DNA of 64,000 bases, taken from the NCBI RefSeq assembly GCF_000003815.2, contig NC_049984.1, positions 13,062,003-13,126,002 of the forward strand, read 5' to 3'. Position 1 is the stretch's first letter; the number at the start of each line of letters is the position of its first letter. The translations under genes and the position numbers were made by a program. Source of the DNA: Branchiostoma floridae. Lineage: Eukaryota; Chordata; Leptocardii; Amphioxiformes; Branchiostomatidae. The notes under the pieces are model-generated. The model ran no database searches. It was not told where the DNA came from and worked only from the letters and a program-made list of their open reading frames with translations. Of this stretch, positions 1 through 64,000 are shown in pieces.

Positions 1-1984
1 GGGAGTTTAGGTGTAAAAAAGGCGATATAAGGCAATTTGATGCGTACATTTTGCTGTTATGTGGGTCTGTGTTGAAGCTGTACTGGGGGAATAATCGGTA
101 TATGGGTCTACTAATCCAGGCGAAGAGAAAACAAAGTGAGGCGCAACCACCAGCACAAAACGCTTGGTCTACAACATGCTAGCCTACGTCGACCTTCTCT
201 GCCGAAACCAACATTTCAAAGATTACGTACCAAAAAGTAGGAGTTCTACTTACACGTTTGCCTGACCAGGGAGAGTCCTCCGACCAATTTTCATACCAAT
301 TATTCCCCCATACTGGTTTATTTCCCTCAGATTGGCCGTGTAGCGATTGACAATCTTCTTCCAAAAGGAGACAGGGCGTGTGGTCTACGTTAAAAGGTTT
401 ACAATTTCGATCATTGACAGATTGCCATCATGATGACCGGGTTCTATGAAAAAGGAGACATCGTGCACAGAGTTTGTTGGCACCGACGTGCAAAAAACAA
501 TATAAACCTCGCTGACAACTGTGTACATGTGAAATCACATGTGGTACAAACATATATGAGAGAAGAGAATAACAAAGGACGACAAAAACTACCAACATCA
601 GTTTAAAACTGTTCAAACCGAGCATCTTAGCATCTTTCGATCGACGTCATAATAAGACCTAATATCACGGCTTATAAAATCTCGCCGTCTCTCGCGAGAC
701 CCTTCGCGTGGCCATCTTAGCGCAGAGGAATTAGTACTAGCTATTGATGATTTCACGTGTCCTAGTAATATCGACAGGCGGTCTCGTATGTTTTGTTCCA
801 TAAATATGTAGAGTGACGGTGTTGAATTTTCTTTCAATATTCAGTTATGTGCTTTTGCAGGTTTGCCATAGCAACACCTGTGTAGTTGAGAGCGTGATGT
901 TCATGGGGTGATTGACTTGTGTCTGAAGAAATGTGTATATATTGTAACAAATAGACTAGCAGACCACCGTATGATAATCAAAACAGGCCGAACAGTGCAA
1001 TCTTAAGAAACTAGCTCACCTACTACGATGTATATGTGTTGCGGCACGTAGTACTTAAGTGTTCCTCCTTGAGAAACCTTCAAGGCGAGACACCACCGTG
1101 GGTTGAAAAAATAGTCTTAGTCTAGCCAGTCTAGTGCGTACCACACGTAAAGTCAGTAGATCTAAGTACTTTAACGGGCATGCGATGAAGCTCAGAATGA
1201 CTGGAATTACGTAGTTTAGCCCCGGCTGTCTATCTGATGTGACAAAAGTAAGGACCTCTGAACGGAATTTTGTTGGTGTATTGTTCTCCCTCGGCCGCCG
1301 GTTTCTTTGGTGAGCGCACATACAGAGGGCACCATACTTCTGGGTGATACTAAGTCGGATACTGCTGTATTTGTGTCTACTCAAACTTTTGTTCATTGTG
1401 ACTTTTGAGTGTTAGATGTCATGGTACATAGTGCTAAACAAGTTTGGTACAATGAGTTGTTCTTGATAGTAGGGTCGTGATGTTATATTTAACAGACAAT
1501 GTGTGGTTCGTCAATATTTACCCAGGGTTTACCAATTCTTAGGGTTTCTTGGAATAGTCAAACAGTACACATAGCGATGACCTTACATCATGTAGCGGAA
1601 TGCCTCTATCATATATAGCCTAATACCGACGACAAACAGATTGTTTCCTCACTCAATACGTAACCGAAATATCATTAATATATCTGCTGTACTTGCACAA
1701 TCTAATAACTTGTCACAGAGGTTAAGGCGCTTTAGGTGTAAATAAGGAGAATGTAGAATACTATGTATACGCTATAGCTCTTTCTGAAGACATGAAATCA
1801 TTATGGAGATACTAAGATATATTGTATATTGGTAAATGTTATGACACTGTGCTCCCTCCACATGTAGCTTATTGTTCGGACAGAAATAAATGTTGGACAC
1901 TGTACACAGGACTCAGCTCGTGACGCGTGATCATTCGTGTGATGGAAGTAAATAGACTCAGGGTGAAGATAAAAATGTGATCTT

Positions 1985-2060
1985 GATGTCGTTAGGTTGG
2001 TTGGCTTAGTTTTTATAGGGTTTCGGGTTCGAATCCGTAGCAGGCCCCAATTTTGTACCA
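1985..2060 (+). repeat. tRNA-derived SINE fragment
   Basis: The stretch contains a B-box-like word, GGTTCGAATCC, followed by AGCAGGCCCCAA. The same layout recurs at 4604-4690 and, inverted, at 31530-31625, so this is a dispersed RNA polymerase III-type repeat and not a functional tRNA gene. No cloverleaf can be drawn convincingly. Confidence 0.5.
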
Positions 2061-4076
2061 TTGAGAACAGCACCATACACATATTTCCTCTCTTGACCTT
2101 GATAAAAATGAGTACCTACTTGGATGGGGTGTAGAGCCGGGGCCCTGTGATTAAAGAGAACCGCACTCTCAGCCATTTAAAGATCCCACCACACTTACCA
2201 AAACGATTTGGTGTCTTTCACGGTGTGATTGGTTCAATCCCTGCAGTCAGGTCTTACTCAGCTTGTACGGACTGGACAAAACTGGTGTGCTACACCTAAA
2301 GGCAGTTTCCGGTTATCCGAAATATATAACAAACAAAAAACAGTTGACCCCTACACCTTTAACGTTATAACTCATTGAGCCAAGTGGAACGTCGCACGGC
2401 TACAAGAGGTAATAATGATTAACATGCAGACTTAGATACTGAGACAACCACAGCATGTTAAGTGGGTCACAGCATAATCAAGAATCCCCAAAGACCCATT
2501 GACGCACAACCGAGCACATCTCTGTCAATACAACACACGTCGAGTACTAGTGTTTTCAGAAAGTAGGTTACTCCATTGGCTAGAAAAGCAGAGGAGGTTC
2601 CAGAATATTCCACGATCTCTTAGCTTAGTATCGTATCACATGAAACCCTTGTATCAAAAGTGATATGTGAAGAAACGTTTCCTCAATCCGCTGTGATGAA
2701 GGTTGGCTCTAAGAAAAGGTGTTTGTTATGTAACCGGCTTCACCATAACAATAGAGAGTATGATGGAACACTTTTTTCAAGTCGGCATGCCAGCAAAGAT
2801 ATGACAGGACTTAAACACAATTAATCAATACAAACATTGGTATGAGAGAACAAAGATATTAGAAAAGACATAGAAGTGACACGTGACTTAAAATGTAGCA
2901 AAAAAGTAATTAGTTTAAATCAACATAATAGTAATATAAAAAGAAATACAGTGAAATTAACGTAACCAGGTAACAATGGAAGTAGGGCATTCGCATGAGA
3001 ATGACCACATATAATGCTGCTTTGAACTGTAAAATTGACGGAGTCTATTTTGCATTAAAGAGTTTATGGCAGTTACATTGGACTGGCAGTTATCTACACC
3101 ATCCAAACACCTATACTACCCTACTCTACTCTACTCTACTCCGGCAACTAAACTGTACATACCTACCAGAGTTTGAGTTATTTCTGTAGACCATCTACCG
3201 ATGATGATGATGAAGATGATGATAAACATAACGTGTCTCATGAATCTAGAATTAAGATGTAGAGAATAGCACGCCCTCCCATGCACCATCTGTACGGCAG
3301 TCGCCCACCTCTGCCCCTGACCGCTGCACGGACATATAAAGTTTAGTAAGGATAGAGGGAAAAACATGCCTCTGCTGGCCGAATGCATTACTGTCAGCAC
3401 CCATTGACCCGCACCAATATTACCGTTCACAGTGATAACATCTGCGTTTCTACATGCCCGGACAACTCTGGGACATTCATCATAACGCCGAAGAAGAGAT
3501 GGTAATTTCAAACTCAATTTTCCCAAGATAGGTCTCGCGTGATTGCAGCAATCTTCGTGGAGTCTCCATGCCGGACGGAGAAATTGAATCTATACACAGC
3601 GGTATGGCTCCTCATCTGTTATCAACCTCCAAAATTGCATTTTCTAAATCTTTCTCGTGAAGGCTGGAATACTACTGTAAACTTCATTTTTGACGAATGT
3701 GAAATCGATCAATGACCGAATAAAGCTGACAGCTACTCTCTTCAGATATCGAGGTCACGTTTCGTCTATCATTTGCACAACAAGACGTCTACACTCACCC
3801 ACTTTCAAAGAGCGGCTAAACGACATAAAATTATCCGTTCAATCGAAGAAGGGGTCTATTATATCGTTTTTCTAATTACTCAAGAAAATGCTAATGACAG
3901 GAAGGGGATCCGCCAGTCAATCCGCCATGCAAATTGATAGTTCAGGGACTAAAACTTCAAGATTTTTTTTCCTGGTCAAATGGGTAGAAATCCTGGCAGT
4001 TTTGAGGTAGGTGTGACAGGGGAGGGTTTCTACTTTGTGATTAGGGCCAAAAAGCTGAGTTTGTGTGGTTTTTAGG

Positions 4077-4146
4077 GGCCATGTGCTAGGACAAAAAAGT
4101 CCCAACTTTATAAAGTTGGGACTTTTTTGTCCCTAGCACCATGGCC
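4077..4146. repeat. 70-bp near-perfect palindrome
   Basis: Two arms of about 35 bp meet at position 4110/4111 with no spacer. Each arm reads ggccatg(g)tgctagg(g) followed by acaaaaaagtcccaacttta. The only differences are single-base gaps in the outer third. It would form a long hairpin. It may be a foldback element or the junction of two inverted insertions. Confidence 0.8.
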
Positions 4147-4603
4147 TCATCACTTGGTTGTGGTGCGGTTTTGAGGTCATGGGTCAATCTTTCAGTTTCC
4201 CGGAAGTTTTCACCGTTAGATTCATGCCGAAATGTGGTTTGTCGGATAGCTGAGATGTCGGGCTTTCATATGAGGGTATGTTTGTGTGCCAGTAACGTCA
4301 GAAAGTTGAGTTATTAACAGTTACTTTCTCCTCTTTTTTGTATAGGGAACCATTGTTTTGAGGCTGCAAATTGAATCACCTGCGGATACCCGGAACGAGC
4401 TCCATCGTGTGCAAAATACTACTGACATTTACACAACCTGCAGTTCACGATTTATTCGGAAGGAGCGCTTCCGGTTGCTGTACATGGCATGCCACAACCA
4501 CCTGTTGGAGCAATGGTCTATGCCTCCTGGTGAGGATGGGGGAAGGGGCATTTCTGACGGAAAACTGTAGATGTCATGTCATGTTTTAGGAAGCAATGCT
4601 GTC

Positions 4604-4690
4604 TTGTGGTCAGGGTTGTTGACTTAGAATCTAAAGGTTCTAAGTTTTCGAATCCCTAGCAGACCCCAACCTTTCCCTTACACCTATTCC
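4604..4690 (+). repeat. tRNA-derived SINE fragment
   Basis: An A-box-like GTGGTCAGGG and a B-box-like TTTTCGAATCC are followed by CAGACCCCAA. The sequence is clearly similar to the inverse of 31530-31625, including the TAGAATCT-AAGGTTCT segment between the boxes. It is a copy of the same SINE family as 1985-2060. Confidence 0.6.
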
Positions 4691-4856
4691 CATCCATACT
4701 GTGCAGAACAGGTTTGTTACGCCGAAGGGCTCATTACTGGATATGCGAAACAAAGAAAAAATATGCCACGGGCTATCTAACCGTTATCTGGCGAATTTCT
4801 AACTACAATTACCAAGCCCCAAGCAGTCACCGTTCATGGATCATTACCTGTGACTA

Positions 4857-4882
4857 CCCCCCCCCCCCCACACACACACACC
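4857..4882. repeat. poly-C / (CA)n tract
   Basis: A run of C is followed directly by CA dinucleotides. It is simple sequence with no sign of function. Confidence 0.9.
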
Positions 4883-5504
4883 TGCAAGGTTCTCACGTGC
4901 TCAATACTAATCCTGACCGTCACAGAGAAGCACCGCTTCCTTTAACACCGCACACGATACATCCGTCACACAAATATAGACCCTCAGTCGGGATTATCCT
5001 TCTCCTTCTGCAACAAAAATGACCTTGTATAGCGTTCTTCGTGACAGCGCGCCGGAAATTTGACTTTGCAAAGATCGATTTTCTAGGTGACGTGGTGTTG
5101 GCCATGCACGAGCTGCTTAACCTTACCGTAATCCCCTGTCTGTTACACTAGAGCTGCTAGCAACAATGCGGCGGTTTTGGGAGAATGAATTTCAACGTCA
5201 ACATCATTTAGGCCACAGCAAGTTAATTTTGTAGATGACATCCTCCGAAGATTACAAGTCTAATGCAAGAACGCAAAAAGATAAGAGGGGGAAAAAACGC
5301 ATAGATTTTTTAAACATACGTCGTGCCAAGAATTGAAGCGGCAAACATGGCACCACAGCTAGCGAGTCTTTTATTCCTGTATTCAAGACATGCACAAAGT
5401 GATTCAAGTGTGGGAGTCTAGTACCACTTACCAAGTCGGCAACTACGCAGCTACACTCAATACTACTACTTAAGAGTCGCTTCTACAAATACACTGAAAT
5501 CTAT

Positions 5505-5576
5505 CACACTTATGTCAATTGCACAACTACCAAACTAGTTCACACTTATGTCAATTGCACAACTACCAAACTAGTT
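5505..5576. repeat. 36-bp direct tandem repeat, two copies
   Basis: Two identical adjacent 36-bp units begin at 5505 and 5541, each starting CACACTTATGTCAATTGCAC. Fragments of the same wording (tacaactaccaaactagtttca) recur near 36.94 kb, so the unit belongs to a dispersed repeat. Confidence 0.9.
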
Positions 5577-6982
5577 TCAATTCAAGTACATACAGTCAAG
5601 ACTTCTACACGACATATTTTCACAGTTTCAATTAAAGTAACGTTGAAGTAACGTTACAATTTAATGTTTTTTCTTCTGAAAAGCAGGCGAAACTCGCAGA
5701 TGTCATCCATAAAATTACCTTGCTGTAGCCTTAATGAAATCCTCTACCGGATACACCAGAGCTACCAACAACAATGCAGCGGCTTTGGTTGAAAACTTCA
5801 ACGTCAACATCATTAACGTCCAACAAATCAGATTGATCCAAACCTTGCGACCATGGCTTATCTATATTTAGGTGTGTTATTGTGGACACGTCACACAAAT
5901 AAACGTCATCTGTAGAGTCTAAATTGGCACTGTTGAAAATGAATTCTCACTTAGCGGTGATAGATGGAGCTGTATCGTGATTAACGATAGTTTCATCAAC
6001 AGTTAATGATTGACATCACTAACCAAACGCACCCGCATCGTTCAAATAGAGCTTTTGTGATAGGAGTAACGTCGGCATGTCAACACTGTTAAGCATGTAC
6101 GTACGGACTGTTGTACAATTCGTTTTGCGGTAACAGTATATGTAGAAAAAAGTCATCTGTTGTATGTGGTGGTGACAGCCTTACAGGTGATGAAAAAATA
6201 GAATTAAAATTAGAAAGGAGTTGTTTTTTTTAAATTGCTATTTGGGGTTGGCCTTTAGTCACAATTTGATTAAGATCAAAGACTAATACCCGCAATAAAA
6301 CTATTTGATACACACATTTCCATGGTACTTATCAGAAACCAGGAAGTTTGACGTTTTAATAGAATATATCTAATTATAAAACTCGACTTGATACTAAAAT
6401 GTTGTTTGAACTGACCCCAAGCAAGTCCCAGTTAACCACGGGAGTCATGGGTTTTATCAACAGTACAGAGGGAACCCTATCCCGCCCTCGCGCGGTTACC
6501 CGAGCCGCAGGTATCTGATCAGGTGTCGTGGCTACAGGCACACCACTAGCGCTGTTTACATTAGCATGCGCACCTTTGTCTCCCCGCCATTTTGATTACC
6601 ATATAGAGAAGCGTAGGTTGTGACCCGGTTTGTTCCCAACACAGTCGTACTGGTAAACTTCAGAGGGGGTTTACGCCATGTTTGGTTGTTCCCACAAGAG
6701 TGGTAAACAAGTAGGAACAACCTCGGCGAAACAAGTCCCAGCGCTCGAGTAAGACTGTTTACAACGACAGCAGGAGACCCAAGCGCACAGAGGTATTTGG
6801 AGTGTTTCGACCCTTTTGTTTGCGGGTGGATTGTGGTAAACGATTGCTTCAAGCTCCTGCAATTGTGACCTGAGGCGGAGAGCTGTACTGACATCCTTAA
6901 ACAGACTTTTGTGCACGTTTTTGGGATGATCATCCACCAGTGTTGTTGGCTACGATGTTACGTGTAGTTCCGGACGTAGGGA

Positions 6983-8554
6983 ATGGAGAATGATAAGGAC
7001 TCGGTCGCGTATCTCGACTACATACGGGGAGACCCGAGGGAACGACTGCTCACCAACGCGCTGATCACTTGCAGCGAAGAGGTCGATTTTCACTATGACC
7101 CACCAACAAAGAAAGGGACTTTTACCTCGTCGTGGAGAGACTCCGTCGGGGGATGGGGTTCTGTACCACCGAACACTTACTCCTTGCCATACGGGATCAG
7201 GAAGAGGAAGCCCCGCGTCAAATTGGACCACATATCGTCGACGGAATGTAGTAGCGACTTTGAGGCAGAGCCTTCGCCTAGAAGGCCGTCTAAAGTCGTC
7301 ACGAAGAAAGGAACCGATCAGAACAGTGTGGAAAAGACGACTCGTACCAGAACAGAAGAAAACCCCGGGGACAACAAAACCAGCAGTCCTACAGGGAAAC
7401 AAAAAGCCAAGAAGAATTACTTGAAGGCGTACGCTAAGAAGGGCAAAATTAGGAGGTTTAAAATTCCCATGGAGAAAGGAAATAGAACTAAACGGACGCT
7501 GAAGTTACAAGTACATGATATCACCGAGGATATGACAGAAACTAAGGCAGAGGAAAGGGAGGTCCAGTTTCAGAAATCACGGCGTGCAGCCCAAGCTAAA
7601 CCCAAGCCTCAGGCCCAAAACTCCGACCCCACAGAAAAACTCACGAAAAACTTCGTGGAACATAGGTTACCACACTTGGAAAAACAACTACAGCAGGACG
7701 TAAGGATGTTAGAATCCTTAAGAAGCCGAGCCGGGCAGAAGAAACCAAGGCTTGTCTCAGAAAGATCCTTCGTCCCAATGGAAACAGCGCAGGTAGCTGT
7801 CCGATACGACGAGGGAACTCCGGACAAGCCTGTGAGAACATTCGCTGCATTGATGAGAAAACCGCCCGCAATACACCACGTTACACACCCCAACAAAGCA
7901 AAGACTTCGACTGCCTCTCCAGGGGAGAACCCCCCTCCCCACAACAACAAGACGGATGTTAAAAGTAAGTCCTTGCCTGAATCAACTCTTAAACCACTTG
8001 AAAAAATCACCCCAGCTCAGAGACGAGCCCAGGATGACAACGCTGCTCTTTCAGTCATCCGTTATACAGACGAATTGGGAAACGTCCACACAATTCCAAG
8101 AACTCGGTCTCCATCTTTTATCAAACTAGAGAGAAAAATCGCCCTTGGTTTGGACGAGGACAAAACCGCGGCTCTGTACAAGGAGGTGAGAGACAAAGAC
8201 ATCGCCGTGAGTCCTGGAGTTATTAACGGTTCTACAGGGGTCACCAGTGTGGCGAAATGGACGTTCAAAGAGTGTCCACCGTACAGCGAACTGAAGGCAA
8301 AGAAGGAGAAGGAGAAATCCAAGTATCTTAACAAAGCTATCAAGGACAAGTCGAGCCTGGGCGGTAACTCGGTGTATCAGGTGAAGTCGGTCGGAGGAGG
8401 GTTCCGGACCAAAGGACATGCTGAAAGACCCCCTGACATCGCGAGGAGAGCGGCCATTCAGAACATTCCCGTCCCCACAAGACGCATGATTCCATCTGTG
8501 TCAGGAAGTAAGGTGACAGTGTTTGTACCCATCATATCCAATAGGATCTTGTGA
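6983..8554 (+). CDS. Basic, low-complexity 523-aa protein; candidate C16orf46 homologue
   Basis: This is an uninterrupted 523-codon frame. An in-frame TAG at 6977-6979 sits one codon before the ATG, so the start is well bounded. The first 70 residues are the most ordered part and include SWRDSVGGWGSVPPNTY (about residues 50-66). From about 75 to 460 the protein is rich in K, R, S, P, E and Q and is probably disordered. The extreme C-terminus is hydrophobic and basic and ends VPIISNRIL. No enzyme motif, membrane segment or zinc-binding cluster is visible. I recall vertebrate C16orf46 as having a W-x-GWG-like N-terminal patch and a similar R-I-L end. The gene lies tail to tail with ATMIN, as C16orf46 does in human. 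Homology is therefore plausible but rests on memory and synteny. The function is unknown, and lack of introns would also fit a retrocopy. That the frame is a gene is near certain; the family assignment is tentative. Confidence 0.7.
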   Translation: MENDKDSVAYLDYIRGDPRERLLTNALITCSEEVDFHYDPPTKKGTFTSSWRDSVGGWGSVPPNTYSLPYGIRKRKPRVKLDHISSTECSSDFEAEPSPRRPSKVVTKKGTDQNSVEKTTRTRTEENPGDNKTSSPTGKQKAKKNYLKAYAKKGKIRRFKIPMEKGNRTKRTLKLQVHDITEDMTETKAEEREVQFQKSRRAAQAKPKPQAQNSDPTEKLTKNFVEHRLPHLEKQLQQDVRMLESLRSRAGQKKPRLVSERSFVPMETAQVAVRYDEGTPDKPVRTFAALMRKPPAIHHVTHPNKAKTSTASPGENPPPHNNKTDVKSKSLPESTLKPLEKITPAQRRAQDDNAALSVIRYTDELGNVHTIPRTRSPSFIKLERKIALGLDEDKTAALYKEVRDKDIAVSPGVINGSTGVTSVAKWTFKECPPYSELKAKKEKEKSKYLNKAIKDKSSLGGNSVYQVKSVGGGFRTKGHAERPPDIARRAAIQNIPVPTRRMIPSVSGSKVTVFVPIISNRIL

Positions 8555-11500
8555 CGACATTACAACTGTAATGACAGGGAATCTATTTCTTGCTACACGT
8601 CCCTAAATTAGATTTCTAGAATCTATTTTTCGCCACATGTCTATACATTTTGACAACGCCAAACTAAATTGCAAAGCGCTAGTGAAGCGTTAACTGTAGT
8701 GTCATTAATGTCAGCGACTGTGAGAGAAAGGAACTAAACACATTAGCATCCTTTGGTGGAAACTGTCAGAGAAAAGAAAGGACACATGACGTATTATCCA
8801 CACAGAAAAAGCACATATAAACAGACAATCTAGACTTGTCGCTGGCTCATATCGGTCTTTTGGTATCACTTACTTCCTCATTCATATCATGTTGATTAGA
8901 AAAACTATTGAAAATCATGGTCTTAGCACAAAATCCTTCTAGCTCTATCAAAAGAAAGAATGTGTCAACAGAGTCCCCCTTTTGGCGTCCCATGTTTGAA
9001 AATGACCTAGGCAACTATTTGTGTACAGCAGCCTGGACTTGATCTTTTTGAAAGGGTTCCATTATCCAGGGGCAAAGTTTCCCTTGTGTACGTGCTCAGG
9101 TGTTTAACAAAAGCCCTGTGATGTATTTACACACTCCGTAAGGGGCCAAAGGGTCGATCTGCCAGTCAGCTTACGCTATGTCCTGCTGAGCCACTCATTA
9201 AGAGTATCCACACACAGCCAGGACATTTTCAAATGGTTGATCTCTTGTCCAAGGCTGACGGAATGAGAGGGGAACATGCAAAACGCATTAGGATAAACCG
9301 TTAGCCAACAGACTAGCATCAGAAACTGGTGGTATACAACGAGAGTCAGGCAAATGTTTTGTCCACAAAACCGTAGATATTCAACCAGCCACACAGCGTG
9401 TCTAGACGGATTCTTGCATTGAAGGGTAGATTAAACATGACCTGCCAGCTGATACAGACAAATACTTTTTTCTTAAAACAACTGTTACAGTTAAGGTGTG
9501 ATTCTGATATCCAAGCAAACGCGTTCTTTTAGATGGTAAAGTTCCCCAACGTTTGTGCATGTGTCGTGAGAAATGAGAAGACTAGTCTCCAAGCAGATGG
9601 TGAGGCTGTGTCTTTTGCGGCGTTTTATTCGTCTTCAGTCTATCGGTCTGCACGTTTGGTGACACCTCAAGGGCGAGGACATATTTTAACAGTATTATGT
9701 TTGCTTTGGAAATATTCTAATGATTGCAAGGATGCATCTCCCGGAAAATTTGCTTTTTTAACCTCGATAACTCAAAAATCTCGATCTAGATGGATCCGTG
9801 TAATATTTGGTATGTGGGTTGATGTAAAGGCAAAAACAATGGTCAAGTTCGAACATCAAACGTACAAAACGCCACAAAAAGCATAATACATCTGCTTGGA
9901 GATCTTTACAAAAGAACGCAAACAACACGTATGCTTGGAGATGAGAGTAAGATTGTGACTATGACACCGCTCGGTTTCGTGATTTATGTGCAGACTAAGC
10001 TCCAGGCTTGTTTTGTTCTAAATTGTTATACTGTCCTCCCAAACTCGGTCACCAATGTACAGTTTATCCACGTTTCTACACAAAGCTTCAATGTCCCAAC
10101 CTCGATAATCGCCTTGTTTACCACACTACCTCACAGTATCAATTGTAAGATAACTAGCACCATGCCATGTCACTGTTTCCCACTTACGTCCAGTTAACCC
10201 CGTAGAAAGAGTTCACATCGTTGGCAGGCCAACTGCAGGAAACGTGATCGCTTTAAATGAATTTGATTACAGTTGTGTAGATTTGCCCTTTGATGTTACC
10301 CGTCACCAGCTTTGCTAGCGATGTCACCACTAAGGAAGGCTTTGTGCTTGTTTTATGAAACCGACGTACCAGACATTTCAGTTTACTTCCCTCGAAGTTT
10401 ATTTTCTGAGTGTAAAGAGAAGTGAAGTATACTACAGACGCGGGCTAGAGCTTCGGGGGTTAAGGATACTTCAGCCTTTGTAGTAGATTTCACTTCAATA
10501 CTCCTAACACTGGCAAAGCTTTAGTCAAGAGAAGTAGACAACGATGTCTAGTATGATGGTTCAAATAATAAGTGTAAAGCGTGTCCTGACTATATTGTGT
10601 ACTATTACAATAAAAAAGACAGTCTTAATTTCGAATACTTTAGAATATTAAGTGTAACAGAAACCGAGGAACGGACGTGTCTATGAGTAGCTAATATGTT
10701 ATTTTTGACGATTGTACATAAAGATGATTATGAAAAGTTGTACATGAGATTATCAGGTATCTTATTCAATATTCTATAATGTTATAAACCGGTGAATGTG
10801 CAACATTTCAGAAAGATGAATAAATGCCGACATTTCACATCTTTACCTGGTCTTGCATGTTATTTAAAGCCTGTGTAATCTTATCTCAAGAACTGATCGG
10901 GGTCTTCCTTTCTTTGTGTTCCCCACACACCTGTCGGGCTCGTCTGTCCCATGTGTCAATCAAGTGGGATACAGACTATCGTCTCCATGGAAACCAGGTG
11001 GCCTTTTATAAACACGATACAGAAGCTAGCCCAGGGGACACGAGTGGTCCAACCGGTGCCTGGATTTACCAGATTCTCGGAAAGAACGTTTCTTAATTTA
11101 GAAGGAAAGACAATAAATAGCAATTTCCGCTGTTTACTTTAGACCTTATACTCAGTGTGCATCCTCCTAACACTTTAGACGGGAAGACGGTCTTACATGA
11201 TAATAGCACGTACACGCATATGTCGCCGGTGCACTGAGTTAATATCAACATACCACGCTATCACAGTGTGTACGGAACGTGCTCTTTGGTCTAGAAATAC
11301 AAACTGGCCTGTCGCCAAAACACCCTCGTAAATTGGCACGTAAATACATTTTATTCCCATACATACTTGAAGCAAGTCCTGTAAAGTAGGCCAGGTGTTG
11401 TTTTCTGTTGTGAAGTAACGCTTTGTATGGGGATGTTTACATAAACACCTGAGCCATCTGCTGACCCATCCCGAACACATGAGAGAGGGGCGTGCGTTTT

Positions 11501-12906
11501 CTGAAGTGGTCTAACGGCCCTTCTCGATTCCCAATGTTTTATCCGCCGCAGCTTTCTGTATTCCCAGTTGTTAAAAACGAGTTTACTAGCTGACCCTTCA
11601 TGTGTGACAGATTGGCCAATCAAGTGTCGAACCTACTTCAAAGGCAAGGAGAGTAGTTATAAACACCCACGTTTCCATTATCAGTAGAGAGTTGGTGCTT
11701 TATTAGCTGCGATTATTACGCTGGTAGTCAAACATTTAGGATCATATTTCTACAGCGCCTCTTTACAGTATCCATAAACTGGTTCACAACACATGAAACT
11801 ATCGAACTTGCTATTAAAGATAGTATACATGAGAAACCACTGTTAATTACTGTGAACACAGGGAGTGGTAGGTAGGCTGCATTAGTCGGTTCACTGTCAG
11901 TTCGGAGATCTTGGTACGACATTCTATGATAGTATTGTTTGTATCGGCCCTGTGATATTCGCCAGACGATCGCAAAACTCGGGCATTCTTGAGATAGTTA
12001 ACGTTGTGCATATGTCGAACAAAATCTAGCTGTCTTGTTACGGATAAGGCTTTATATAGATCATTGTCGGCGATTCGTTCTGTCATAGCCTGCTTGAAAA
12101 TTCTGCGACACCAAAATCGCATGACGGCCTGTCAGCATGACAGCCTAATGACGTAAGGATATGTTTGCATTTTCCACCATTAATGCATCATTTAAAATCT
12201 AAACCCGATGAATCTGTCAGTATTCACACGGGCTCACGACTGACGACCATATACGGACTTTCTCTACACTTCATCAAAGCTTCATCATCTTCCGGACAGG
12301 CTATTGAAAAGTCAGACTAGGGGAACGCTTACGTCATGACCTCTGACGTATCCCGGCGACACCCATATACAGGACAAACATGCTTTCTTTGCAATATTGT
12401 TGACAGTGCGCTGTAATGTTATTAATATTACCCCTATTCACCCGTAATGGTTGCTTGGCTACTAAGCTAAGTGCCCACTCCAAAGCCAGAAAATAACAGG
12501 TGTTCCAGTCTTTCACTAGAGTGGACTAACAAGTAACTGCTGAAGGAGGGAAATGCTTCGTGATGTCTGTATTTATTATAGGTACACGCTATGATAGAAC
12601 GAGGTTACATACGTTGTTAGTACGATTTTGACTTCATAGAATATTTATGCAGGCTATGACATGAACAACCACCGAACACAGATCTAAGCCAGCCTTTACG
12701 TTGACATGACAGTTGAATGTTTCAATTGTGATAACCTTAGTTAATGATGGATGTGCCGCCCCCCTAAAAAAGGCAACATAACTACGAATTGAAAGCAACT
12801 CATCAAAAACACCTGTGCCATCAACGATACGAAGTCAATTGGTTTGACTGACACACCCTAAATCATTTACATCACTGATGACGAGTATTGTGGAATATGA
12901 TATTAT

Positions 12907-12992
12907 GGCCCGATTTACACACACGTTTTAACGGATTGGAGTCGCCTAATCGATTTGGAGTCGACTCGAAAAACGCTTGTGTAAATCGGACC
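12907..12992. mobile_element. 86-bp foldback element (miniature inverted repeat)
   Basis: The ends read ggcccgatttacacacacgt and, inverted, ggtccgatttacacaagcgt, with AAAACG-type inner ends and a short GC-containing loop. The flanks are AT-rich (TATTAT / TATATAT). It is most simply a very short MITE. Confidence 0.6.
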
Positions 12993-14067
12993 TATATATA
13001 ATACCAAAGGCCAAAGTGATTAGACTGTCAGCCATCAGTGTTCACTTGTGAAAGGCCAGGATTTTGTATCGGACATCTTCTGTCTTTTGACCCACGTACG
13101 GATGTATATAGGATGAGATTACAGCCTCCAGCTAGCCTATGCTTAGAAGCAATATTCAGCCTGTTCAAAGTATGCACTGGCTACAACCTGAGATTACTAG
13201 TACGCATCATATCTATCACTTCACTTCACTCCACTAAAAGAATATCAACTTCCTACATTTCAATTTTTACGTGGAACAGAAAACAGAGTAGCTGGGTAAT
13301 GATACACCCTGTCATCTCTGACGTCTCTATATCCTGTCTACAAGGACACAGCAAGAAAGATCTTTGGATGACATCCCATGCTCGCTCCAAATCCAATTTC
13401 GAAAGCGCGAAAAAAATGGGCAAACTAAGTTATTAGTTAAATTTTCATGATAGAGACCATAAAAATATTAGACGCTGTAAAGAAAAATGAAGTGACACGG
13501 CATGCCCGGCATAGTATCAGAGCCATAAATTTGAAGTCCTGTATTAAAGGAGATACTCGAAGTGACTCTAGTGCGGTAGCCTCGCCATTACAGCTACACT
13601 TATGACTACAACACTACTAGTATCACATCTACAAGCTCACTTAAGGCTAAAACACATGTTTTTCCATTTTCGGCCAATTTTGTTGTCACGTGGAGCAACG
13701 CGGAGTAGAACGAAATTTTGTGGGTTATTTTTCGACATCATACGAAAATCAAAGGGCACAGATCATAGAGATGTCACCCATGAAATTTACTTGCTGTGGC
13801 CTAATCATACCTTCCAAAAACGCCAGCTGGTTGTGAAGGTTATTTCTCGGTCTGTGGTCATGTTCTATTGTCTCTCGTACAGTGTGTGTAATCACTTCTA
13901 GTAATGATTTTCTTCAAAGTCAAATGTCCCTGATGGATGATCTATTTTTACAAACTGCAAAATACCACTTAGCAGAAATTGTATCTGTGTTTGTTAAGTT
14001 ATTGGAACGAATGTTAGAGTCAGCATTGTGCATTTTTGATTCGCCTAGAATAACCGCCGATTTCCAG

Positions 14068-14318
14068 GCAAGTGAGTGAGTGAGTGAGTGAGTGAGTGAG
14101 TGAGTGAGTGAGTGAGTGAGTGAGTGAGTGAGTGAGTGAGTGAGCGAGCGAGTGAGTGAGCGAGCGCGTGAGTGAGCGAGTGCGTGAGTGAGTGAGTGAG
14201 TGAGTGAGCGAGCGAGTTCGTGAGTGAGTGAGTGAGTGAGCGAGCGAGTTCGTGCACGAGTAATTTCGTGCGTGCGTTCGTGCGTGCGTTAGTTCGTTCG
14301 TGAGTGAGTGAATAGAGC
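14068..14318. repeat. (GAGT)n microsatellite with GAGC/CGTG variants
   Basis: About 250 bp of tetranucleotide repeat is pure GAGT at the left and increasingly interspersed with GAGC, GCGTGAGT and TTCGTG variants at the right. It creates long spurious frames on the minus strand (Leu-Thr-His-Ser repeats). Confidence 0.95.
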
Positions 14319-16130
14319 TGGAGGATGAATAGAGTGAAGTGTGCTCCAAGTTCGCACATTGAAATCCCATCCCCCAACAGTTTGAAGAAAAGGCGCGCCA
14401 TGGCTAATCGGATTGTAGCCGCACGTCCGTACACCGCCCACTCCGCCAGGCTGATCGATGGGCCCATGAAAGAGCTGACCTCACATCACCGCCGCCGGCG
14501 CACCTAGTAATGCGCCGGTAAGTGACGTTCACATGACCGCAGTTTAAGCGCGTGGCTCCGCATATAAATCACTGTACTACAATTTGGTACAGAAATATCA
14601 TACATTCGGTGTCACTTTACATATTCCATAAGGATATGAATCATGGTCATCTGTATGATTATATGATTAATGTCTCATTAATGATGAGACAGTGTTGTAT
14701 CTGTAATGACATGACTGCATTAGTCTGGGCTACATACTAGCAGTTCGTCTTTATGTTCCCATTATTGTGCGACGAAACGATAAACATCCTCCCCAAAAGC
14801 GACAAAACAGATCAATTATCTAAACAAAGGAATCAATAATCAATATTTTCAGGATAAGAAACAAATGGCTATGCGCGATTCTTATCTATTATGCCGTATC
14901 AAAAAGGCTTTTAGATGGTTAATTTTCCCTGTTATTACTACATGAAGACTACAAATCCCACTGGCCCCTTGGAAAAACAAGTTACTTTTTACCACTTCGA
15001 AATGACTAGATTTTGGAACCGCTAGCTGCTTGTTTACAGCCAAGGGCGTTCTTCAACAGTCCATGACCCCGGGGGAAAAAGAAATACCGCTATTAGAGGA
15101 TTGGGCCTAAAATAAGAAACCTCGATTGTTCCCATCTGTATTGAGAGGTTCTCCATGTCTATAGAGGCTTATCAGTGCCGGCTAACCGTGGGCTTCAGGG
15201 GTGAGCGCATTCTTTGAAACCCGTGACACCCGAGATGTGCGCCGTGAAAGGGAAGTATGGGGAGTCCTGGGGGCGCGGTGGGGGTTTGTTTGGGACTGAG
15301 GGTGTCCGTATCTAGGATAGGATGTCATAGATGGGGACATGGAACACCTGGGAACACCTGCCGAGCCTGCGAACACTACTAGCATGTAGAGAACGTCTGA
15401 ATCACGCTCCTAGCGGTCCGCCTGACTACCCTGCCCCTCAGAGAGGGGACCAATAAGCCCTTGGCAGCGTAAGATTGTGTAACACTGGCTAGATGTACGG
15501 ATACTTCCGCACAGAATCAAGAACAAACTGCGCAAAATCGATCTACCGCGATATTGGTGACCCTGGCTTGATGCTGGAAAAACCTCCCCAAATAAACTCC
15601 AGCACTCCTGGAAGGTCTGCAAATGAAGCTAGCGGGCACATCCGTACTCATACTCAGTCATCAATCAATGCATTGTGCTACTGAGTTGGTTAATAAATTC
15701 CATGACGTCAGTCACAATCCTCCTTCAGTAACCCAAACAACATGTTCTGTTAAAATCGCATTTTCCATTTCGGCGGATGTGGACAAAACTTCCATAGAGC
15801 AAGACTGAGAACGACTGGCGTTCAAAAGAACGTGGGGACAATGGTATTCCGGAGACGGCAAGATCGATTTTAGGCGAGGCCTGGCACAAATAGGATCGGG
15901 TGACCTTTAACTATTTACCGAAGTCATTAGTCTGATCGATGGGTATACGTCTATAGTGTGATGTTGGACAGGATGTGACCTGCGAAATATGCAGAAATGT
16001 ACATGACAAATGTACTCTGTGTGAAGTCCAAAACAAGGACACGATTTGCCACTTTCATAGAAGCATATCATCCTTTCTTCCTCCATGGTTCCTATCTCAT
16101 CATCCTCATCCCATCCTCCTCGCCGCATAA

Positions 16131-16275
16131 ATGCGGACGTTAAATATTGAAAGCGGCTTTCCACGAGCTACCAGTATATCTTTATGGAACAAGTTTCCAA
16201 GTGATTGTTTCCCTGATTGGCACAGCTTAAAACTTTTCAAGACAAAGGTGAAAAGATCTGTCATCATAATCCAGC
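16131..16275 (+). mobile_element. Possible LINE reverse-transcriptase C-terminal fragment
   Basis: A short frame contains RATSISLWNKFPSDCF followed by SLKLFKTKVKRS. That resembles the 'LWN-LP ... SLxxFKxKLK' tail typical of non-LTR retrotransposon polymerases. No upstream polymerase core is present. The similarity is short and this call is weak. Confidence 0.35.
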
Positions 16276-18121
16276 TAGAATATAAACCCAAAACATTGGA
16301 CTGGTTCAAGACAAGCCTTGTTTTGTGGTGAACTGAAGTAAACAAAAAAAAAAAACTATGAAACAGAAACATGAAACAAAGTCTCAAACTTTAGAGAAAG
16401 TGATATGTTTGTCATGCAATTAAAAGTGATAGGAAAAATTGAGAAACTGGGAATAACAGTGATATATAATATCGGTATTTTTAAAAAACTTTGTATTGAT
16501 CTTTTTTAACTGTATTGATCCTACTAAATCACTTTGTTGCAAAATGTCAAAGTCCATTGCTATGTCAAACTCCCACGACCTTTACTTATATGTACATTAT
16601 TTGTTGTACATATACTGCCAACTATAAGGTGTACACACTGTGCTGCACAAAAAAAAAGATGTTATAAGTAATGAAGTGGATGTTGTAAATAGTCCACCAC
16701 TGTTTTAAATAATACGCAGCTAATCTTATGGATGACATCAGCATCCTCATTGATTTTCGCCTCCAGAGATGGTCAACACCGCAAGAAAATACCGTAAATA
16801 AGAAAGTATGTTGTTGTGTGCTAGCCCTGATTGGACCTGAACTGGTGGCATTAGTGAGGTAATAATGAGTGTAGTTGCCAAGTTGAATAAAGGAATAAAA
16901 AACTTGTTGGCTGTGATAACATGTTTTGTCACTTAAATTCCTGTTGTACCATTTATGGTCTCTTTTAAAAAAAGAACTAGGCATCTTTGTTTTTCACCGT
17001 TTTTCTTTTCATCCCCTTGCAAAGGAGTCCGTAGATGTCATCCAAAAAACTTACTTGTTGTGGCCTAAAGCAAACATTCACACACCCATCCTTTCACAGC
17101 CACTAAGTGCCATGGATAGCTGACATCAGTGTATATCCTTCTTATAATTGTAAGAGGACAGTTTTAGAAACCTTTCATACCCACTGACGTCACAGGAAGC
17201 TTTGATAGACAGGGTATTAAAGCCAGATGCTCAGGGACAGAGAGTGTTTCCAAAAATTGCCTGAAAAACATCTGTGTTGACGTCAAGAAGTACGAGCCTG
17301 TGGCATACTGTATATATAATAATACCTGTATACCCGTATCAATAATAGAAGCACTGAAGCGTTACAATGTCAAGTCTGCTTTCCATGTGTAGTCTATGGT
17401 TCTGACAAGTGACATATTGTAAGGCCACAGCTAGTAAATGTTATGGATATAATACTCTGTAGAATGCCAATCTAATAAGAGAGAAAGAAAAAAAAGCAAT
17501 ATTGGTAAAAAAACAAGATATGGTAAAAAAACAAGATCTCTTAATGTTCAAAATAGATGGATATTGTAACAAGAATTGCAGCAACAACAAAAATATCACA
17601 GCCTTCCAGTGTTTTATTCTTGTGACACTAGTGTGATAGCCTAGTTTATTCATATTTCAATTAAATAGACAAGGACGTACAGTTGCAGGCTTGTTGGGTC
17701 TGTTTATATTTCACTTTCTCTACAACAACAGAAATGAATGATGAGAACATGTTGAAAACCCATTCTATAATGTTTTCATCATCCAGATATAAGAATCAAA
17801 AATGCTTTCCCTTGACAGCCGTTCACAGCAGAAAAAAGGCTGGGGTTGGCAGGTTTTTGTTAGGGTCGGTCTGGTAACTGGAAACAACATTTTTTCCTAG
17901 ACCTTACTGTTAACTATAGTAGAAACTTTTTTTTAAAGATCTATATAGCAGCATAGACATCTCAATAATATAATAACATCTACCAACATTCCAGAGGACT
18001 TACCTATAAAAAAAAGACCAATCTTTTATTTGTTACCTTAATAATCATTGCACATTCTTCTAATTGTTTCCTTCCTGGTATCTTCTCACATTAACATATC
18101 TTTTATTTGTTTCCTAATGAG

Positions 18122-21100
18122 TTACTGTAAAAATCCAAACTCAGATAACAACGTTTGTGTCTGTGTGTTGACTTGCTCGCTGTCCATGGTGGTCTGAGTC
18201 TGAGCGTTTCCGGACCCCCCACCCACAAAACTGGAGCCTGCCTGAGTCTCCATGTCCATGAGCTCCAGCTCAGGGAACAGGAAGCCATTGTTAGCTGTTT
18301 TCTGTGTCTGCATGTTAGACAGGAAGTTGTCAGCAGTGTTCTGTATGGTCTGTGTGTGTGTGGAGGACAACTGTGGTGGGGGCAGATCTGCTGGCTGGGA
18401 CATCAACAAGTCATGTAGGTTAAACTCTGGGTCTGTCTGTGTGTACGAATGTAACGGCTCCATGTCCTGGTAGGCAAACGACAGGTTTGTCTGAGTCTGA
18501 CTGTCATTCAAGAGGAGAAAGTCTTCAAAGTCAAAGTCAAGGTCAGTCGTCTGAGTCTCCATGCTGGAGAACTCAACAGAGGACATGTCTGCTCCATTGC
18601 TGCTGTCGATGCCGATACTACTGGACTCGAGTGTTTGCGTGGAGGTATGCTCAAAGATCATGGCTTCAATGTCAGAAAAGAGGGGCAAGGTTTGAGTCTG
18701 GGCACTGGACAGGGATCCCGCCTCCTGGAACATTGCATCAGTCTGTGTACCTCCGTTCAGGAAGCTGTCGGAGGAGTTAGGTATGCTTTGAATGAAGGAA
18801 GGCAGCAGGACGTTTCCATCCCCCATGTTGGACATTTGTGAGACCACAGGGTTGGTGAGACTCGGGACGGTCAGCCACGCCTGCGAAATCGGCTGTTGTT
18901 GCTGTTGCATGGGGAACTGTTCCCTGTGGAACCCACCAACCTGTCCCGGGAACCCAAAACTATCTCTTGTGTTGGACAGAATTGCAGAGTGTGGGTTCTG
19001 TAGGTACGGGGTCTGCGTGTGACAGTTCTGTGGGCGCGACGTCTGCGTCTGCACATTGGTGGTGTAGTTCAGGGGTGTTCCCACCTGCATCCACGCATTT
19101 GAAACACCCCTCAATATTGGAGGGCTTAGCTGCGCCTGGACGGCTGTGGACGACCGTTGTGCAAACAAGTCTGTTTGTGACGTCTGCACCGCAGGCAGTA
19201 TGTGCAAGGGGTGGCTGTCTGTTTGAATAGTTTGGGTGACAAGCTTTTCAAGTCTTCTGGAGGCGCTGTGTGTGTCCAGAGGAATAGAGTCTGTCTGGAC
19301 ATTTTGAGTGACGAGGTTCTCCAACCGTCTGCTGGCTATCTGTGTACTGAGGGGAATGCAGTCAGTTTGTACATTCTGAGTAACAAGTTTCTCGGATGTT
19401 CTTTTTCTGCCTGCCGTTTGAGTGCCCTCATCTCGAGTGTCCACCACCTTGTTTTCCTTCTGTCTGGCGATCCTCTGTCTTCTCTTGATGTAGCTCGGTG
19501 CAGCCGTTTGTATCCCTACTTCACACACAGATGTAGTAGTGGCCTGCACTGCTGTCTCACATCTCACAGATGTTGATGAATTTTGTGATGACTTATTAGT
19601 GCCAGACACAGCATAAGGGGCTAGGGAAGGTACCCTGGGCTTTGGTAGTATTTGGACATACCTTCTTATCTTAGTAGCTGCAACGACTTTGTCTTTCTGT
19701 TCTATTTTGGAAGAGATATTTCTGTGCTGTAACAATGAAACCTTTGTACATGGCGACTGACTCCTGTTTTCAGAAGAAAATGGGGTGTGGCAAACTGGTT
19801 GCCGTTGATGATGACTTTCTGATTGATTGCATGATGGTGTATTATGCTGTCCAATGAAAGCAGGCTCTGACCGAGTCACACCGCCTGATTGGTCTGATGG
19901 ATGGACCAATGGCTGTGCCTGTAGCGAAGCTGCAGTAGGAGGATGTGTACCTTGCGCCTGATTGGGCAGGATTACAATGACCTTGACAGGTTGTGACTGA
20001 GGGATAGAGTGAGACTTTCTCTTGGCATTATTTCTGGAATTACAAAATTAAGAATCATTAGTTTCTTTGTATCCTCTTTAAAAAGGACAGATTCCCTCGA
20101 TTTATCTCATCAGCTCGGTAAATGACCATTCTTGCCCAAAGAGTCAAAACAGCTCGCATTTTGGTGACCCTCTGTTAGGGCAATACTGACTGACTCAAGA
20201 TCTACTTTGCACTGAGGCTCAATGCTGCCGTGTTCTTCATTGGACCTCTTTCTGCAGTACGTTGCTGCAGTGCAAAGCAGAACCAGTCAGTATTGCCCTG
20301 AGAAAATGGTCACCAAAATATTGGCTGCATTCTCTGTATTAAGTCTTTCATTGTGAATAAAACTTTGTTACTCAAAGAACAGGACTATAAAGTACATTAC
20401 TCTACACTTACACTTTAGAGTGGTCCTTCTTCAGTAACTCGTCTGGAAGAGAGTGCCCCTTCCTGGCAGCGTGTGTCTCCAGAGCCTCCATGGTGGTGTA
20501 GGGACAGCCACAGCTGCAGTGCCAGATCTGACCACATGTCTTCTCATGTCTCTTCAGGTCTTTCTTGAAGGCAAAGCCAAACCCACACTTTGTGCAGTGC
20601 AATTTCTTCTCTGCATGCATGCGGGCATAATGCTGGGGGAAAACACTAATTGTTAGAGCTCAAATTGAATCCTGAATCATTATGAATGATGGTCACAAAA
20701 TTACACAAGCTTTAAATCTGTGTAAATGTCTATATCATTGCAACAGCTATTTCTAACACTTTGATGTCATGGTGATATTGAAACGAAAGTGTTGTCAAAC
20801 TGATATATGTTATCAAGTCTGTAAAGCGACATATTGTAAAGCTGTCTGACAACAATGGGTACTAACTGATTAGAATAATGTAGTCAATGAATATACAGAA
20901 TACATGTTTAACACAGCAGGTGTTGGACCAGGGTGGTTTGGTATACACCTTGCTTTATTCTTTTTCTCATACCCATCCAAGAATTTCAATGCAAAATGTG
21001 CTGGAAGTTATAAATTTTGTAAGAACATCAAATCCAACATCTGAATCCGTAAATCAGATTTTCAACAGTGATGCATCCAGTGCATACAAAGCACGTATGA

Positions 21101-22280
21101 ATTAGTGTGAGGAAGCCTGCGTGAAACAAGTCATCATTATAATCATTGGTCAACATGCTTACACACATTATACAGTCCCTTACAGGGTGTCATGCCATGA
21201 AACCTGTGGAACACTGTAAAATACAGACTGGTCCAAAAACACCCAAATCAAACATCATCACAGCCCAGGTATGACATAATGTAAAAGACTGTGCATTGTA
21301 CACACCTGTCTGATGAGGAACATGGAGGTGAACGGTCTCCCACTGCCTAACCTCCGCTCACAGTCAGGTAAAGGGCAGTAGAAGTGCTTTGTTATCTTCT
21401 TCTTCTTCTTCCCTTTAGGGAAGGGTGCTAAATCCTTGTCCATGGACTGTGGGTGCAATGTCAATTTTGTGTTAACTTACCATCAGGATACTGTAAATTT
21501 ATTTACTTTTGCAGTGTTTTCATTTTGAGAGGAAAAGGGAAGTTTTTGCAATGTTTGTACAATTTTTTTTTGTAATTCAAGGTTTAAAAATCTGCAGCAC
21601 AGTACAAAGTAGTCATACATTGGACACTGTCACACTGTCACTCACACACATGAGAAGTGTCATGAATTTGTGGCAGAGAGGTTTTAATTTACAATATAAA
21701 GATCTTACAGTATAGATGTTTTATGCTTTTTCCATACACAATATAAAGCTGTTACTGACAAGCTTTTGCTAAGTCCTCCAACCTTCTCAAGTTGAAATAA
21801 CCCAAAGCCTATCATAGTATGTCACGTGACCTAAATTGAAGTGTGACATCAGCAATGGGTCAAAGGTGCCTGACAGTCAGGCCTCCATCCACATTAGGCC
21901 TTATCCAATGTGGGGGCCGAAACTGACTGACCTGGTGCTGACGTCCCACAGGTCATGTGACATAGGCTTTAGGTTCTGTCAACTTCAGAAGGATCCGAGG
22001 ACTGCTCAAGAGCCTGTTGGTGAGTGCTTTACCTTGTATATGGAAATACTTTCATCAAGAAAAAACAAAATAGGGTATAAAAATCCCTATAACATTAGTG
22101 TCATACCAAGCTTTGAATAACATTGATTACCCTTGATAAGCCATGTCTCTTGGCCATGTGCATGCTGAGAGCTGATTGGTTGGCCACAGTCTGGCCACAC
22201 CCCTCCACATCACACTGCACCTCTCCCCGGGCCGGCTCCTCCAGCTGGCTGATGGGAGGACAGATCTCCTCCACCTCCAT
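18122..22280 (-). CDS. ATMIN: ATM interactor / ASCIZ zinc-finger transcription factor
   Basis: Four coding exons on the minus strand, 22280-22131, 21446-21306, 20632-20412 and 20033-18122, join in phase to an 807-aa protein (the human protein is about 820). Four zinc-finger units lie in the first 160 residues: C23/C28/H41/H46, C74/C79/H98/H103 (spanning an intron), C110/C113/H126/C130, and a C136-x-C-x-C to H151/H157 unit. The stretch RMHAEKKLHCTKCGF is diagnostic of ATMIN. A Lys-rich patch (residues 62-67) sits before finger 2. The last exon, which encodes about 640 residues, carries at least twelve TQT motifs plus many xQTD variants, the known docking sites for dynein light chain LC8. In vertebrates ATMIN activates the LC8 gene DYNLL1, is inhibited by bound LC8, and works with ATM. 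The protein should be nuclear. Two AATAAA signals lie 15-100 bp past the stop. A GTG precedes the ATG, but I chose the ATG at 22280. Confidence 0.93.
20158..20319. mobile_element. 162-bp inverted-repeat MITE in ATMIN intron 3
   Basis: The terminal inverted repeats are about 40 bp, starting attttggtgacc and continuing through agggcaatactgactg on both ends, with a few mismatches. The element lies wholly between the last two ATMIN exons. No target duplication is obvious. Confidence 0.75.
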
Positions 22281-23929
22281 CACTCACGCCTCCTCAGGAC
22301 ATCTAACTGTGAAGAAATTAATAGAGAGAACTGTACAGTGTACTTCATATCACACTACTAGTATATATGTATCAGCTCAACTGTGGGTTTCGACCATCAG
22401 GTGATCCAACTTGTCAGAGGGCTGAGATCAAGGGTAAAGGACACACTGTACTGTATTCTTCTTATGTCATACCCACTCAAGAAAACACCCATTTCAATGC
22501 AAAATGCACCAGAAGTTGGGAAAATTCTGGGTTCTCAAACAAAAAATTGTAAGAACAGCAATTCTAACATGCAAATATGGCATTCTATTAAGACATCAGT
22601 ACATGCAAAGCACATTTGACTCCTTCAATGGAAGGCCATGTACAAGGCCCTAAGATACCCTTAAAGGGGCATTCCACTCCAGAAGAGGGAGGTGTTTTCC
22701 AATAGATAATGTGTCATTGAATACATAATCAGCCGAATTTTATGGAATTCACCTTGGGATGACTTGCGCGATGTGTGTTTTGTAAAACAATATGACACTC
22801 ACTAAACCCATGCAGACCCTAACGCTACCCATACATTCCCTATACGCATAGACACTTTGTTTAACGTGCATATTTTTGGAATAAACGAGGATCGCAAAGC
22901 ACACTGAGAAGGCAAATTGATCATAAGATAGCAAAGAACACATAACAAGACGAGATTTCTTAGCGATCCTGAACCCAAATCAAACATTATCATGGCTCTT
23001 CTCATTTGTGTTAAGGTGACCACCATGATCTGTATAATGTTCTGCATGCTGCATTGCATGGTGATTTATGAATGACATTTCACCATCTAGTAGATCTTCC
23101 TTTAACTACATATATATAGTATAAGTGCGCAGTGACGAGACTTGTACATCACTACAGATCTAGAAGGATCATAATTTGGACTAAAGGACATTAAGGAGAA
23201 AACAGGACACTAGAACACAGAAATAGATTGTTTTTTAGGTTTTGTAAAACTAAATGAATCACTATGTACATTATACTAAGCTACAAATGACAGACGGTGC
23301 CAAAGCAGTTTTCTTATCATTTTATCATCGTCACAGAATTCGAGTTGCAAACACAGATAGCAGGACCAATCTTTCTCTGAGTTTTAGAATCATAAAAGAC
23401 TGACAAGCAACCCGAAGCAGTAACTGAGTAAGCCACCCCCCTCCCCACACAAATAACCAAGTACAATTAACGAACATAACACCACTATAACCGAACGAAA
23501 TGGCTATCAGGGGTCACAATGTGGTTACAGGTCACACAAAAACTCGACATACCTTCAGTACGTACCCGAGAAAATAGTCAAAACGTGTTTTCTTCTACTA
23601 GCAGGACTTTCTTCGGTATTTTGTCCGCCATTACTGTTTGGACTATACTATTGTTGCACGGGTTATGTAAAAGTATTCTTATTTATGTGATGTTAAAGCA
23701 CTTACAAATAACAAATTTTACAGACAATAGTTTTATAGAATATTATAAAATACGAAAAGATTATTTTTATGGGACTTGGTGTTGCAAAAGTAGACGAAGT
23801 CTAAGTTAAAGATAACATAATACCTCCATTTATGTAATAGAATGGACCGAAGGTTAGAGGTCACTTTTTCAAAGTTGTGTGGTAGTTTGCGGCTTTCCCT
23901 GGCCTGAGTAAATTTGTAACGGAATCAAG
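22281..23929. promoter_or_regulatory. 1.65-kb divergent interval between ATMIN and RPP40
   Basis: ATMIN reads left from 22280 and RPP40 right from 23930, so this interval must hold both start regions. No TATA box is obvious next to either start. An amphioxus-style dispersed repeat (aaggggcattccactccaga, from 22665) lies inside. No coding exon was recognised. Confidence 0.4.
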
Positions 23930-26900
23930 ATGTCCCTGACACTAAAGATAGACGTACGCCCGCCCCGCAGCAAGCTGGTGATTGAGAAGTCAAGCTTTGA
24001 TGACGATAAATCCAGACATCGCAAGAATGTGGAGGAGCATCACTTCAATCATATGGTGAGGGCCCTGAAGACTTTTGGGGGGAGACTGGACCCACTGCCC
24101 CCACTGTGCCGCCGCCACTGGTTTTTGAGCATGACGCCATCCAACATATTTCATTTGTCGGTGCGGAAGGTGCAATGTGTCGCAATGAGTACCTAGTTTT
24201 TCGGCTAGGGCCGTCCCTCGGATAGGACGTTAAATGAGGGTCTGCATGTGGGGTCCCGACAACAATTTACGTAGCCTGGATACCATACCCCAACCTCAAA
24301 TATCTTTCGATAGATACTTGAGATCGGGCTGGGGTTTGGTAACTAGGCTACGATTTACGCTGAATTCAGAAGAGCCCCCTACGTATTACGCTAAATCAAG
24401 GAATGCAATTACGCTAAATTTGTTCGCCTAGCTACGAATTACGTAGATAAGATCGTTACCCCACGAATTATGGGAAATAAAATAGGCTGCCAACGCCTTA
24501 CGTAAAAGAGCATGCAGACCCTCTTAAATGGAGGTCCCGTGTCTGGGGAGAGCCATTCCCCAGGCACGTTAAAGAACCCGCCACACGTGCAATGGTGCGG
24601 TGTGAGTGGTTCAAAACCTACAGTACCTTGGCAGCACCTGGGGCAATTACTGTCGTATTGAGGTCACCTGAGTGGCGCCGAATGGCAGCTCCCTCTAGAC
24701 CCTTGTGATTTAGCCCCGCCTATTGTAAGCTCCTTGCAATTCAGACCCCGGCTGCAAAGAGTGAGTAGTCGGCCCACCCAATAACAATAACAATAAAATT
24801 TTGAAATCCTGACCCTCTGAAACGTCATGTCCTGAATTTTTCTAGGCAAAATTATAATGATGGCAAATTTTCTATCTGCGAAAAAAAGTATTTTCAGCAT
24901 TTCGAGCGCCGGAGGGGCGAGAAGTTGCAAGGGAGGCCCAGGAACATTTTTAAATCTTTCCTCTCTAAAACCTAAAACGCTATTTCCTGCATTTTGTTGG
25001 GAAAGACTAAGCTAAGTTTAAAACTTTAATGACATTTCTATTTAATAAATAGCAAAAAAAAAAAGGTTTTCGAGGGCAACGCCCCCAATATATATAATAT
25101 GTCCATGACCGAAAGTGAAAGGGCGGTCTGGCAAAATATTGAAATCTTGTCCGTCTGAAACGCCATTTCCTGAATTTTGAAGAGCAACATTTGCTAGTAG
25201 ACTATGCCATGACTTACGAAAATTGTCAGGCTAGACTACGATTTACGTAACATTTTTTAGGCTTGATTACGTTTTATGTGGAAATTTAGGCTCGATTACG
25301 CTAAAGTACGTGAAATGCACTGGCTACGTTTTACAGTAATTTTTTTCACCCTCACTACAAATTATGTAATATAAAATAGCTTCCCTACGAATTACGGGAA
25401 ATTAAAGGCCTGCCTACGCCAAATACGGAAAAGAGCATGCAGACCCTCTGTAGACACCTGGTCTCCCTGATGAGGTCAATTACCTTAATTTTGGACACCC
25501 TGGTAGTCCCAGTGTCTGCATATGTATAATAACATTCCACATAATATGGAATCAGATGTTTTGTCACAGTGACATTGCAACATTTCATCAGTACAGAACT
25601 AACAGAAAATAGTTTTTACAGAAATTGTAGTGTTTTGTCTTTTATGGCATGCATGTTTTCCATACAAAGGTGGAGCTGTTCATTCCTGGCTGTGCAGAGC
25701 TGCCACCTAGCGTCCAGGCAGAGTTTGACAGGTGTGATGATTACTACCTCATCAAGAACGTCCCACTTACAGAGTTGATCAACAAAGATTTCATCGAAAA
25801 CTTTGTCAAGAAAGGTTTGTACCCAGAGCTAGACATTTTATTTTGACATTTAAGTGTAGTGTATCATGTATGGGAAAATTTTAAGTAGGTGACAAAATCT
25901 GTAGTACTAGTAGTAGTACATATGTTGTACTATTTTTATGTCAGGAAGTTATGTTTTTATTGGAATTCTGTATTTTAGTGGTAATGAAGCACCAACTAGT
26001 TATCCATGAAGGTACTGCATTCTGAAACTGTCTGGTTTATGTCTAGGAGGGAAATGAGTGGGCGACCAGAGGGTGTTAGAATTATAGTGCAAGTCAATGC
26101 AAACACGTGTGAAACAGGTTTTGCTTTCAGGAACCTGTACTTAGATCGGGAGTAAGAAAATCATAGTATTGTACAAAATAATTAACCAGTCTTGAATACT
26201 TGTCTGCTCTGTAAAACCACCCACTTTGTATTATCATGTGTCCACAGGTTCCTTGTACATGCTGTCCCACAACACACATATTGATAAGCACAATGCTTAT
26301 GCAGTACTACCCACAGGTAACGTCCCCATGTTTGTTCCTTTACACACAGTTCTGCTGCTGAACATTTTATGTCGGTTCACAGATCAAACTGTACATGTGC
26401 AGTGTGGTATATTTTGCATGATATGTCAAAGTTGAAGAAGGCCCCCAAAACATAGACTAAACATGTCTGGACACGGATAAAGCATCAGTCTAAGAACGGT
26501 CTACAAGTTCGGGCACCTTTGACTTTGCATATGTGCAGTTCAAAACTGTGAACTGGCTTATTATTTTCTATTTCCTATCCCAGTGGTAGTTTCTACCAGA
26601 CTGACTATTATAGAGAGAATAATTTGCCAGGGTAGTTTTGCTACCAAAGCAGTAGACCTTAGCATGGGCTGACTCCCTTGGCCAATTTTTTGGGCAAATT
26701 CTACAATCCACGTACCCTCGTAGAAAATCCGGGTGGAGGCTATCCCAGCAGTACTTCAACAGTCTAATAAAACTACCCGTGTGATGTATTATTCTTATAG
26801 GTCAGTTGATCCTGTCAGTACACAAGGACACGTATGAGGAGCTGGGCCTTGTGGGACAGCCATCACAGTTTAATAGGAAGGTCAAGAGAAAGTTTGGTAA

Positions 26901-29817
26901 GTCAAGTGGCATGTAAAGATAAATGTGCCTTTGAGGCTGTAGGGGCAGTTGGTTGATAGTTCACTGTGTTTAGGGCATGGTATTGGAGGGCAGAGCCCAT
27001 CCATCTCCATCTACTGCCTTTTCATACCCCAAACTGAAGTCATGTACACATTTTTACACGTTGGTACAGTGAGGAAAGTTGTGTTAAGAACCTTTCCCAA
27101 GAACGTCTATACAGAAATACCAGAAATCAAATCCATACTAGTACCTTCCCGACATTGTGTCCGGTACCGGAATCAGGACGACTCGGACCATTACTAACTC
27201 GGCCCATTGAAAATCTGGTCAACTCGGACCACCCCCCTGGTCAAGTCGGACCACCCCCATGTACCAGTCGGACCAGCCGGCGATATAAAAACCGCGATGT
27301 TAAAACAAAGTCGGCTTGAGAAAAAACTTCTTAATCAGCAATTAATCTTCAACAAGAATGATCAATGCCCACATCTTATTTGTCTAAGGCTATTGCGAAG
27401 AGCAAGTAATGATAAAGTGTATTAGAAGCGCCTCACACATATCCATTTGTCTGCACACGCTGCGTATTTCGTGGTCAACGACCTAATGTGCGCCGCATGG
27501 AACACCGAAAAGTTCCGATGAATTACACAATCCAACCTACAGTTTTCTCATTTTAGAGTACATAAATATAAAACTAGTGTTGGGGATTACATTTTCGAAA
27601 AAAATCAATTAAATAGCTGTCTAGGGGGGATGGTCCGAGTTGTCCCGGCAGATGGGCCGAGTTGACTGGGCCGAGTTGGTCATGGTCCGAGTCGTCCGAC
27701 ATTCTCCGGTACCGTAGCCACGTAGTCATTCAATGACAACCTGTCATATTTGACATATACTTGTATTACCAAAAATCTTCACCATAATATACTAAATGTA
27801 TCACTTTTTTTTTTTTACATATTACAGTTGTGGAGGTTGATCTCACACAAGACATCTTTGTTCCTGGGAAAAAGAATTATGAGCGTGTGAAACAGGGGTT
27901 CCAGAGGACAAAGCTAAAAGCAGACTTTCTGCTTTCATGGAAACCAGAAGGTACTGTATCTTCTTTAGGCCATGTTGATTTGACTATATGGATGACATCC
28001 CAGTGCGCATCAATTTTTAGCCGTTTCCAAAAATAAAAAGTAGTAGCCTATTCCATTGACATCATAACCTCAATTCTCATGTGCAATTACCTAGTTCTAC
28101 CATCTCTGAACTGTGCTTCCTGCCACTCTGTCAAGTCTAACCTTTGCGGTCATCTTCCCACTCCCTTCCTACCAGTGTTCTCAAATAACTATGGACGGAC
28201 GCCAACTCTGAAAACATGGACTCTACACAAGCAGTAAATGCTTTAGTCAACAATATCTAATCCATGAACTCTATGTTTGTATGCTAGGTACCAGACAGTT
28301 GGCTGGCTCCATACTGTCCCATTTTCAAGGCAGCTACGAGTGTGAGAGACACAGCCAGGCTCAGCAGACCAGCAGGCACACAGACCTCCTGCTGCCTGTG
28401 GTTCACAGCACTGAGCTGGAGGAGGGTGAGGACGGACAGTGGTGCAGTGCGAGGGAGTGGTACGAATGGCTGGGAGCTGTATCATGTGGGATCTCTTGGT
28501 GAGTGTTAGAATTGAAAATAATTACCTACTGTAAATTTGCAAACTTTTGTAGTGGTTTTATTGTTGAAGTGACTACAGATTCATGACACATGTATTTCAA
28601 TGTATTACAACATTACGTCAATACATTCAAAATACTTCAAAAACCTCCTTTTTCTTCCTTGTGCAAAATAAGCCCACCTCAAATGTAGACGAGCTTACAG
28701 TATATTGTTAATCTTCTCCCTGACTCAGATGAACATACATGTAGTTGCAAAGGTTAATGTTGAGCAGTATCTAAAATTATAAAGCCAGTCTTAAGTTACC
28801 ACCAATCTTGCTTTAGAACTTGATAACTGTAGATAGAATAAAGCATGTTTTATTTTCATTCTGTACAGCAATGAAGCACCTGAGCACTACATCTCCAGAT
28901 ACAGCTGTCCTGATCCTAATGAACTGACAGCAGCTGCAGTGAGACATTCCACGACAGGGTTCATAGCACCTGGGAATGTGTGCACCCTTCAGGAGGCAGT
29001 CAGGTAGGTGCAAATCATTGTGAATCTATCATAAATGTTTTATACACTGCAGATACACAACATTATTGTAAGACCATATGTTGTGTATCTGTCACAAATC
29101 CTATGATACATTCTGGGATACAAGTTTCTTTTTATGATACAAAAATGTACAGGAAAAGAGGGGATTTATTGATACATTTATCAATCTTGAGGGTAGTCGA
29201 CCAATTTATTTTGAGACCAGGATATACATGTACATGTAGCTATACCACAAACTATACTGCAACCTCAAATCATTCTCCTACGCAGAGCCTAGCCCACAGC
29301 CTATACAATAAACCTTAGAGCAACTCTGCTAAAAAGGGATGAGGTTTCCACTTCTGGGGCTGTACATGTAGCCTATAACCTCAGTCAGAGAATCTTCTAT
29401 ATGTTTTTATTTACGGTAAAGCCAATACACTGATTCGCTGACAGGTGGGTGGAAGCCATGCTCACAAAATTGGAAACCTCAGCACAGTTTAGCATAGTCT
29501 CCCTAAGACTTGTATTGACTTGTGTTGGCCACAGATAAGACTCTGCGTACGAGAATTGCTCAAATATGCATGTACAGATATAGTAGTTGGTTTCTGTTCT
29601 GCTTTATTCTACACACAGATCCTACATGAGAGATAACAAGTCCACCTGTCCCTGGGCAGCCCTGACCGCCCATGGGTTTGTGGACAGCCCTGTCTCCTGG
29701 GCCAGAAGGGAGCATGGGTTCCACCATGGAGGGGAAAACCTCTACACTTTCCTCATCTTCAGAGACAGCAACTACTGGCTGTTCCAGGCTGTGGGGACCA
29801 ATGACATCTGTCCTTGA
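23930..29817 (+). CDS. RPP40: Ribonuclease P/MRP protein subunit p40
   Basis: Eight exons join in phase to 367 aa (human about 363): 23930-24055, 25670-25814, 26248-26316, 26801-26896, 27828-27950, 28288-28498, 28869-29003 and 29619-29817. Recognisable RPP40 blocks occur in order: an N-terminal EKSSFDDDKSRHR, then YYLIKNVPLTELI, SHNTHID, KDTYEELGLVGQPSQF, WLGAVSCG, TTGFIAPG, and a C-terminal GFVDSPVSW followed by GGENLYTFLIF and ending GTNDICP. The family subunit belongs to nuclear RNase P, which removes 5' leaders from pre-tRNA, and to RNase MRP. It has no catalytic motif of its own, because the RNA is catalytic. All internal splice sites are GT-AG, and one donor (25815) is the weaker GTTTGT. 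A poly(A) signal overlaps the end (about 29820). Intron 4 carries a 0.5-kb transposon and intron 1 a repeat cluster. Confidence 0.95.
24230..25450. repeat. Degenerate TACG/ATTACG-rich repeat cluster in RPP40 intron 1
   Basis: Two blocks (about 24330-24524 and 25190-25449) consist of imperfectly repeated phrases around ctacg-a/t-ttacg followed by a short AT run. Both end in the same words, aaaagagcatgcagaccctc. The 5' end (about 24230) carries an inverted form, gagggtctgcatg. Between the blocks lies unique DNA and another amphioxus-type repeat (ttaaagaacccgccacac). It is probably one composite transposon with a repetitive sub-terminal region. Confidence 0.6.
27176..27697. mobile_element. 522-bp TIR element in RPP40 intron 4
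   Basis: The 31-bp ends 27176-27206 and 27667-27697 are inverted copies with two mismatches, starting ggacgactcggaccat. Inside each end, the phrase aactcgg(a/c)cca recurs several times, so the sub-terminal regions are themselves small tandem arrays. No transposase is encoded, so the element is non-autonomous. The intron splice sites are untouched. Confidence 0.75.
27966..28035 (+). repeat. Copy of a dispersed GATGACATCC-type repeat
   Basis: The text aggccatgttgatttgacta, then atggatgacatcc, then gcgcatcaatttttagccgt has close relatives at 41098-41150, 41785-41830 and 56975-57045. Shorter relatives occur at about 5.2, 5.7, 13.8, 17.0 and 37.0 kb. It is an interspersed repeat of unknown class. 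Confidence 0.6.
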
Positions 29818-30009
29818 CAAATAAAATTATACACGAGAAGCCACCAGTGTTGTCTAATTCTTCTACAGAGTCTTTATTTACACCTTGGGAAGGTTTGGCT
29901 AAACTGGGGTGTGTCAGTGTGGCCTCTAACCAGCTGTCAGCCAATCAGAGAATTGATTAAACATTTAGGCTTTTCTCTGATTCGTCGATGAAGGTTAGAC
30001 ATCCAGATA

Positions 30010-30110
30010 ATAAGATACGCCAAAAAGCAGTTACTCAAGCAACTGGATATGATTTTGGAAACGGTCAGACGTTTCAGATAGCCATCCGGCATCTTTCGTC
30101 AGTGATACGT
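30010..30110. repeat. Dispersed 'GTTACTCAAGCAACTGGAT' repeat
   Basis: The word cagttactcaagcaactgga followed by aacggtcagacgtttcagat recurs in diverged form at 35638-35812, where it forms both ends of a foldback. The opening word also recurs near 44.82-44.87 kb. This places all three in one repeat family. It lies in the 428-bp gap between the converging RPP40 and CENPN stops. Confidence 0.5.
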
Positions 30111-30245
30111 CAGTTTTCTCTGATTGGCTAACATAAGTGGAAACGTAAGTTTGGTTTAGCAGAGCTCCACAACCGTAATCATCCTATGCCTTATAGTTTA
30201 AATGTACAGATGTATCTTAAACATGTGAAGACTTTCTTATTCATA

Positions 30246-33200
30246 TCAGTTTTTGCCACTATCATCACCATCTTCTGGTTTTCTCTTCTCCGCCAGAAGG
30301 ATGGTGTTCTTGCCGATGTGTGGAAGTGACTCCAGGTATGAGGGGAAAGGTGGTTCAGCTATCCCCGCTGGGCCCAGGGCCTTCATACCTTCTAACACAT
30401 TGCTGCCTGTAATATTGTCAGCAAAATATATTATGTTAAAGGATGGTTTTCATCAGAACAGTTGTTCTACTTTTCAATAAAAATTGTAAAACACTTGCAA
30501 GGAGTATCATGTTACATCTTGCCACTCTGCAAATAGTCATAACTGCAGGTGCACTCCAAGACAAACAAACTACAATACCTCCATTTTCAGAAACAACAGT
30601 TCTTACCTGAGAATTTGACTGTCATGTGGAAAGGCTGGTCGTCCATGCCTGGTGCTACCCCTCCATGTTCGAAGCTTGCATGCAACTGGAAAAGAATGAA
30701 AAGTTGGTGGAAGTATCCTACACAATGTAGACTGTATAGCCTATAGGTCACAGGCAAGGCTCTGCATAGAATGAAAGAATGTTACCCAAGACAAAACACA
30801 GGATGGCCTACCTTGTACACTACATTCTCCAGTGTGGGCTGTGGCTCATCCCCATATGTCTCCCTTGTGTAGTCTTCCCTCCACTGTCTGTCCTCTGCAT
30901 CTTCCTGTATGACATCTTCATTCTCTGACTCTTCACCTGCATTTTCAAGAATGCAATACAAAACAATCAACTTTTGTCCAATCTACCAAACTATTGATGT
31001 ACAACATGTACAAGTAAATTATGAATTGCACATTTTCCATTGTGCTGCTCTAGAAATGCAATGATGCACCTGGTTTTTCTCACCATATGATCAAACTACA
31101 TCTACGACCAAAATACAGAATTCTTGTGTGGTGATGCCATCCCTGAAAGTACTCGTTCATTTGGAATAATAACTCCTTTATTTACTTTTCCGGTACAGCC
31201 TTTATTCATTCATTTATTGAGATGTACCACATTTGTGGAAGGATTGGCAGAACAGGTGACTACTGTAAATGCATTTAAGTTCGTGGGGATTAAATTTCGC
31301 AGTAGCGGGAAAATGACTTTTCGCGGTGGATTTAATTTCGCTGTAACACCATCGACTGCAGTCTAATACCATAATAGAAAAATGTTCGCGGTGGATTTAA
31401 GTTCGCGGTAAAGTGGTCGCCGCGAAAACCGCGAACATTAATCCACCGCAAACATTTCTGCATTTACAGTATCATCTTTTCAATATGTCAACTCCTAGGT
31501 TGATTTGTAAGGTTTGACCAACTCACACCAGGATGGCATAAAAGTGCCTTTCCCAAGAGTACAACATTGGGGTCTGCTGGGGATTTGAACCCAGAACCTT
31601 CAGATTCTACGTCAACAACCCTAATGATGAATCTACCCTACCTTGCTTCTTCCTCTTTCTGCTCGTCTGAGACTCTGGGCTGACATCTTCCTGGTTGTGT
31701 CTGCCCTTGCTGGAGTCCTTCTGGCCATGCCTGCGTTTAGCCAGTTCTGCCAGAGACTCCACATCCCTCCCTGACAGGTCCATAAACTGGGCCTTACTGT
31801 ACCCAAGGGTCAGCAGCAAAGCCTGGAAACACAAGTATTGTTTTGTCAATGAGAAATAGAAAGAAGTTACTGCTGCAAACTCGATTAATGTTATGGTTGT
31901 TTAAATTTACGGTAGGATGTAAAGGAGGCTTTCATTGTGTTCTAAATTAAATTTGTGGTTCAAACAATTATTAAGTACAGTGTAGAGGATTGGCTGTCTA
32001 TCAAGTACAGTAGTGACTAGTCTTACATGGGAGACATAATTCCCAGTTTAGCGGTCACCACAAAAACAACTGCCGTAAAAGTAAGTATTTAAAGTACTTT
32101 CATTTGAAAAGTGTGTCACATATGAACTAAATGATGAAAGTGTTAAGTGTTCCATACAAATGCAAAATTGTGAAATATGACACATTTCACTAGATGCAAA
32201 CAAATTTATACAGGTAACAGGTGTAACGTATCAACTAAGACATAACAGCCAAGTCAATTCTTCTATACATAGTTACACATACAACACTACATACTAGTAA
32301 ATAGTCTCAAAAACAAATCTGACAAGGATTACCTGTTTGATGTATTCCTTGTACTCAGCTTTCATGGTGGAAGTGAAGATGTGCGGAGAGGCAGGATAGT
32401 ACACCATGTGTACGATGTTACTGGGTGTCCACACACTACCGACCTTCTCCTGTACCATCAGCCACACCCACAGGGCATCACTGTACTGTCTCACACACAG
32501 GATCTGGGTACAGATGACAAATGTAATCATTCATACAGAAATCAATGACATATTCCTCAATATTTAATTTTAATACATGTAACTGAGTTATTGCAATTTA
32601 TCAACTTTTGTAACCCCATCAAAACAGAGATCATTGTATCTCTTACAATTACATTTCACAATGAATATGAACCTGCAAAAAGCAAATGAAAATATTTTTT
32701 TGGATTCATTGCTGTAAAGAGGAGGTGATGCAACTTTCCCAAGAACCCTTGAAATAATTTTTGACATATTTTATGAAAACAATATCAAGTTCTAGCATCA
32801 CTTTCCGACTTCAGCAAAACTCTTGAACTTCCCTGATGACTATTTCTGATAGCATTACTCACATGTCTAAAATAGAAGAACAGCTGCTTCCCCAGTGATC
32901 TTTGAAATACATCTGCAGAAACAGTACAGTCATCCTGTTTTTCTGTGGAGAAAACAAACATTATTAATATTAGCAACACACTAGAACAACTTTCTCCCAA
33001 GCAACAAAAGCACTGCTGTGAAGGAAGTTTTCATTGGAGCAATAGTGTACATTTCTACAATATTTATTCAATAGTTGTCATTTTTTCTATCTAGCCTACG
33101 AACACTGCTACGCTATAAACATGTTGACATACATGAATGCTTTATTTCAAAAAAACATCTTACTAACATTGACTTTCACAGAACTCACTTTTGTGACCAG

Positions 33201-34620
33201 TGAAATGGTATGCATTCCATACTCTGTTCCTTGAATACATCTTGTTATCTGTGGAAAAAAAAATTGTGACCTATCATTATCAATGCAGTGTCATTCTTTT
33301 ACACAGTCTCATCCAAAGCTGTCAGCCAATCAGAAAATTGGCTTTGTCTGAGGAAAACATTTAGGGGATTCTCTGATTGGCTGACAGCTGGTTAGAGACC
33401 ACACCCATATAAAGTGGAAACCTCAGCCTGGTTTTGCAGAGCATAGGCTGCAGGCAAAGTGTAAAGGAATAAGCTCTTTCACACTTCCGATTATGCCTAA
33501 ATGTGCTGTAACAAGAACTGTGGGTAATATGTCAAAGGTGCCCCTGAGACATCAAAGTCTGGACAATGGTTGAGATCAGTGTCATTTACATGTCCTGGAT
33601 ACATGAACCATCTTCGGGATGAAGGCATTGCCTGTGAGCTCCCGATCTTCACTCCTGCTTTTGTGCTTTTCACTCTCCCATAATTTGTCTAGCCAGGTTT
33701 TGATTGAATTTTAACTCATTCACTGATTAAGAGTCAACTACATACTGTGGGAGGGCATTCCAGTCATTTACTATCCTGGTGCTAAAGGACTTTGACTCTG
33801 ACTCTGTTTTCTGGCCAGGGGAACCTTTAGACTTAAGTTTGACAGTGTGGACCCGTGTTTCATGCCCAGTTTGAAGTGTGAAGAAGGACTTAACGGGTAT
33901 TCTTTCCATACCCTTTACCAGTTTAAAGAGCTGTATCATATCACCTATCTTCTTTCTGTAATGGAGGGAGGGCAACTTTATACTTTACTAGCTTCTTCTT
34001 GTAAGGTAAGACCTTAAGGCTGGGTGGCAGCTTTGTAGCCCTCTTCTGTACCTTCTCAATTCCGTTGATTCTGACGGAAGTGTGGCCCCCATGTTACATT
34101 TGCATATTCCAAGTGTGGCCTTATCATGTCAGGGGCCTTCACCTTTGACATATTTAGTAATTTACTACAAAAAAATTCCTGTCCTGTCAGTCGCAATCGT
34201 AAGTTTGAAACAGCTTATTATTAGATGTACCACGTTTTATATAGTTTGTTGGGAAAGATGAATGAATAAAGATATTTATCTCAAAAATGCGTGTGGTGTA
34301 CTTACACACAAGATCCAGTGCTCCAAGCTGTTCCAGTCCTATTTCCTCTCCCTAGAAAAAAATATCAAACAGCGTTACACATCCAGACTGAAAGAATTTC
34401 AGATACATTGAATGTGAAAAAATTATAGTTGAAATAATTCGCTAAATTGACTCACCTGAAGCTGACAAGCTCTGAGTACCCGATCAACAACAACTCTCTT
34501 CTGCCTCCCTCCCACAAACACCTCCCCATCCACTGCCACACAGTCCCACTCTTCCAGGGCCTGCCGCAAATCTGGCAGCTTAAATCTACACAACAGTTTC
34601 CTCAGGACATTGTCATCCAT
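30246..34620 (-). CDS. CENPN: Centromere protein N (CCAN kinetochore subunit)
   Basis: Nine minus-strand exons join in phase to 355 aa (human about 339): 34620-34456, 34351-34306, 33248-33189, 32942-32863, 32503-32333, 31822-31642, 30936-30812, 30685-30607 and 30406-30246. The N-terminal half is helical and pyrin-like, including LEEWDCVAVDG and the block VYNKMYSRNRVWNAYHF (about residues 70-86). The CENP-L-homology part follows, with VVYYP-like MVYYPASPHIFTSTMK, then the signature RETYGDEPQPTLE, and a C-terminal LEGMKALGPAGIAEPPF. CENP-N reads the CENP-A nucleosome and pairs with CENP-L to start inner-kinetochore assembly. A Lys/Arg-rich segment at about 205-235 (encoded at the 3' end of exon 6) looks longer than in vertebrates and is probably a loop. 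The gene is head to head with CMC2. Intron 2 carries a LINE fragment and intron 6 a TA-flanked MITE and a SINE. Confidence 0.94.
31261..31471. mobile_element. 211-bp MITE with TA ends in CENPN intron 6
   Basis: The exact 13-bp inverted ends TACTGTAAATGCA lie at 31261-31273 and 31459-31471. If the outer TA is the target duplication, the element is a Tc1/mariner-like MITE with the TIR CTGTAAATGCA. The inside consists of repeated phrases such as gcggtggattta-g/t-ttcgc in both orientations. No coding capacity. Confidence 0.75.
31530..31625 (-). repeat. tRNA-derived SINE copy
   Basis: Read on the minus strand it has ttgttgacgtagaatctgaa, a B box GGGTTCAAATCCCC, then CAGCAGACCCCAA and a tail cttgggaaaggcactttt. 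The head matches 4604-4690 and the tail matches 47605-47765. Confidence 0.65.
33310..33405. repeat. Foldback repeat in CENPN intron 2
   Basis: The word agctgtcagccaatcagaaa is followed about 60 bp later by its inverse, ctgattggctgacagctgg, with aaacatttagg in the loop. A related half copy occurs at 29935-29985 (agctgtcagccaatcagaga). The TA-rich flanks suggest a MITE family. Confidence 0.6.
33720..34140 (-). mobile_element. 5'-truncated LINE (reverse-transcriptase C-terminal end)
   Basis: A minus-strand frame of 82 codons includes RKKIGDMIQLFKLVKGM and a FSTRIVNDWNALPQYVV end. That pattern (GDMI-x3-K, then R-V-x-WN-x-LP) is typical of the C-terminus of Jockey/CR1-group non-LTR polymerases. 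Upstream in another frame is EKVQKRATKLPPSL, the preceding block of the same domain, so a frameshift separates them. It is a dead fragment inside CENPN intron 2. Confidence 0.75.
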
Positions 34621-34865
34621 TATCGGATCTCTTATGAAAGATAAATCGCGTGAACGAGTTGAATTTTGAGTCGTTAAAAAATTCAGACTTGTCGAAACAA
34701 AATGGCGGTTTGTGTTTGGCGCTCACAAAGGTTACTTGAGGTCAAATCTATCGGCCAATCAGAGACCAGGATTTCTGTAATATTTCCCATGATGCTCCCG
34801 AATCCGGAAGTTAGGTAAGATCTCAACCTCAGCGTGTGTGTGAGTGACCTTTGTGTTTACGGTGA
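34621..34865. promoter_or_regulatory. Bidirectional CENPN-CMC2 promoter
   Basis: CENPN starts at 34620 going left, and a likely CMC2 non-coding first exon ends at about 34860 (TTTACG followed by the donor GTGAGT). The interval of about 240 bp contains an E2F-type word TTTGGCGC (34715-34722) and a CCAAT box (34755-34759) and has no TATA box. An E2F site would fit cell-cycle expression of a centromere gene. The sites are seen; their use is inferred. Confidence 0.6.
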
Positions 34866-35030
34866 GTGTTTTATGTCTTCAAACATATCTTATTGGCAGG
34901 CAATTCAGATAAGTAAAGCATAGCTTAGGGGAATTATTAGAATACTCGTCCTGGAACTAGTTAGAGCTCTTTGAGCACATGAAAATTTTAAAAACTCCTT
35001 GATCAAAGACATGACATTTCTTGGTTTGGC

Positions 35031-35118
35031 CAAGCAAGCTCAGGTTTGAAAAAATTCAACCTCCTTGGTTTGTCAAGGTCCAAGGACGTTATATCAGATA
35101 TAACGTCCTTGGTTTGTC
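35031..35118. mobile_element. Two adjacent short palindromic insertions
   Basis: The first insertion, 35031-35067, runs from CAAGCAAGC to CCTCCTTG. The second, about 35075-35111, contains the perfect palindrome CAAGGACGTTATATC / GATATAACGTCCTTG. They lie in successive copies of the target word GTTTGGC/GTTTGTC (35024-35030, 35068-35074, 35112-35118). They belong to the same family as 35560-35580, 43173-43196, 52367-52391 and 56341-56361. Confidence 0.65.
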
Positions 35119-35559
35119 ACTTTGTAAATTTGTGTGTTGGTTTGTAGGTTTTTCCACGTGATAGTCAAGTTTTAACTGATAGTGATAATTTTTTCCTTGT
35201 GAGTTGATGTTGGTTGATAAAAATTATCAACAGAAACCCCGACATGTCAATTATTGCCGACGACTCGGCGGCTGGACATCACGGGAAGAAGAAGAAGAAC
35301 ATCAAGTCCTTGGTCTTACCCACCTTGTGACTTTGTTCAGAACTGCAGTGTGAATTTTTGACAAGATTCTCTATAAAATACAATGTTTTGTTTCAGATTA
35401 TATTTTCTTCCCACTTTAATCTTGTTTACTCTGATAAGACAAACAATGTATTTACCTCAGTGATGACAACTCTGTTACTTTGTTCCGTCATTTCTTATCA
35501 CTAACATTGTTCCATCATTGATTATTATCATTAAATGTTAAATGAAGGTTTGCTAATAG

Positions 35560-35580
35560 CAAGGAGGTTCAACCTCCTTG
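35560..35580. mobile_element. 21-bp palindromic insertion
   Basis: The 21-bp sequence CAAGGAGGTT-C-AACCTCCTTG is flanked by CTAATAG on the left and CTAATAA on the right (6 of 7 identical). The identical 21 bp occur at 56341-56361 with different flanks. It lies in the CMC2 5' intron. Confidence 0.8.
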
Positions 35581-35637
35581 CTAATAAATATCATAGTGAT
35601 AAAATACTTGATTAGATTAGATTAGATTAGATACACA

Positions 35638-35812
35638 ACTTACTCAAGCACCTGGATAAACTTGTAAAATGAGGTTTGTAAGTCGGTCAAATGTTTCAAA
35701 TCATAGAAAAAACACTGTTACACTTCTATCAGTGATTTACTATTTTTCCTCAAGCACTGCTGTCTGAAATGTTTGACCATTTACAAAACTTATCCAGTGA
35801 GTTGCTTGTATA
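35638..35812. mobile_element. 175-bp foldback element in the CMC2 5' intron
   Basis: The ends acttactcaagcacctggat and, inverted, tatacaagcaactcactgga both continue into (c)ggtcaaatgtttcaaat-type text, giving inverted repeats of about 55 bp with several mismatches. It is related to the repeat at 30010-30110. Confidence 0.5.
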
Positions 35813-35995
35813 ACATTTGTATTGTGTTTCTCATTTTACATGTATTTACCTCACCTCACCTCACCAGTCCCATAGGTCAGCATGTTGTTTACATGTATTG
35901 TAGTACCAAACAATTTGTGCCAAGCTATCCCTACTATTGCAGCAATTTGCAAACACTAATATTAAAATAACAATTGTAATTTCTGCAGTGACAAC

Positions 35996-37205
35996 ATGCA
36001 TGGTGACCTCTCCGCCCATCTGCACACTGATGAGTGCAACCGACTTATCCAAGCTCTACAGAAGTGTCACATAGAAGTAAGTGGCATTTTAGAGTAGTCA
36101 ATCAGCTAACATTAAAAAAAGGAGTATCTACATCTTGGCAATGCTTAACAGTGGATTAAGAAGAGTTGGCACCCCTAATGGTAAATTCATGACAGCTGGG
36201 AAAGGTTAACAGTAAATAATACTAAATTGATTATTTTGTCTTTGCGAAAGGTTTTTGGGAAAATCGCATTGGTTTGTTTCATTTTATTCAGTATCATGGT
36301 GTTTAGCAAACCAGTCTGAGTATGAATATGGGCACAACTGAACACCCATTGACTCCGGGATTAGAATATTTGTAAATACTGCTAATAACAATGAATTCTA
36401 AATACAAATGTAATAAATAACCTGCTACATGAAATAGCTACCATTTATGATTCACAAATAATGATTAATATTCAATTAGAGCATACAGGCTAGTTTTAGA
36501 ATAGGTTGCTATACCTTACAGGAAAAACAAAACCCTCCTTTAACAAAATCAAAAAATCTTTTGAGATATTGAGTGCATGCTGAGTTAGTTCTACAGTCAT
36601 TGTAGAAAGTTGTCTAACTTCTCTATCAAGTGCATGAGAATCAGGATGTCCTATCTTAGAAGAGTCATATATCATTTCGTTCAATCCTTTTCTGTACAGA
36701 ACCCGTATGGAAAATTCTTTGGGAAGTGCAACGAGCAGAATGCCTTGATGGATAGATGCCTTGCACAAGAGGTAAGGATTTCTACAGTATCAGTCAATGG
36801 CATCAAATTGAATGTACTTATGTATGGTGAAGAAGGTGTCTTTTATTTCTGTATCCAAGAAGTGCAGAAAATAGCACTTATGTAGTAGCCTAGTATCACT
36901 GCAGCTACAATCCAAGCTACCACACTTGTTTCATTTCTACAACTATCAAACTAGTTTCATGTATGTAACTTCACACATGGCTACCTCACTTTTTTGCTCT
37001 AAGTCAGGTGAAAATCGATTAGTGCATGGATGCCATCCATAAAATTGACTTGCTGTGGTCTTACTATGTTAATGTAATACAGTCTAATCTGTTTCCAATG
37101 CAGAGAGAAGACAACAGAAGGAAGAACAGAGAAAAAACTCAGGACAAGAGGAAGAAAATGCTAGAGGCATTACAAGCAAAAAAAGCTGAAGGGAATGTTA
37201 GATAA
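35996..37205 (+). CDS. CMC2: COX assembly mitochondrial protein 2 (twin Cx9C)
   Basis: Three coding exons, 35996-36076, 36700-36771 and 37104-37205, join at codon boundaries to 84 aa (human 79). The protein starts MHGDLSAHLHTDECN, matching the conserved CMC2 N-terminus. The twin Cx9C motifs are exact: C14-x9-C24 and C37-x9-C47, the pattern of small proteins imported and oxidised by the MIA40 pathway into the mitochondrial intermembrane space. A basic helical tail (NRRKNREKTQDKRKKM) follows. In the family the protein supports cytochrome c oxidase biogenesis. The ATG lies 9 bp after a splice acceptor (TTCTGCAG), so the 5' UTR is split, with the first exon probably ending near 34860 next to the CENPN promoter. 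Exons this short are individually below most gene-finder limits. Confidence 0.94.
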
Positions 37206-37687
37206 TCGATATTTTTATTACAATAATACAGATTTTAGTACACAACTGTTCACATCTTCAAAATGCAGTGGTTAATCGGTAATATAGTCATAGATTGAAC
37301 TTTTGTCATTGCACATTCAACTGAAAGTAAAATATTATTTTACTTGAGATGTACTCAGGGCACAGACTATTATTATACACTTCCTGGCAAGATAGACCAA
37401 TTGATGACATCACATATCCGCAAGATCACACGTTAATAAAATCACAAGTCTGCAACTCTCGCAAGCTACAGTATGTTCTGAAGTGATTGGTCATTAGTAT
37501 TGATCATAAAGAAGGAGATAGCGGCCGTTAAAAATTTGATCCGCATATACCTTTGTCTTAGTTTTTTTTTAGAAGAAAGTTAAGCTTTGTATTATGATTG
37601 CTACCAACACCAAGAGCTTCCAATATGATTTAACTTGTTGAGAAAAAAGAAGGTTTTGTATGGCTGTGACTTCTGAGGTTGATCCAC

Positions 37688-40600
37688 TCATAGCTTTGCC
37701 GGTGGTCGCCTGTCGCTGACAAGGTCACGATTAGACTTGGCCTCCTCCTGGTACACCTCCACCACCTCCCTGTACACATCCTCCTTCATGGCCTTCATCA
37801 TGGTGCGGCTAAATCCACTCTTCCCTACACACTCACGGGCCATTCTGGAAGTCAGACAAGTCAGGATGACATTATGAAATGATGAACAAACCTGTTATCA
37901 GTAAAGGTATCATTTCAAACTTCCGCAATGTAACAAACAACATACATACGCGTACTTTTCAGCAATGTCCTTTTCAAAGGTGTCCAACATACTCCATATG
38001 CAGCTCTTAATTCATCACAAATGGTTATACACCCATGTGGATAAATGGGCAAATTCCCATGTATGGGAAGGCTATGTATTTATTTCACTCTTAGAGCATT
38101 TTTGAGAAATACAAGGTGTAGAAGAGTCCACCATATTTTGTCAACTAACACAAAACTGTACTTTTTCAAAGCTTAAGTTTCTACATCTACAAGTGTATGC
38201 CCTTTAGTAGGGCTGGGTACCGGTACAGAAAATCCAGGTCCGGTTCAGGTCCAAAGGATCAGGTCCAGGTCCGGACCTGAACCTGGACCTGATGCAGTAT
38301 AACTCATACCAATTGTCCATTTCACTACAAAGAAATCTGTTTGGTGGAGTATTAGACTTACACTGGCGTTTTAAAATCCTACAACGCTAACTGCACCTGT
38401 ACAATTGACTGTAAACCTTGGTAGAAATTACTATAAACTCTACTTCACTCTTGCCATTTTCTTCCAACTGCAAGCGCCAAAACGTGTGAATGCCTGATAA
38501 AATAATATGTCAATTTTCTAATCGGTCCAACATCCGGTCCACCTAATTTTTTCAGGTCCGGTTTTTCTGGACCGGTCCAATAAGAAAAAATGGTTTTGTA
38601 CCGGTATGCTGTACCGATACCCAGCCCTACCCTTTAGGCCTTATCTTCAAGCAGATCTTCCAGTGGAATACAGTCTTAGCTGGAAGTTACATTTTGGCCA
38701 CCAGAAGATCTACTTGCCTGTGGATACTAAGTCAGAGTTGAGACCCTGTACCTGACAGCTTGATCCAGAAGCTGCTCCTGCTCACACACAGCATCCACCA
38801 CTCCCCTCCTGGCACACTCCTCTCCTGGGAACCGCTTCCCAAACAACAGGATGTCTCTCTGAACATCACCACCAGGCAGCCTCCTCCTGTAGGGTCCATC
38901 AGGAAAATGCAATGATTGAAGACCTTTGTTGCACATTTTTGCCACACCAGGCTAAGTACAGGTCACAACAAGACATGATGAAGAAATACAGTTAACAGAT
39001 ATAAAAGATTTTAAAAAACTTCTTGCTTTTCAAAACCATAGCCAATGTTGCAATCAGCCACTCAGGGCCAACTTTGCTACTATTGCATTGAAACAATCTA
39101 AGTACATGTAGATGGAATTGGTGTAAATTTCCAGATGGTGAAATGATGACTCAAAGTCCCAAAATATCTTTTGTCATTGAATTGAAGACAGAACCTCCTT
39201 GCAGCTTGCTTCCAAGTACAATAAATTAATGATATTTGAAATGATAAGTGGTAATGGTATTTACTGGTACATTATCCAATGATCATCATCATCATCATCG
39301 CGGGCTGCTTGCCCGGACCAAGTCCACCCTCTCCTTCCAGACGTCTCTGTCCCCCATAGCGTTCTTAATCCAATGATGTACTAGTGATAGGATGGTGAAC
39401 CAACATTAGAGACTTCTTAATGAAGTATTGAAAGGGAACTACTTTACTTGAGCAGTGACACCATTGCGGGGTCGAAGCGCAGCTCGAGGTATATCTCAGG
39501 CATGCAGAACCAGCCTTGCTTGGACCGCATCACCCTGTAGTCGTGACATACAGCCAACAGGGCACCGCCTGCAAAGCAGTGTCCTGAAACAAATGCAGGA
39601 TAGAGTCATCATGTCATATGATTTTACACAATTGATTGGAATTCTGGCCAATTTTTAAGTCTGTCTATATATTTAGAGAAAAGCACAATATTGAAAGTCT
39701 CACTGCATGGTTGACAAAAGCAAACTTACTGGTAACCAAGTGGTAGATGACATTGACTACATGTATTTTCTCAAACTTTGTGTAAATCAACATAAGGAGA
39801 ATTGCATGTGTGTGTGTGTGTGTGTGACTGATACATCTGTAGATACTGCAAATTAAAGGCTAAGAGTTCCTACCATTAATAGCAGCGATGGTAGGAAGGG
39901 GAAATGTGAGGATCCTCATCTTCACTTCTCCGAACTTGTCCAGAAACTGCCGCTGTACGTCCGGTCCTTGTGGCATCAGCCAGTCCAGATCTATCCCATT
40001 GGAGTAGAACTTCCCCACCCCAGTGGTGACCATAGCTTGGACATCTGGGTAACTGGGAGAAATAAGTGAACAGAAAACTAGAAGTCTTGGTCTTTCCATT
40101 CATGAACTGACTTCTAGTAGGTTTTTTAGAAAAAGTTGTCCAGTCCAGATAGCTGAAAACCTGTCCAGTCTGAAAAGAGGGTCTGCATTGAAGTTGCCGG
40201 CAATGCTTAATGCTAAATTCAGCAGGTTGGCAACTCCCATGGCAGGTTACTGTCGCTCGCACGGAGGAACCCCTCACTTGACCTGCTCCAGTCTTTTCTA
40301 CATCTCGCAGTTCTTAGATGTCTCTGCAGGCTGTCTCTCCATCTGGTGCATGGCTGCCCTCTTTGTCTCCTCCATTTAAAGGTAGGCAACATTCAAGCCT
40401 GAAACCAAATGCACCAACTGAGGGGAGGAATAAGTATTTCAGTTGCACTGTGTATATACCCACCACTGTGACAGGAATGTTCTGTCAATAGTGCCAAAAT
40501 CTTATTGACAGGAACATCCTGTCACTAAGTGCAAACAATCTTATTGACAGGATTATCTAGTAAATAGCGCCAAGAAATTATTACGGACAGGAACATCCTG

Positions 40601-40840
40601 TCAATAGTGCCAAAAATTCTTATTGACAGGAGCATCCTGTCCATAGCCTTTGTCAGCCTAGCTGTAATGACCTTTGATACTTCGAAAAACTAATATCACT
40701 GTTCCTACATACCTGAGTACCTTGTCCAATGCTGCATTCAGGTCGGCCAGGAATTTGAGGTTGAGTCTGTTCTCTCCCCGATCCATGGACACTATCGCCA
40801 CTTTCCCCCTCACCTCCACACTAATGTCACCACTGCCCAT
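37688..40840 (-). CDS. Peroxisomal enoyl-CoA delta-isomerase-like crotonase
   Basis: Five minus-strand exons (40840-40713, 40052-39874, 39583-39448, 38886-38752, 37844-37688) join in phase to 244 aa. Order of features: MGSGDISVEVRGKVAIVSM and RGENRLNL at the N-terminus; GKFYSNGIDLDWL (about 58-70), the first oxyanion-hole strand; NGHCFAGGALLAVCHDYRVM (about 101-120), the second; then MPEIYLEL, whose Glu is the expected catalytic base; RDILLFGKRFPGEECARRGVVD; and a C-terminal end PPAKL. AKL is a good type-1 peroxisomal targeting signal. The short length, lack of an acyl-CoA-binding domain and overall pattern resemble plant-type ECI more than vertebrate ECI1 or ECI2. The likely reaction is shifting cis/trans-3 enoyl-CoA to trans-2 enoyl-CoA for beta-oxidation. 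The acceptor of exon 4 (38886) is my best choice among close alternatives. Intron 4 holds a hAT-like MITE. The stop faces that of CMC2 across 482 bp. Confidence 0.85.
38208..38629. mobile_element. 422-bp hAT-type MITE with 8-bp target duplication
   Basis: The ends TAGGGCTGGGTACCGGTACA and, inverted, TAGGGCTGGGTATCGGTACA are flanked on both sides by the 8-bp word CCCTTTAG (38200-38207 and 38630-38637). Eight-bp duplications are the hallmark of hAT elements. The inside has repeated (a)ggtccgg/ccggacct phrases and no frame. It lies in intron 4 of the isomerase gene. Confidence 0.9.
39286..39300. repeat. (ATC)n microsatellite
   Basis: A short run of ATC trinucleotides in an intron of the isomerase gene. 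A (TG)n run also occurs at about 39805-39823. Confidence 0.85.
40466..40642. repeat. Minisatellite, four copies of a unit of about 44 bp
   Basis: Units read roughly cttattgacaggaacatcct followed by gtcaatagtgccaaaaat, with substitutions in each copy. Each unit contains a small palindrome around gacagga-catcctgtc. It lies within intron 1 of the isomerase gene. Confidence 0.85.
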
Positions 40841-43725
40841 TGTGTAGTAGATGTGTTAAGTGCAGAAAACACAGGATAACGATGCATAAAGGCTACGTAC
40901 CGGTACCTCGTCTTATACGAGTACGAACTGAACTGAACTAAAGTCGAGTACCCATAACACAGGGCATAGTTCAACTGTTGTCCGTACGGACGTTGACCTT
41001 TGACATCTGCTATTATTGTCTCGCACAGCTGTGGCAAAATGTGGTCTCTTAGTAATGTTAGACGTCTCATAAACGTAAACCCGTGATGCCGTGATGACTT
41101 CATTTATATGTATTGATGACATTCGCCCGCGCATCAATTTTCGTCCATTTCCAATGAATAAATTCGACGAAATGCGATCATACTGCAAATGGAAGCTGCA
41201 AAAAATCGGAGCAAATGGACTGAGTGAGCGAAGTCTTCCAAAAGCAAGGAAGAAGATGTTAAAAAAGCAAAAATGAAGAATCCGTTGTTGGTATATCATG
41301 TTCTGTGTGTTTGGTTATTTGTTTAACCTTCCTGGCCATTCAGATTTCATCTTGAAGGCAACTTTTTATCGCACATTCGCATTTTGTTTGGGGGAGGACA
41401 TCATCCATCTACAAAATATTAAAGTATGGAGTCTATGGACTGATGAGAAAAAGCGCTACATCCGCGTACATTTTCGGCCGTTTTCAAAAATAAAGAAAGT
41501 TATCAACCACACTGTAAATCGTACAAAGCAGCTGGAAAATGAGCAAATACATGCTGCAGATTGTCAAATAATATCGGAAAAGAAGTTTTTTAAGGCCACA
41601 GAATGCCAACGTAAATTCCAAGGACAAAGAAAAAGATGTGAAAGAACAAAAATGAAGAACCTATTGTTCGGCATACCATACCGATCTGTCATTTGGTCAA
41701 CTTTCGTAAGCACTTCATAATTATGACACTTGTTTTTTTACCAAACTTTTTTATTCGCACACTCGCATCAGTTTTGAGGTTCGAAGAGGATGTCATCCAT
41801 ATGATCAAATCAACGTGGCCTAAATGACCTTGACAATACAGCCCTGCAGCGCCAAAGCTTTCAATAGTTACAGACACGTGATCTTGCGGATACGTGACGT
41901 CAGCAATTGGTCAAACGCGATTACCACCAACACAGATGAGCTTCCATGTTAAACGAGAGATGCTTAGTCTTAAGGGCCGTCACACTGTTAATGACCGTCG
42001 GCTGGAATTTTTGATCGTCAGAAGATCGCAAATTTCAAAACCACTAGAGTCCAGTTTGAAGACATTTGATGGGTTTCGGTGACCGGCGAACGCGCAGTGA
42101 TCGGTAGGACACCGGCCGTATCACTGCCGAAAATGTCCATACAGCGTTCGCAGGCCGTCGGGTGAGCCTCAAGCCTTTTTCGGCTTTTGACGCCGACTTA
42201 AACATCTGAAGCGGGAAAATAGAAAATATTTGTCGTGTTCTAGACGTAGGAACTGCAGTTCAAGCCAAACAAACCATATAATGTATAACTTGTATAGTTA
42301 CAGTAACGTTTCCGTGCTGCTAAAACACAGGAAACATACATAACTTTCTGTGGAAATAACTTTGAAATATTACAAAGAGTTTGGGTCATGTTCAAAATAG
42401 ACCCAGATAGATACATGTTTGTGAACAATCAAGCTTCAGAATGCCTTTCCACCATTCCGATTTTTCCTCAGTAGAAATGTACCAACATTTATCCGCAGCC
42501 TCATAAAGGGCCATCGATCATCTGTAAGTTAAGGCACACCCAACCCGCGTAATGATAATTCGAAACGTGCATCATTAGAGTAAGAGGGACGCTGCGGATG
42601 GGTATTTGCGCAATTTTACTTGTGATAGAAAATATGACAGCTGGATCACATAGTTTTTGACTGATTGTTTATAGCTGGGTCGGAAATATGTTATTTTGTA
42701 AAAACAAAATTATATGTGTGCAGTTACCTACGACCTCTTGGCAAGGAACAAATGCAGCACATCATCATACATTAGTCCATACATCAGCTACGGGTTTGGT
42801 TTGAACACACCCAAAATATGGTAATATATGTATTTTGGGTTATAACGTTAGGTGATAAATATGGCCTATTTAGATTATATACATTTTGCGGTTTGGGTGT
42901 ACTTCAACCAAGTTATTAACTTTTCTAACGGTTGAGAAGATACAATTGACACATCAGGCTATTGTTAAAACAAAATTCATTTGATAAAAACATAAGGTAG
43001 CTATGAATATAAACAAGCAAGACCATTAGTCTTGATCGTTAGCAACATAAAAGAGGTACTACAAAAATTCGTCATCTCTGAAACAGCGTAAGTCCGTTGC
43101 GTGGTTTGAATATTTCATAAGTCACTCATTGCAATTGAAACCTTTAGAACTCACCGCCTTCACTTCTCTGATCAAGGACGTTATATAACGTCCTTGCTCT
43201 GATATTAGTTCCACCCATTTTTATGACCTGTTCATTGTGCTTTCTTCTGAAAAGTAGCCATCGCCCAGAAACGAGCGGTGTAATTATAGTCTGACGAGAG
43301 AAATATTGAAAAATAAACTCGTGAAATAAGCAATTGTTTTCTAGGTACAAAAATGGTTCTTATGCTAAGTAGATCTAGTAGAATCATTCGTGACAATAAT
43401 CATTGTTTTGACTCCTATTGTCTCGCGACAAACGAATCATTATAAGTAATATAACAACATTATGGTTTAGCCCATGTATTCATGACGTCATGGAGGTTGC
43501 TAATGGGCTGCCCGAAATCGATCATTAGATATAGATGTGTGGATTGCCCGAGTCTGTACAGTGTGTCCATCTGAGGAAGGTTTTGTCTTTGCACTGTTTT
43601 GATCACTATTTACCGTCAAAATTGGAGACAAAACTTTAAAAGTACATTGACTGGACCTGAGACAACATTCCCACCTGTGTCTCTTTGCGTAGACTGTAAA
43701 GGACAGACCAGTTTATAATAGAAGG
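40841..43725. other. Gap between the isomerase gene and the signal-peptide exon
   Basis: No gene was recognised. From 41098 to 41830 a repeat-derived segment is partly duplicated: aagatgttaaaaaagcaaaaatgaa near 41.25 kb resembles aagatgtgaaagaacaaaaatgaa near 41.63 kb. The segment starts and ends with inverted copies of the GATGACATCC-type repeat, so it is probably a decayed transposon. The 140-codon frame inside (41298-41720) has no recognisable domain. A palindromic insertion lies at 43173. Confidence 0.5.
43173..43196. mobile_element. 24-bp perfect palindromic insertion with 7-bp target duplication
   Basis: CAAGGACGTTAT/ATAACGTCCTTG is a perfect 24-bp palindrome flanked on both sides by CTCTGAT (43166-43172 and 43197-43203). 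It is a member of the short palindromic family described under findings. Confidence 0.85.
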
Positions 43726-43798
43726 ATGGCTTTACGACACGAAATTGTCGTCAGGTTCACCTGCTGTATCATTCTTATTTGTGCCGCAAGTGTGAAAG
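43726..43798 (+). CDS. Signal-peptide first exon, probably of the downstream multidomain gene
   Basis: The ATG opens 24 codons, MALRHEIVVRFTCCIILICA then ASVK, and the first base of a Gly codon. A good donor, GTAAGC, follows. A basic start, hydrophobic core and small residues before the end make a classical signal peptide. The exon ends in phase 1. The next plausible coding exon on this strand, 57274-57522, starts with the two bases needed and would continue as [11 protein letters not shown]. Linking the two across a 13.5-kb intron full of transposons is inference from phase and sense. Another, unseen partner exon is possible. Confidence 0.6.
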
Positions 43799-43892
43799 GT
43801 AAGCCCTATTGCTATCATCAAACTGTTGATTCAGAATACGATTTCTGCACTGGCTCGATCATCAAATGGAGACGAACGTTTATGGTATTTTT

Positions 43893-44635
43893 TACTCTCC
43901 AAGCAGAGGTCGAATCGCGCAGATATAGTAGTAGTCGAAAAAATTACACTCGCGCTCTTCCTACCTCTGCCACAGAACGGAACAGTACAAGGCTATTAAA
44001 TCTAATCACCTTGACACATTCAGGGCGTTTTGTAACTAGGTGCTAAGTCTTGGACGGGAGTTAGGAGTTTCTGCCCGCGCGCCGCGGGTGTTTCCTGTCT
44101 GCCAGTCGGAGCAAACAACACCCCATAAAATCGGTTGTGGCCGAGTCATGATAACGTCAAAACAAGCCATTATTTGTGTCCCTATGTTCTAGAAACGTTG
44201 GACAATCGCTTGTAGGTACGGTCAGATGTCAAACAGAAGTTAGAAACGAGATTTGTCCAGTCATAGTTGACGTTCTAAAACTCAGGCTTCACGCACTGCT
44301 GGCCGTTTTGCGACAACCGCATGCAGCCGTAAAAGTAATTCACTCGCGTTTTTCGCAGTTTACCACATGCTCAGATTAGCGTGTTCATCTATTGAATTGA
44401 CAATTTACTAATTCATATATTAACATGTAATTTATATTTGTAATTGATGCAAAAATATTTTCAGGGTGTAGAAAGTTACGTTATGATACTTTCAATGTAC
44501 CGGGAAGGAATGACGTCGGCCATTGTTGTCAGTGAATAGAGATCGCAGCGGGTGCTGGCGCGGCCCGCTGAACATGTGCCGGGCGCGCGACTACTACTAC
44601 TATATCTGCGCGATTCGACCTCTGCTTGGAGAGTA
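43893..44635. mobile_element. 743-bp element with inverted ends of about 45 bp
   Basis: The left end tactctccaagcagaggtcg, continuing cgcagatatagtagtagtcg, is repeated inverted at 44588-44635. The first 88 bp (43893-43980) are repeated exactly at 52640-52727. The element starts 94 bp inside the intron after the signal-peptide exon. No clear target duplication was found, and no transposase. Confidence 0.75.
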
Positions 44636-45361
44636 GTGACGAGTAGTGTCCATCTAGGCGTGCGTCCGTCCCCTCGAGTGTGAGAATGGCGCGGTCTGAG
44701 GTGTCGTCCGCCCAGCAACCCAGGCTGGTGTATCCGCTTGCTGTGTGAGGAAGGATCAGTTCGTTAATTGCAAAATGGAATTTTTCTACTTTTGTTCTTC
44801 TTTTAGGACGCCGAAAAACAGTTACTCAATCAACTTGATCCCAAATCCCGTTGCTTGAGTAACTGCGATTTGGCCTATGTGTACTTCATTGGACAAGTAG
44901 GCAAATTTGTGTGTTTTGTTTTGGGTGTCTTGAAAAAAAAAAAAAAAAACAGGATTCCTGTATATATGCAACACACTTCGGTTGATCTAAGGCGGCCCAG
45001 GCACGCTCGATTTGTGTTCGACTTCGGGCGCGTGTCCCCTTGTCCAGCCGAATTCGAACTATATTCGATGACGTTCCATTACGTAATTCGAACCGAACGC
45101 GCATTCGAACCCGTGGTTATTTGCGACCTTTCAATGTAAACACGCACCGCAAGGACCTTCTATCCTTTGTGAATGCCCAGCTCAAAATAAGAGTATTGAT
45201 GTTCATAGTACTCACGTTTTACTTATACTCCCTTTCTTATCGAAATTGTCCGAGGGTATTTTGTGCAGTCATTTAATGTTTTTCCTATGGTGCATTTTCA
45301 ACGAAAAATTGAAAAAATATAGTCGTTTCTGATGTTTTTGGCCCCCCAAAACAATGTAATC

Positions 45362-46442
45362 CTAACGGGAGGGGGCCATACTTCGACACCCGTTCTAAGT
45401 GGATGCGCATGGCTTTTGTCAATGTACATTTTACAGTGAACTCATCAAAAACAAGTTAAGATCTTGTATGCATCCATATAACTGTTATTGAAGCTGTACA
45501 GATATATATTTCATTTAACAGTAGCGTTCCGCACTGTACTTTGACAGCGCACGAAACTTACGGCAGGTTTTCGGCTTGCGTCCTAGCAGAACGTTCCAAC
45601 ACAAAAAAGGGGTCCAAACTCCGACATAGTAACAACCAGACCATCGCCGTGCATTTTTAAACAACTTATGCAAATAGAATAGCACTAAAAGTCTTCATTA
45701 TATTTTTTTTTGTACCAAATATAGGTCATAATTTGTATTACGCGACTTATTCAAATACGGTGTGTTAAAACGTTTACCTCTCACGGTGAGACCAACTTGC
45801 CGCAAAACGGCAGCGCATTGTTACGTTGGACTGTGACGGCATTTTCGCTTTTCGGCTTCCTTGATTGCCATTTCATCCTGTCTTTTGGCAGCAGCAACGG
45901 CTACAGGATTTTTTAGTCGGTAGAGATCGATTTTTCTTGAATGTTTGTCGCTCTACGGACGGGTTGACTGAGTTCAACGTGTTGAGCATCGCTCGCCCGC
46001 CTGCGTGCGTGATAGTAAAATGGCGGGGCCCCGACTGGGTGAACATTGTGGCATCATTTTAGCTCCGTTTATCCAAGCCAGTTAAAGGCAGAAGAGAACA
46101 CAGGTATTATTTTTCGGAAGGCTAATAAACATCATTTCTATGTGTGGTGATATTTTTTCACATGTCGTATTTTGCGAAGAATAATTCAAGAGTTTCCCGG
46201 GCCATGGTCTCGATACGTTCGCTCGTCAACTTGCACGGAAGGCGTCAAACTTGTGCAAGTTTTTCAATCGTTATCTGTGGGACTTGCTAACTTCGACACA
46301 TACCCCGCCTTTGTAGTTATTTACAACAAGGTTTAGTCTACAGCTAGTGTACTTCTCATGTGCAGGCATCTATGCATTTCTCCGCAACAATGATTTTTAA
46401 AACCTGTCGAACTTTGGACCCCTGTCTAAGTATGGCCCCCTC
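45362..46442. mobile_element. 1.1-kb element with inverted ends
   Basis: The left end taacgggagggggccatact, followed by tcgacacccg, is repeated inverted at the right as taacgggagggggccatact followed by tagacagggg. No protein is encoded. The internal text includes another tilted copy of the motif (aaaaaaggggtccaaactcc near 45.6 kb). Confidence 0.65.
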
Positions 46443-47604
46443 CCGTTAATGTCAAACAAAATACCCTCGGATGAAAATGATAAGTATGAGGTAGGCTTTT
46501 ATTCCTTAGAATACCATGATAGGAGGTCCTATTTCCACCTTGCCATAGACCTATGAAATAGACACCACTTTTTTTTACCAAAATGTGTATTTCTAGCCCG
46601 AAATCCGGTATGTAACACAACAAAATCACAAGTATTCAATGTCTTTCAAGTAGTTCTTAAACTGTGTGAGTTTTTATCGAGATGCGACCAAGGAATCAAA
46701 AGATATATTCATATGTATAGAATACTACTTCTAGCCAACCGAGACCATAGATGCCAATACAGCAGCCCGGACACAACATTAAACATATACCTCAGCACCG
46801 GACATATGGTCTAGTCCTCACTCATAGTGAGCAAATGAGCTGGTCGCAATCATCATGTTTGATTTAGGGCGAAGAGATGCGGTTACAGTTACAATGCACA
46901 TGTAACCTTGGAGTGGCCTTCAGGTATTGTTACGTGGTGACCATAAAAAAAAGATCGATCGAGTGAAAACAACACTTCTTACTGACGCGTCCTTCCAGCC
47001 ATTTGCCTCCTGAATATTTTATTCATCTAATAAAGAATTTCTACACGGCTGCACGTGTGTCTTTTGAACTTTTCTATAAAAAAGAACTAACGTTACTATC
47101 AGTGCTATTAGTCCAGGCGGAGATACCTGAAAACAATGTGGTTTCGTAGCCACCCAGTACTTATTCAGTTTAGGTCTCTTTATGCAAATTTATGCAAGTT
47201 AGGTGATTATGTCCGAAATTAAAAATGAAACAGCATAAATTAAGTAATACTTGTGCAAATAACATGAAAAAATTTCGTCACAATTGGAAGGAGAGTGTTC
47301 ATTTTCTGATAATTAGAAGTGCCTATCTCGTTTCTATGGCAACCATTGCTAAAGAAAAGATAATTCCACAGCAACGGGGAGGCCTATGGTTTTCTACAGC
47401 CATTTGAAGTACATGAAAGTCATCCATTCATGAAGCAATTGTTGTATTTCATAGCAACAATAATACAGTAACCTAAGAATCTCCTCCTGGACTATATATA
47501 GTAGTCCATAAAAAACGTAAATGTTGCAAGCACTTAACATTAATTCGCCTAATTACATAAATCCATTACTGTACTTTGAAAAGCATTGTGGTTGAGAGAT
47601 CTCT

Positions 47605-47765
47605 ATTGTAGCATCAGGTGCCCATTTTTACACCTGGTTGGAGTGAGGAAGGTCGTGTAAAGTGCCTTTCCCCAAGGACATAACGTCAGGGCACGGCGGG
47701 TATTGAACTCGCGACCTCTTGATTCCGAGCCGAACGCTCTACCAGTTACGCCACACACGACGCCA
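47605..47765 (-). repeat. tRNA-derived SINE with clear A and B boxes
   Basis: On the minus strand the head reads gtggcgtaactggtagagcg (A-box region), then aggtcgcgagttcaatacccg (B-box region), then a tail ending cttggggaaaggcactttac. The head is tRNA-like, but the acceptor stem is not complementary, so it is a SINE and not a tRNA gene. The tail is shared with the copy at 31530. Confidence 0.75.
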
Positions 47766-47967
47766 CCCGAGTTTGCGCGGATCTTCCGTGGTAACATTCT
47801 TTATCAAACGAACACAAATAAACAAGAACAGACGGGATGACGGTGCACTGAAGTAAATACAACTTATTTGAGCGCCGCCATCATACATGAACAGATTTTA
47901 ACAAGCAAAGATGGCTGAACAGGTAAATGAATGCAAATATCGTTGAAGAGGTTCATCAGTCACGTTA

Positions 47968-48106
47968 TGCATACATGTACTATCAATTTTCTTCCAAGGT
48001 AGAGTGGTACCTCCAAATTTTCGACGCCTGACTTTATATCTTGGACCAAGACGTGCTGTCAGACATCGAAAATTTGGAGAAAGAAAATTGATAGTTAATG
48101 TATGCA
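47968..48106. mobile_element. 139-bp foldback element
   Basis: The inverted ends tgcatacatgtactatcaat and tgcatacattaactatcaat extend through ccaaattttcgacg/ccaaattttcgatg, so nearly the whole element folds back. It lies in the long putative intron. Confidence 0.75.
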
Positions 48107-49052
48107 AGTGTTTCATAGCACCGTAAGAAAGACAATTAAGGTCATACATGTGTCCTAAGATCCTTGAAAGCTAGCCGAGGAGAGCTATGATTACTAATGT
48201 TACAACACCCTTTTCCCTGCATGCCTTTCTCAATGTAATCCGTATATAAGACGTCTGTATTACAGAAATATACTTGTGCTGAGAGTTTGCTCATTTCTGT
48301 TACACAAAACAGTTGGATCAATGAATTGCACGTTCGTGTTGGGACCGTTCTCAGTGAAAAGTGCAAAAAAGCGAATTTAGCCCACAAATGATGGCTTATT
48401 TTTCGAAAAGTGCAAAATAGCGATTTTAGCCCCAAAATGACAGCTTATTTTTTCTTCGATATATATAGGTTATGTATTATAGTCAAACGTAAGATATGTT
48501 GCTGGTAACGTTTGTTACAACAGTACCATTTAGCTTTTTCTTCGGAATGATTTTCGATTTTCAGCTAAACCATTAAACCATATCGGTTTGGGTGTCTGAG
48601 TACGAGAACATACGGAGTGCCTAGCAAAAAGAAGGTCGGGTTTCCGGTCGGGTAAACGAAAACACACCATTTTCTCCGGGGGATTTATAAACTGGGCAGC
48701 GTTCTTACACCAGGTCAAATAAATAACGTAGAAACAATTGAACAATAATAACGTTTGTTACGTATACAGTCATTACTGTAAAACAGTTTGTACGCATGAA
48801 AGGCTACAACAATCCTTTCTTTTTCCTCTAGGAAGACAGAAAAACTATAAAATGTCACAAAACGGCATTTTTGTGTATGGTATTTGGCTAATACCTACAC
48901 AAGTAAAGTGACCTCGATAGACTAAACGTATTTTGTACTAACACAGCACGAAATCTGGTATTTAAGCAAGCTTAAACTCAACGTAAACGCGACGTTTCTG
49001 CACCCTTTCCGCAACTTAACGACTTCTTTCCGTGTTACCTTTACGTTGGCAC

Positions 49053-50390
49053 TTAGGCTAGGGTCACAATTGGCCCGGTGCCCGTCAGGGATGTAGCCCC
49101 GGCCGGGCTCTGAAGTCGGGCGGACACCGGCTGTTTACCGGCTGTCGTGGTCACAATCAAACGTTGCCTTCGCGCTGCCCCATGGGGGTCCCGGAGTGTT
49201 CCGGCGGGCACCCCGTCATTTTTCTTTAAAAAATTTCCACCTTCCTAGGTTCGTCTCCGGCAGACACCCGTCAGATGTTCTGACGGTGTCCTGTAGTCAC
49301 CCCTGCGGGGTCCGACAGGGTAACGTTTGTCTCTCACAGCCCGGTGGGGCAGTTGTAGGGTCCCTGCCGCATGCCCTGCGAACAACGGCAGGGAACCAGG
49401 CAGGCTCCTGGTGGGCACTCTTTAAGGGGTATAAAAACAAGCATTGCCTGCATTCACTTAAGATAGTACATCATTGAACTTGGAGTACTGGTGCGGTACG
49501 TCGGGGTCCGTTCACTGCGGCACGGTTTTTTTCGCCAACTTTTCCTCGCACTCGCACTGACGTGCGGCACTGTTACGTTTCTAAACTAAACTAAATAAAC
49601 ATGTTATTGGAATTTTTAATGTCGGCGGATGACTTGCCAAACTGTTGAGGCCTATATTTTTATATTTGTAAAACGAAAAAAAATGGCTTATGGGTCCGAA
49701 TGACTGCAAGTTTGGCGTTCCGTCGGCCAATTGCAGAGGAAACGTCCTTCTTCAGCCAAACATCTTTCTTCAGCTTGTTTCTATAGTCTGGGGTTGTAAT
49801 ATCGTAAAAAACATAGAAGCTTTCTATGAAGGAGGCTATCTGTTCGTCCTGCTTCTCAGTGATGCAGCCTATTATGTGGTCTGTTGCGTGGTGTGTTGTC
49901 CTATCCCCCTCTGTTCAGCCCTTGTCTGCAGAAGTTTCTGTTGCTGAATTCTTCCGCCTGCCTAGTGGGCTAAGGGCTGTTTCCCCTGGTCTTCTCCTTT
50001 CCCTTGGTATAGCGCTATGCACTTAACTCCACTGTAATACGAGAACTGTGTGATACGTGTAAGTTCACGGCTTTTGTCCTTTCACGTGATCTGTGACGTC
50101 ACATATTTGACCCGGTGTTACGAATTACACACTTTTATTCCGACAGACTGCCGGCAACCGGAGGGGTCCCTCTCGGTGTTGTCACGATTAGGTCGCGGGG
50201 TGGTTGTACGAGCGGGTCCCTGGTTCATTTTAACTCAGACTTAAATTGAACCAGGGTCCCGGCCGGGCCTCAAAATACCCCGGCAGCCGCGAGGTGTCCC
50301 ACAGGGCAACGCAGGGGTCACGCCCGAAAGTGCCAAAAAACAGCCCGTGAATTGCCCGGCAGGGCCCCTTTTTCGAATTGTGACCTAAGC
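49053..50390. mobile_element. 1.3-kb GC-rich TIR element
   Basis: The ends cttaggctagggtcacaatt and, inverted, gcttaggtcacaattcg share CTTAGG-(5-bp gap)-GTCACAATT. Just inside each end are GC-rich ggcccgg / cccggccggg runs that also pair. The interior has many ggtccc/ccgg words and no transposase. The composition differs sharply from the AT-rich surroundings. Confidence 0.6.
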
Positions 50391-51439
50391 CTTATAAGTA
50401 CGGTTCTGCACTTCTTAACGTGCCTTTCCGCAGTAAGACGCTTAAAGGCGTCGTTAATAACAGTATTTCCATATCCTTAACGGGCGGAAAGCGTGCGTTT
50501 CTTTAGACTTTTCCGTGATATTTTGACCACCTTTACACTCGATTTCCGTTACGATTTCCCCCACGTTTATGTGTCGTTCATACAGCCTGAAAGGTACGTG
50601 AAGATGTGCAGAAACGTACCTATTTGAACGCTTTCCGTGATATTTTCTTGGACTATAATTGTCATTTATTTTTAGGAAAGGCGGCGTAATTTTAAACCTT
50701 TCCGCATCTTTAGGTTGGCTTTATGTGTTTTGTGTGGCTTAACTTTCCGCACCATGTGCATTGGGTATGCGTGTCTCATTTGGTTCGAATCATACCTACT
50801 AGGTACCTGAGGCTTCTTCGTCTAACTATCTTTTAATTCTTATTGTGGACTTGGATTGGTCGACCGAGGGAACAATTGGTGTACAGTATCCACGAATCTC
50901 CGCTACATGCAAGTCCACAATTTGGAGTCCAGTGTCGGGCGATACGACTGGAAAGACATCATTTCAAGGACCATTTAGTTCCATCTTGTCATCACAGTAG
51001 GAAAATTCGGTATCGGACTCCAGAAGATGTTTCGTGATGGTCGTGCTCTCCATGTAGTCTCCGCCAGCTGATGCTGGTCAAGACGACACAATCTTGAATT
51101 CACCCTGAGTTGTGCCCCGTTGAAAATCTCCAGCATACTCCGTTTCCAGCAAGCCGTGAGTGTCCTAGTATTCGTTCCGTCTTGTAGTTCCGTCGGAATC
51201 CATATGAGGCAAGACCACACCGATAATCCGTGTGTTGAAACGGGTCCAAGGTTCCTTCGTGACTTGTCCCGAAACAGACGCCCTGCAAACTGGTTTCTTC
51301 TATAAATTCTGGCATATTTGTTAGGTTTAAAAATCCCACTCTTGTCTGTCATTGGATAACGTCCCATCACATGACACACGTGAACTTCTTCTGGGAGCTG
51401 CTAATTAGAAATTCAATGCCGCGTTGTTCGTTATTCCAC

Positions 51440-52330
51440 TGTTCATTGTTCATTGTTCCACTAGACATAGATATTTCCGTTCGACTTGTAAAATATTGGT
51501 TGTGTTTAACACAAATGGATTATACTAAGCATCCGTTACAAGTAAATGCACTCTTGGAACAGCATAACTCCGTCGTAAACGGCCGGAGAAGATCATTGTT
51601 GCAGCGTGTTAAAGAAATACTTGATTATAGTGGATATTCTTATCTCTGGTACTCTGACAACTCACTCTATGACCCTGTATATGTATGTAATATGATAAGG
51701 AACAGAATTACCAATATGTATATCCAGACGTCTCTACATAATACAAGTATAGATACCGGTAAGCTGAGATTCTACAAAACTTGTAAATCTGTATACGCTA
51801 GAGAGAAGTACTTAGAACTAGTTGATTTCGAGCTGCGCTCCGCAATAAGCAAAGTCAGAATTAGCGCTCATCCTCTAGAAGTGGAAAGAGGGAGATACAA
51901 GAGATTACCAGTGTGTGAAAGGATTTGTAAATATTGTACATCTAAAGCAGTGGGAGACGAAACACATTTCATTTCCAAATGTTCATTCAACGAAACCGAA
52001 AGAATCACCCTGTTTAGAGAAGTCACAAAGACTTATCCCAACTTCCCCACATTGACAGACAAACAGAAGGCCACTTTTCTCTTGAAATCGCAGAACCCAC
52101 AAATTTTAGAAAATGTGGGGCTTTTCGTCTCCCTCTGCTTCCAAAAAAGAAGTCAAACCCAACCTGCTTAGAAATAGCCAACACTAGTATTAGATTAGAA
52201 CATTGTTTATGACTGTCCATTGTCACTATGTGTATACCATGTACTTGCAATTAGCCCTCGGGCACGAACTTGCAAATAAACTTCTGTTATTCATAGTTGA
52301 CGGGGAATAAATTTGAATTTGAAAAAAACA
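51440..52330 (+). mobile_element. 5'-truncated LINE: reverse-transcriptase C-terminus and 3' end
   Basis: A frame within 51371-52171 encodes the tail of a non-LTR polymerase protein. It contains SVRLVKYWL, SKVRISAHPLEVERGRYKRL and a CKYC...H...C cluster (about residues 190-210) followed by LFVSLCF near the stop at 52169-52171. The 'RISAHxLxIExGRY...C-x2-C...H-x3-C' pattern is a known C-terminal domain of animal LINEs. A 3' UTR follows, ending aataaatttgaatttgaaaa. The polymerase core is missing, so the copy is dead. It is fairly young, since the last 230 codons are intact. Confidence 0.8.
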
Positions 52331-52366
52331 CCATCCCCTTTGTACACTGTTAAGCCTAGGTTTAGC

Positions 52367-52391
52367 CAAGGAGGCTCTTTCAACCTCCTTG
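52367..52391. mobile_element. 25-bp palindromic insertion with 7-bp target duplication
   Basis: CAAGGAGG-ctctttcaa-CCTCCTTG is flanked by GTTTAGC on both sides (52360-52366 and 52392-52398). Same family as 56341-56361. Confidence 0.85.
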
Positions 52392-52639
52392 GTTTAGCTA
52401 AACACAACAACTGCTACCACACTAGAAAATTCCAACCTTTCTGGGAGAGCATGATTACTTGTAGATGAAAAATGTTCTTCTAGACAAGGAGCTAAGAAAG
52501 TTTTTTTTTTTGTCAATTATATGAACTGAGAACAACAAACCCGACCATCGCTATATTCCCATGCATACGTTACCGTGTAGTGAGGACGCTATGTCGTCGG
52601 GATGCCAAGCTGCAGGGCACAGCCATCCACGAACGACAT

Positions 52640-52727
52640 TACTCTCCAAGCAGAGGTCGAATCGCGCAGATATAGTAGTAGTCGAAAAAATTACACTCGC
52701 GCTCTTCCTACCTCTGCCACAGAACGC
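52640..52727 (+). repeat. 88-bp exact copy of the 43.9-kb element end
   Basis: This is identical to 43893-43980 and is a solo end or a truncated copy of the 743-bp TIR element 8.7 kb upstream. Confidence 0.85.
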
Positions 52728-52773
52728 ATAAGGGCGGGGATATCCTTTCAAAATCCGTGTTAGAAGCTTAGGC

Positions 52774-53527
52774 CGACTTTAGACAGACAACACTTTCATA
52801 GTTGTGCGACTGTTGTTGTCGACAATATTTTTAGGCTGTCTAAAGAGGATCAAAATAGTCGTGCGAGGGTTTTTATGGAATCATCGTGGGACCACCTCGG
52901 ACCCAGTCGCGCAACCCTTCAGCGGGGGTCCGTGACTATTCCTCACACGTCTAAAGAAAAATCGTCGCCGGCGACGGGACTGGATCATATGCAAATAAGC
53001 CTGCAGCATGTTTTTTGTCTATTTGAAAGGGCATTTTTCTCCGTAAATATACATGCAGTCAGTAATGGAAACGTATTTTTGTCATCAGAAACTGCCTGTT
53101 CCAGCGCAATGTTCCGCCACCAGTGGCTACATCCTTCATGATACTAGTAGTAATCTGTAATACCACCGGCGGCCACGAACGCCGGGTTTAATTCCAGATT
53201 TTCCCGTCTCTGTGTCATTCTTTGTTGGGGACAATGTTTGTTTGCAAGCAAAAGAATAGTAATCTGCTGCATGACGAAAATGAAGAATTCTCCCGCCATT
53301 TTTAATTTGCAAGCAAGAGGTCACTGTGGGTCACGCACGCACGCATCGCAGTGGAATCCTGCGCCGCGGGTGTCCCGCAATACTCTGAACGCATGTCTAA
53401 AGACATTATCGTTGCCCACAACGAATAGTTAATAACAGTCGCTGTTGTCTGTTTGAAGTGGGCCTTATTTATTAAGAGGATCAAAGATCCTCTTTAGACA
53501 GCCTAAAAATATCGTCGCCGGCAACGG
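52774..53527. mobile_element. Probable insertion interrupting the gypsy element
   Basis: The words atttttaggctgtctaaaga (followed by ggatcaa) near 52829-52855 and their inverse near 53483-53507 lie in opposite orientation. Both are next to tcgtcgccggc-type words. The right part abuts the gypsy RNase H frame exactly where that frame loses similarity (53527). A non-autonomous DNA element that cut the retrotransposon is the simplest reading. The borders are approximate. Confidence 0.45.
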
Positions 53528-55760
53528 GTTATTGTCGGTATAGACCGTGAACTTAGAGCCATACAGATGATCCTTGAACTTTTCTGTTACTGCCCACTTC
53601 AAACCTAGCAACTCTACCTTAAACGAACTGTAGTTATCCATGTTCCTCTCAGCTGGTCTAAGTCTTCTTCTTGTTCTCGTTATGATACTGGGCAACACCC
53701 CTAGTTTGTTGGGGCAAACCACCCAGGGCGTAGTGCTGTTGTTTTATTGGCTGTTCCTCAGATGTTGTAATACCTCTTCCTTAAACTTAAGAACCATATG
53801 CAATAACTTTCTCTTTCCCATCCTGCACTTGAGATAAAACGGCCCCTAGCATCGATGAACACTACAAAAGGTAGACTGTAATCAGGATAGGCTAACACGT
53901 CAGCACTCATCAAGTGGTGACGTAAAGTATCAAATGCCTTCTGACACTCATCTGTCCATACAAACGGTGGAGGTTTGCACTGTCCCTTCTTCTTCGCTGC
54001 TGTTAAACGATGCAGAGGGGCGGCTATCTTACTGAAGTCCTTTACAAAACGGCGATAATAGGAACAAAAGGCAACGAATGACTTGAATTCTTTAGGAGTT
54101 CTCGGCACTGGCCAATCACGTAATGCGGCACAATTCTCAGGGTCAGTGGCTACTCCATCTGCCGAAACTACGTGACCTAAGTATTTCACTCTTCTTCTGA
54201 ACAAATGGCACTTGTCTGGCCGAAGTTTCAATCCGTATGACTTGAGCCTGGTGAAAACCAAGTCAAGGCGAGACAAATGTTCGTCAAAGTCTTTAGAGAA
54301 GACAATTATGTCATCCAAGTAAATAAGTAGTGCTTCAAGGTTCTGATCGCCTAGACAACGCTGCATTAATCTGCTAAAAACCGCTTCCGGTCAAACCCAT
54401 AGCCATACGATCAAATTCAAGTAATCCAAACGGTAGGCAAAATGCAGTCTTTTCTCGGTCTTTTTCATTCATTTTCACCTGCCAATACCCACTAGCTAAG
54501 TCCAGGGTCGAAAACAGGCTAGCCCCCTGCAGCGCATCTAAAGATTCCTCAATACGCGGTAACGGAAATGCATCCTTATGTGTCCTTGCGTTCAGCTTAC
54601 GGTAGTCAACACAAAATCTTAAACCTCCATCTTTCTTCCGGACGAGCACAACTGGTGATGCCCAGGGACTACAGCTCTCCCTCTACCATATCATTAACGT
54701 ATTGCTTAACTTCCTGGTACAGAGCAGGAGGAATTCTTCTGTAAGGCTCCCTGGTGGGAGGTGAATCACCAGTTGGTATTCTATGCGTTACTGCTTCAGT
54801 GCACCCAAAATCATGTTTATGTGCGGAAAACACATCAGAATGCTCGCCTAGGAACTTCTCTAACTTGTCTTTCTGCTCCGTTGTTAAATCTGCTCCCGAC
54901 AAGTCAACCTTAGGACTATTACTAGTACTAGGGACCTGGGGTTCTTCTTCCCCGGTGCACGAACGGAAATCTACCCGAATCTCGTGCTGACTTACTTCTT
55001 CAAATTCTATATTTCCCTGAGGTTGGATTTCAGCCTGATACAATTCTACCATGACTGCTTTGTGGCTTATTTGAATGTAGTATTCTGCGACATTGGCTAC
55101 TCGAACAGGTACTCTACCGTGCCTAACTTGTGCATAAGTACGAGCCACTAGAATATCCTTTGGACGAAGACAACCTGTTTCTGGGGGCTCAACTAACACA
55201 GTATAGGGTTTACCGTCTGGTCCAGGGCGTGCTCTACAAAACAAAATCATCTCATGACCGGCCGACACAGTTACCTTGTCCCTACCAGAAACACAAACTA
55301 CCTTTGTACTACCAGAAACACGTGCAAGACCAATTCGGCCATCTTCCCTTGCGAACGATTCTTTTTTCTTAATCGACACTTAATCGACTTGACGGTTTCA
55401 TTCCATACCTGATCTAGATTTTGCTCATTCTTAACATCTGCACCAAACGGTTGGTCCCCGAATTCTTGCAGAACATTCATACCTAAAACACCTTCCCCCT
55501 CATCTTCTACAATGATTACTCCTCGTTTTGGTAACACTTTCCCCTTGAATTTAACATCTAGTTCACAATAACCAACACATTTGATGGGAAGGCCATTTGC
55601 TGCTGTTAACTTGAGCCAGCTAGTGCTGTCCCTCATTATCCCTCAACCTTTCCCCATCGTTACCAAAGTTAGCCTTAAAACAACTATATGTGATGGTGGT
55701 GACTTGCGATCCAGTATCAATAAGACAAGGCACAGTTTTCCCTTCAAAAATCACATCCCT
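53527..55760 (-). mobile_element. Degenerate Ty3/gypsy LTR retrotransposon pol region
   Basis: Reading on the minus strand, there is an aspartic-protease active site (LIDTGSQVT, about 55715), then linker sequence, then the reverse-transcriptase start (about 54700). Next come the palm-domain blocks VRKKDGGLRFCVDYRKLN and FSTLDLASGYWQV (54649-54470), the catalytic YLDD (about 54318), the RT thumb, and the RNase H start with YTDNN (about 53540). At least three frameshifts or stops break the frame: between protease and linker, before the palm, and after GLTGSGF. RNase H is cut off, and integrase and both LTRs are not found. This is a dead copy in the putative long intron, opposite to the host gene. 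Confidence 0.88.
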
Positions 55761-55936
55761 TACATTTGTTTTCTACCTTTGTACTAATATTAACTATATT
55801 TGTAATACGTCGCCAGGGGACGGCTCCGTTTCGAAAGGGGAGCATGTAACAGGGTGCCCCTGTTCTATATGATAATCTAGCTAGTAAGTTCCTTGTACTT
55901 TCCAAGATCCCTATGCTAGAACTTAGTAGAAGACTG

Positions 55937-56335
55937 TGTTAGTCACTCTTTACCCGCTCTGTTCTGAGAAATAGGTTGAGTAGGCGGTTTGACTAATGAC
56001 CCAAAGACAGCTAAAGCACCTCCCCTGTGGACCACGCCATATATGGGCATGGTCAGGGGGTGAATTTAGGAAGTGACTCAGGATGACGAAGATACAAGAA
56101 TGTACCTTTTTCTGAGAAATATGTGTGTAGGCGGATAAGAAACATATAAATAAGGAAATAGAACCCATGTACTCAGTTCAGCTTTGGGGAGGGAGAGAAT
56201 ATAGACAGTGTTCCATGTAGCTCTGGCTCTGTCGTCCTTGGTTCGTCGCACACACCTACAAGACCTGCAGCTATCCTACGAATTCTGTAAGGGACGCCTT
56301 CGAAGTCAAGGTCACGACCAACTACACCCCTTACA
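55937..56335 (+). mobile_element. Possible solo LTR or other promoter-like repeat
   Basis: The stretch starts TGTTAG, ends CTTACA and has a TATA-like ATATAAATAAGG at about 56144 followed by an initiator-like CTCAGTTCAGCTTT. That is an LTR-like layout on the plus strand. It is not in the same sense as the neighbouring gypsy remnant, and no 5-bp target duplication is visible. Confidence 0.3.
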
Positions 56336-56340
56336 TATAC

Positions 56341-56361
56341 CAAGGAGGTTCAACCTCCTTG
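56341..56361. mobile_element. 21-bp palindromic insertion with 7-bp target duplication
   Basis: CAAGGAGGTT-C-AACCTCCTTG is flanked on both sides by CATATAC (56334-56340 and 56362-56368). The 21 bp are identical to 35560-35580. Confidence 0.9.
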
Positions 56362-56454
56362 CATATACCTGAATTTTCTGTACTGATACCTCCACCTACC
56401 CCTACCAACTGAACAATAGATTTTTTTTCTTTCTGTCCTTTCAGTTTCCCATCC

Positions 56455-56817
56455 CAGGGCTCGAAATACTGGGTGCATGTGCACCCAGGTGCACCCAAAA
56501 TTGGAGCTGTGCACTCAATTTTTTTCTGTGGGTGCACCTGGGTGCACCCAAATATTTTCGTAGGCTTATGTATGTAAAGATGTCAGTATACTATTAGACA
56601 CCATACTCTTGACATCTATATGTTAAAAAGATAATAAAGTGTCTGTCATAGTACTTATTTGAAGTTGGAATTTGTGTTCATCGATCTTTTCAATGCCCCA
56701 AAACTGTGTGATATTTTGTTTTATTTTATGTGGTGCACCCAAACATTTTTGGTGCACCCAATTTTCTAGGTTGGGTGCACCAGTGCACCTAATCCCAAAA
56801 ATGAATTTTGAGCCCTG
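56455..56817. mobile_element. 363-bp hAT-like MITE rich in GGGTGCACC
   Basis: The ends CAGGGCTCGAAAT and, inverted, CAGGGCTCAAAAT are flanked by CATCC on both sides. The interior repeats ggtgcaccca and its inverse at least seven times. The end sequence is hAT-like, but only 5 bp of target duplication can be seen instead of 8. Confidence 0.7.
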
Positions 56818-57273
56818 CATCCTATTCTTTGACTTTAGATTTATTTTGGCATTCTATGGCATTAGACTAGTTATATATCTGTTTTCTGATACTTTTTTTT
56901 CAACCTACGGCATACATGTGCTCATTTTACAGCTGCTTTGCAGAACTTACTGTGTGGTCGAAAACTTCTTTTTTTTAAACGGCCGAAAATTGATGCGAGC
57001 GCGGATGTTATCCATATAATCAAATCAACATGATCAGATCACCTAATGCCCTTAACAAATTCACCGTATCAAACAATCTTTATGAAAACAGTCATGCCAA
57101 AGGATAGAACGCTGACTAAAACACACCACCGACGACAAATGTACATTAATATATATATATCGTAACTCCGTTGCCATGGCAATGCGTTTTCATTGCCACA
57201 CTTTTTTTCTTTAGTGGTGGATTCCAGATGTAATTATAGAGGGTCAAAAATATTCTCTATATTTTCCCAACAG

Positions 57274-60200
57274 CACCATGTTCGATCACGAAGCAGAGAG
57301 ACAGTTTAGATATACAAGCCAATCTGGAGTGGGATCTTCCCATGGTCATTACCTCCCCCTTCATCTTCGAGGTCAAGCTCAACACCACTGGGATCTGCGT
57401 TATCCAGCTGGACACGGTGGACCATGACGGGTATCGCGTCATCCTCCGGTCATCATGGCAGTCCGACATTGGGAGAGTCGCGCACTACCATGTCACTGTC
57501 TTTGCAACACAACACACACCAGGTGAGGAGAAACGCTGCAATGGCAAGTTCCCACAAGAGTTCGACAACCCCAAGTAATGAATGTTATTGACAACTCTGA
57601 AAATCACCCAATTTGCATAATATATGACTTCAAATACTCATAACTACACAACTTTCCTATGTCAAAAATGTGAACTCTATGACTCCTCTATCGTTTACTT
57701 TTATTTGTTTGAGTTTGAGCAGTCTCGTTGCTCATTTAATATAGAAAAGCAAAGTCAGTAGTATAGTAGGGACACGCTGCATGATATCATTTATTCAGGC
57801 AGTGCAAGGTGGTGCAGGTCAGAGGTCACACGCTAACTACTAGTATCATGGTCTCGGGCCGGAGTTTCTTTTACGATTTCGGAGGTTGGCGGACAGCCTC
57901 AGGCCGATGGGCTACAGTTCCGCTAGTAAACGTAGGACGCGAAACTTAATCAATATGGTCGAAAGCCGTTTACTGCCTCTTTCCGACAAACCTATTGGTA
58001 TCGTCTGTTGCCTCTTTATTTTGGGTAGAATATGTAGTAAAATTTTAATTTTGGACCCGAAAACTATCATTTTTTAACACTTTTTTGATCGAAGCTGCTT
58101 GGAAAAAACGAATTTTCCCAGGATAACGGCCTACGTGGTAGAGAAGCTAAATTCTTCATGTTTATGCAAAATGAAAATTTAAAAAATTCCATGTGATAAC
58201 TTTTTTGCAATCTCCGATGACGTAATTTCTTCGAAATCGCATGAAAAACGATGCCTGTTGGGTCATCAGGCGAAAAAACCGCATCACCGTTGCAGCGGAC
58301 TAATACAAAAATGGTTTCGCTGGAGGGCCAACTACTCCTCGCACAAAAATAATACAACCCACGGGCTTTTCAGGAAATACGACAAATCTATGCTCAGCTA
58401 TAACGATCACCAAGCAATAGGGAGCAAAACCTTAAGGCGCAAGCAGGCGCAGGTCAAAGGTCATCGGCTGCTGATATTATTTATTCAGGCGCAGGTTAGA
58501 GGTCAGATATTATTTATTCAGGCGCAGGTCAGAGGTCATTGCTGATATGATTTAGTCAGGCGCAGGTCAGAGGTCATCGTCTGACGGCAAAATCTAGGGA
58601 AATAGGTATTTTCTGAGCTCTGGTCGGGGTGAAAGAGGGGTCAAGTCGACCTTTTGACCCAACAAGGTAACTATGACAACCCCCCCCCCCCAAATGAAAC
58701 ACCCCCCTCCCCCCAAATCGTGAAAGACATGCCCTTATTTGCCCTGGTCGTAAGGCTATACGCTGGGATGCCTTACTTTTTCTTTATTTTATCCATTTTC
58801 TTATCGTATAGGTTAGTTTTATGTACGAATATATACCATCTATAAGTATGAATAATGATAGTTAGCGTGTGACCTCTGACCTCTGACCTGTACCACCTTG
58901 CACCGCCTGAATAAATGATATCAGCGTGTCCCTACTATACTACTAAAGTCTCTTGCTTGCATAATCTATATGATTTCATCATCTCTTTCCGAATCACCTA
59001 TGCTGCATTTGTTCGTCTTCAAGAAGCTATTTCAGCGTTTTCTAATCAACGATACAAATGATGTCCAGATTTACATAACCTGTCTCTCTCTCCCTCTCTA
59101 TCTCTTTATCTCTCTCTCTACATGTATGTTATATATATATACGTCACTGTTTGAAGAAGTCTGATGGGCCCTGATGTATATAACGTCTTTAACTTCCCTC
59201 AAGAGATGACCAGGTGATAAATGAAAGAAATCTAAAATAGCTACATCCTGACCACTTTGCTTTATTATATGTCTGCTTTGATGTCGACTTTCATTCTAAA
59301 CACGCACAGACATCACATCAGCTGCTGAGTTTCGGAGGTTCTGGATTTGTTGGTCGAAGGGCGGAAGTGTTGGTGTGGGCAGAAGTGGGGATGACGAACC
59401 CTTCATGAGCTGGACAGACCCTCAACCAGTCACTGACATTACGCTGGCGGGCTACAAGACTATGTATGTTCTTGGGGTCTTTAGGTTCAACTGTACACAA
59501 GGTGAGGACTCTGCGATTTCGTGATTCCTTATACCGAACATCTGCCGATCTATCTATGGCCTTCTATTACGTACCAGTAAGAGCTGTGCGTTCTTATGTC
59601 ACCATCTCATTGAAGAAATAGTGAATGTCAAACTGTTGAAATATCGGATGATACCGGAAACTATCGGATGATAGTGTTGCAGAAGCCTTAGATCAATAGG
59701 ATTAATCTTTGAAATGTTTTTATTACTCTGTGGATTCTAGTCTAGATTTTTGTTTCTATTAAGATGGATTTCCAGGAGTGTGTGTTGACCCACCGACCCA
59801 AGCAAACACTACCGGCCCCGTGTGCAACTGTCCTTATCTGCTGGGGGAGAACTGCACCTACCCATGTTCCCCGGGATATTACGTCATTTCCGGTGATGTC
59901 ATCGTCAGAACATGCACCGCTGATGGATCATGGACAGACATGGGTATCTTCTGCCAAGGTAGAACATATCACCATATTAAGCACAACAATATGGTTTAGA
60001 AAAGTGTTAAGGACATATATCAGAACATGCACCGCAAAGTAGTAAATCTAACGATTTACCTCAACTCTTGTCTGCAGATATTGACGAGTGCTCCACTATC
60101 AATGGTAACTGCAGCCAGACCTGCACCAACACTGTAGGAAGTTACAACTGTTCCTGTAGTGAAGGGTTCGTACTGGACGAAGACAAACATAGCTGTTCTA

Positions 60201-63200
60201 GTACGTAATTTGTTGCAAACATGTACATATTCTTATTTAAATTGTATGTGTTTAAGTCTATCCGACTTGTTTAAAATTTATATACTGCATTCACTGTCTT
60301 TAAACATACGTACTTTTTTATTGTGTAACTTGTAATCGTCCGTCACCCTGAATTATCATTGAAGATTTGGTGTTTTTGCACTTGGCACTGTGTCTGTACA
60401 GTATGTGGCTTTTATTTTCACACACAGTCCGAAAGGGTTTTATCGTACAGGCGTTATCTAGTGCTTCTGAAGATCCATGTTTCCATAATAATGGTGCAAC
60501 GTATATCATCAGTAACGGACAGGAGAGCATCATTGAGCAACGTAAGTATACTTTTTCATGTCACGTCATTTGATCATATTGTTACCATTAGATAAACATA
60601 TCATCAATTTCAAGAGTAAAGAAATTGCACGTAGCAATATTCAAATAAGGTGCAAGAGCTCTACAATACATATCATAATTTTTTCCTACACGCCAGGTGC
60701 ACGTGGATATCAGGTGTTTATTTTGAATGAACGGACGGGGGAAGTAGTAAACAAGACGGTTTTTGACACCTTTGGGAGTGGAGGAGGAAGAGGCGTCGCA
60801 GAAGCACGAAACCTGACATCGTATCTGGATGGAGTTTTATACGTAAGTAGTTGATAGATTGTGCACTCGGATAAGAAATTCTATTTTCTTAGATTTATCT
60901 TGTCATATACCTTGCATATTTCCCACAAAACGCAACTTTGTTGGTGGTTTCTGGAAATGCAAAATGCGACAGAAAATGCTGTAATTTGTATCGTTAACGA
61001 TATAGGGAAAGTATGAATTAGCCTCATTCTGATATAACGTTTGCCCTTATAGAATTTCAAATTTCTATCAAGCCTCTAATTCTGTATCACCAATGTTCTT
61101 TCCTTTTGGTGCTAGGGACGGATAATAGTCATCGTCGTTCATGACAACGGCGGCGATTACAACGTAGACAACGAACCCAATCTAGCACCGTACGGAACTG
61201 CAATGACTCGAATAGGTGCCGTGTTAATCAATCCTCTTATCAAATTTTCAGCTCAGGGAGAAAGAAATCAATCTTTCTATTTTTGAATTCTACACTGCTA
61301 TTTCTTGAAGGCGAATAGAATTTTTTTTCTGGTAGATTAAATTTTGCTGCCTGGACGAACAGGTTCAATTTCAGGTCCACAGTGTAGGTATCTTTGAACA
61401 TGTTTTCGTGAGAATCGCCTAGACTTGCTCATATTTACAAGCATGAATTCGTAGAGTTGAATATATTCTGATACCCATGACAGGACAAAAAGAGTCCTTC
61501 GCCATGATCACTCAGAAGGGAACGAATCCATGTTGGTTTGTGGAAGATAAGAATGCTCGAGGAAGAGGACCAACTGTTGTAGAGGCGTTCATACCAACAG
61601 GTAAAAGAAAACACACAGTGCATGAATTTCGTTCCACCTTACAGATTGTTGATGTTTCCAATTCTATATAACGAACAACACCACATGATAGGTGATGAAG
61701 AAGATTCTTTCCGTTTCGGATCGGGTTTTACTTCTAATCAGTGTTAAATTAGTCAGTTGTTAAAAGAGTAAAACATTTATTTTGTTGCCGCTCCGCGTTG
61801 GACCCCATTTCTCATATCTGTCTCTATCTAGATGGATCTCAAGGAGTGTGTGTTGATCCACCGACCCAAGCCAACACTACCGGACCCATGTGCGACTGTC
61901 CTTTTCTGCTGGGGGAGAACTGCACTTACCCATGTTCCCCGGGATATCACGTCATTTCCGGTGATGTCATTGTCAGAACATGCAACTCAAATAGATCGTG
62001 GACAGAGACGGATCTTTTCTGCCAAGGTATACGTACGAAAGGAAGACAACTAGAAATGATTGAGAGGAATATTCAACAAGAAAACCTAGCTTGACAGCAT
62101 GTCGAAAGCTGTAGCTTGAAACTCCTACATTAAAGAAAATATTTATCTTCTAACGGTATACTTCCTGAAAATTACGTAGTTCCAGAAGGAACAATGTTGT
62201 ATCTTCCTAGATTTGAAAAGTCTAATAATTCCTTGTAGATATTGACGAGTGCTCCACTCTGAATGGTGGCTGTGCCCAGACCTGCACCAACACTGTAGGA
62301 AGTTACAACTGTTCCTGTAGTGACGGGCTCGTACTGGACTGGACTGGGTATAACTGTTCGGCTGGTAAGACATCTGTTGATATGTTCCCCTGTTACAAGC
62401 GCTAGGCCAACATTGGACGCATAACGTTATATTGCTAAACATCGCATGAGAATAATGCACCGGGTCCATTGGCAAATTTATTTGATTCAATCACCAAAAT
62501 CTTCAGGTTAGAAATCATTTTCCTCTTCAGGGTGTCCACTACCCGACTACATCAGCTTTAACGAAGTTTGCTACAAGTACTTTGCTGAGCGGAAGACTTA
62601 CGACGAAGCAAGACAGAGGTGTGCCGAAGACGGTGGCCTGTTAGCCATGCCTAAAGACAATGCGACTGATACTTTTCTCTTCAGTCTGGGAAATCAGAAA
62701 CGCTGGATTGGGTTGACTGACGCCATCACCGAAGGCCATTGGGTATTTGAGGACGGCCAAACACTGACGTCAGTCCATTATACCAACTGGGGCCCAGGTT
62801 ATCCGAGAGGTGGAGACTACGCGTACCAGTACCATACTGTAAAAGTATGTAGGAACGACCGCTTCTGGTATAATCGTATGGGTGGCCGGCAATACCATTT
62901 CATCTGTCAAATAAATCCAGGTATTGATTATAATCAGAAACGTCACTTTTTAGAACACTTTAAGGCACGAATTAGCAGATCTTAATAATATTTATCTTTT
63001 TGACACTGGGCATGATTCGTATGTGATTCGTATTTTCACAGTCCATAATGGTGACTAAGAGACTATTCAATATCATTGATTTCTATTTCTTGTGTATATC
63101 AAATGATTAAACTGTAACCCTTATGACACGTCATGAATAGTTGTGGACGGATGTGCGTCATCAAATGGTGGATGTGAGCAGACCTGTGTCAACACTGGTG

Positions 63201-63774
63201 GGAGCTACCACTGCCTCTGTAGGGACGGTTACAGATTACATGCTGACGGCCACAACTGTACTGGTGTGTTACAAAAATTATAATATTCTGTACCATCTAC
63301 AAGTGCTCGTTTCTTTTCTGATCAATAGTATTGACTAATTACCAAACACACTGCGTTTAACAGGACTTGACACGAAACTGTTTGTTTTGCTTTAGACATT
63401 GACGAGTGTTTGGAAAATCCAACCATCTGCGGCATCAACGCTGATTGCATCAACGGTGACGGCTACTTCGACTGTGTCTGTTCAACTGGATTCGTCATGG
63501 GGGAGGGCGGCTGCCAAGGTCTATTCTTGATCTTTGGTGAAAATGTAGATTAAGTCGCGATTCACTTTCTCAACGTTTTATTGACTACAAAAAGTAACTG
63601 CCTTTGTCAAGTAGAGTGACTTTAACTTGATCATTAAAGAACTCCTTTCAGACATTGATGAATGCAGCAGTACAGAGTCAGTGTGTGACGTCAACGCCTT
63701 CTGTGTGAACATGGATGGGAGCTACCACTGTGTGTGTCTGGACGGATTTACAGGAGACGGGAACAATTGTCACA
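57274..63774 (+). CDS. Secreted multidomain protein: FAMeT-like, sushi, EGF, ILEI, sushi, EGF, C-type lectin, EGF x3 (partial)
   Basis: Fourteen exons join in phase: 57274-57522, 59310-59501, 59764-59958, 60078-60200, 60428-60541, 60697-60842, 61116-61215, 61484-61600, 61832-62026, 62239-62364, 62531-62920, 63141-63263, 63396-63518 and 63652-63774. Exons 1-2 make a farnesoic-acid O-methyltransferase-like domain ([15 protein letters not shown]...PFMSWTD). Exon 3 is sushi-like ([11 protein letters not shown]...GSWTD...FC). Exon 4 is a calcium-binding EGF (DIDECS). Exons 5-8 fit an ILEI/FAM3 fold ([45 protein letters not shown]). Exons 9-10 repeat sushi plus EGF. Exon 11 is a C-type lectin domain with WIGLTD and WVFEDG. 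Exons 12-14 are EGFs, two starting DIDEC. Most borders are phase 1-1, the mark of exon shuffling. Cys content and the probable signal exon (43726) indicate an extracellular protein. The gene continues past the window, so total size and any membrane anchor are unknown. 'FAMeT-like' names the fold; no enzyme activity is implied. Confidence 0.88.
57757..58944. mobile_element. 1188-bp foldback transposon with 6-bp target duplication
   Basis: The exact ends AGTAGTATAGTAGGGACACG extend as an inverted repeat of about 80 bp at both sides. They are flanked by AAAGTC at 57751-57756 and 58945-58950. Inside, the phrase ttattcaggcgcaggtcaga followed by ggtca is tandemly repeated (about 58437-58580) and derives from the sub-terminal sequence. 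No transposase frame. It lies in the intron between the two exons of the FAMeT-like domain. Confidence 0.9.
58437..58580. repeat. Internal minisatellite of the 57.76-kb transposon
   Basis: About four copies of a unit of 30-40 bp built from gcgcaggtcagaggtca and gatattatttattcag, with unit length varying by internal indels. Confidence 0.8.
59083..59122. repeat. (TC)n-rich microsatellite
   Basis: A tract of TCTC with interspersed CCCTC/ATCTC lies in the intron just before the second FAMeT exon. Confidence 0.85.
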
Positions 63775-64000
63775 GTACGTTTTCTCTTATTGTATTTTGT
63801 TGTTTTGTGTGCTAAAACATACAGGAATATTTTACTCTGTTAATTCGTACAACCATTGCCCTCCAACGCCGTGTAATTTCTCGCTATCCAAATTAAATAA
63901 TTAATGAAGGTGATAGTTATTTTTCTTCTTATGGTACTATATAGCTAGTGGGTGCTGGCAAATGGGAAGGGAGTTTTTACTCAATTCCTAGTCTATCTTT
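63775..64000 (+). other. Intron at the right edge of the multidomain gene
   Basis: After the donor GTACGT at 63775 no further acceptor with an EGF-type exon is seen before the window ends. The last exon ends in phase 1, so the reading frame must continue beyond 64000. Confidence 0.7.

Follow-up and report, generated by a model that had tools for sequence, protein, structure and literature searches.

The window, a 64-kb stretch of the Branchiostoma floridae genome (contig NC_049984.1), contains six small near-palindromes that resemble two transposon ends joined together. We call them scars, in line with the interpretation developed below. They are given here with their flanks.

35031-35067 (with flanks 35024..35074), no strand assigned: probable excision scar, older and altered
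35081-35111 (with flanks 35068..35118), no strand assigned: putative excision scar, 31 bp
35560-35580 (with flanks 35553..35587), no strand assigned: putative excision scar, 21 bp
43173-43196 (with flanks 43166..43203), no strand assigned: putative excision scar, 24 bp
52367-52391 (with flanks 52360..52398), no strand assigned: putative excision scar, 25 bp
56341-56361 (with flanks 56334..56368), no strand assigned: putative excision scar, 21 bp

A sequence-only reading of this DNA had described six palindromes bounded by CAAGG and CCTTG. There is a palindrome at each of the six loci, but the first one starts with CAAGC (its right arm is CAAGGAGGTTGAA). Its flanks form an imperfect duplication (GTTTGGC and GTTTGTC), and it is the weakest case among the six, probably an old and altered copy. 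The second palindrome had been placed at 35075, where the sequence begins with AAGG; the real span is 35081-35111, which fits 17 + 14 nt of the end CAAGGACGTTATATCAG (reconstructed from scars alone) overlapping at CAG. The match at six of seven positions reported for imperfect flanks holds for 35560-35580 (CTAATAG and CTAATAA), but not for 35081-35111: GTTTGTC is found on both sides of this scar, the left copy being set off by six extra bases (AAGGTC), and the strictly adjacent 7-mers agree at only three of seven positions.

The three perfect 7-bp duplications described earlier were all found. CTCTGAT flanks 43173-43196, which corresponds to the end CAAGGACGTTATAT joined over ATAT. GTTTAGC flanks 52367-52391, made of 8 nt + 17 nt; the 17-nt arm was taken from the scar itself, and a longer related end, CAAGGAGGTTGAAAGAGGG (C1:10092319), agrees with it for exactly 17 nt. 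CATATAC flanks 56341-56361, whose 21 bp are, as had been noticed, identical to those of 35560-35580 in unrelated surroundings. The sequence of 35560-35580 agrees with the outermost 13 nt of a large element on C11 described below.

We scanned the window for inverted repeats with arms of at least 8 nt and adjacent direct repeats of 6-12 bp. Only the three perfect loci were found, whereas 20 windows simulated with a first-order Markov model gave 0 each. With arms of 7 nt, and leaving out low-complexity matches, the scan adds two loci. The one at 50221-50253 (TGGTTCA...TGAACCA, flanked by GGGTCCC) has another type of end and a self-complementary 7-bp flank, and the one at 56485-56541 is a further inverted repeat with a 6-bp flank.

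Abundance, target duplications and empty sites

The local sample consisted of the window and 200 kb of stretches at round coordinates, fixed before looking. It contains 20 CAAGG/CCTTG pairs at most 60 bp apart. Flanking repeats measure exactly 7 bp in eight of these pairs, 6 bp in one and 0 or 1 bp in 11. Six control words gave 88 pairs, none with such a repeat. A decay-tolerant search returned 12 matches, in which 52367 is counted in two readings; the 59 permuted words averaged 0.66 and never exceeded 4. In the 513-Mb genome the strict palindrome pattern (21-50 bp) occurs at 3,345 places, versus nine for the reversed control. A looser pattern is less telling (21,944 versus at least 10,000 for its control). 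The Markov windows, the control words, the permuted words and the reversed genome-wide control rule out a chance origin.

We analysed the flanks of 49 scars, following the order of the listing: the 7-bp duplication is perfect in 29 and carries one mismatch in 14, two scars show an 8-bp repeat, and four show neither type. The corresponding numbers for 20 further scars are 18 perfect, one with one mismatch and one of 8 bp. The genome-wide excess of 7-bp repeats that the palindrome family should show is therefore present, both in the 3,345 versus nine palindromes and in the duplications of most of these 69 checked cases. Among the perfect duplications, the first two bases tend to be GT and the last two A followed by C or G. 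Among 20 fetched scars, three pairs represent a single event copied along with its surroundings. Perfect duplications at most checked sites would also be expected from minimal mobile elements, i.e., fused-end palindromes of 20-40 bp mobilised in trans and inserting with a 7-bp duplication.

Sites devoid of the palindrome, another expectation for this family, were seen for two scars in all, from copies inside this one genome. Scar L051 lies in a repeat, and all 12 sister copies fetched (of 39 matched) lack it; scar L081 has an inverted local copy without the scar. The scars as a group have the make-up of excision footprints, a pair of joined end stubs with a target copy on either side, and for these two an ancestral empty site with a single target copy is seen as well.

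Candidate parent elements

Using the Pfam model of the P-transposase core (PF21787), we scored ten candidates and obtained three matches. Two of these lie in large elements:

C19:10308832-10317273, 8,442 bp: candidate parent element with ends CAAGGAGCTTTTATCAGGAGGAGA and duplication CTCTAAC
C11:17071456-17080139, 8,684 bp: candidate parent element with ends CAAGGAGGTTGAATAAGGGAAAGG and duplication AAGTCAT

Both have perfect inverted ends of at least 24 bp and perfect 7-bp duplications. Hence, the proposal that each palindrome consists of two transposon ends fused together, inside a 7-bp target duplication, is upheld by elements sharing both the end type and the duplication length, and the larger transposon that this proposal called for exists. 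Parents were retrieved for two ends only, and none for the CAAGGACGTTATATCAG family (window positions 35081 and 43173). For the third match to the core (L105, C6:14994104), such ends were absent from the 9 kb fetched. We searched 288 kb (the window, 20 ten-kb stretches and eight three-kb loci) for further elements bounded by these ends, at sizes up to 9 kb, and found none beyond the scars, in stretches that 8.5-kb elements mostly exceed.

The RNase H domain is matched in the C19 and C11 elements by both its N part (PF21787, E = 8.6e-22 and 6.5e-21) and its C part (PF21789, E = 3e-8 and 3.3e-7). The GTP-binding insertion (PF21788) is matched in the C19 element (E = 1.9e-5), whereas the sole C11 exon scanned in this region (L033:2414-2779) had no Pfam match. 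The P helix-turn-helix model (PF12017) is weak in the C19 element (E = 0.042, below its cut-off), and phmmer found no match between the C19 transposase frame and PDB. The RAG1 domain PF12560 is matched in the transposase frames (E = 1.7e-10 and 7.2e-10); THAP is matched neither in these frames nor in ten selected upstream frames of the two elements. Since the predicted proteins have the P-type core and a RAG1 domain instead of a match to THAP, we class both elements in the P superfamily, as distinct from canonical THAP-type P elements. The PF12560 match may correspond to the N-terminal zinc domain of RAG1 type known as Chapa. Besides the transposase, the parent elements carry a second gene.

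Retained arms and joints

The C19 end family was sampled as 70 distinct scars among the matches listed, out of about 300 matches in all; this set includes copies. The longer arm measures 15 nt in four scars, 16 nt in 21, 17 nt in 33 and at least 18 nt in 12, and is therefore at most 17 nt long in 58 of the 70. Of the 12 exceptions, four can be written as exact joins in which neither arm exceeds 17 nt, and six represent a single 31-mer with an additional G that matches a variant of the other end. The remaining two are a 27-bp scar, which is unexplained, and a 51-bp scar, which clearly retains more. In 38 of the 70 scars, two arms no longer than 17 nt meet exactly, with no added base; the other 32 are not exact joins of 17-nt arms, and some of them (36-39 bp) are longer than 2 x 17. 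Arms of this length would fit a staggered cut about 17 nt inside the element ends.

We also studied a mixed set of 59 scars from several end families, two rows having been dropped beforehand. Here the length minus the matched arm exceeds 17 in 23 scars, mostly by reaching 18-22. The 17-nt limit is thus clean in the C19 family only and blurred in the mixed set, where the excess could result from mutation, added bases, unlike ends or a longer stagger. The joints of the mixed set differ from site to site and the scars have almost no interior. This does not fit MITEs, which have an interior and many near-identical full copies, and we disfavour that reading.

We propose that the palindromes are footprints left at donor sites by the excision of P-superfamily cut-and-paste transposons, and not miniature mobile elements (probability about 0.92). 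A large element with CAAGGA... ends would insert and duplicate 7 bp of its target. When the element leaves later on, its transposase would cleave one strand right at the boundary on either side and the opposite strand some 17 nt into the element, and each chromosome end would keep a single-stranded tail with about 17 nt of terminal repeat. Since the two tails would be identical in sequence, pairing would be limited to short stretches complementary to themselves (CAG with CAG, ATAT, TTGAA around a mismatch, AGCT). Joining of these ends, with trimming and gap filling, would then give near-palindromes of about 13-40 bp between the target copies. The repair route may be microhomology end joining, perhaps by polymerase theta. 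The sequence-only reading, which is partly supported, had listed end-to-end joins among its options; the parents, the 17-nt arms and the variable joints speak against its others, an inserted tiny element or hairpin.

The commonest C19-family product, a 31-mer, corresponds to two 17-nt tails overlapping at CAG and accounts for 13 of the 31 exact joins with a 17-nt arm. The same 31-mer is found at 12 sites with differing flanking words, as minimal mobile elements would be. Yet recurrent pairing of identical tails is expected to give identical products anyway, and the two 17-nt tails meeting at CAG thus account for identical "inserts" at unrelated sites. Joints that vary by site, C19-family arms that end at 17 nt, and the far longer sequences reported to be required at P-type ends (PMC1562414) make the mobilisation of such palindromes very improbable.

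Some scars are longer than the excision of such elements would typically leave. The 51-bp C19-family scar, which lies in a perfect duplication, has one arm of 34 nt and one of 17 nt, and a 54-bp palindrome (C1:10092319) keeps around 26 nt on each side. Together with the other end families, where arms reach 18-22 nt, they could indicate elements that shrank internally when gap repair failed, as opposed to stubs joined end to end. This would produce arms of any length, whereas those of the C19 family pile up at 15-17 nt, and palindromes of 41-70 bp are eight times rarer than those of 21-50 bp (418 versus 3,345 genome-wide, in overlapping ranges); we regard this origin as marginally less probable still than mobilisation in trans. 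The 54-bp case and the near-perfect palindromes in general might also suggest joined end fragments that were released by abortive transposition and inserted elsewhere. Such fragments should extend past 17 nt, where C19-family ends mostly stop, and their duplications would require a second, separate insertion step, which leaves this the least probable reading, at a near-negligible level. The empty sister copies, with the parents and the arm data, indicate that something large left these sites and that nothing small entered them, in agreement with excision footprints.

Relation to known P elements

Imprecise excision of the Drosophila P element leaves donor-site footprints made of end stubs between two target copies. 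In Drosophila, the P transposase makes its cut 17 nt in from the ends (PMC7776569, PMC10983969, PMC11368186), and by analogy the lancelet elements may be cut in the same way, with the donor side keeping the tails. Fly excision sites are frequently repaired by recombination (PMC11368186). Like the elements described here, the P element of Drosophila melanogaster has an RNase H core with a GTP-binding insertion. It differs by its 8-bp duplications and its THAP domain, the lancelet elements having duplications of 7 bp (rarely 8) and no match to THAP in the frames scanned, and also by lacking their putative RAG1-type domain, second gene and thousands of fixed scars.

Galileo, a member of the P superfamily in Drosophila, makes 7-bp and occasionally 8-bp duplications with consensus GTATTAC (PMC4168063). 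Their length and GT...AC pattern resemble the lancelet duplications, whereas its very long terminal repeats and its THAP domain (PMC3688188) do not resemble the lancelet elements. The zebrafish Pdre2/THAP9 system has a P-type transposase that excises in cells (PMC10983969); Pdre2 differs from the elements found here by its 13-bp ends starting with CATACC, its 8-bp duplications and a genome with 50 or more related sequences. The P-MITEs of Anopheles gambiae, like the palindromes, are non-autonomous and made of P ends, but their interior is unrelated to P and their duplications are of 8 bp (PMC1562414), whereas the palindromes have almost no interior. The ends needed measure 138 and 216 bp in Drosophila, and those of mosquito P-MITEs somewhat under 100 bp (PMC1562414).

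P footprints are therefore already known in kind, and the novelty lies in their scale and in parents with a RAG1-type domain where canonical elements have THAP. The open-access texts available to us, as far as they go, report neither genome-wide P-element scars nor a RAG1-type domain on a P transposase, and a 2015 account describes the Chapa domain as encoded in no transposable element then known outside the Transib/Chapaev group (PMC4411706). Some long scars have CAAGGCC fillers in the middle. We tentatively suggest, with rather less than even confidence, a P lineage in which a RAG1/Chapa-type zinc domain takes the place of THAP and a second gene is conserved. Its excision would far exceed its persistence, some ten thousand scars would outnumber the intact elements by orders of magnitude as a heritable record of germline repair, and the CAAGGCC fillers, as copied sequence, would point to joining by polymerase theta.

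For repeat annotation, our results imply that such palindromes are probably scars and not MITEs. If the PF12560 match is a Chapa domain, it bears on the exchange of domains among transposases. Each scar names a transposon family (by its end), a cut, a target (by its 7-mer) and a repair joint. Thousands of them in a single genome would make it possible to measure, in an animal and without experiment, how elements transposed in the past, which targets they chose and how the germline joined broken ends.

Small palindromes and their flanking duplications

We read the small CAAGG...CCTTG palindromes, with a probability of about nine in ten, as excision footprints (hereafter scars) of P-superfamily transposons. 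The sequence-only reading had described six in the window with 7-bp target duplications, and these are real: all six were read, three have perfect flanking duplications and one further locus matches at 6/7. The two loci said to hold the same 21 bp, at 35560 and 56341, are indeed identical. The palindrome at 35031 lies where it was placed, but starts with CAAGC, not CAAGG. The second of this pair also exists, but its true span is 35081-35111 and its directly adjacent 7-mers agree at only 3/7; the word GTTTGTC is found 6 bases further left than the directly adjacent position. An inverted-repeat scan of the window (arms of at least 8, adjacent direct repeats of 6-12 bp) picked out the three perfect cases and no others, and 20 Markov windows gave 0. 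Arms of 7 added two other places, 50221 and 56485. The former (50221-50253) is a 33-bp inverted repeat, TGGTTCA...TGAACCA, with GGGTCCC on each side; its end differs and its flank is itself nearly palindromic. The window also carries, at 53758-55379 (-), reading frames that by eye resemble those for the reverse transcriptase of a Gypsy-like retrotransposon.

Chance does not produce such numbers. In the window and 200 kb of stretches at round coordinates, picked before looking (L009-L028), 8 of 20 CAAGG/CCTTG pairs had an exact 7-bp flanking repeat, and six control words, with 88 pairs between them, had none. Allowing one mismatch in the duplication and two in the ends gave 12 matches (one a second reading of the scar at 52367); 59 permuted words averaged 0.66 and never exceeded 4. 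Six of the 12 come from the 200 kb sampled beyond the window; extrapolated from these, the genome may hold roughly 15,000 scars, with a wide error. The genome-wide search proposed earlier showed a large excess: in 513 Mb, the strict pattern CAAGGANNTT-N1-30-AANNTCCTTG was found at 3,345 places and its reversed control at 9.

We fetched 49 of the 50 listed strict-pattern places with 150-bp flanks (the fiftieth is in L001; a 15-bp scar in L001 has a perfect duplication). The 7-bp duplications were frequent, being perfect in 29/49 and having one mismatch in 14/49. Two places had an 8-bp repeat (L034, L054) and four had neither (L053, L055, L066, L073), L053 and L055 being copies of one repeat. 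The 29 perfect duplications favour G at position 1 (17), T at position 2 (20), A at position 6 (22), and C (14) or G (10) at position 7. The duplications made by Galileo, a Drosophila element of the P superfamily, are 7 bp and occasionally 8 bp long, with GTATTAC as their consensus (PMC4168063).

Empty sites with one target copy were found. The scar in L051 lies in a many-copy repeat, of which 40 places were scored among 1,671 candidates, one being L051 itself. In all 12 sister copies fetched from the other 39, the sequence continues without a break and lacks both the 35 bp and the second copy of the target. Most have GTTCGGG as the single word and L109 has GTTCAGG; L107 and L112 deviate at other bases. 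An inverted local copy adjoining the scar in L081 is likewise empty (63 bp ungapped, single GTCAAAG).

Parent elements

The cut made by Drosophila P transposase is unusually staggered, one strand being severed at the edge of the element and its partner 17 nt further in (PMC7776569, PMC10983969, PMC11368186). With this cut geometry, each chromosome end would be left after excision with a tail of 17 nt from the terminal repeat; the cited papers speak of the transposon's own ends. Such a cut led us to predict, ahead of the search, that this genome has P-type elements whose termini are of the CAAGGA type and whose target duplications are 7 bp long. When the P core was searched for with its Pfam model, three places among 10 scored candidates matched. 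Two were read end to end and are larger transposons of the kind the sequence-only reading had proposed to look for:

Complete P elements and their features
C19:10308832-10317273, C19 element, 8,442 bp, ends CAAGGAGCTTTTATCAGGAGGAGA, duplication CTCTAAC
C11:17071456-17080139, C11 element, 8,684 bp, ends CAAGGAGGTTGAATAAGGGAAAGG, duplication AAGTCAT
L032:1692-2600 (+), C19 element, RAG1 domain PF12560 match, transposase N-terminus, E 1.7e-10
L033:4748-5509 (-), C11 element, RAG1 domain PF12560 match, transposase N-terminus, E 7.2e-10
L032:6674-7762 (-), C19 element, second frame, 362 aa, similar by eye to the C11 frame
L083:3943-4998 (+), C11 element, second frame, 351 aa, similar by eye to the C19 frame

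In the proteins of both elements the P RNase H fold is represented by its N and C parts, and the GTP-binding insertion was found in the C19 element. Judging from the domain matches, a RAG1/Chapa-type zinc domain appears to sit on a P core in both. The scanned frames of the two elements had no THAP match; THAP is described as present in all known P proteins (PMC1562414). The second frames (351-362 aa) had no Pfam match. A weak C2H2-like exon lies immediately upstream of that of the C11 element.

The third P-core place had no such ends in the 9 kb fetched. We found no further elements of up to 9 kb in 288 kb, where 8.5-kb elements would mostly escape the 10-kb stretches, and no parent of the CAAGGACGTTATATCAG end family in a P-core search that scored best candidates only. 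With searches of this reach, scars are likely to outnumber elements. The C19 element itself contains a 13-bp scar (C19:10309676-10309688) with a perfect duplication, ATGTATC, so elements of this kind hopped into each other.

A 17-nt limit on the arms of C19-family scars

A search for scars that carry the C19 end gave 302 forward and 303 reverse matches in the genome (control 0). Among the matches listed, which come from the first part of the genome, we compared 70 distinct scars with all 24 nt of the end. Because the query requires 15 nt of one arm and 8 of the other, the counts are too low for short arms but not for long ones. The longer arm measured 15 nt in 4 scars, 16 in 21 and 17 in 33, and exceeded 17 in 12/70 (18 in 7, 19 in 3, 20 in 1, 24 in 1). 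Among these 12, four can be made exactly from arms no longer than 17 nt, the following base agreeing by coincidence; six are copies of a single 31-mer whose extra G fits a variant of the other end (ACC for ATC), and one is a 27-mer without explanation. The long arm of the last, a 51-mer, is probably partial gap repair. Overall, 38/70 are exact joins of two arms, neither longer than 17 nt, without any extra base. The other 32/70 do not fit unless a base was added, an end was a variant or a mutation occurred, and several of them, at 36-39 bp, exceed 2 x 17.

Thirteen of the 31 exact joins with a 17-nt arm are the 31-mer (p ~4e-6 under a crude uniform null), two of them copies of one event. At its joint both tails overlap at the terminal CAG (C-G, A.A, G-C). 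Eleven further exact 31-mers (L085-L095) had nine perfect 7-bp duplications, one with one mismatch and one 8-bp repeat; two of the eleven belong to copies of a single repeat. Counting L064 and L082 as well, the 31-mer stands at 12 sites with different flanking words. Recurrence of one joining product explains identical scars at unrelated sites.

The window scars seem, from how they fit, to obey the same joining rule. With ends inferred from relatives, that at 35081 fits 17+14 nt with a CAG overlap, that at 43173 has its joint over ATAT, and those at 35560 and 56341 are compatible with self-pairing at TTGAA. With the end taken from the scar itself, that at 52367 is 8 nt + 17 nt; a related longer end at C1:10092319 agrees with it for exactly 17 nt. 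Two adjoining scars surround one target word at 35024-35118 (GTTTGTC) and in L063 at C1:5574652 (GTTGAG-), as if the target had been hit again beside an earlier scar, or the scar duplicated.

Longer scars and other end families

The limit is less sharp in a mixed set of 59 scars from several end families (the 49 fetched places minus L055 and L068, plus 12 others). There, length minus the matched arm, which equals the longer arm provided nothing was added or mutated, was at most 17 in 36/59 and above 17 in 23/59 (18 in 2, 19 in 8, 20 in 1, 21 in 5, 22 in 2, 23 in 1, 24 in 2, 28 in 1, 29 in 1). Matches stopped early by mutation account for some of these values, but in other families the stagger may be 18-19 nt wide, or bases may have been added. 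The 54-bp near-perfect palindrome at C1:10092319-10092372 has arms that follow the end CAAGGAGGTTGAAAGAGGG for ~26 nt, far beyond 17 nt.

Total lengths of 21-50 bp comprise the 3,345 matches, and the overlapping range of 41-70 bp gave 418 (control 9). By eye, many of the 50 long matches listed consist of a pair of scars, side by side or one inside the other, or else have a central filler like CAAGGCC, e.g., the ~42-bp scars at C1:23894947-23894988 and similar places. This filler is similar to the end sequence itself and suggests copying during repair; it resembles the copied fillers of theta-type end joining. Excision footprints of P elements are of a kind already known; what is new here is their scale, together with the record of the cut that they naturally provide and the unusual make-up of the parent elements.
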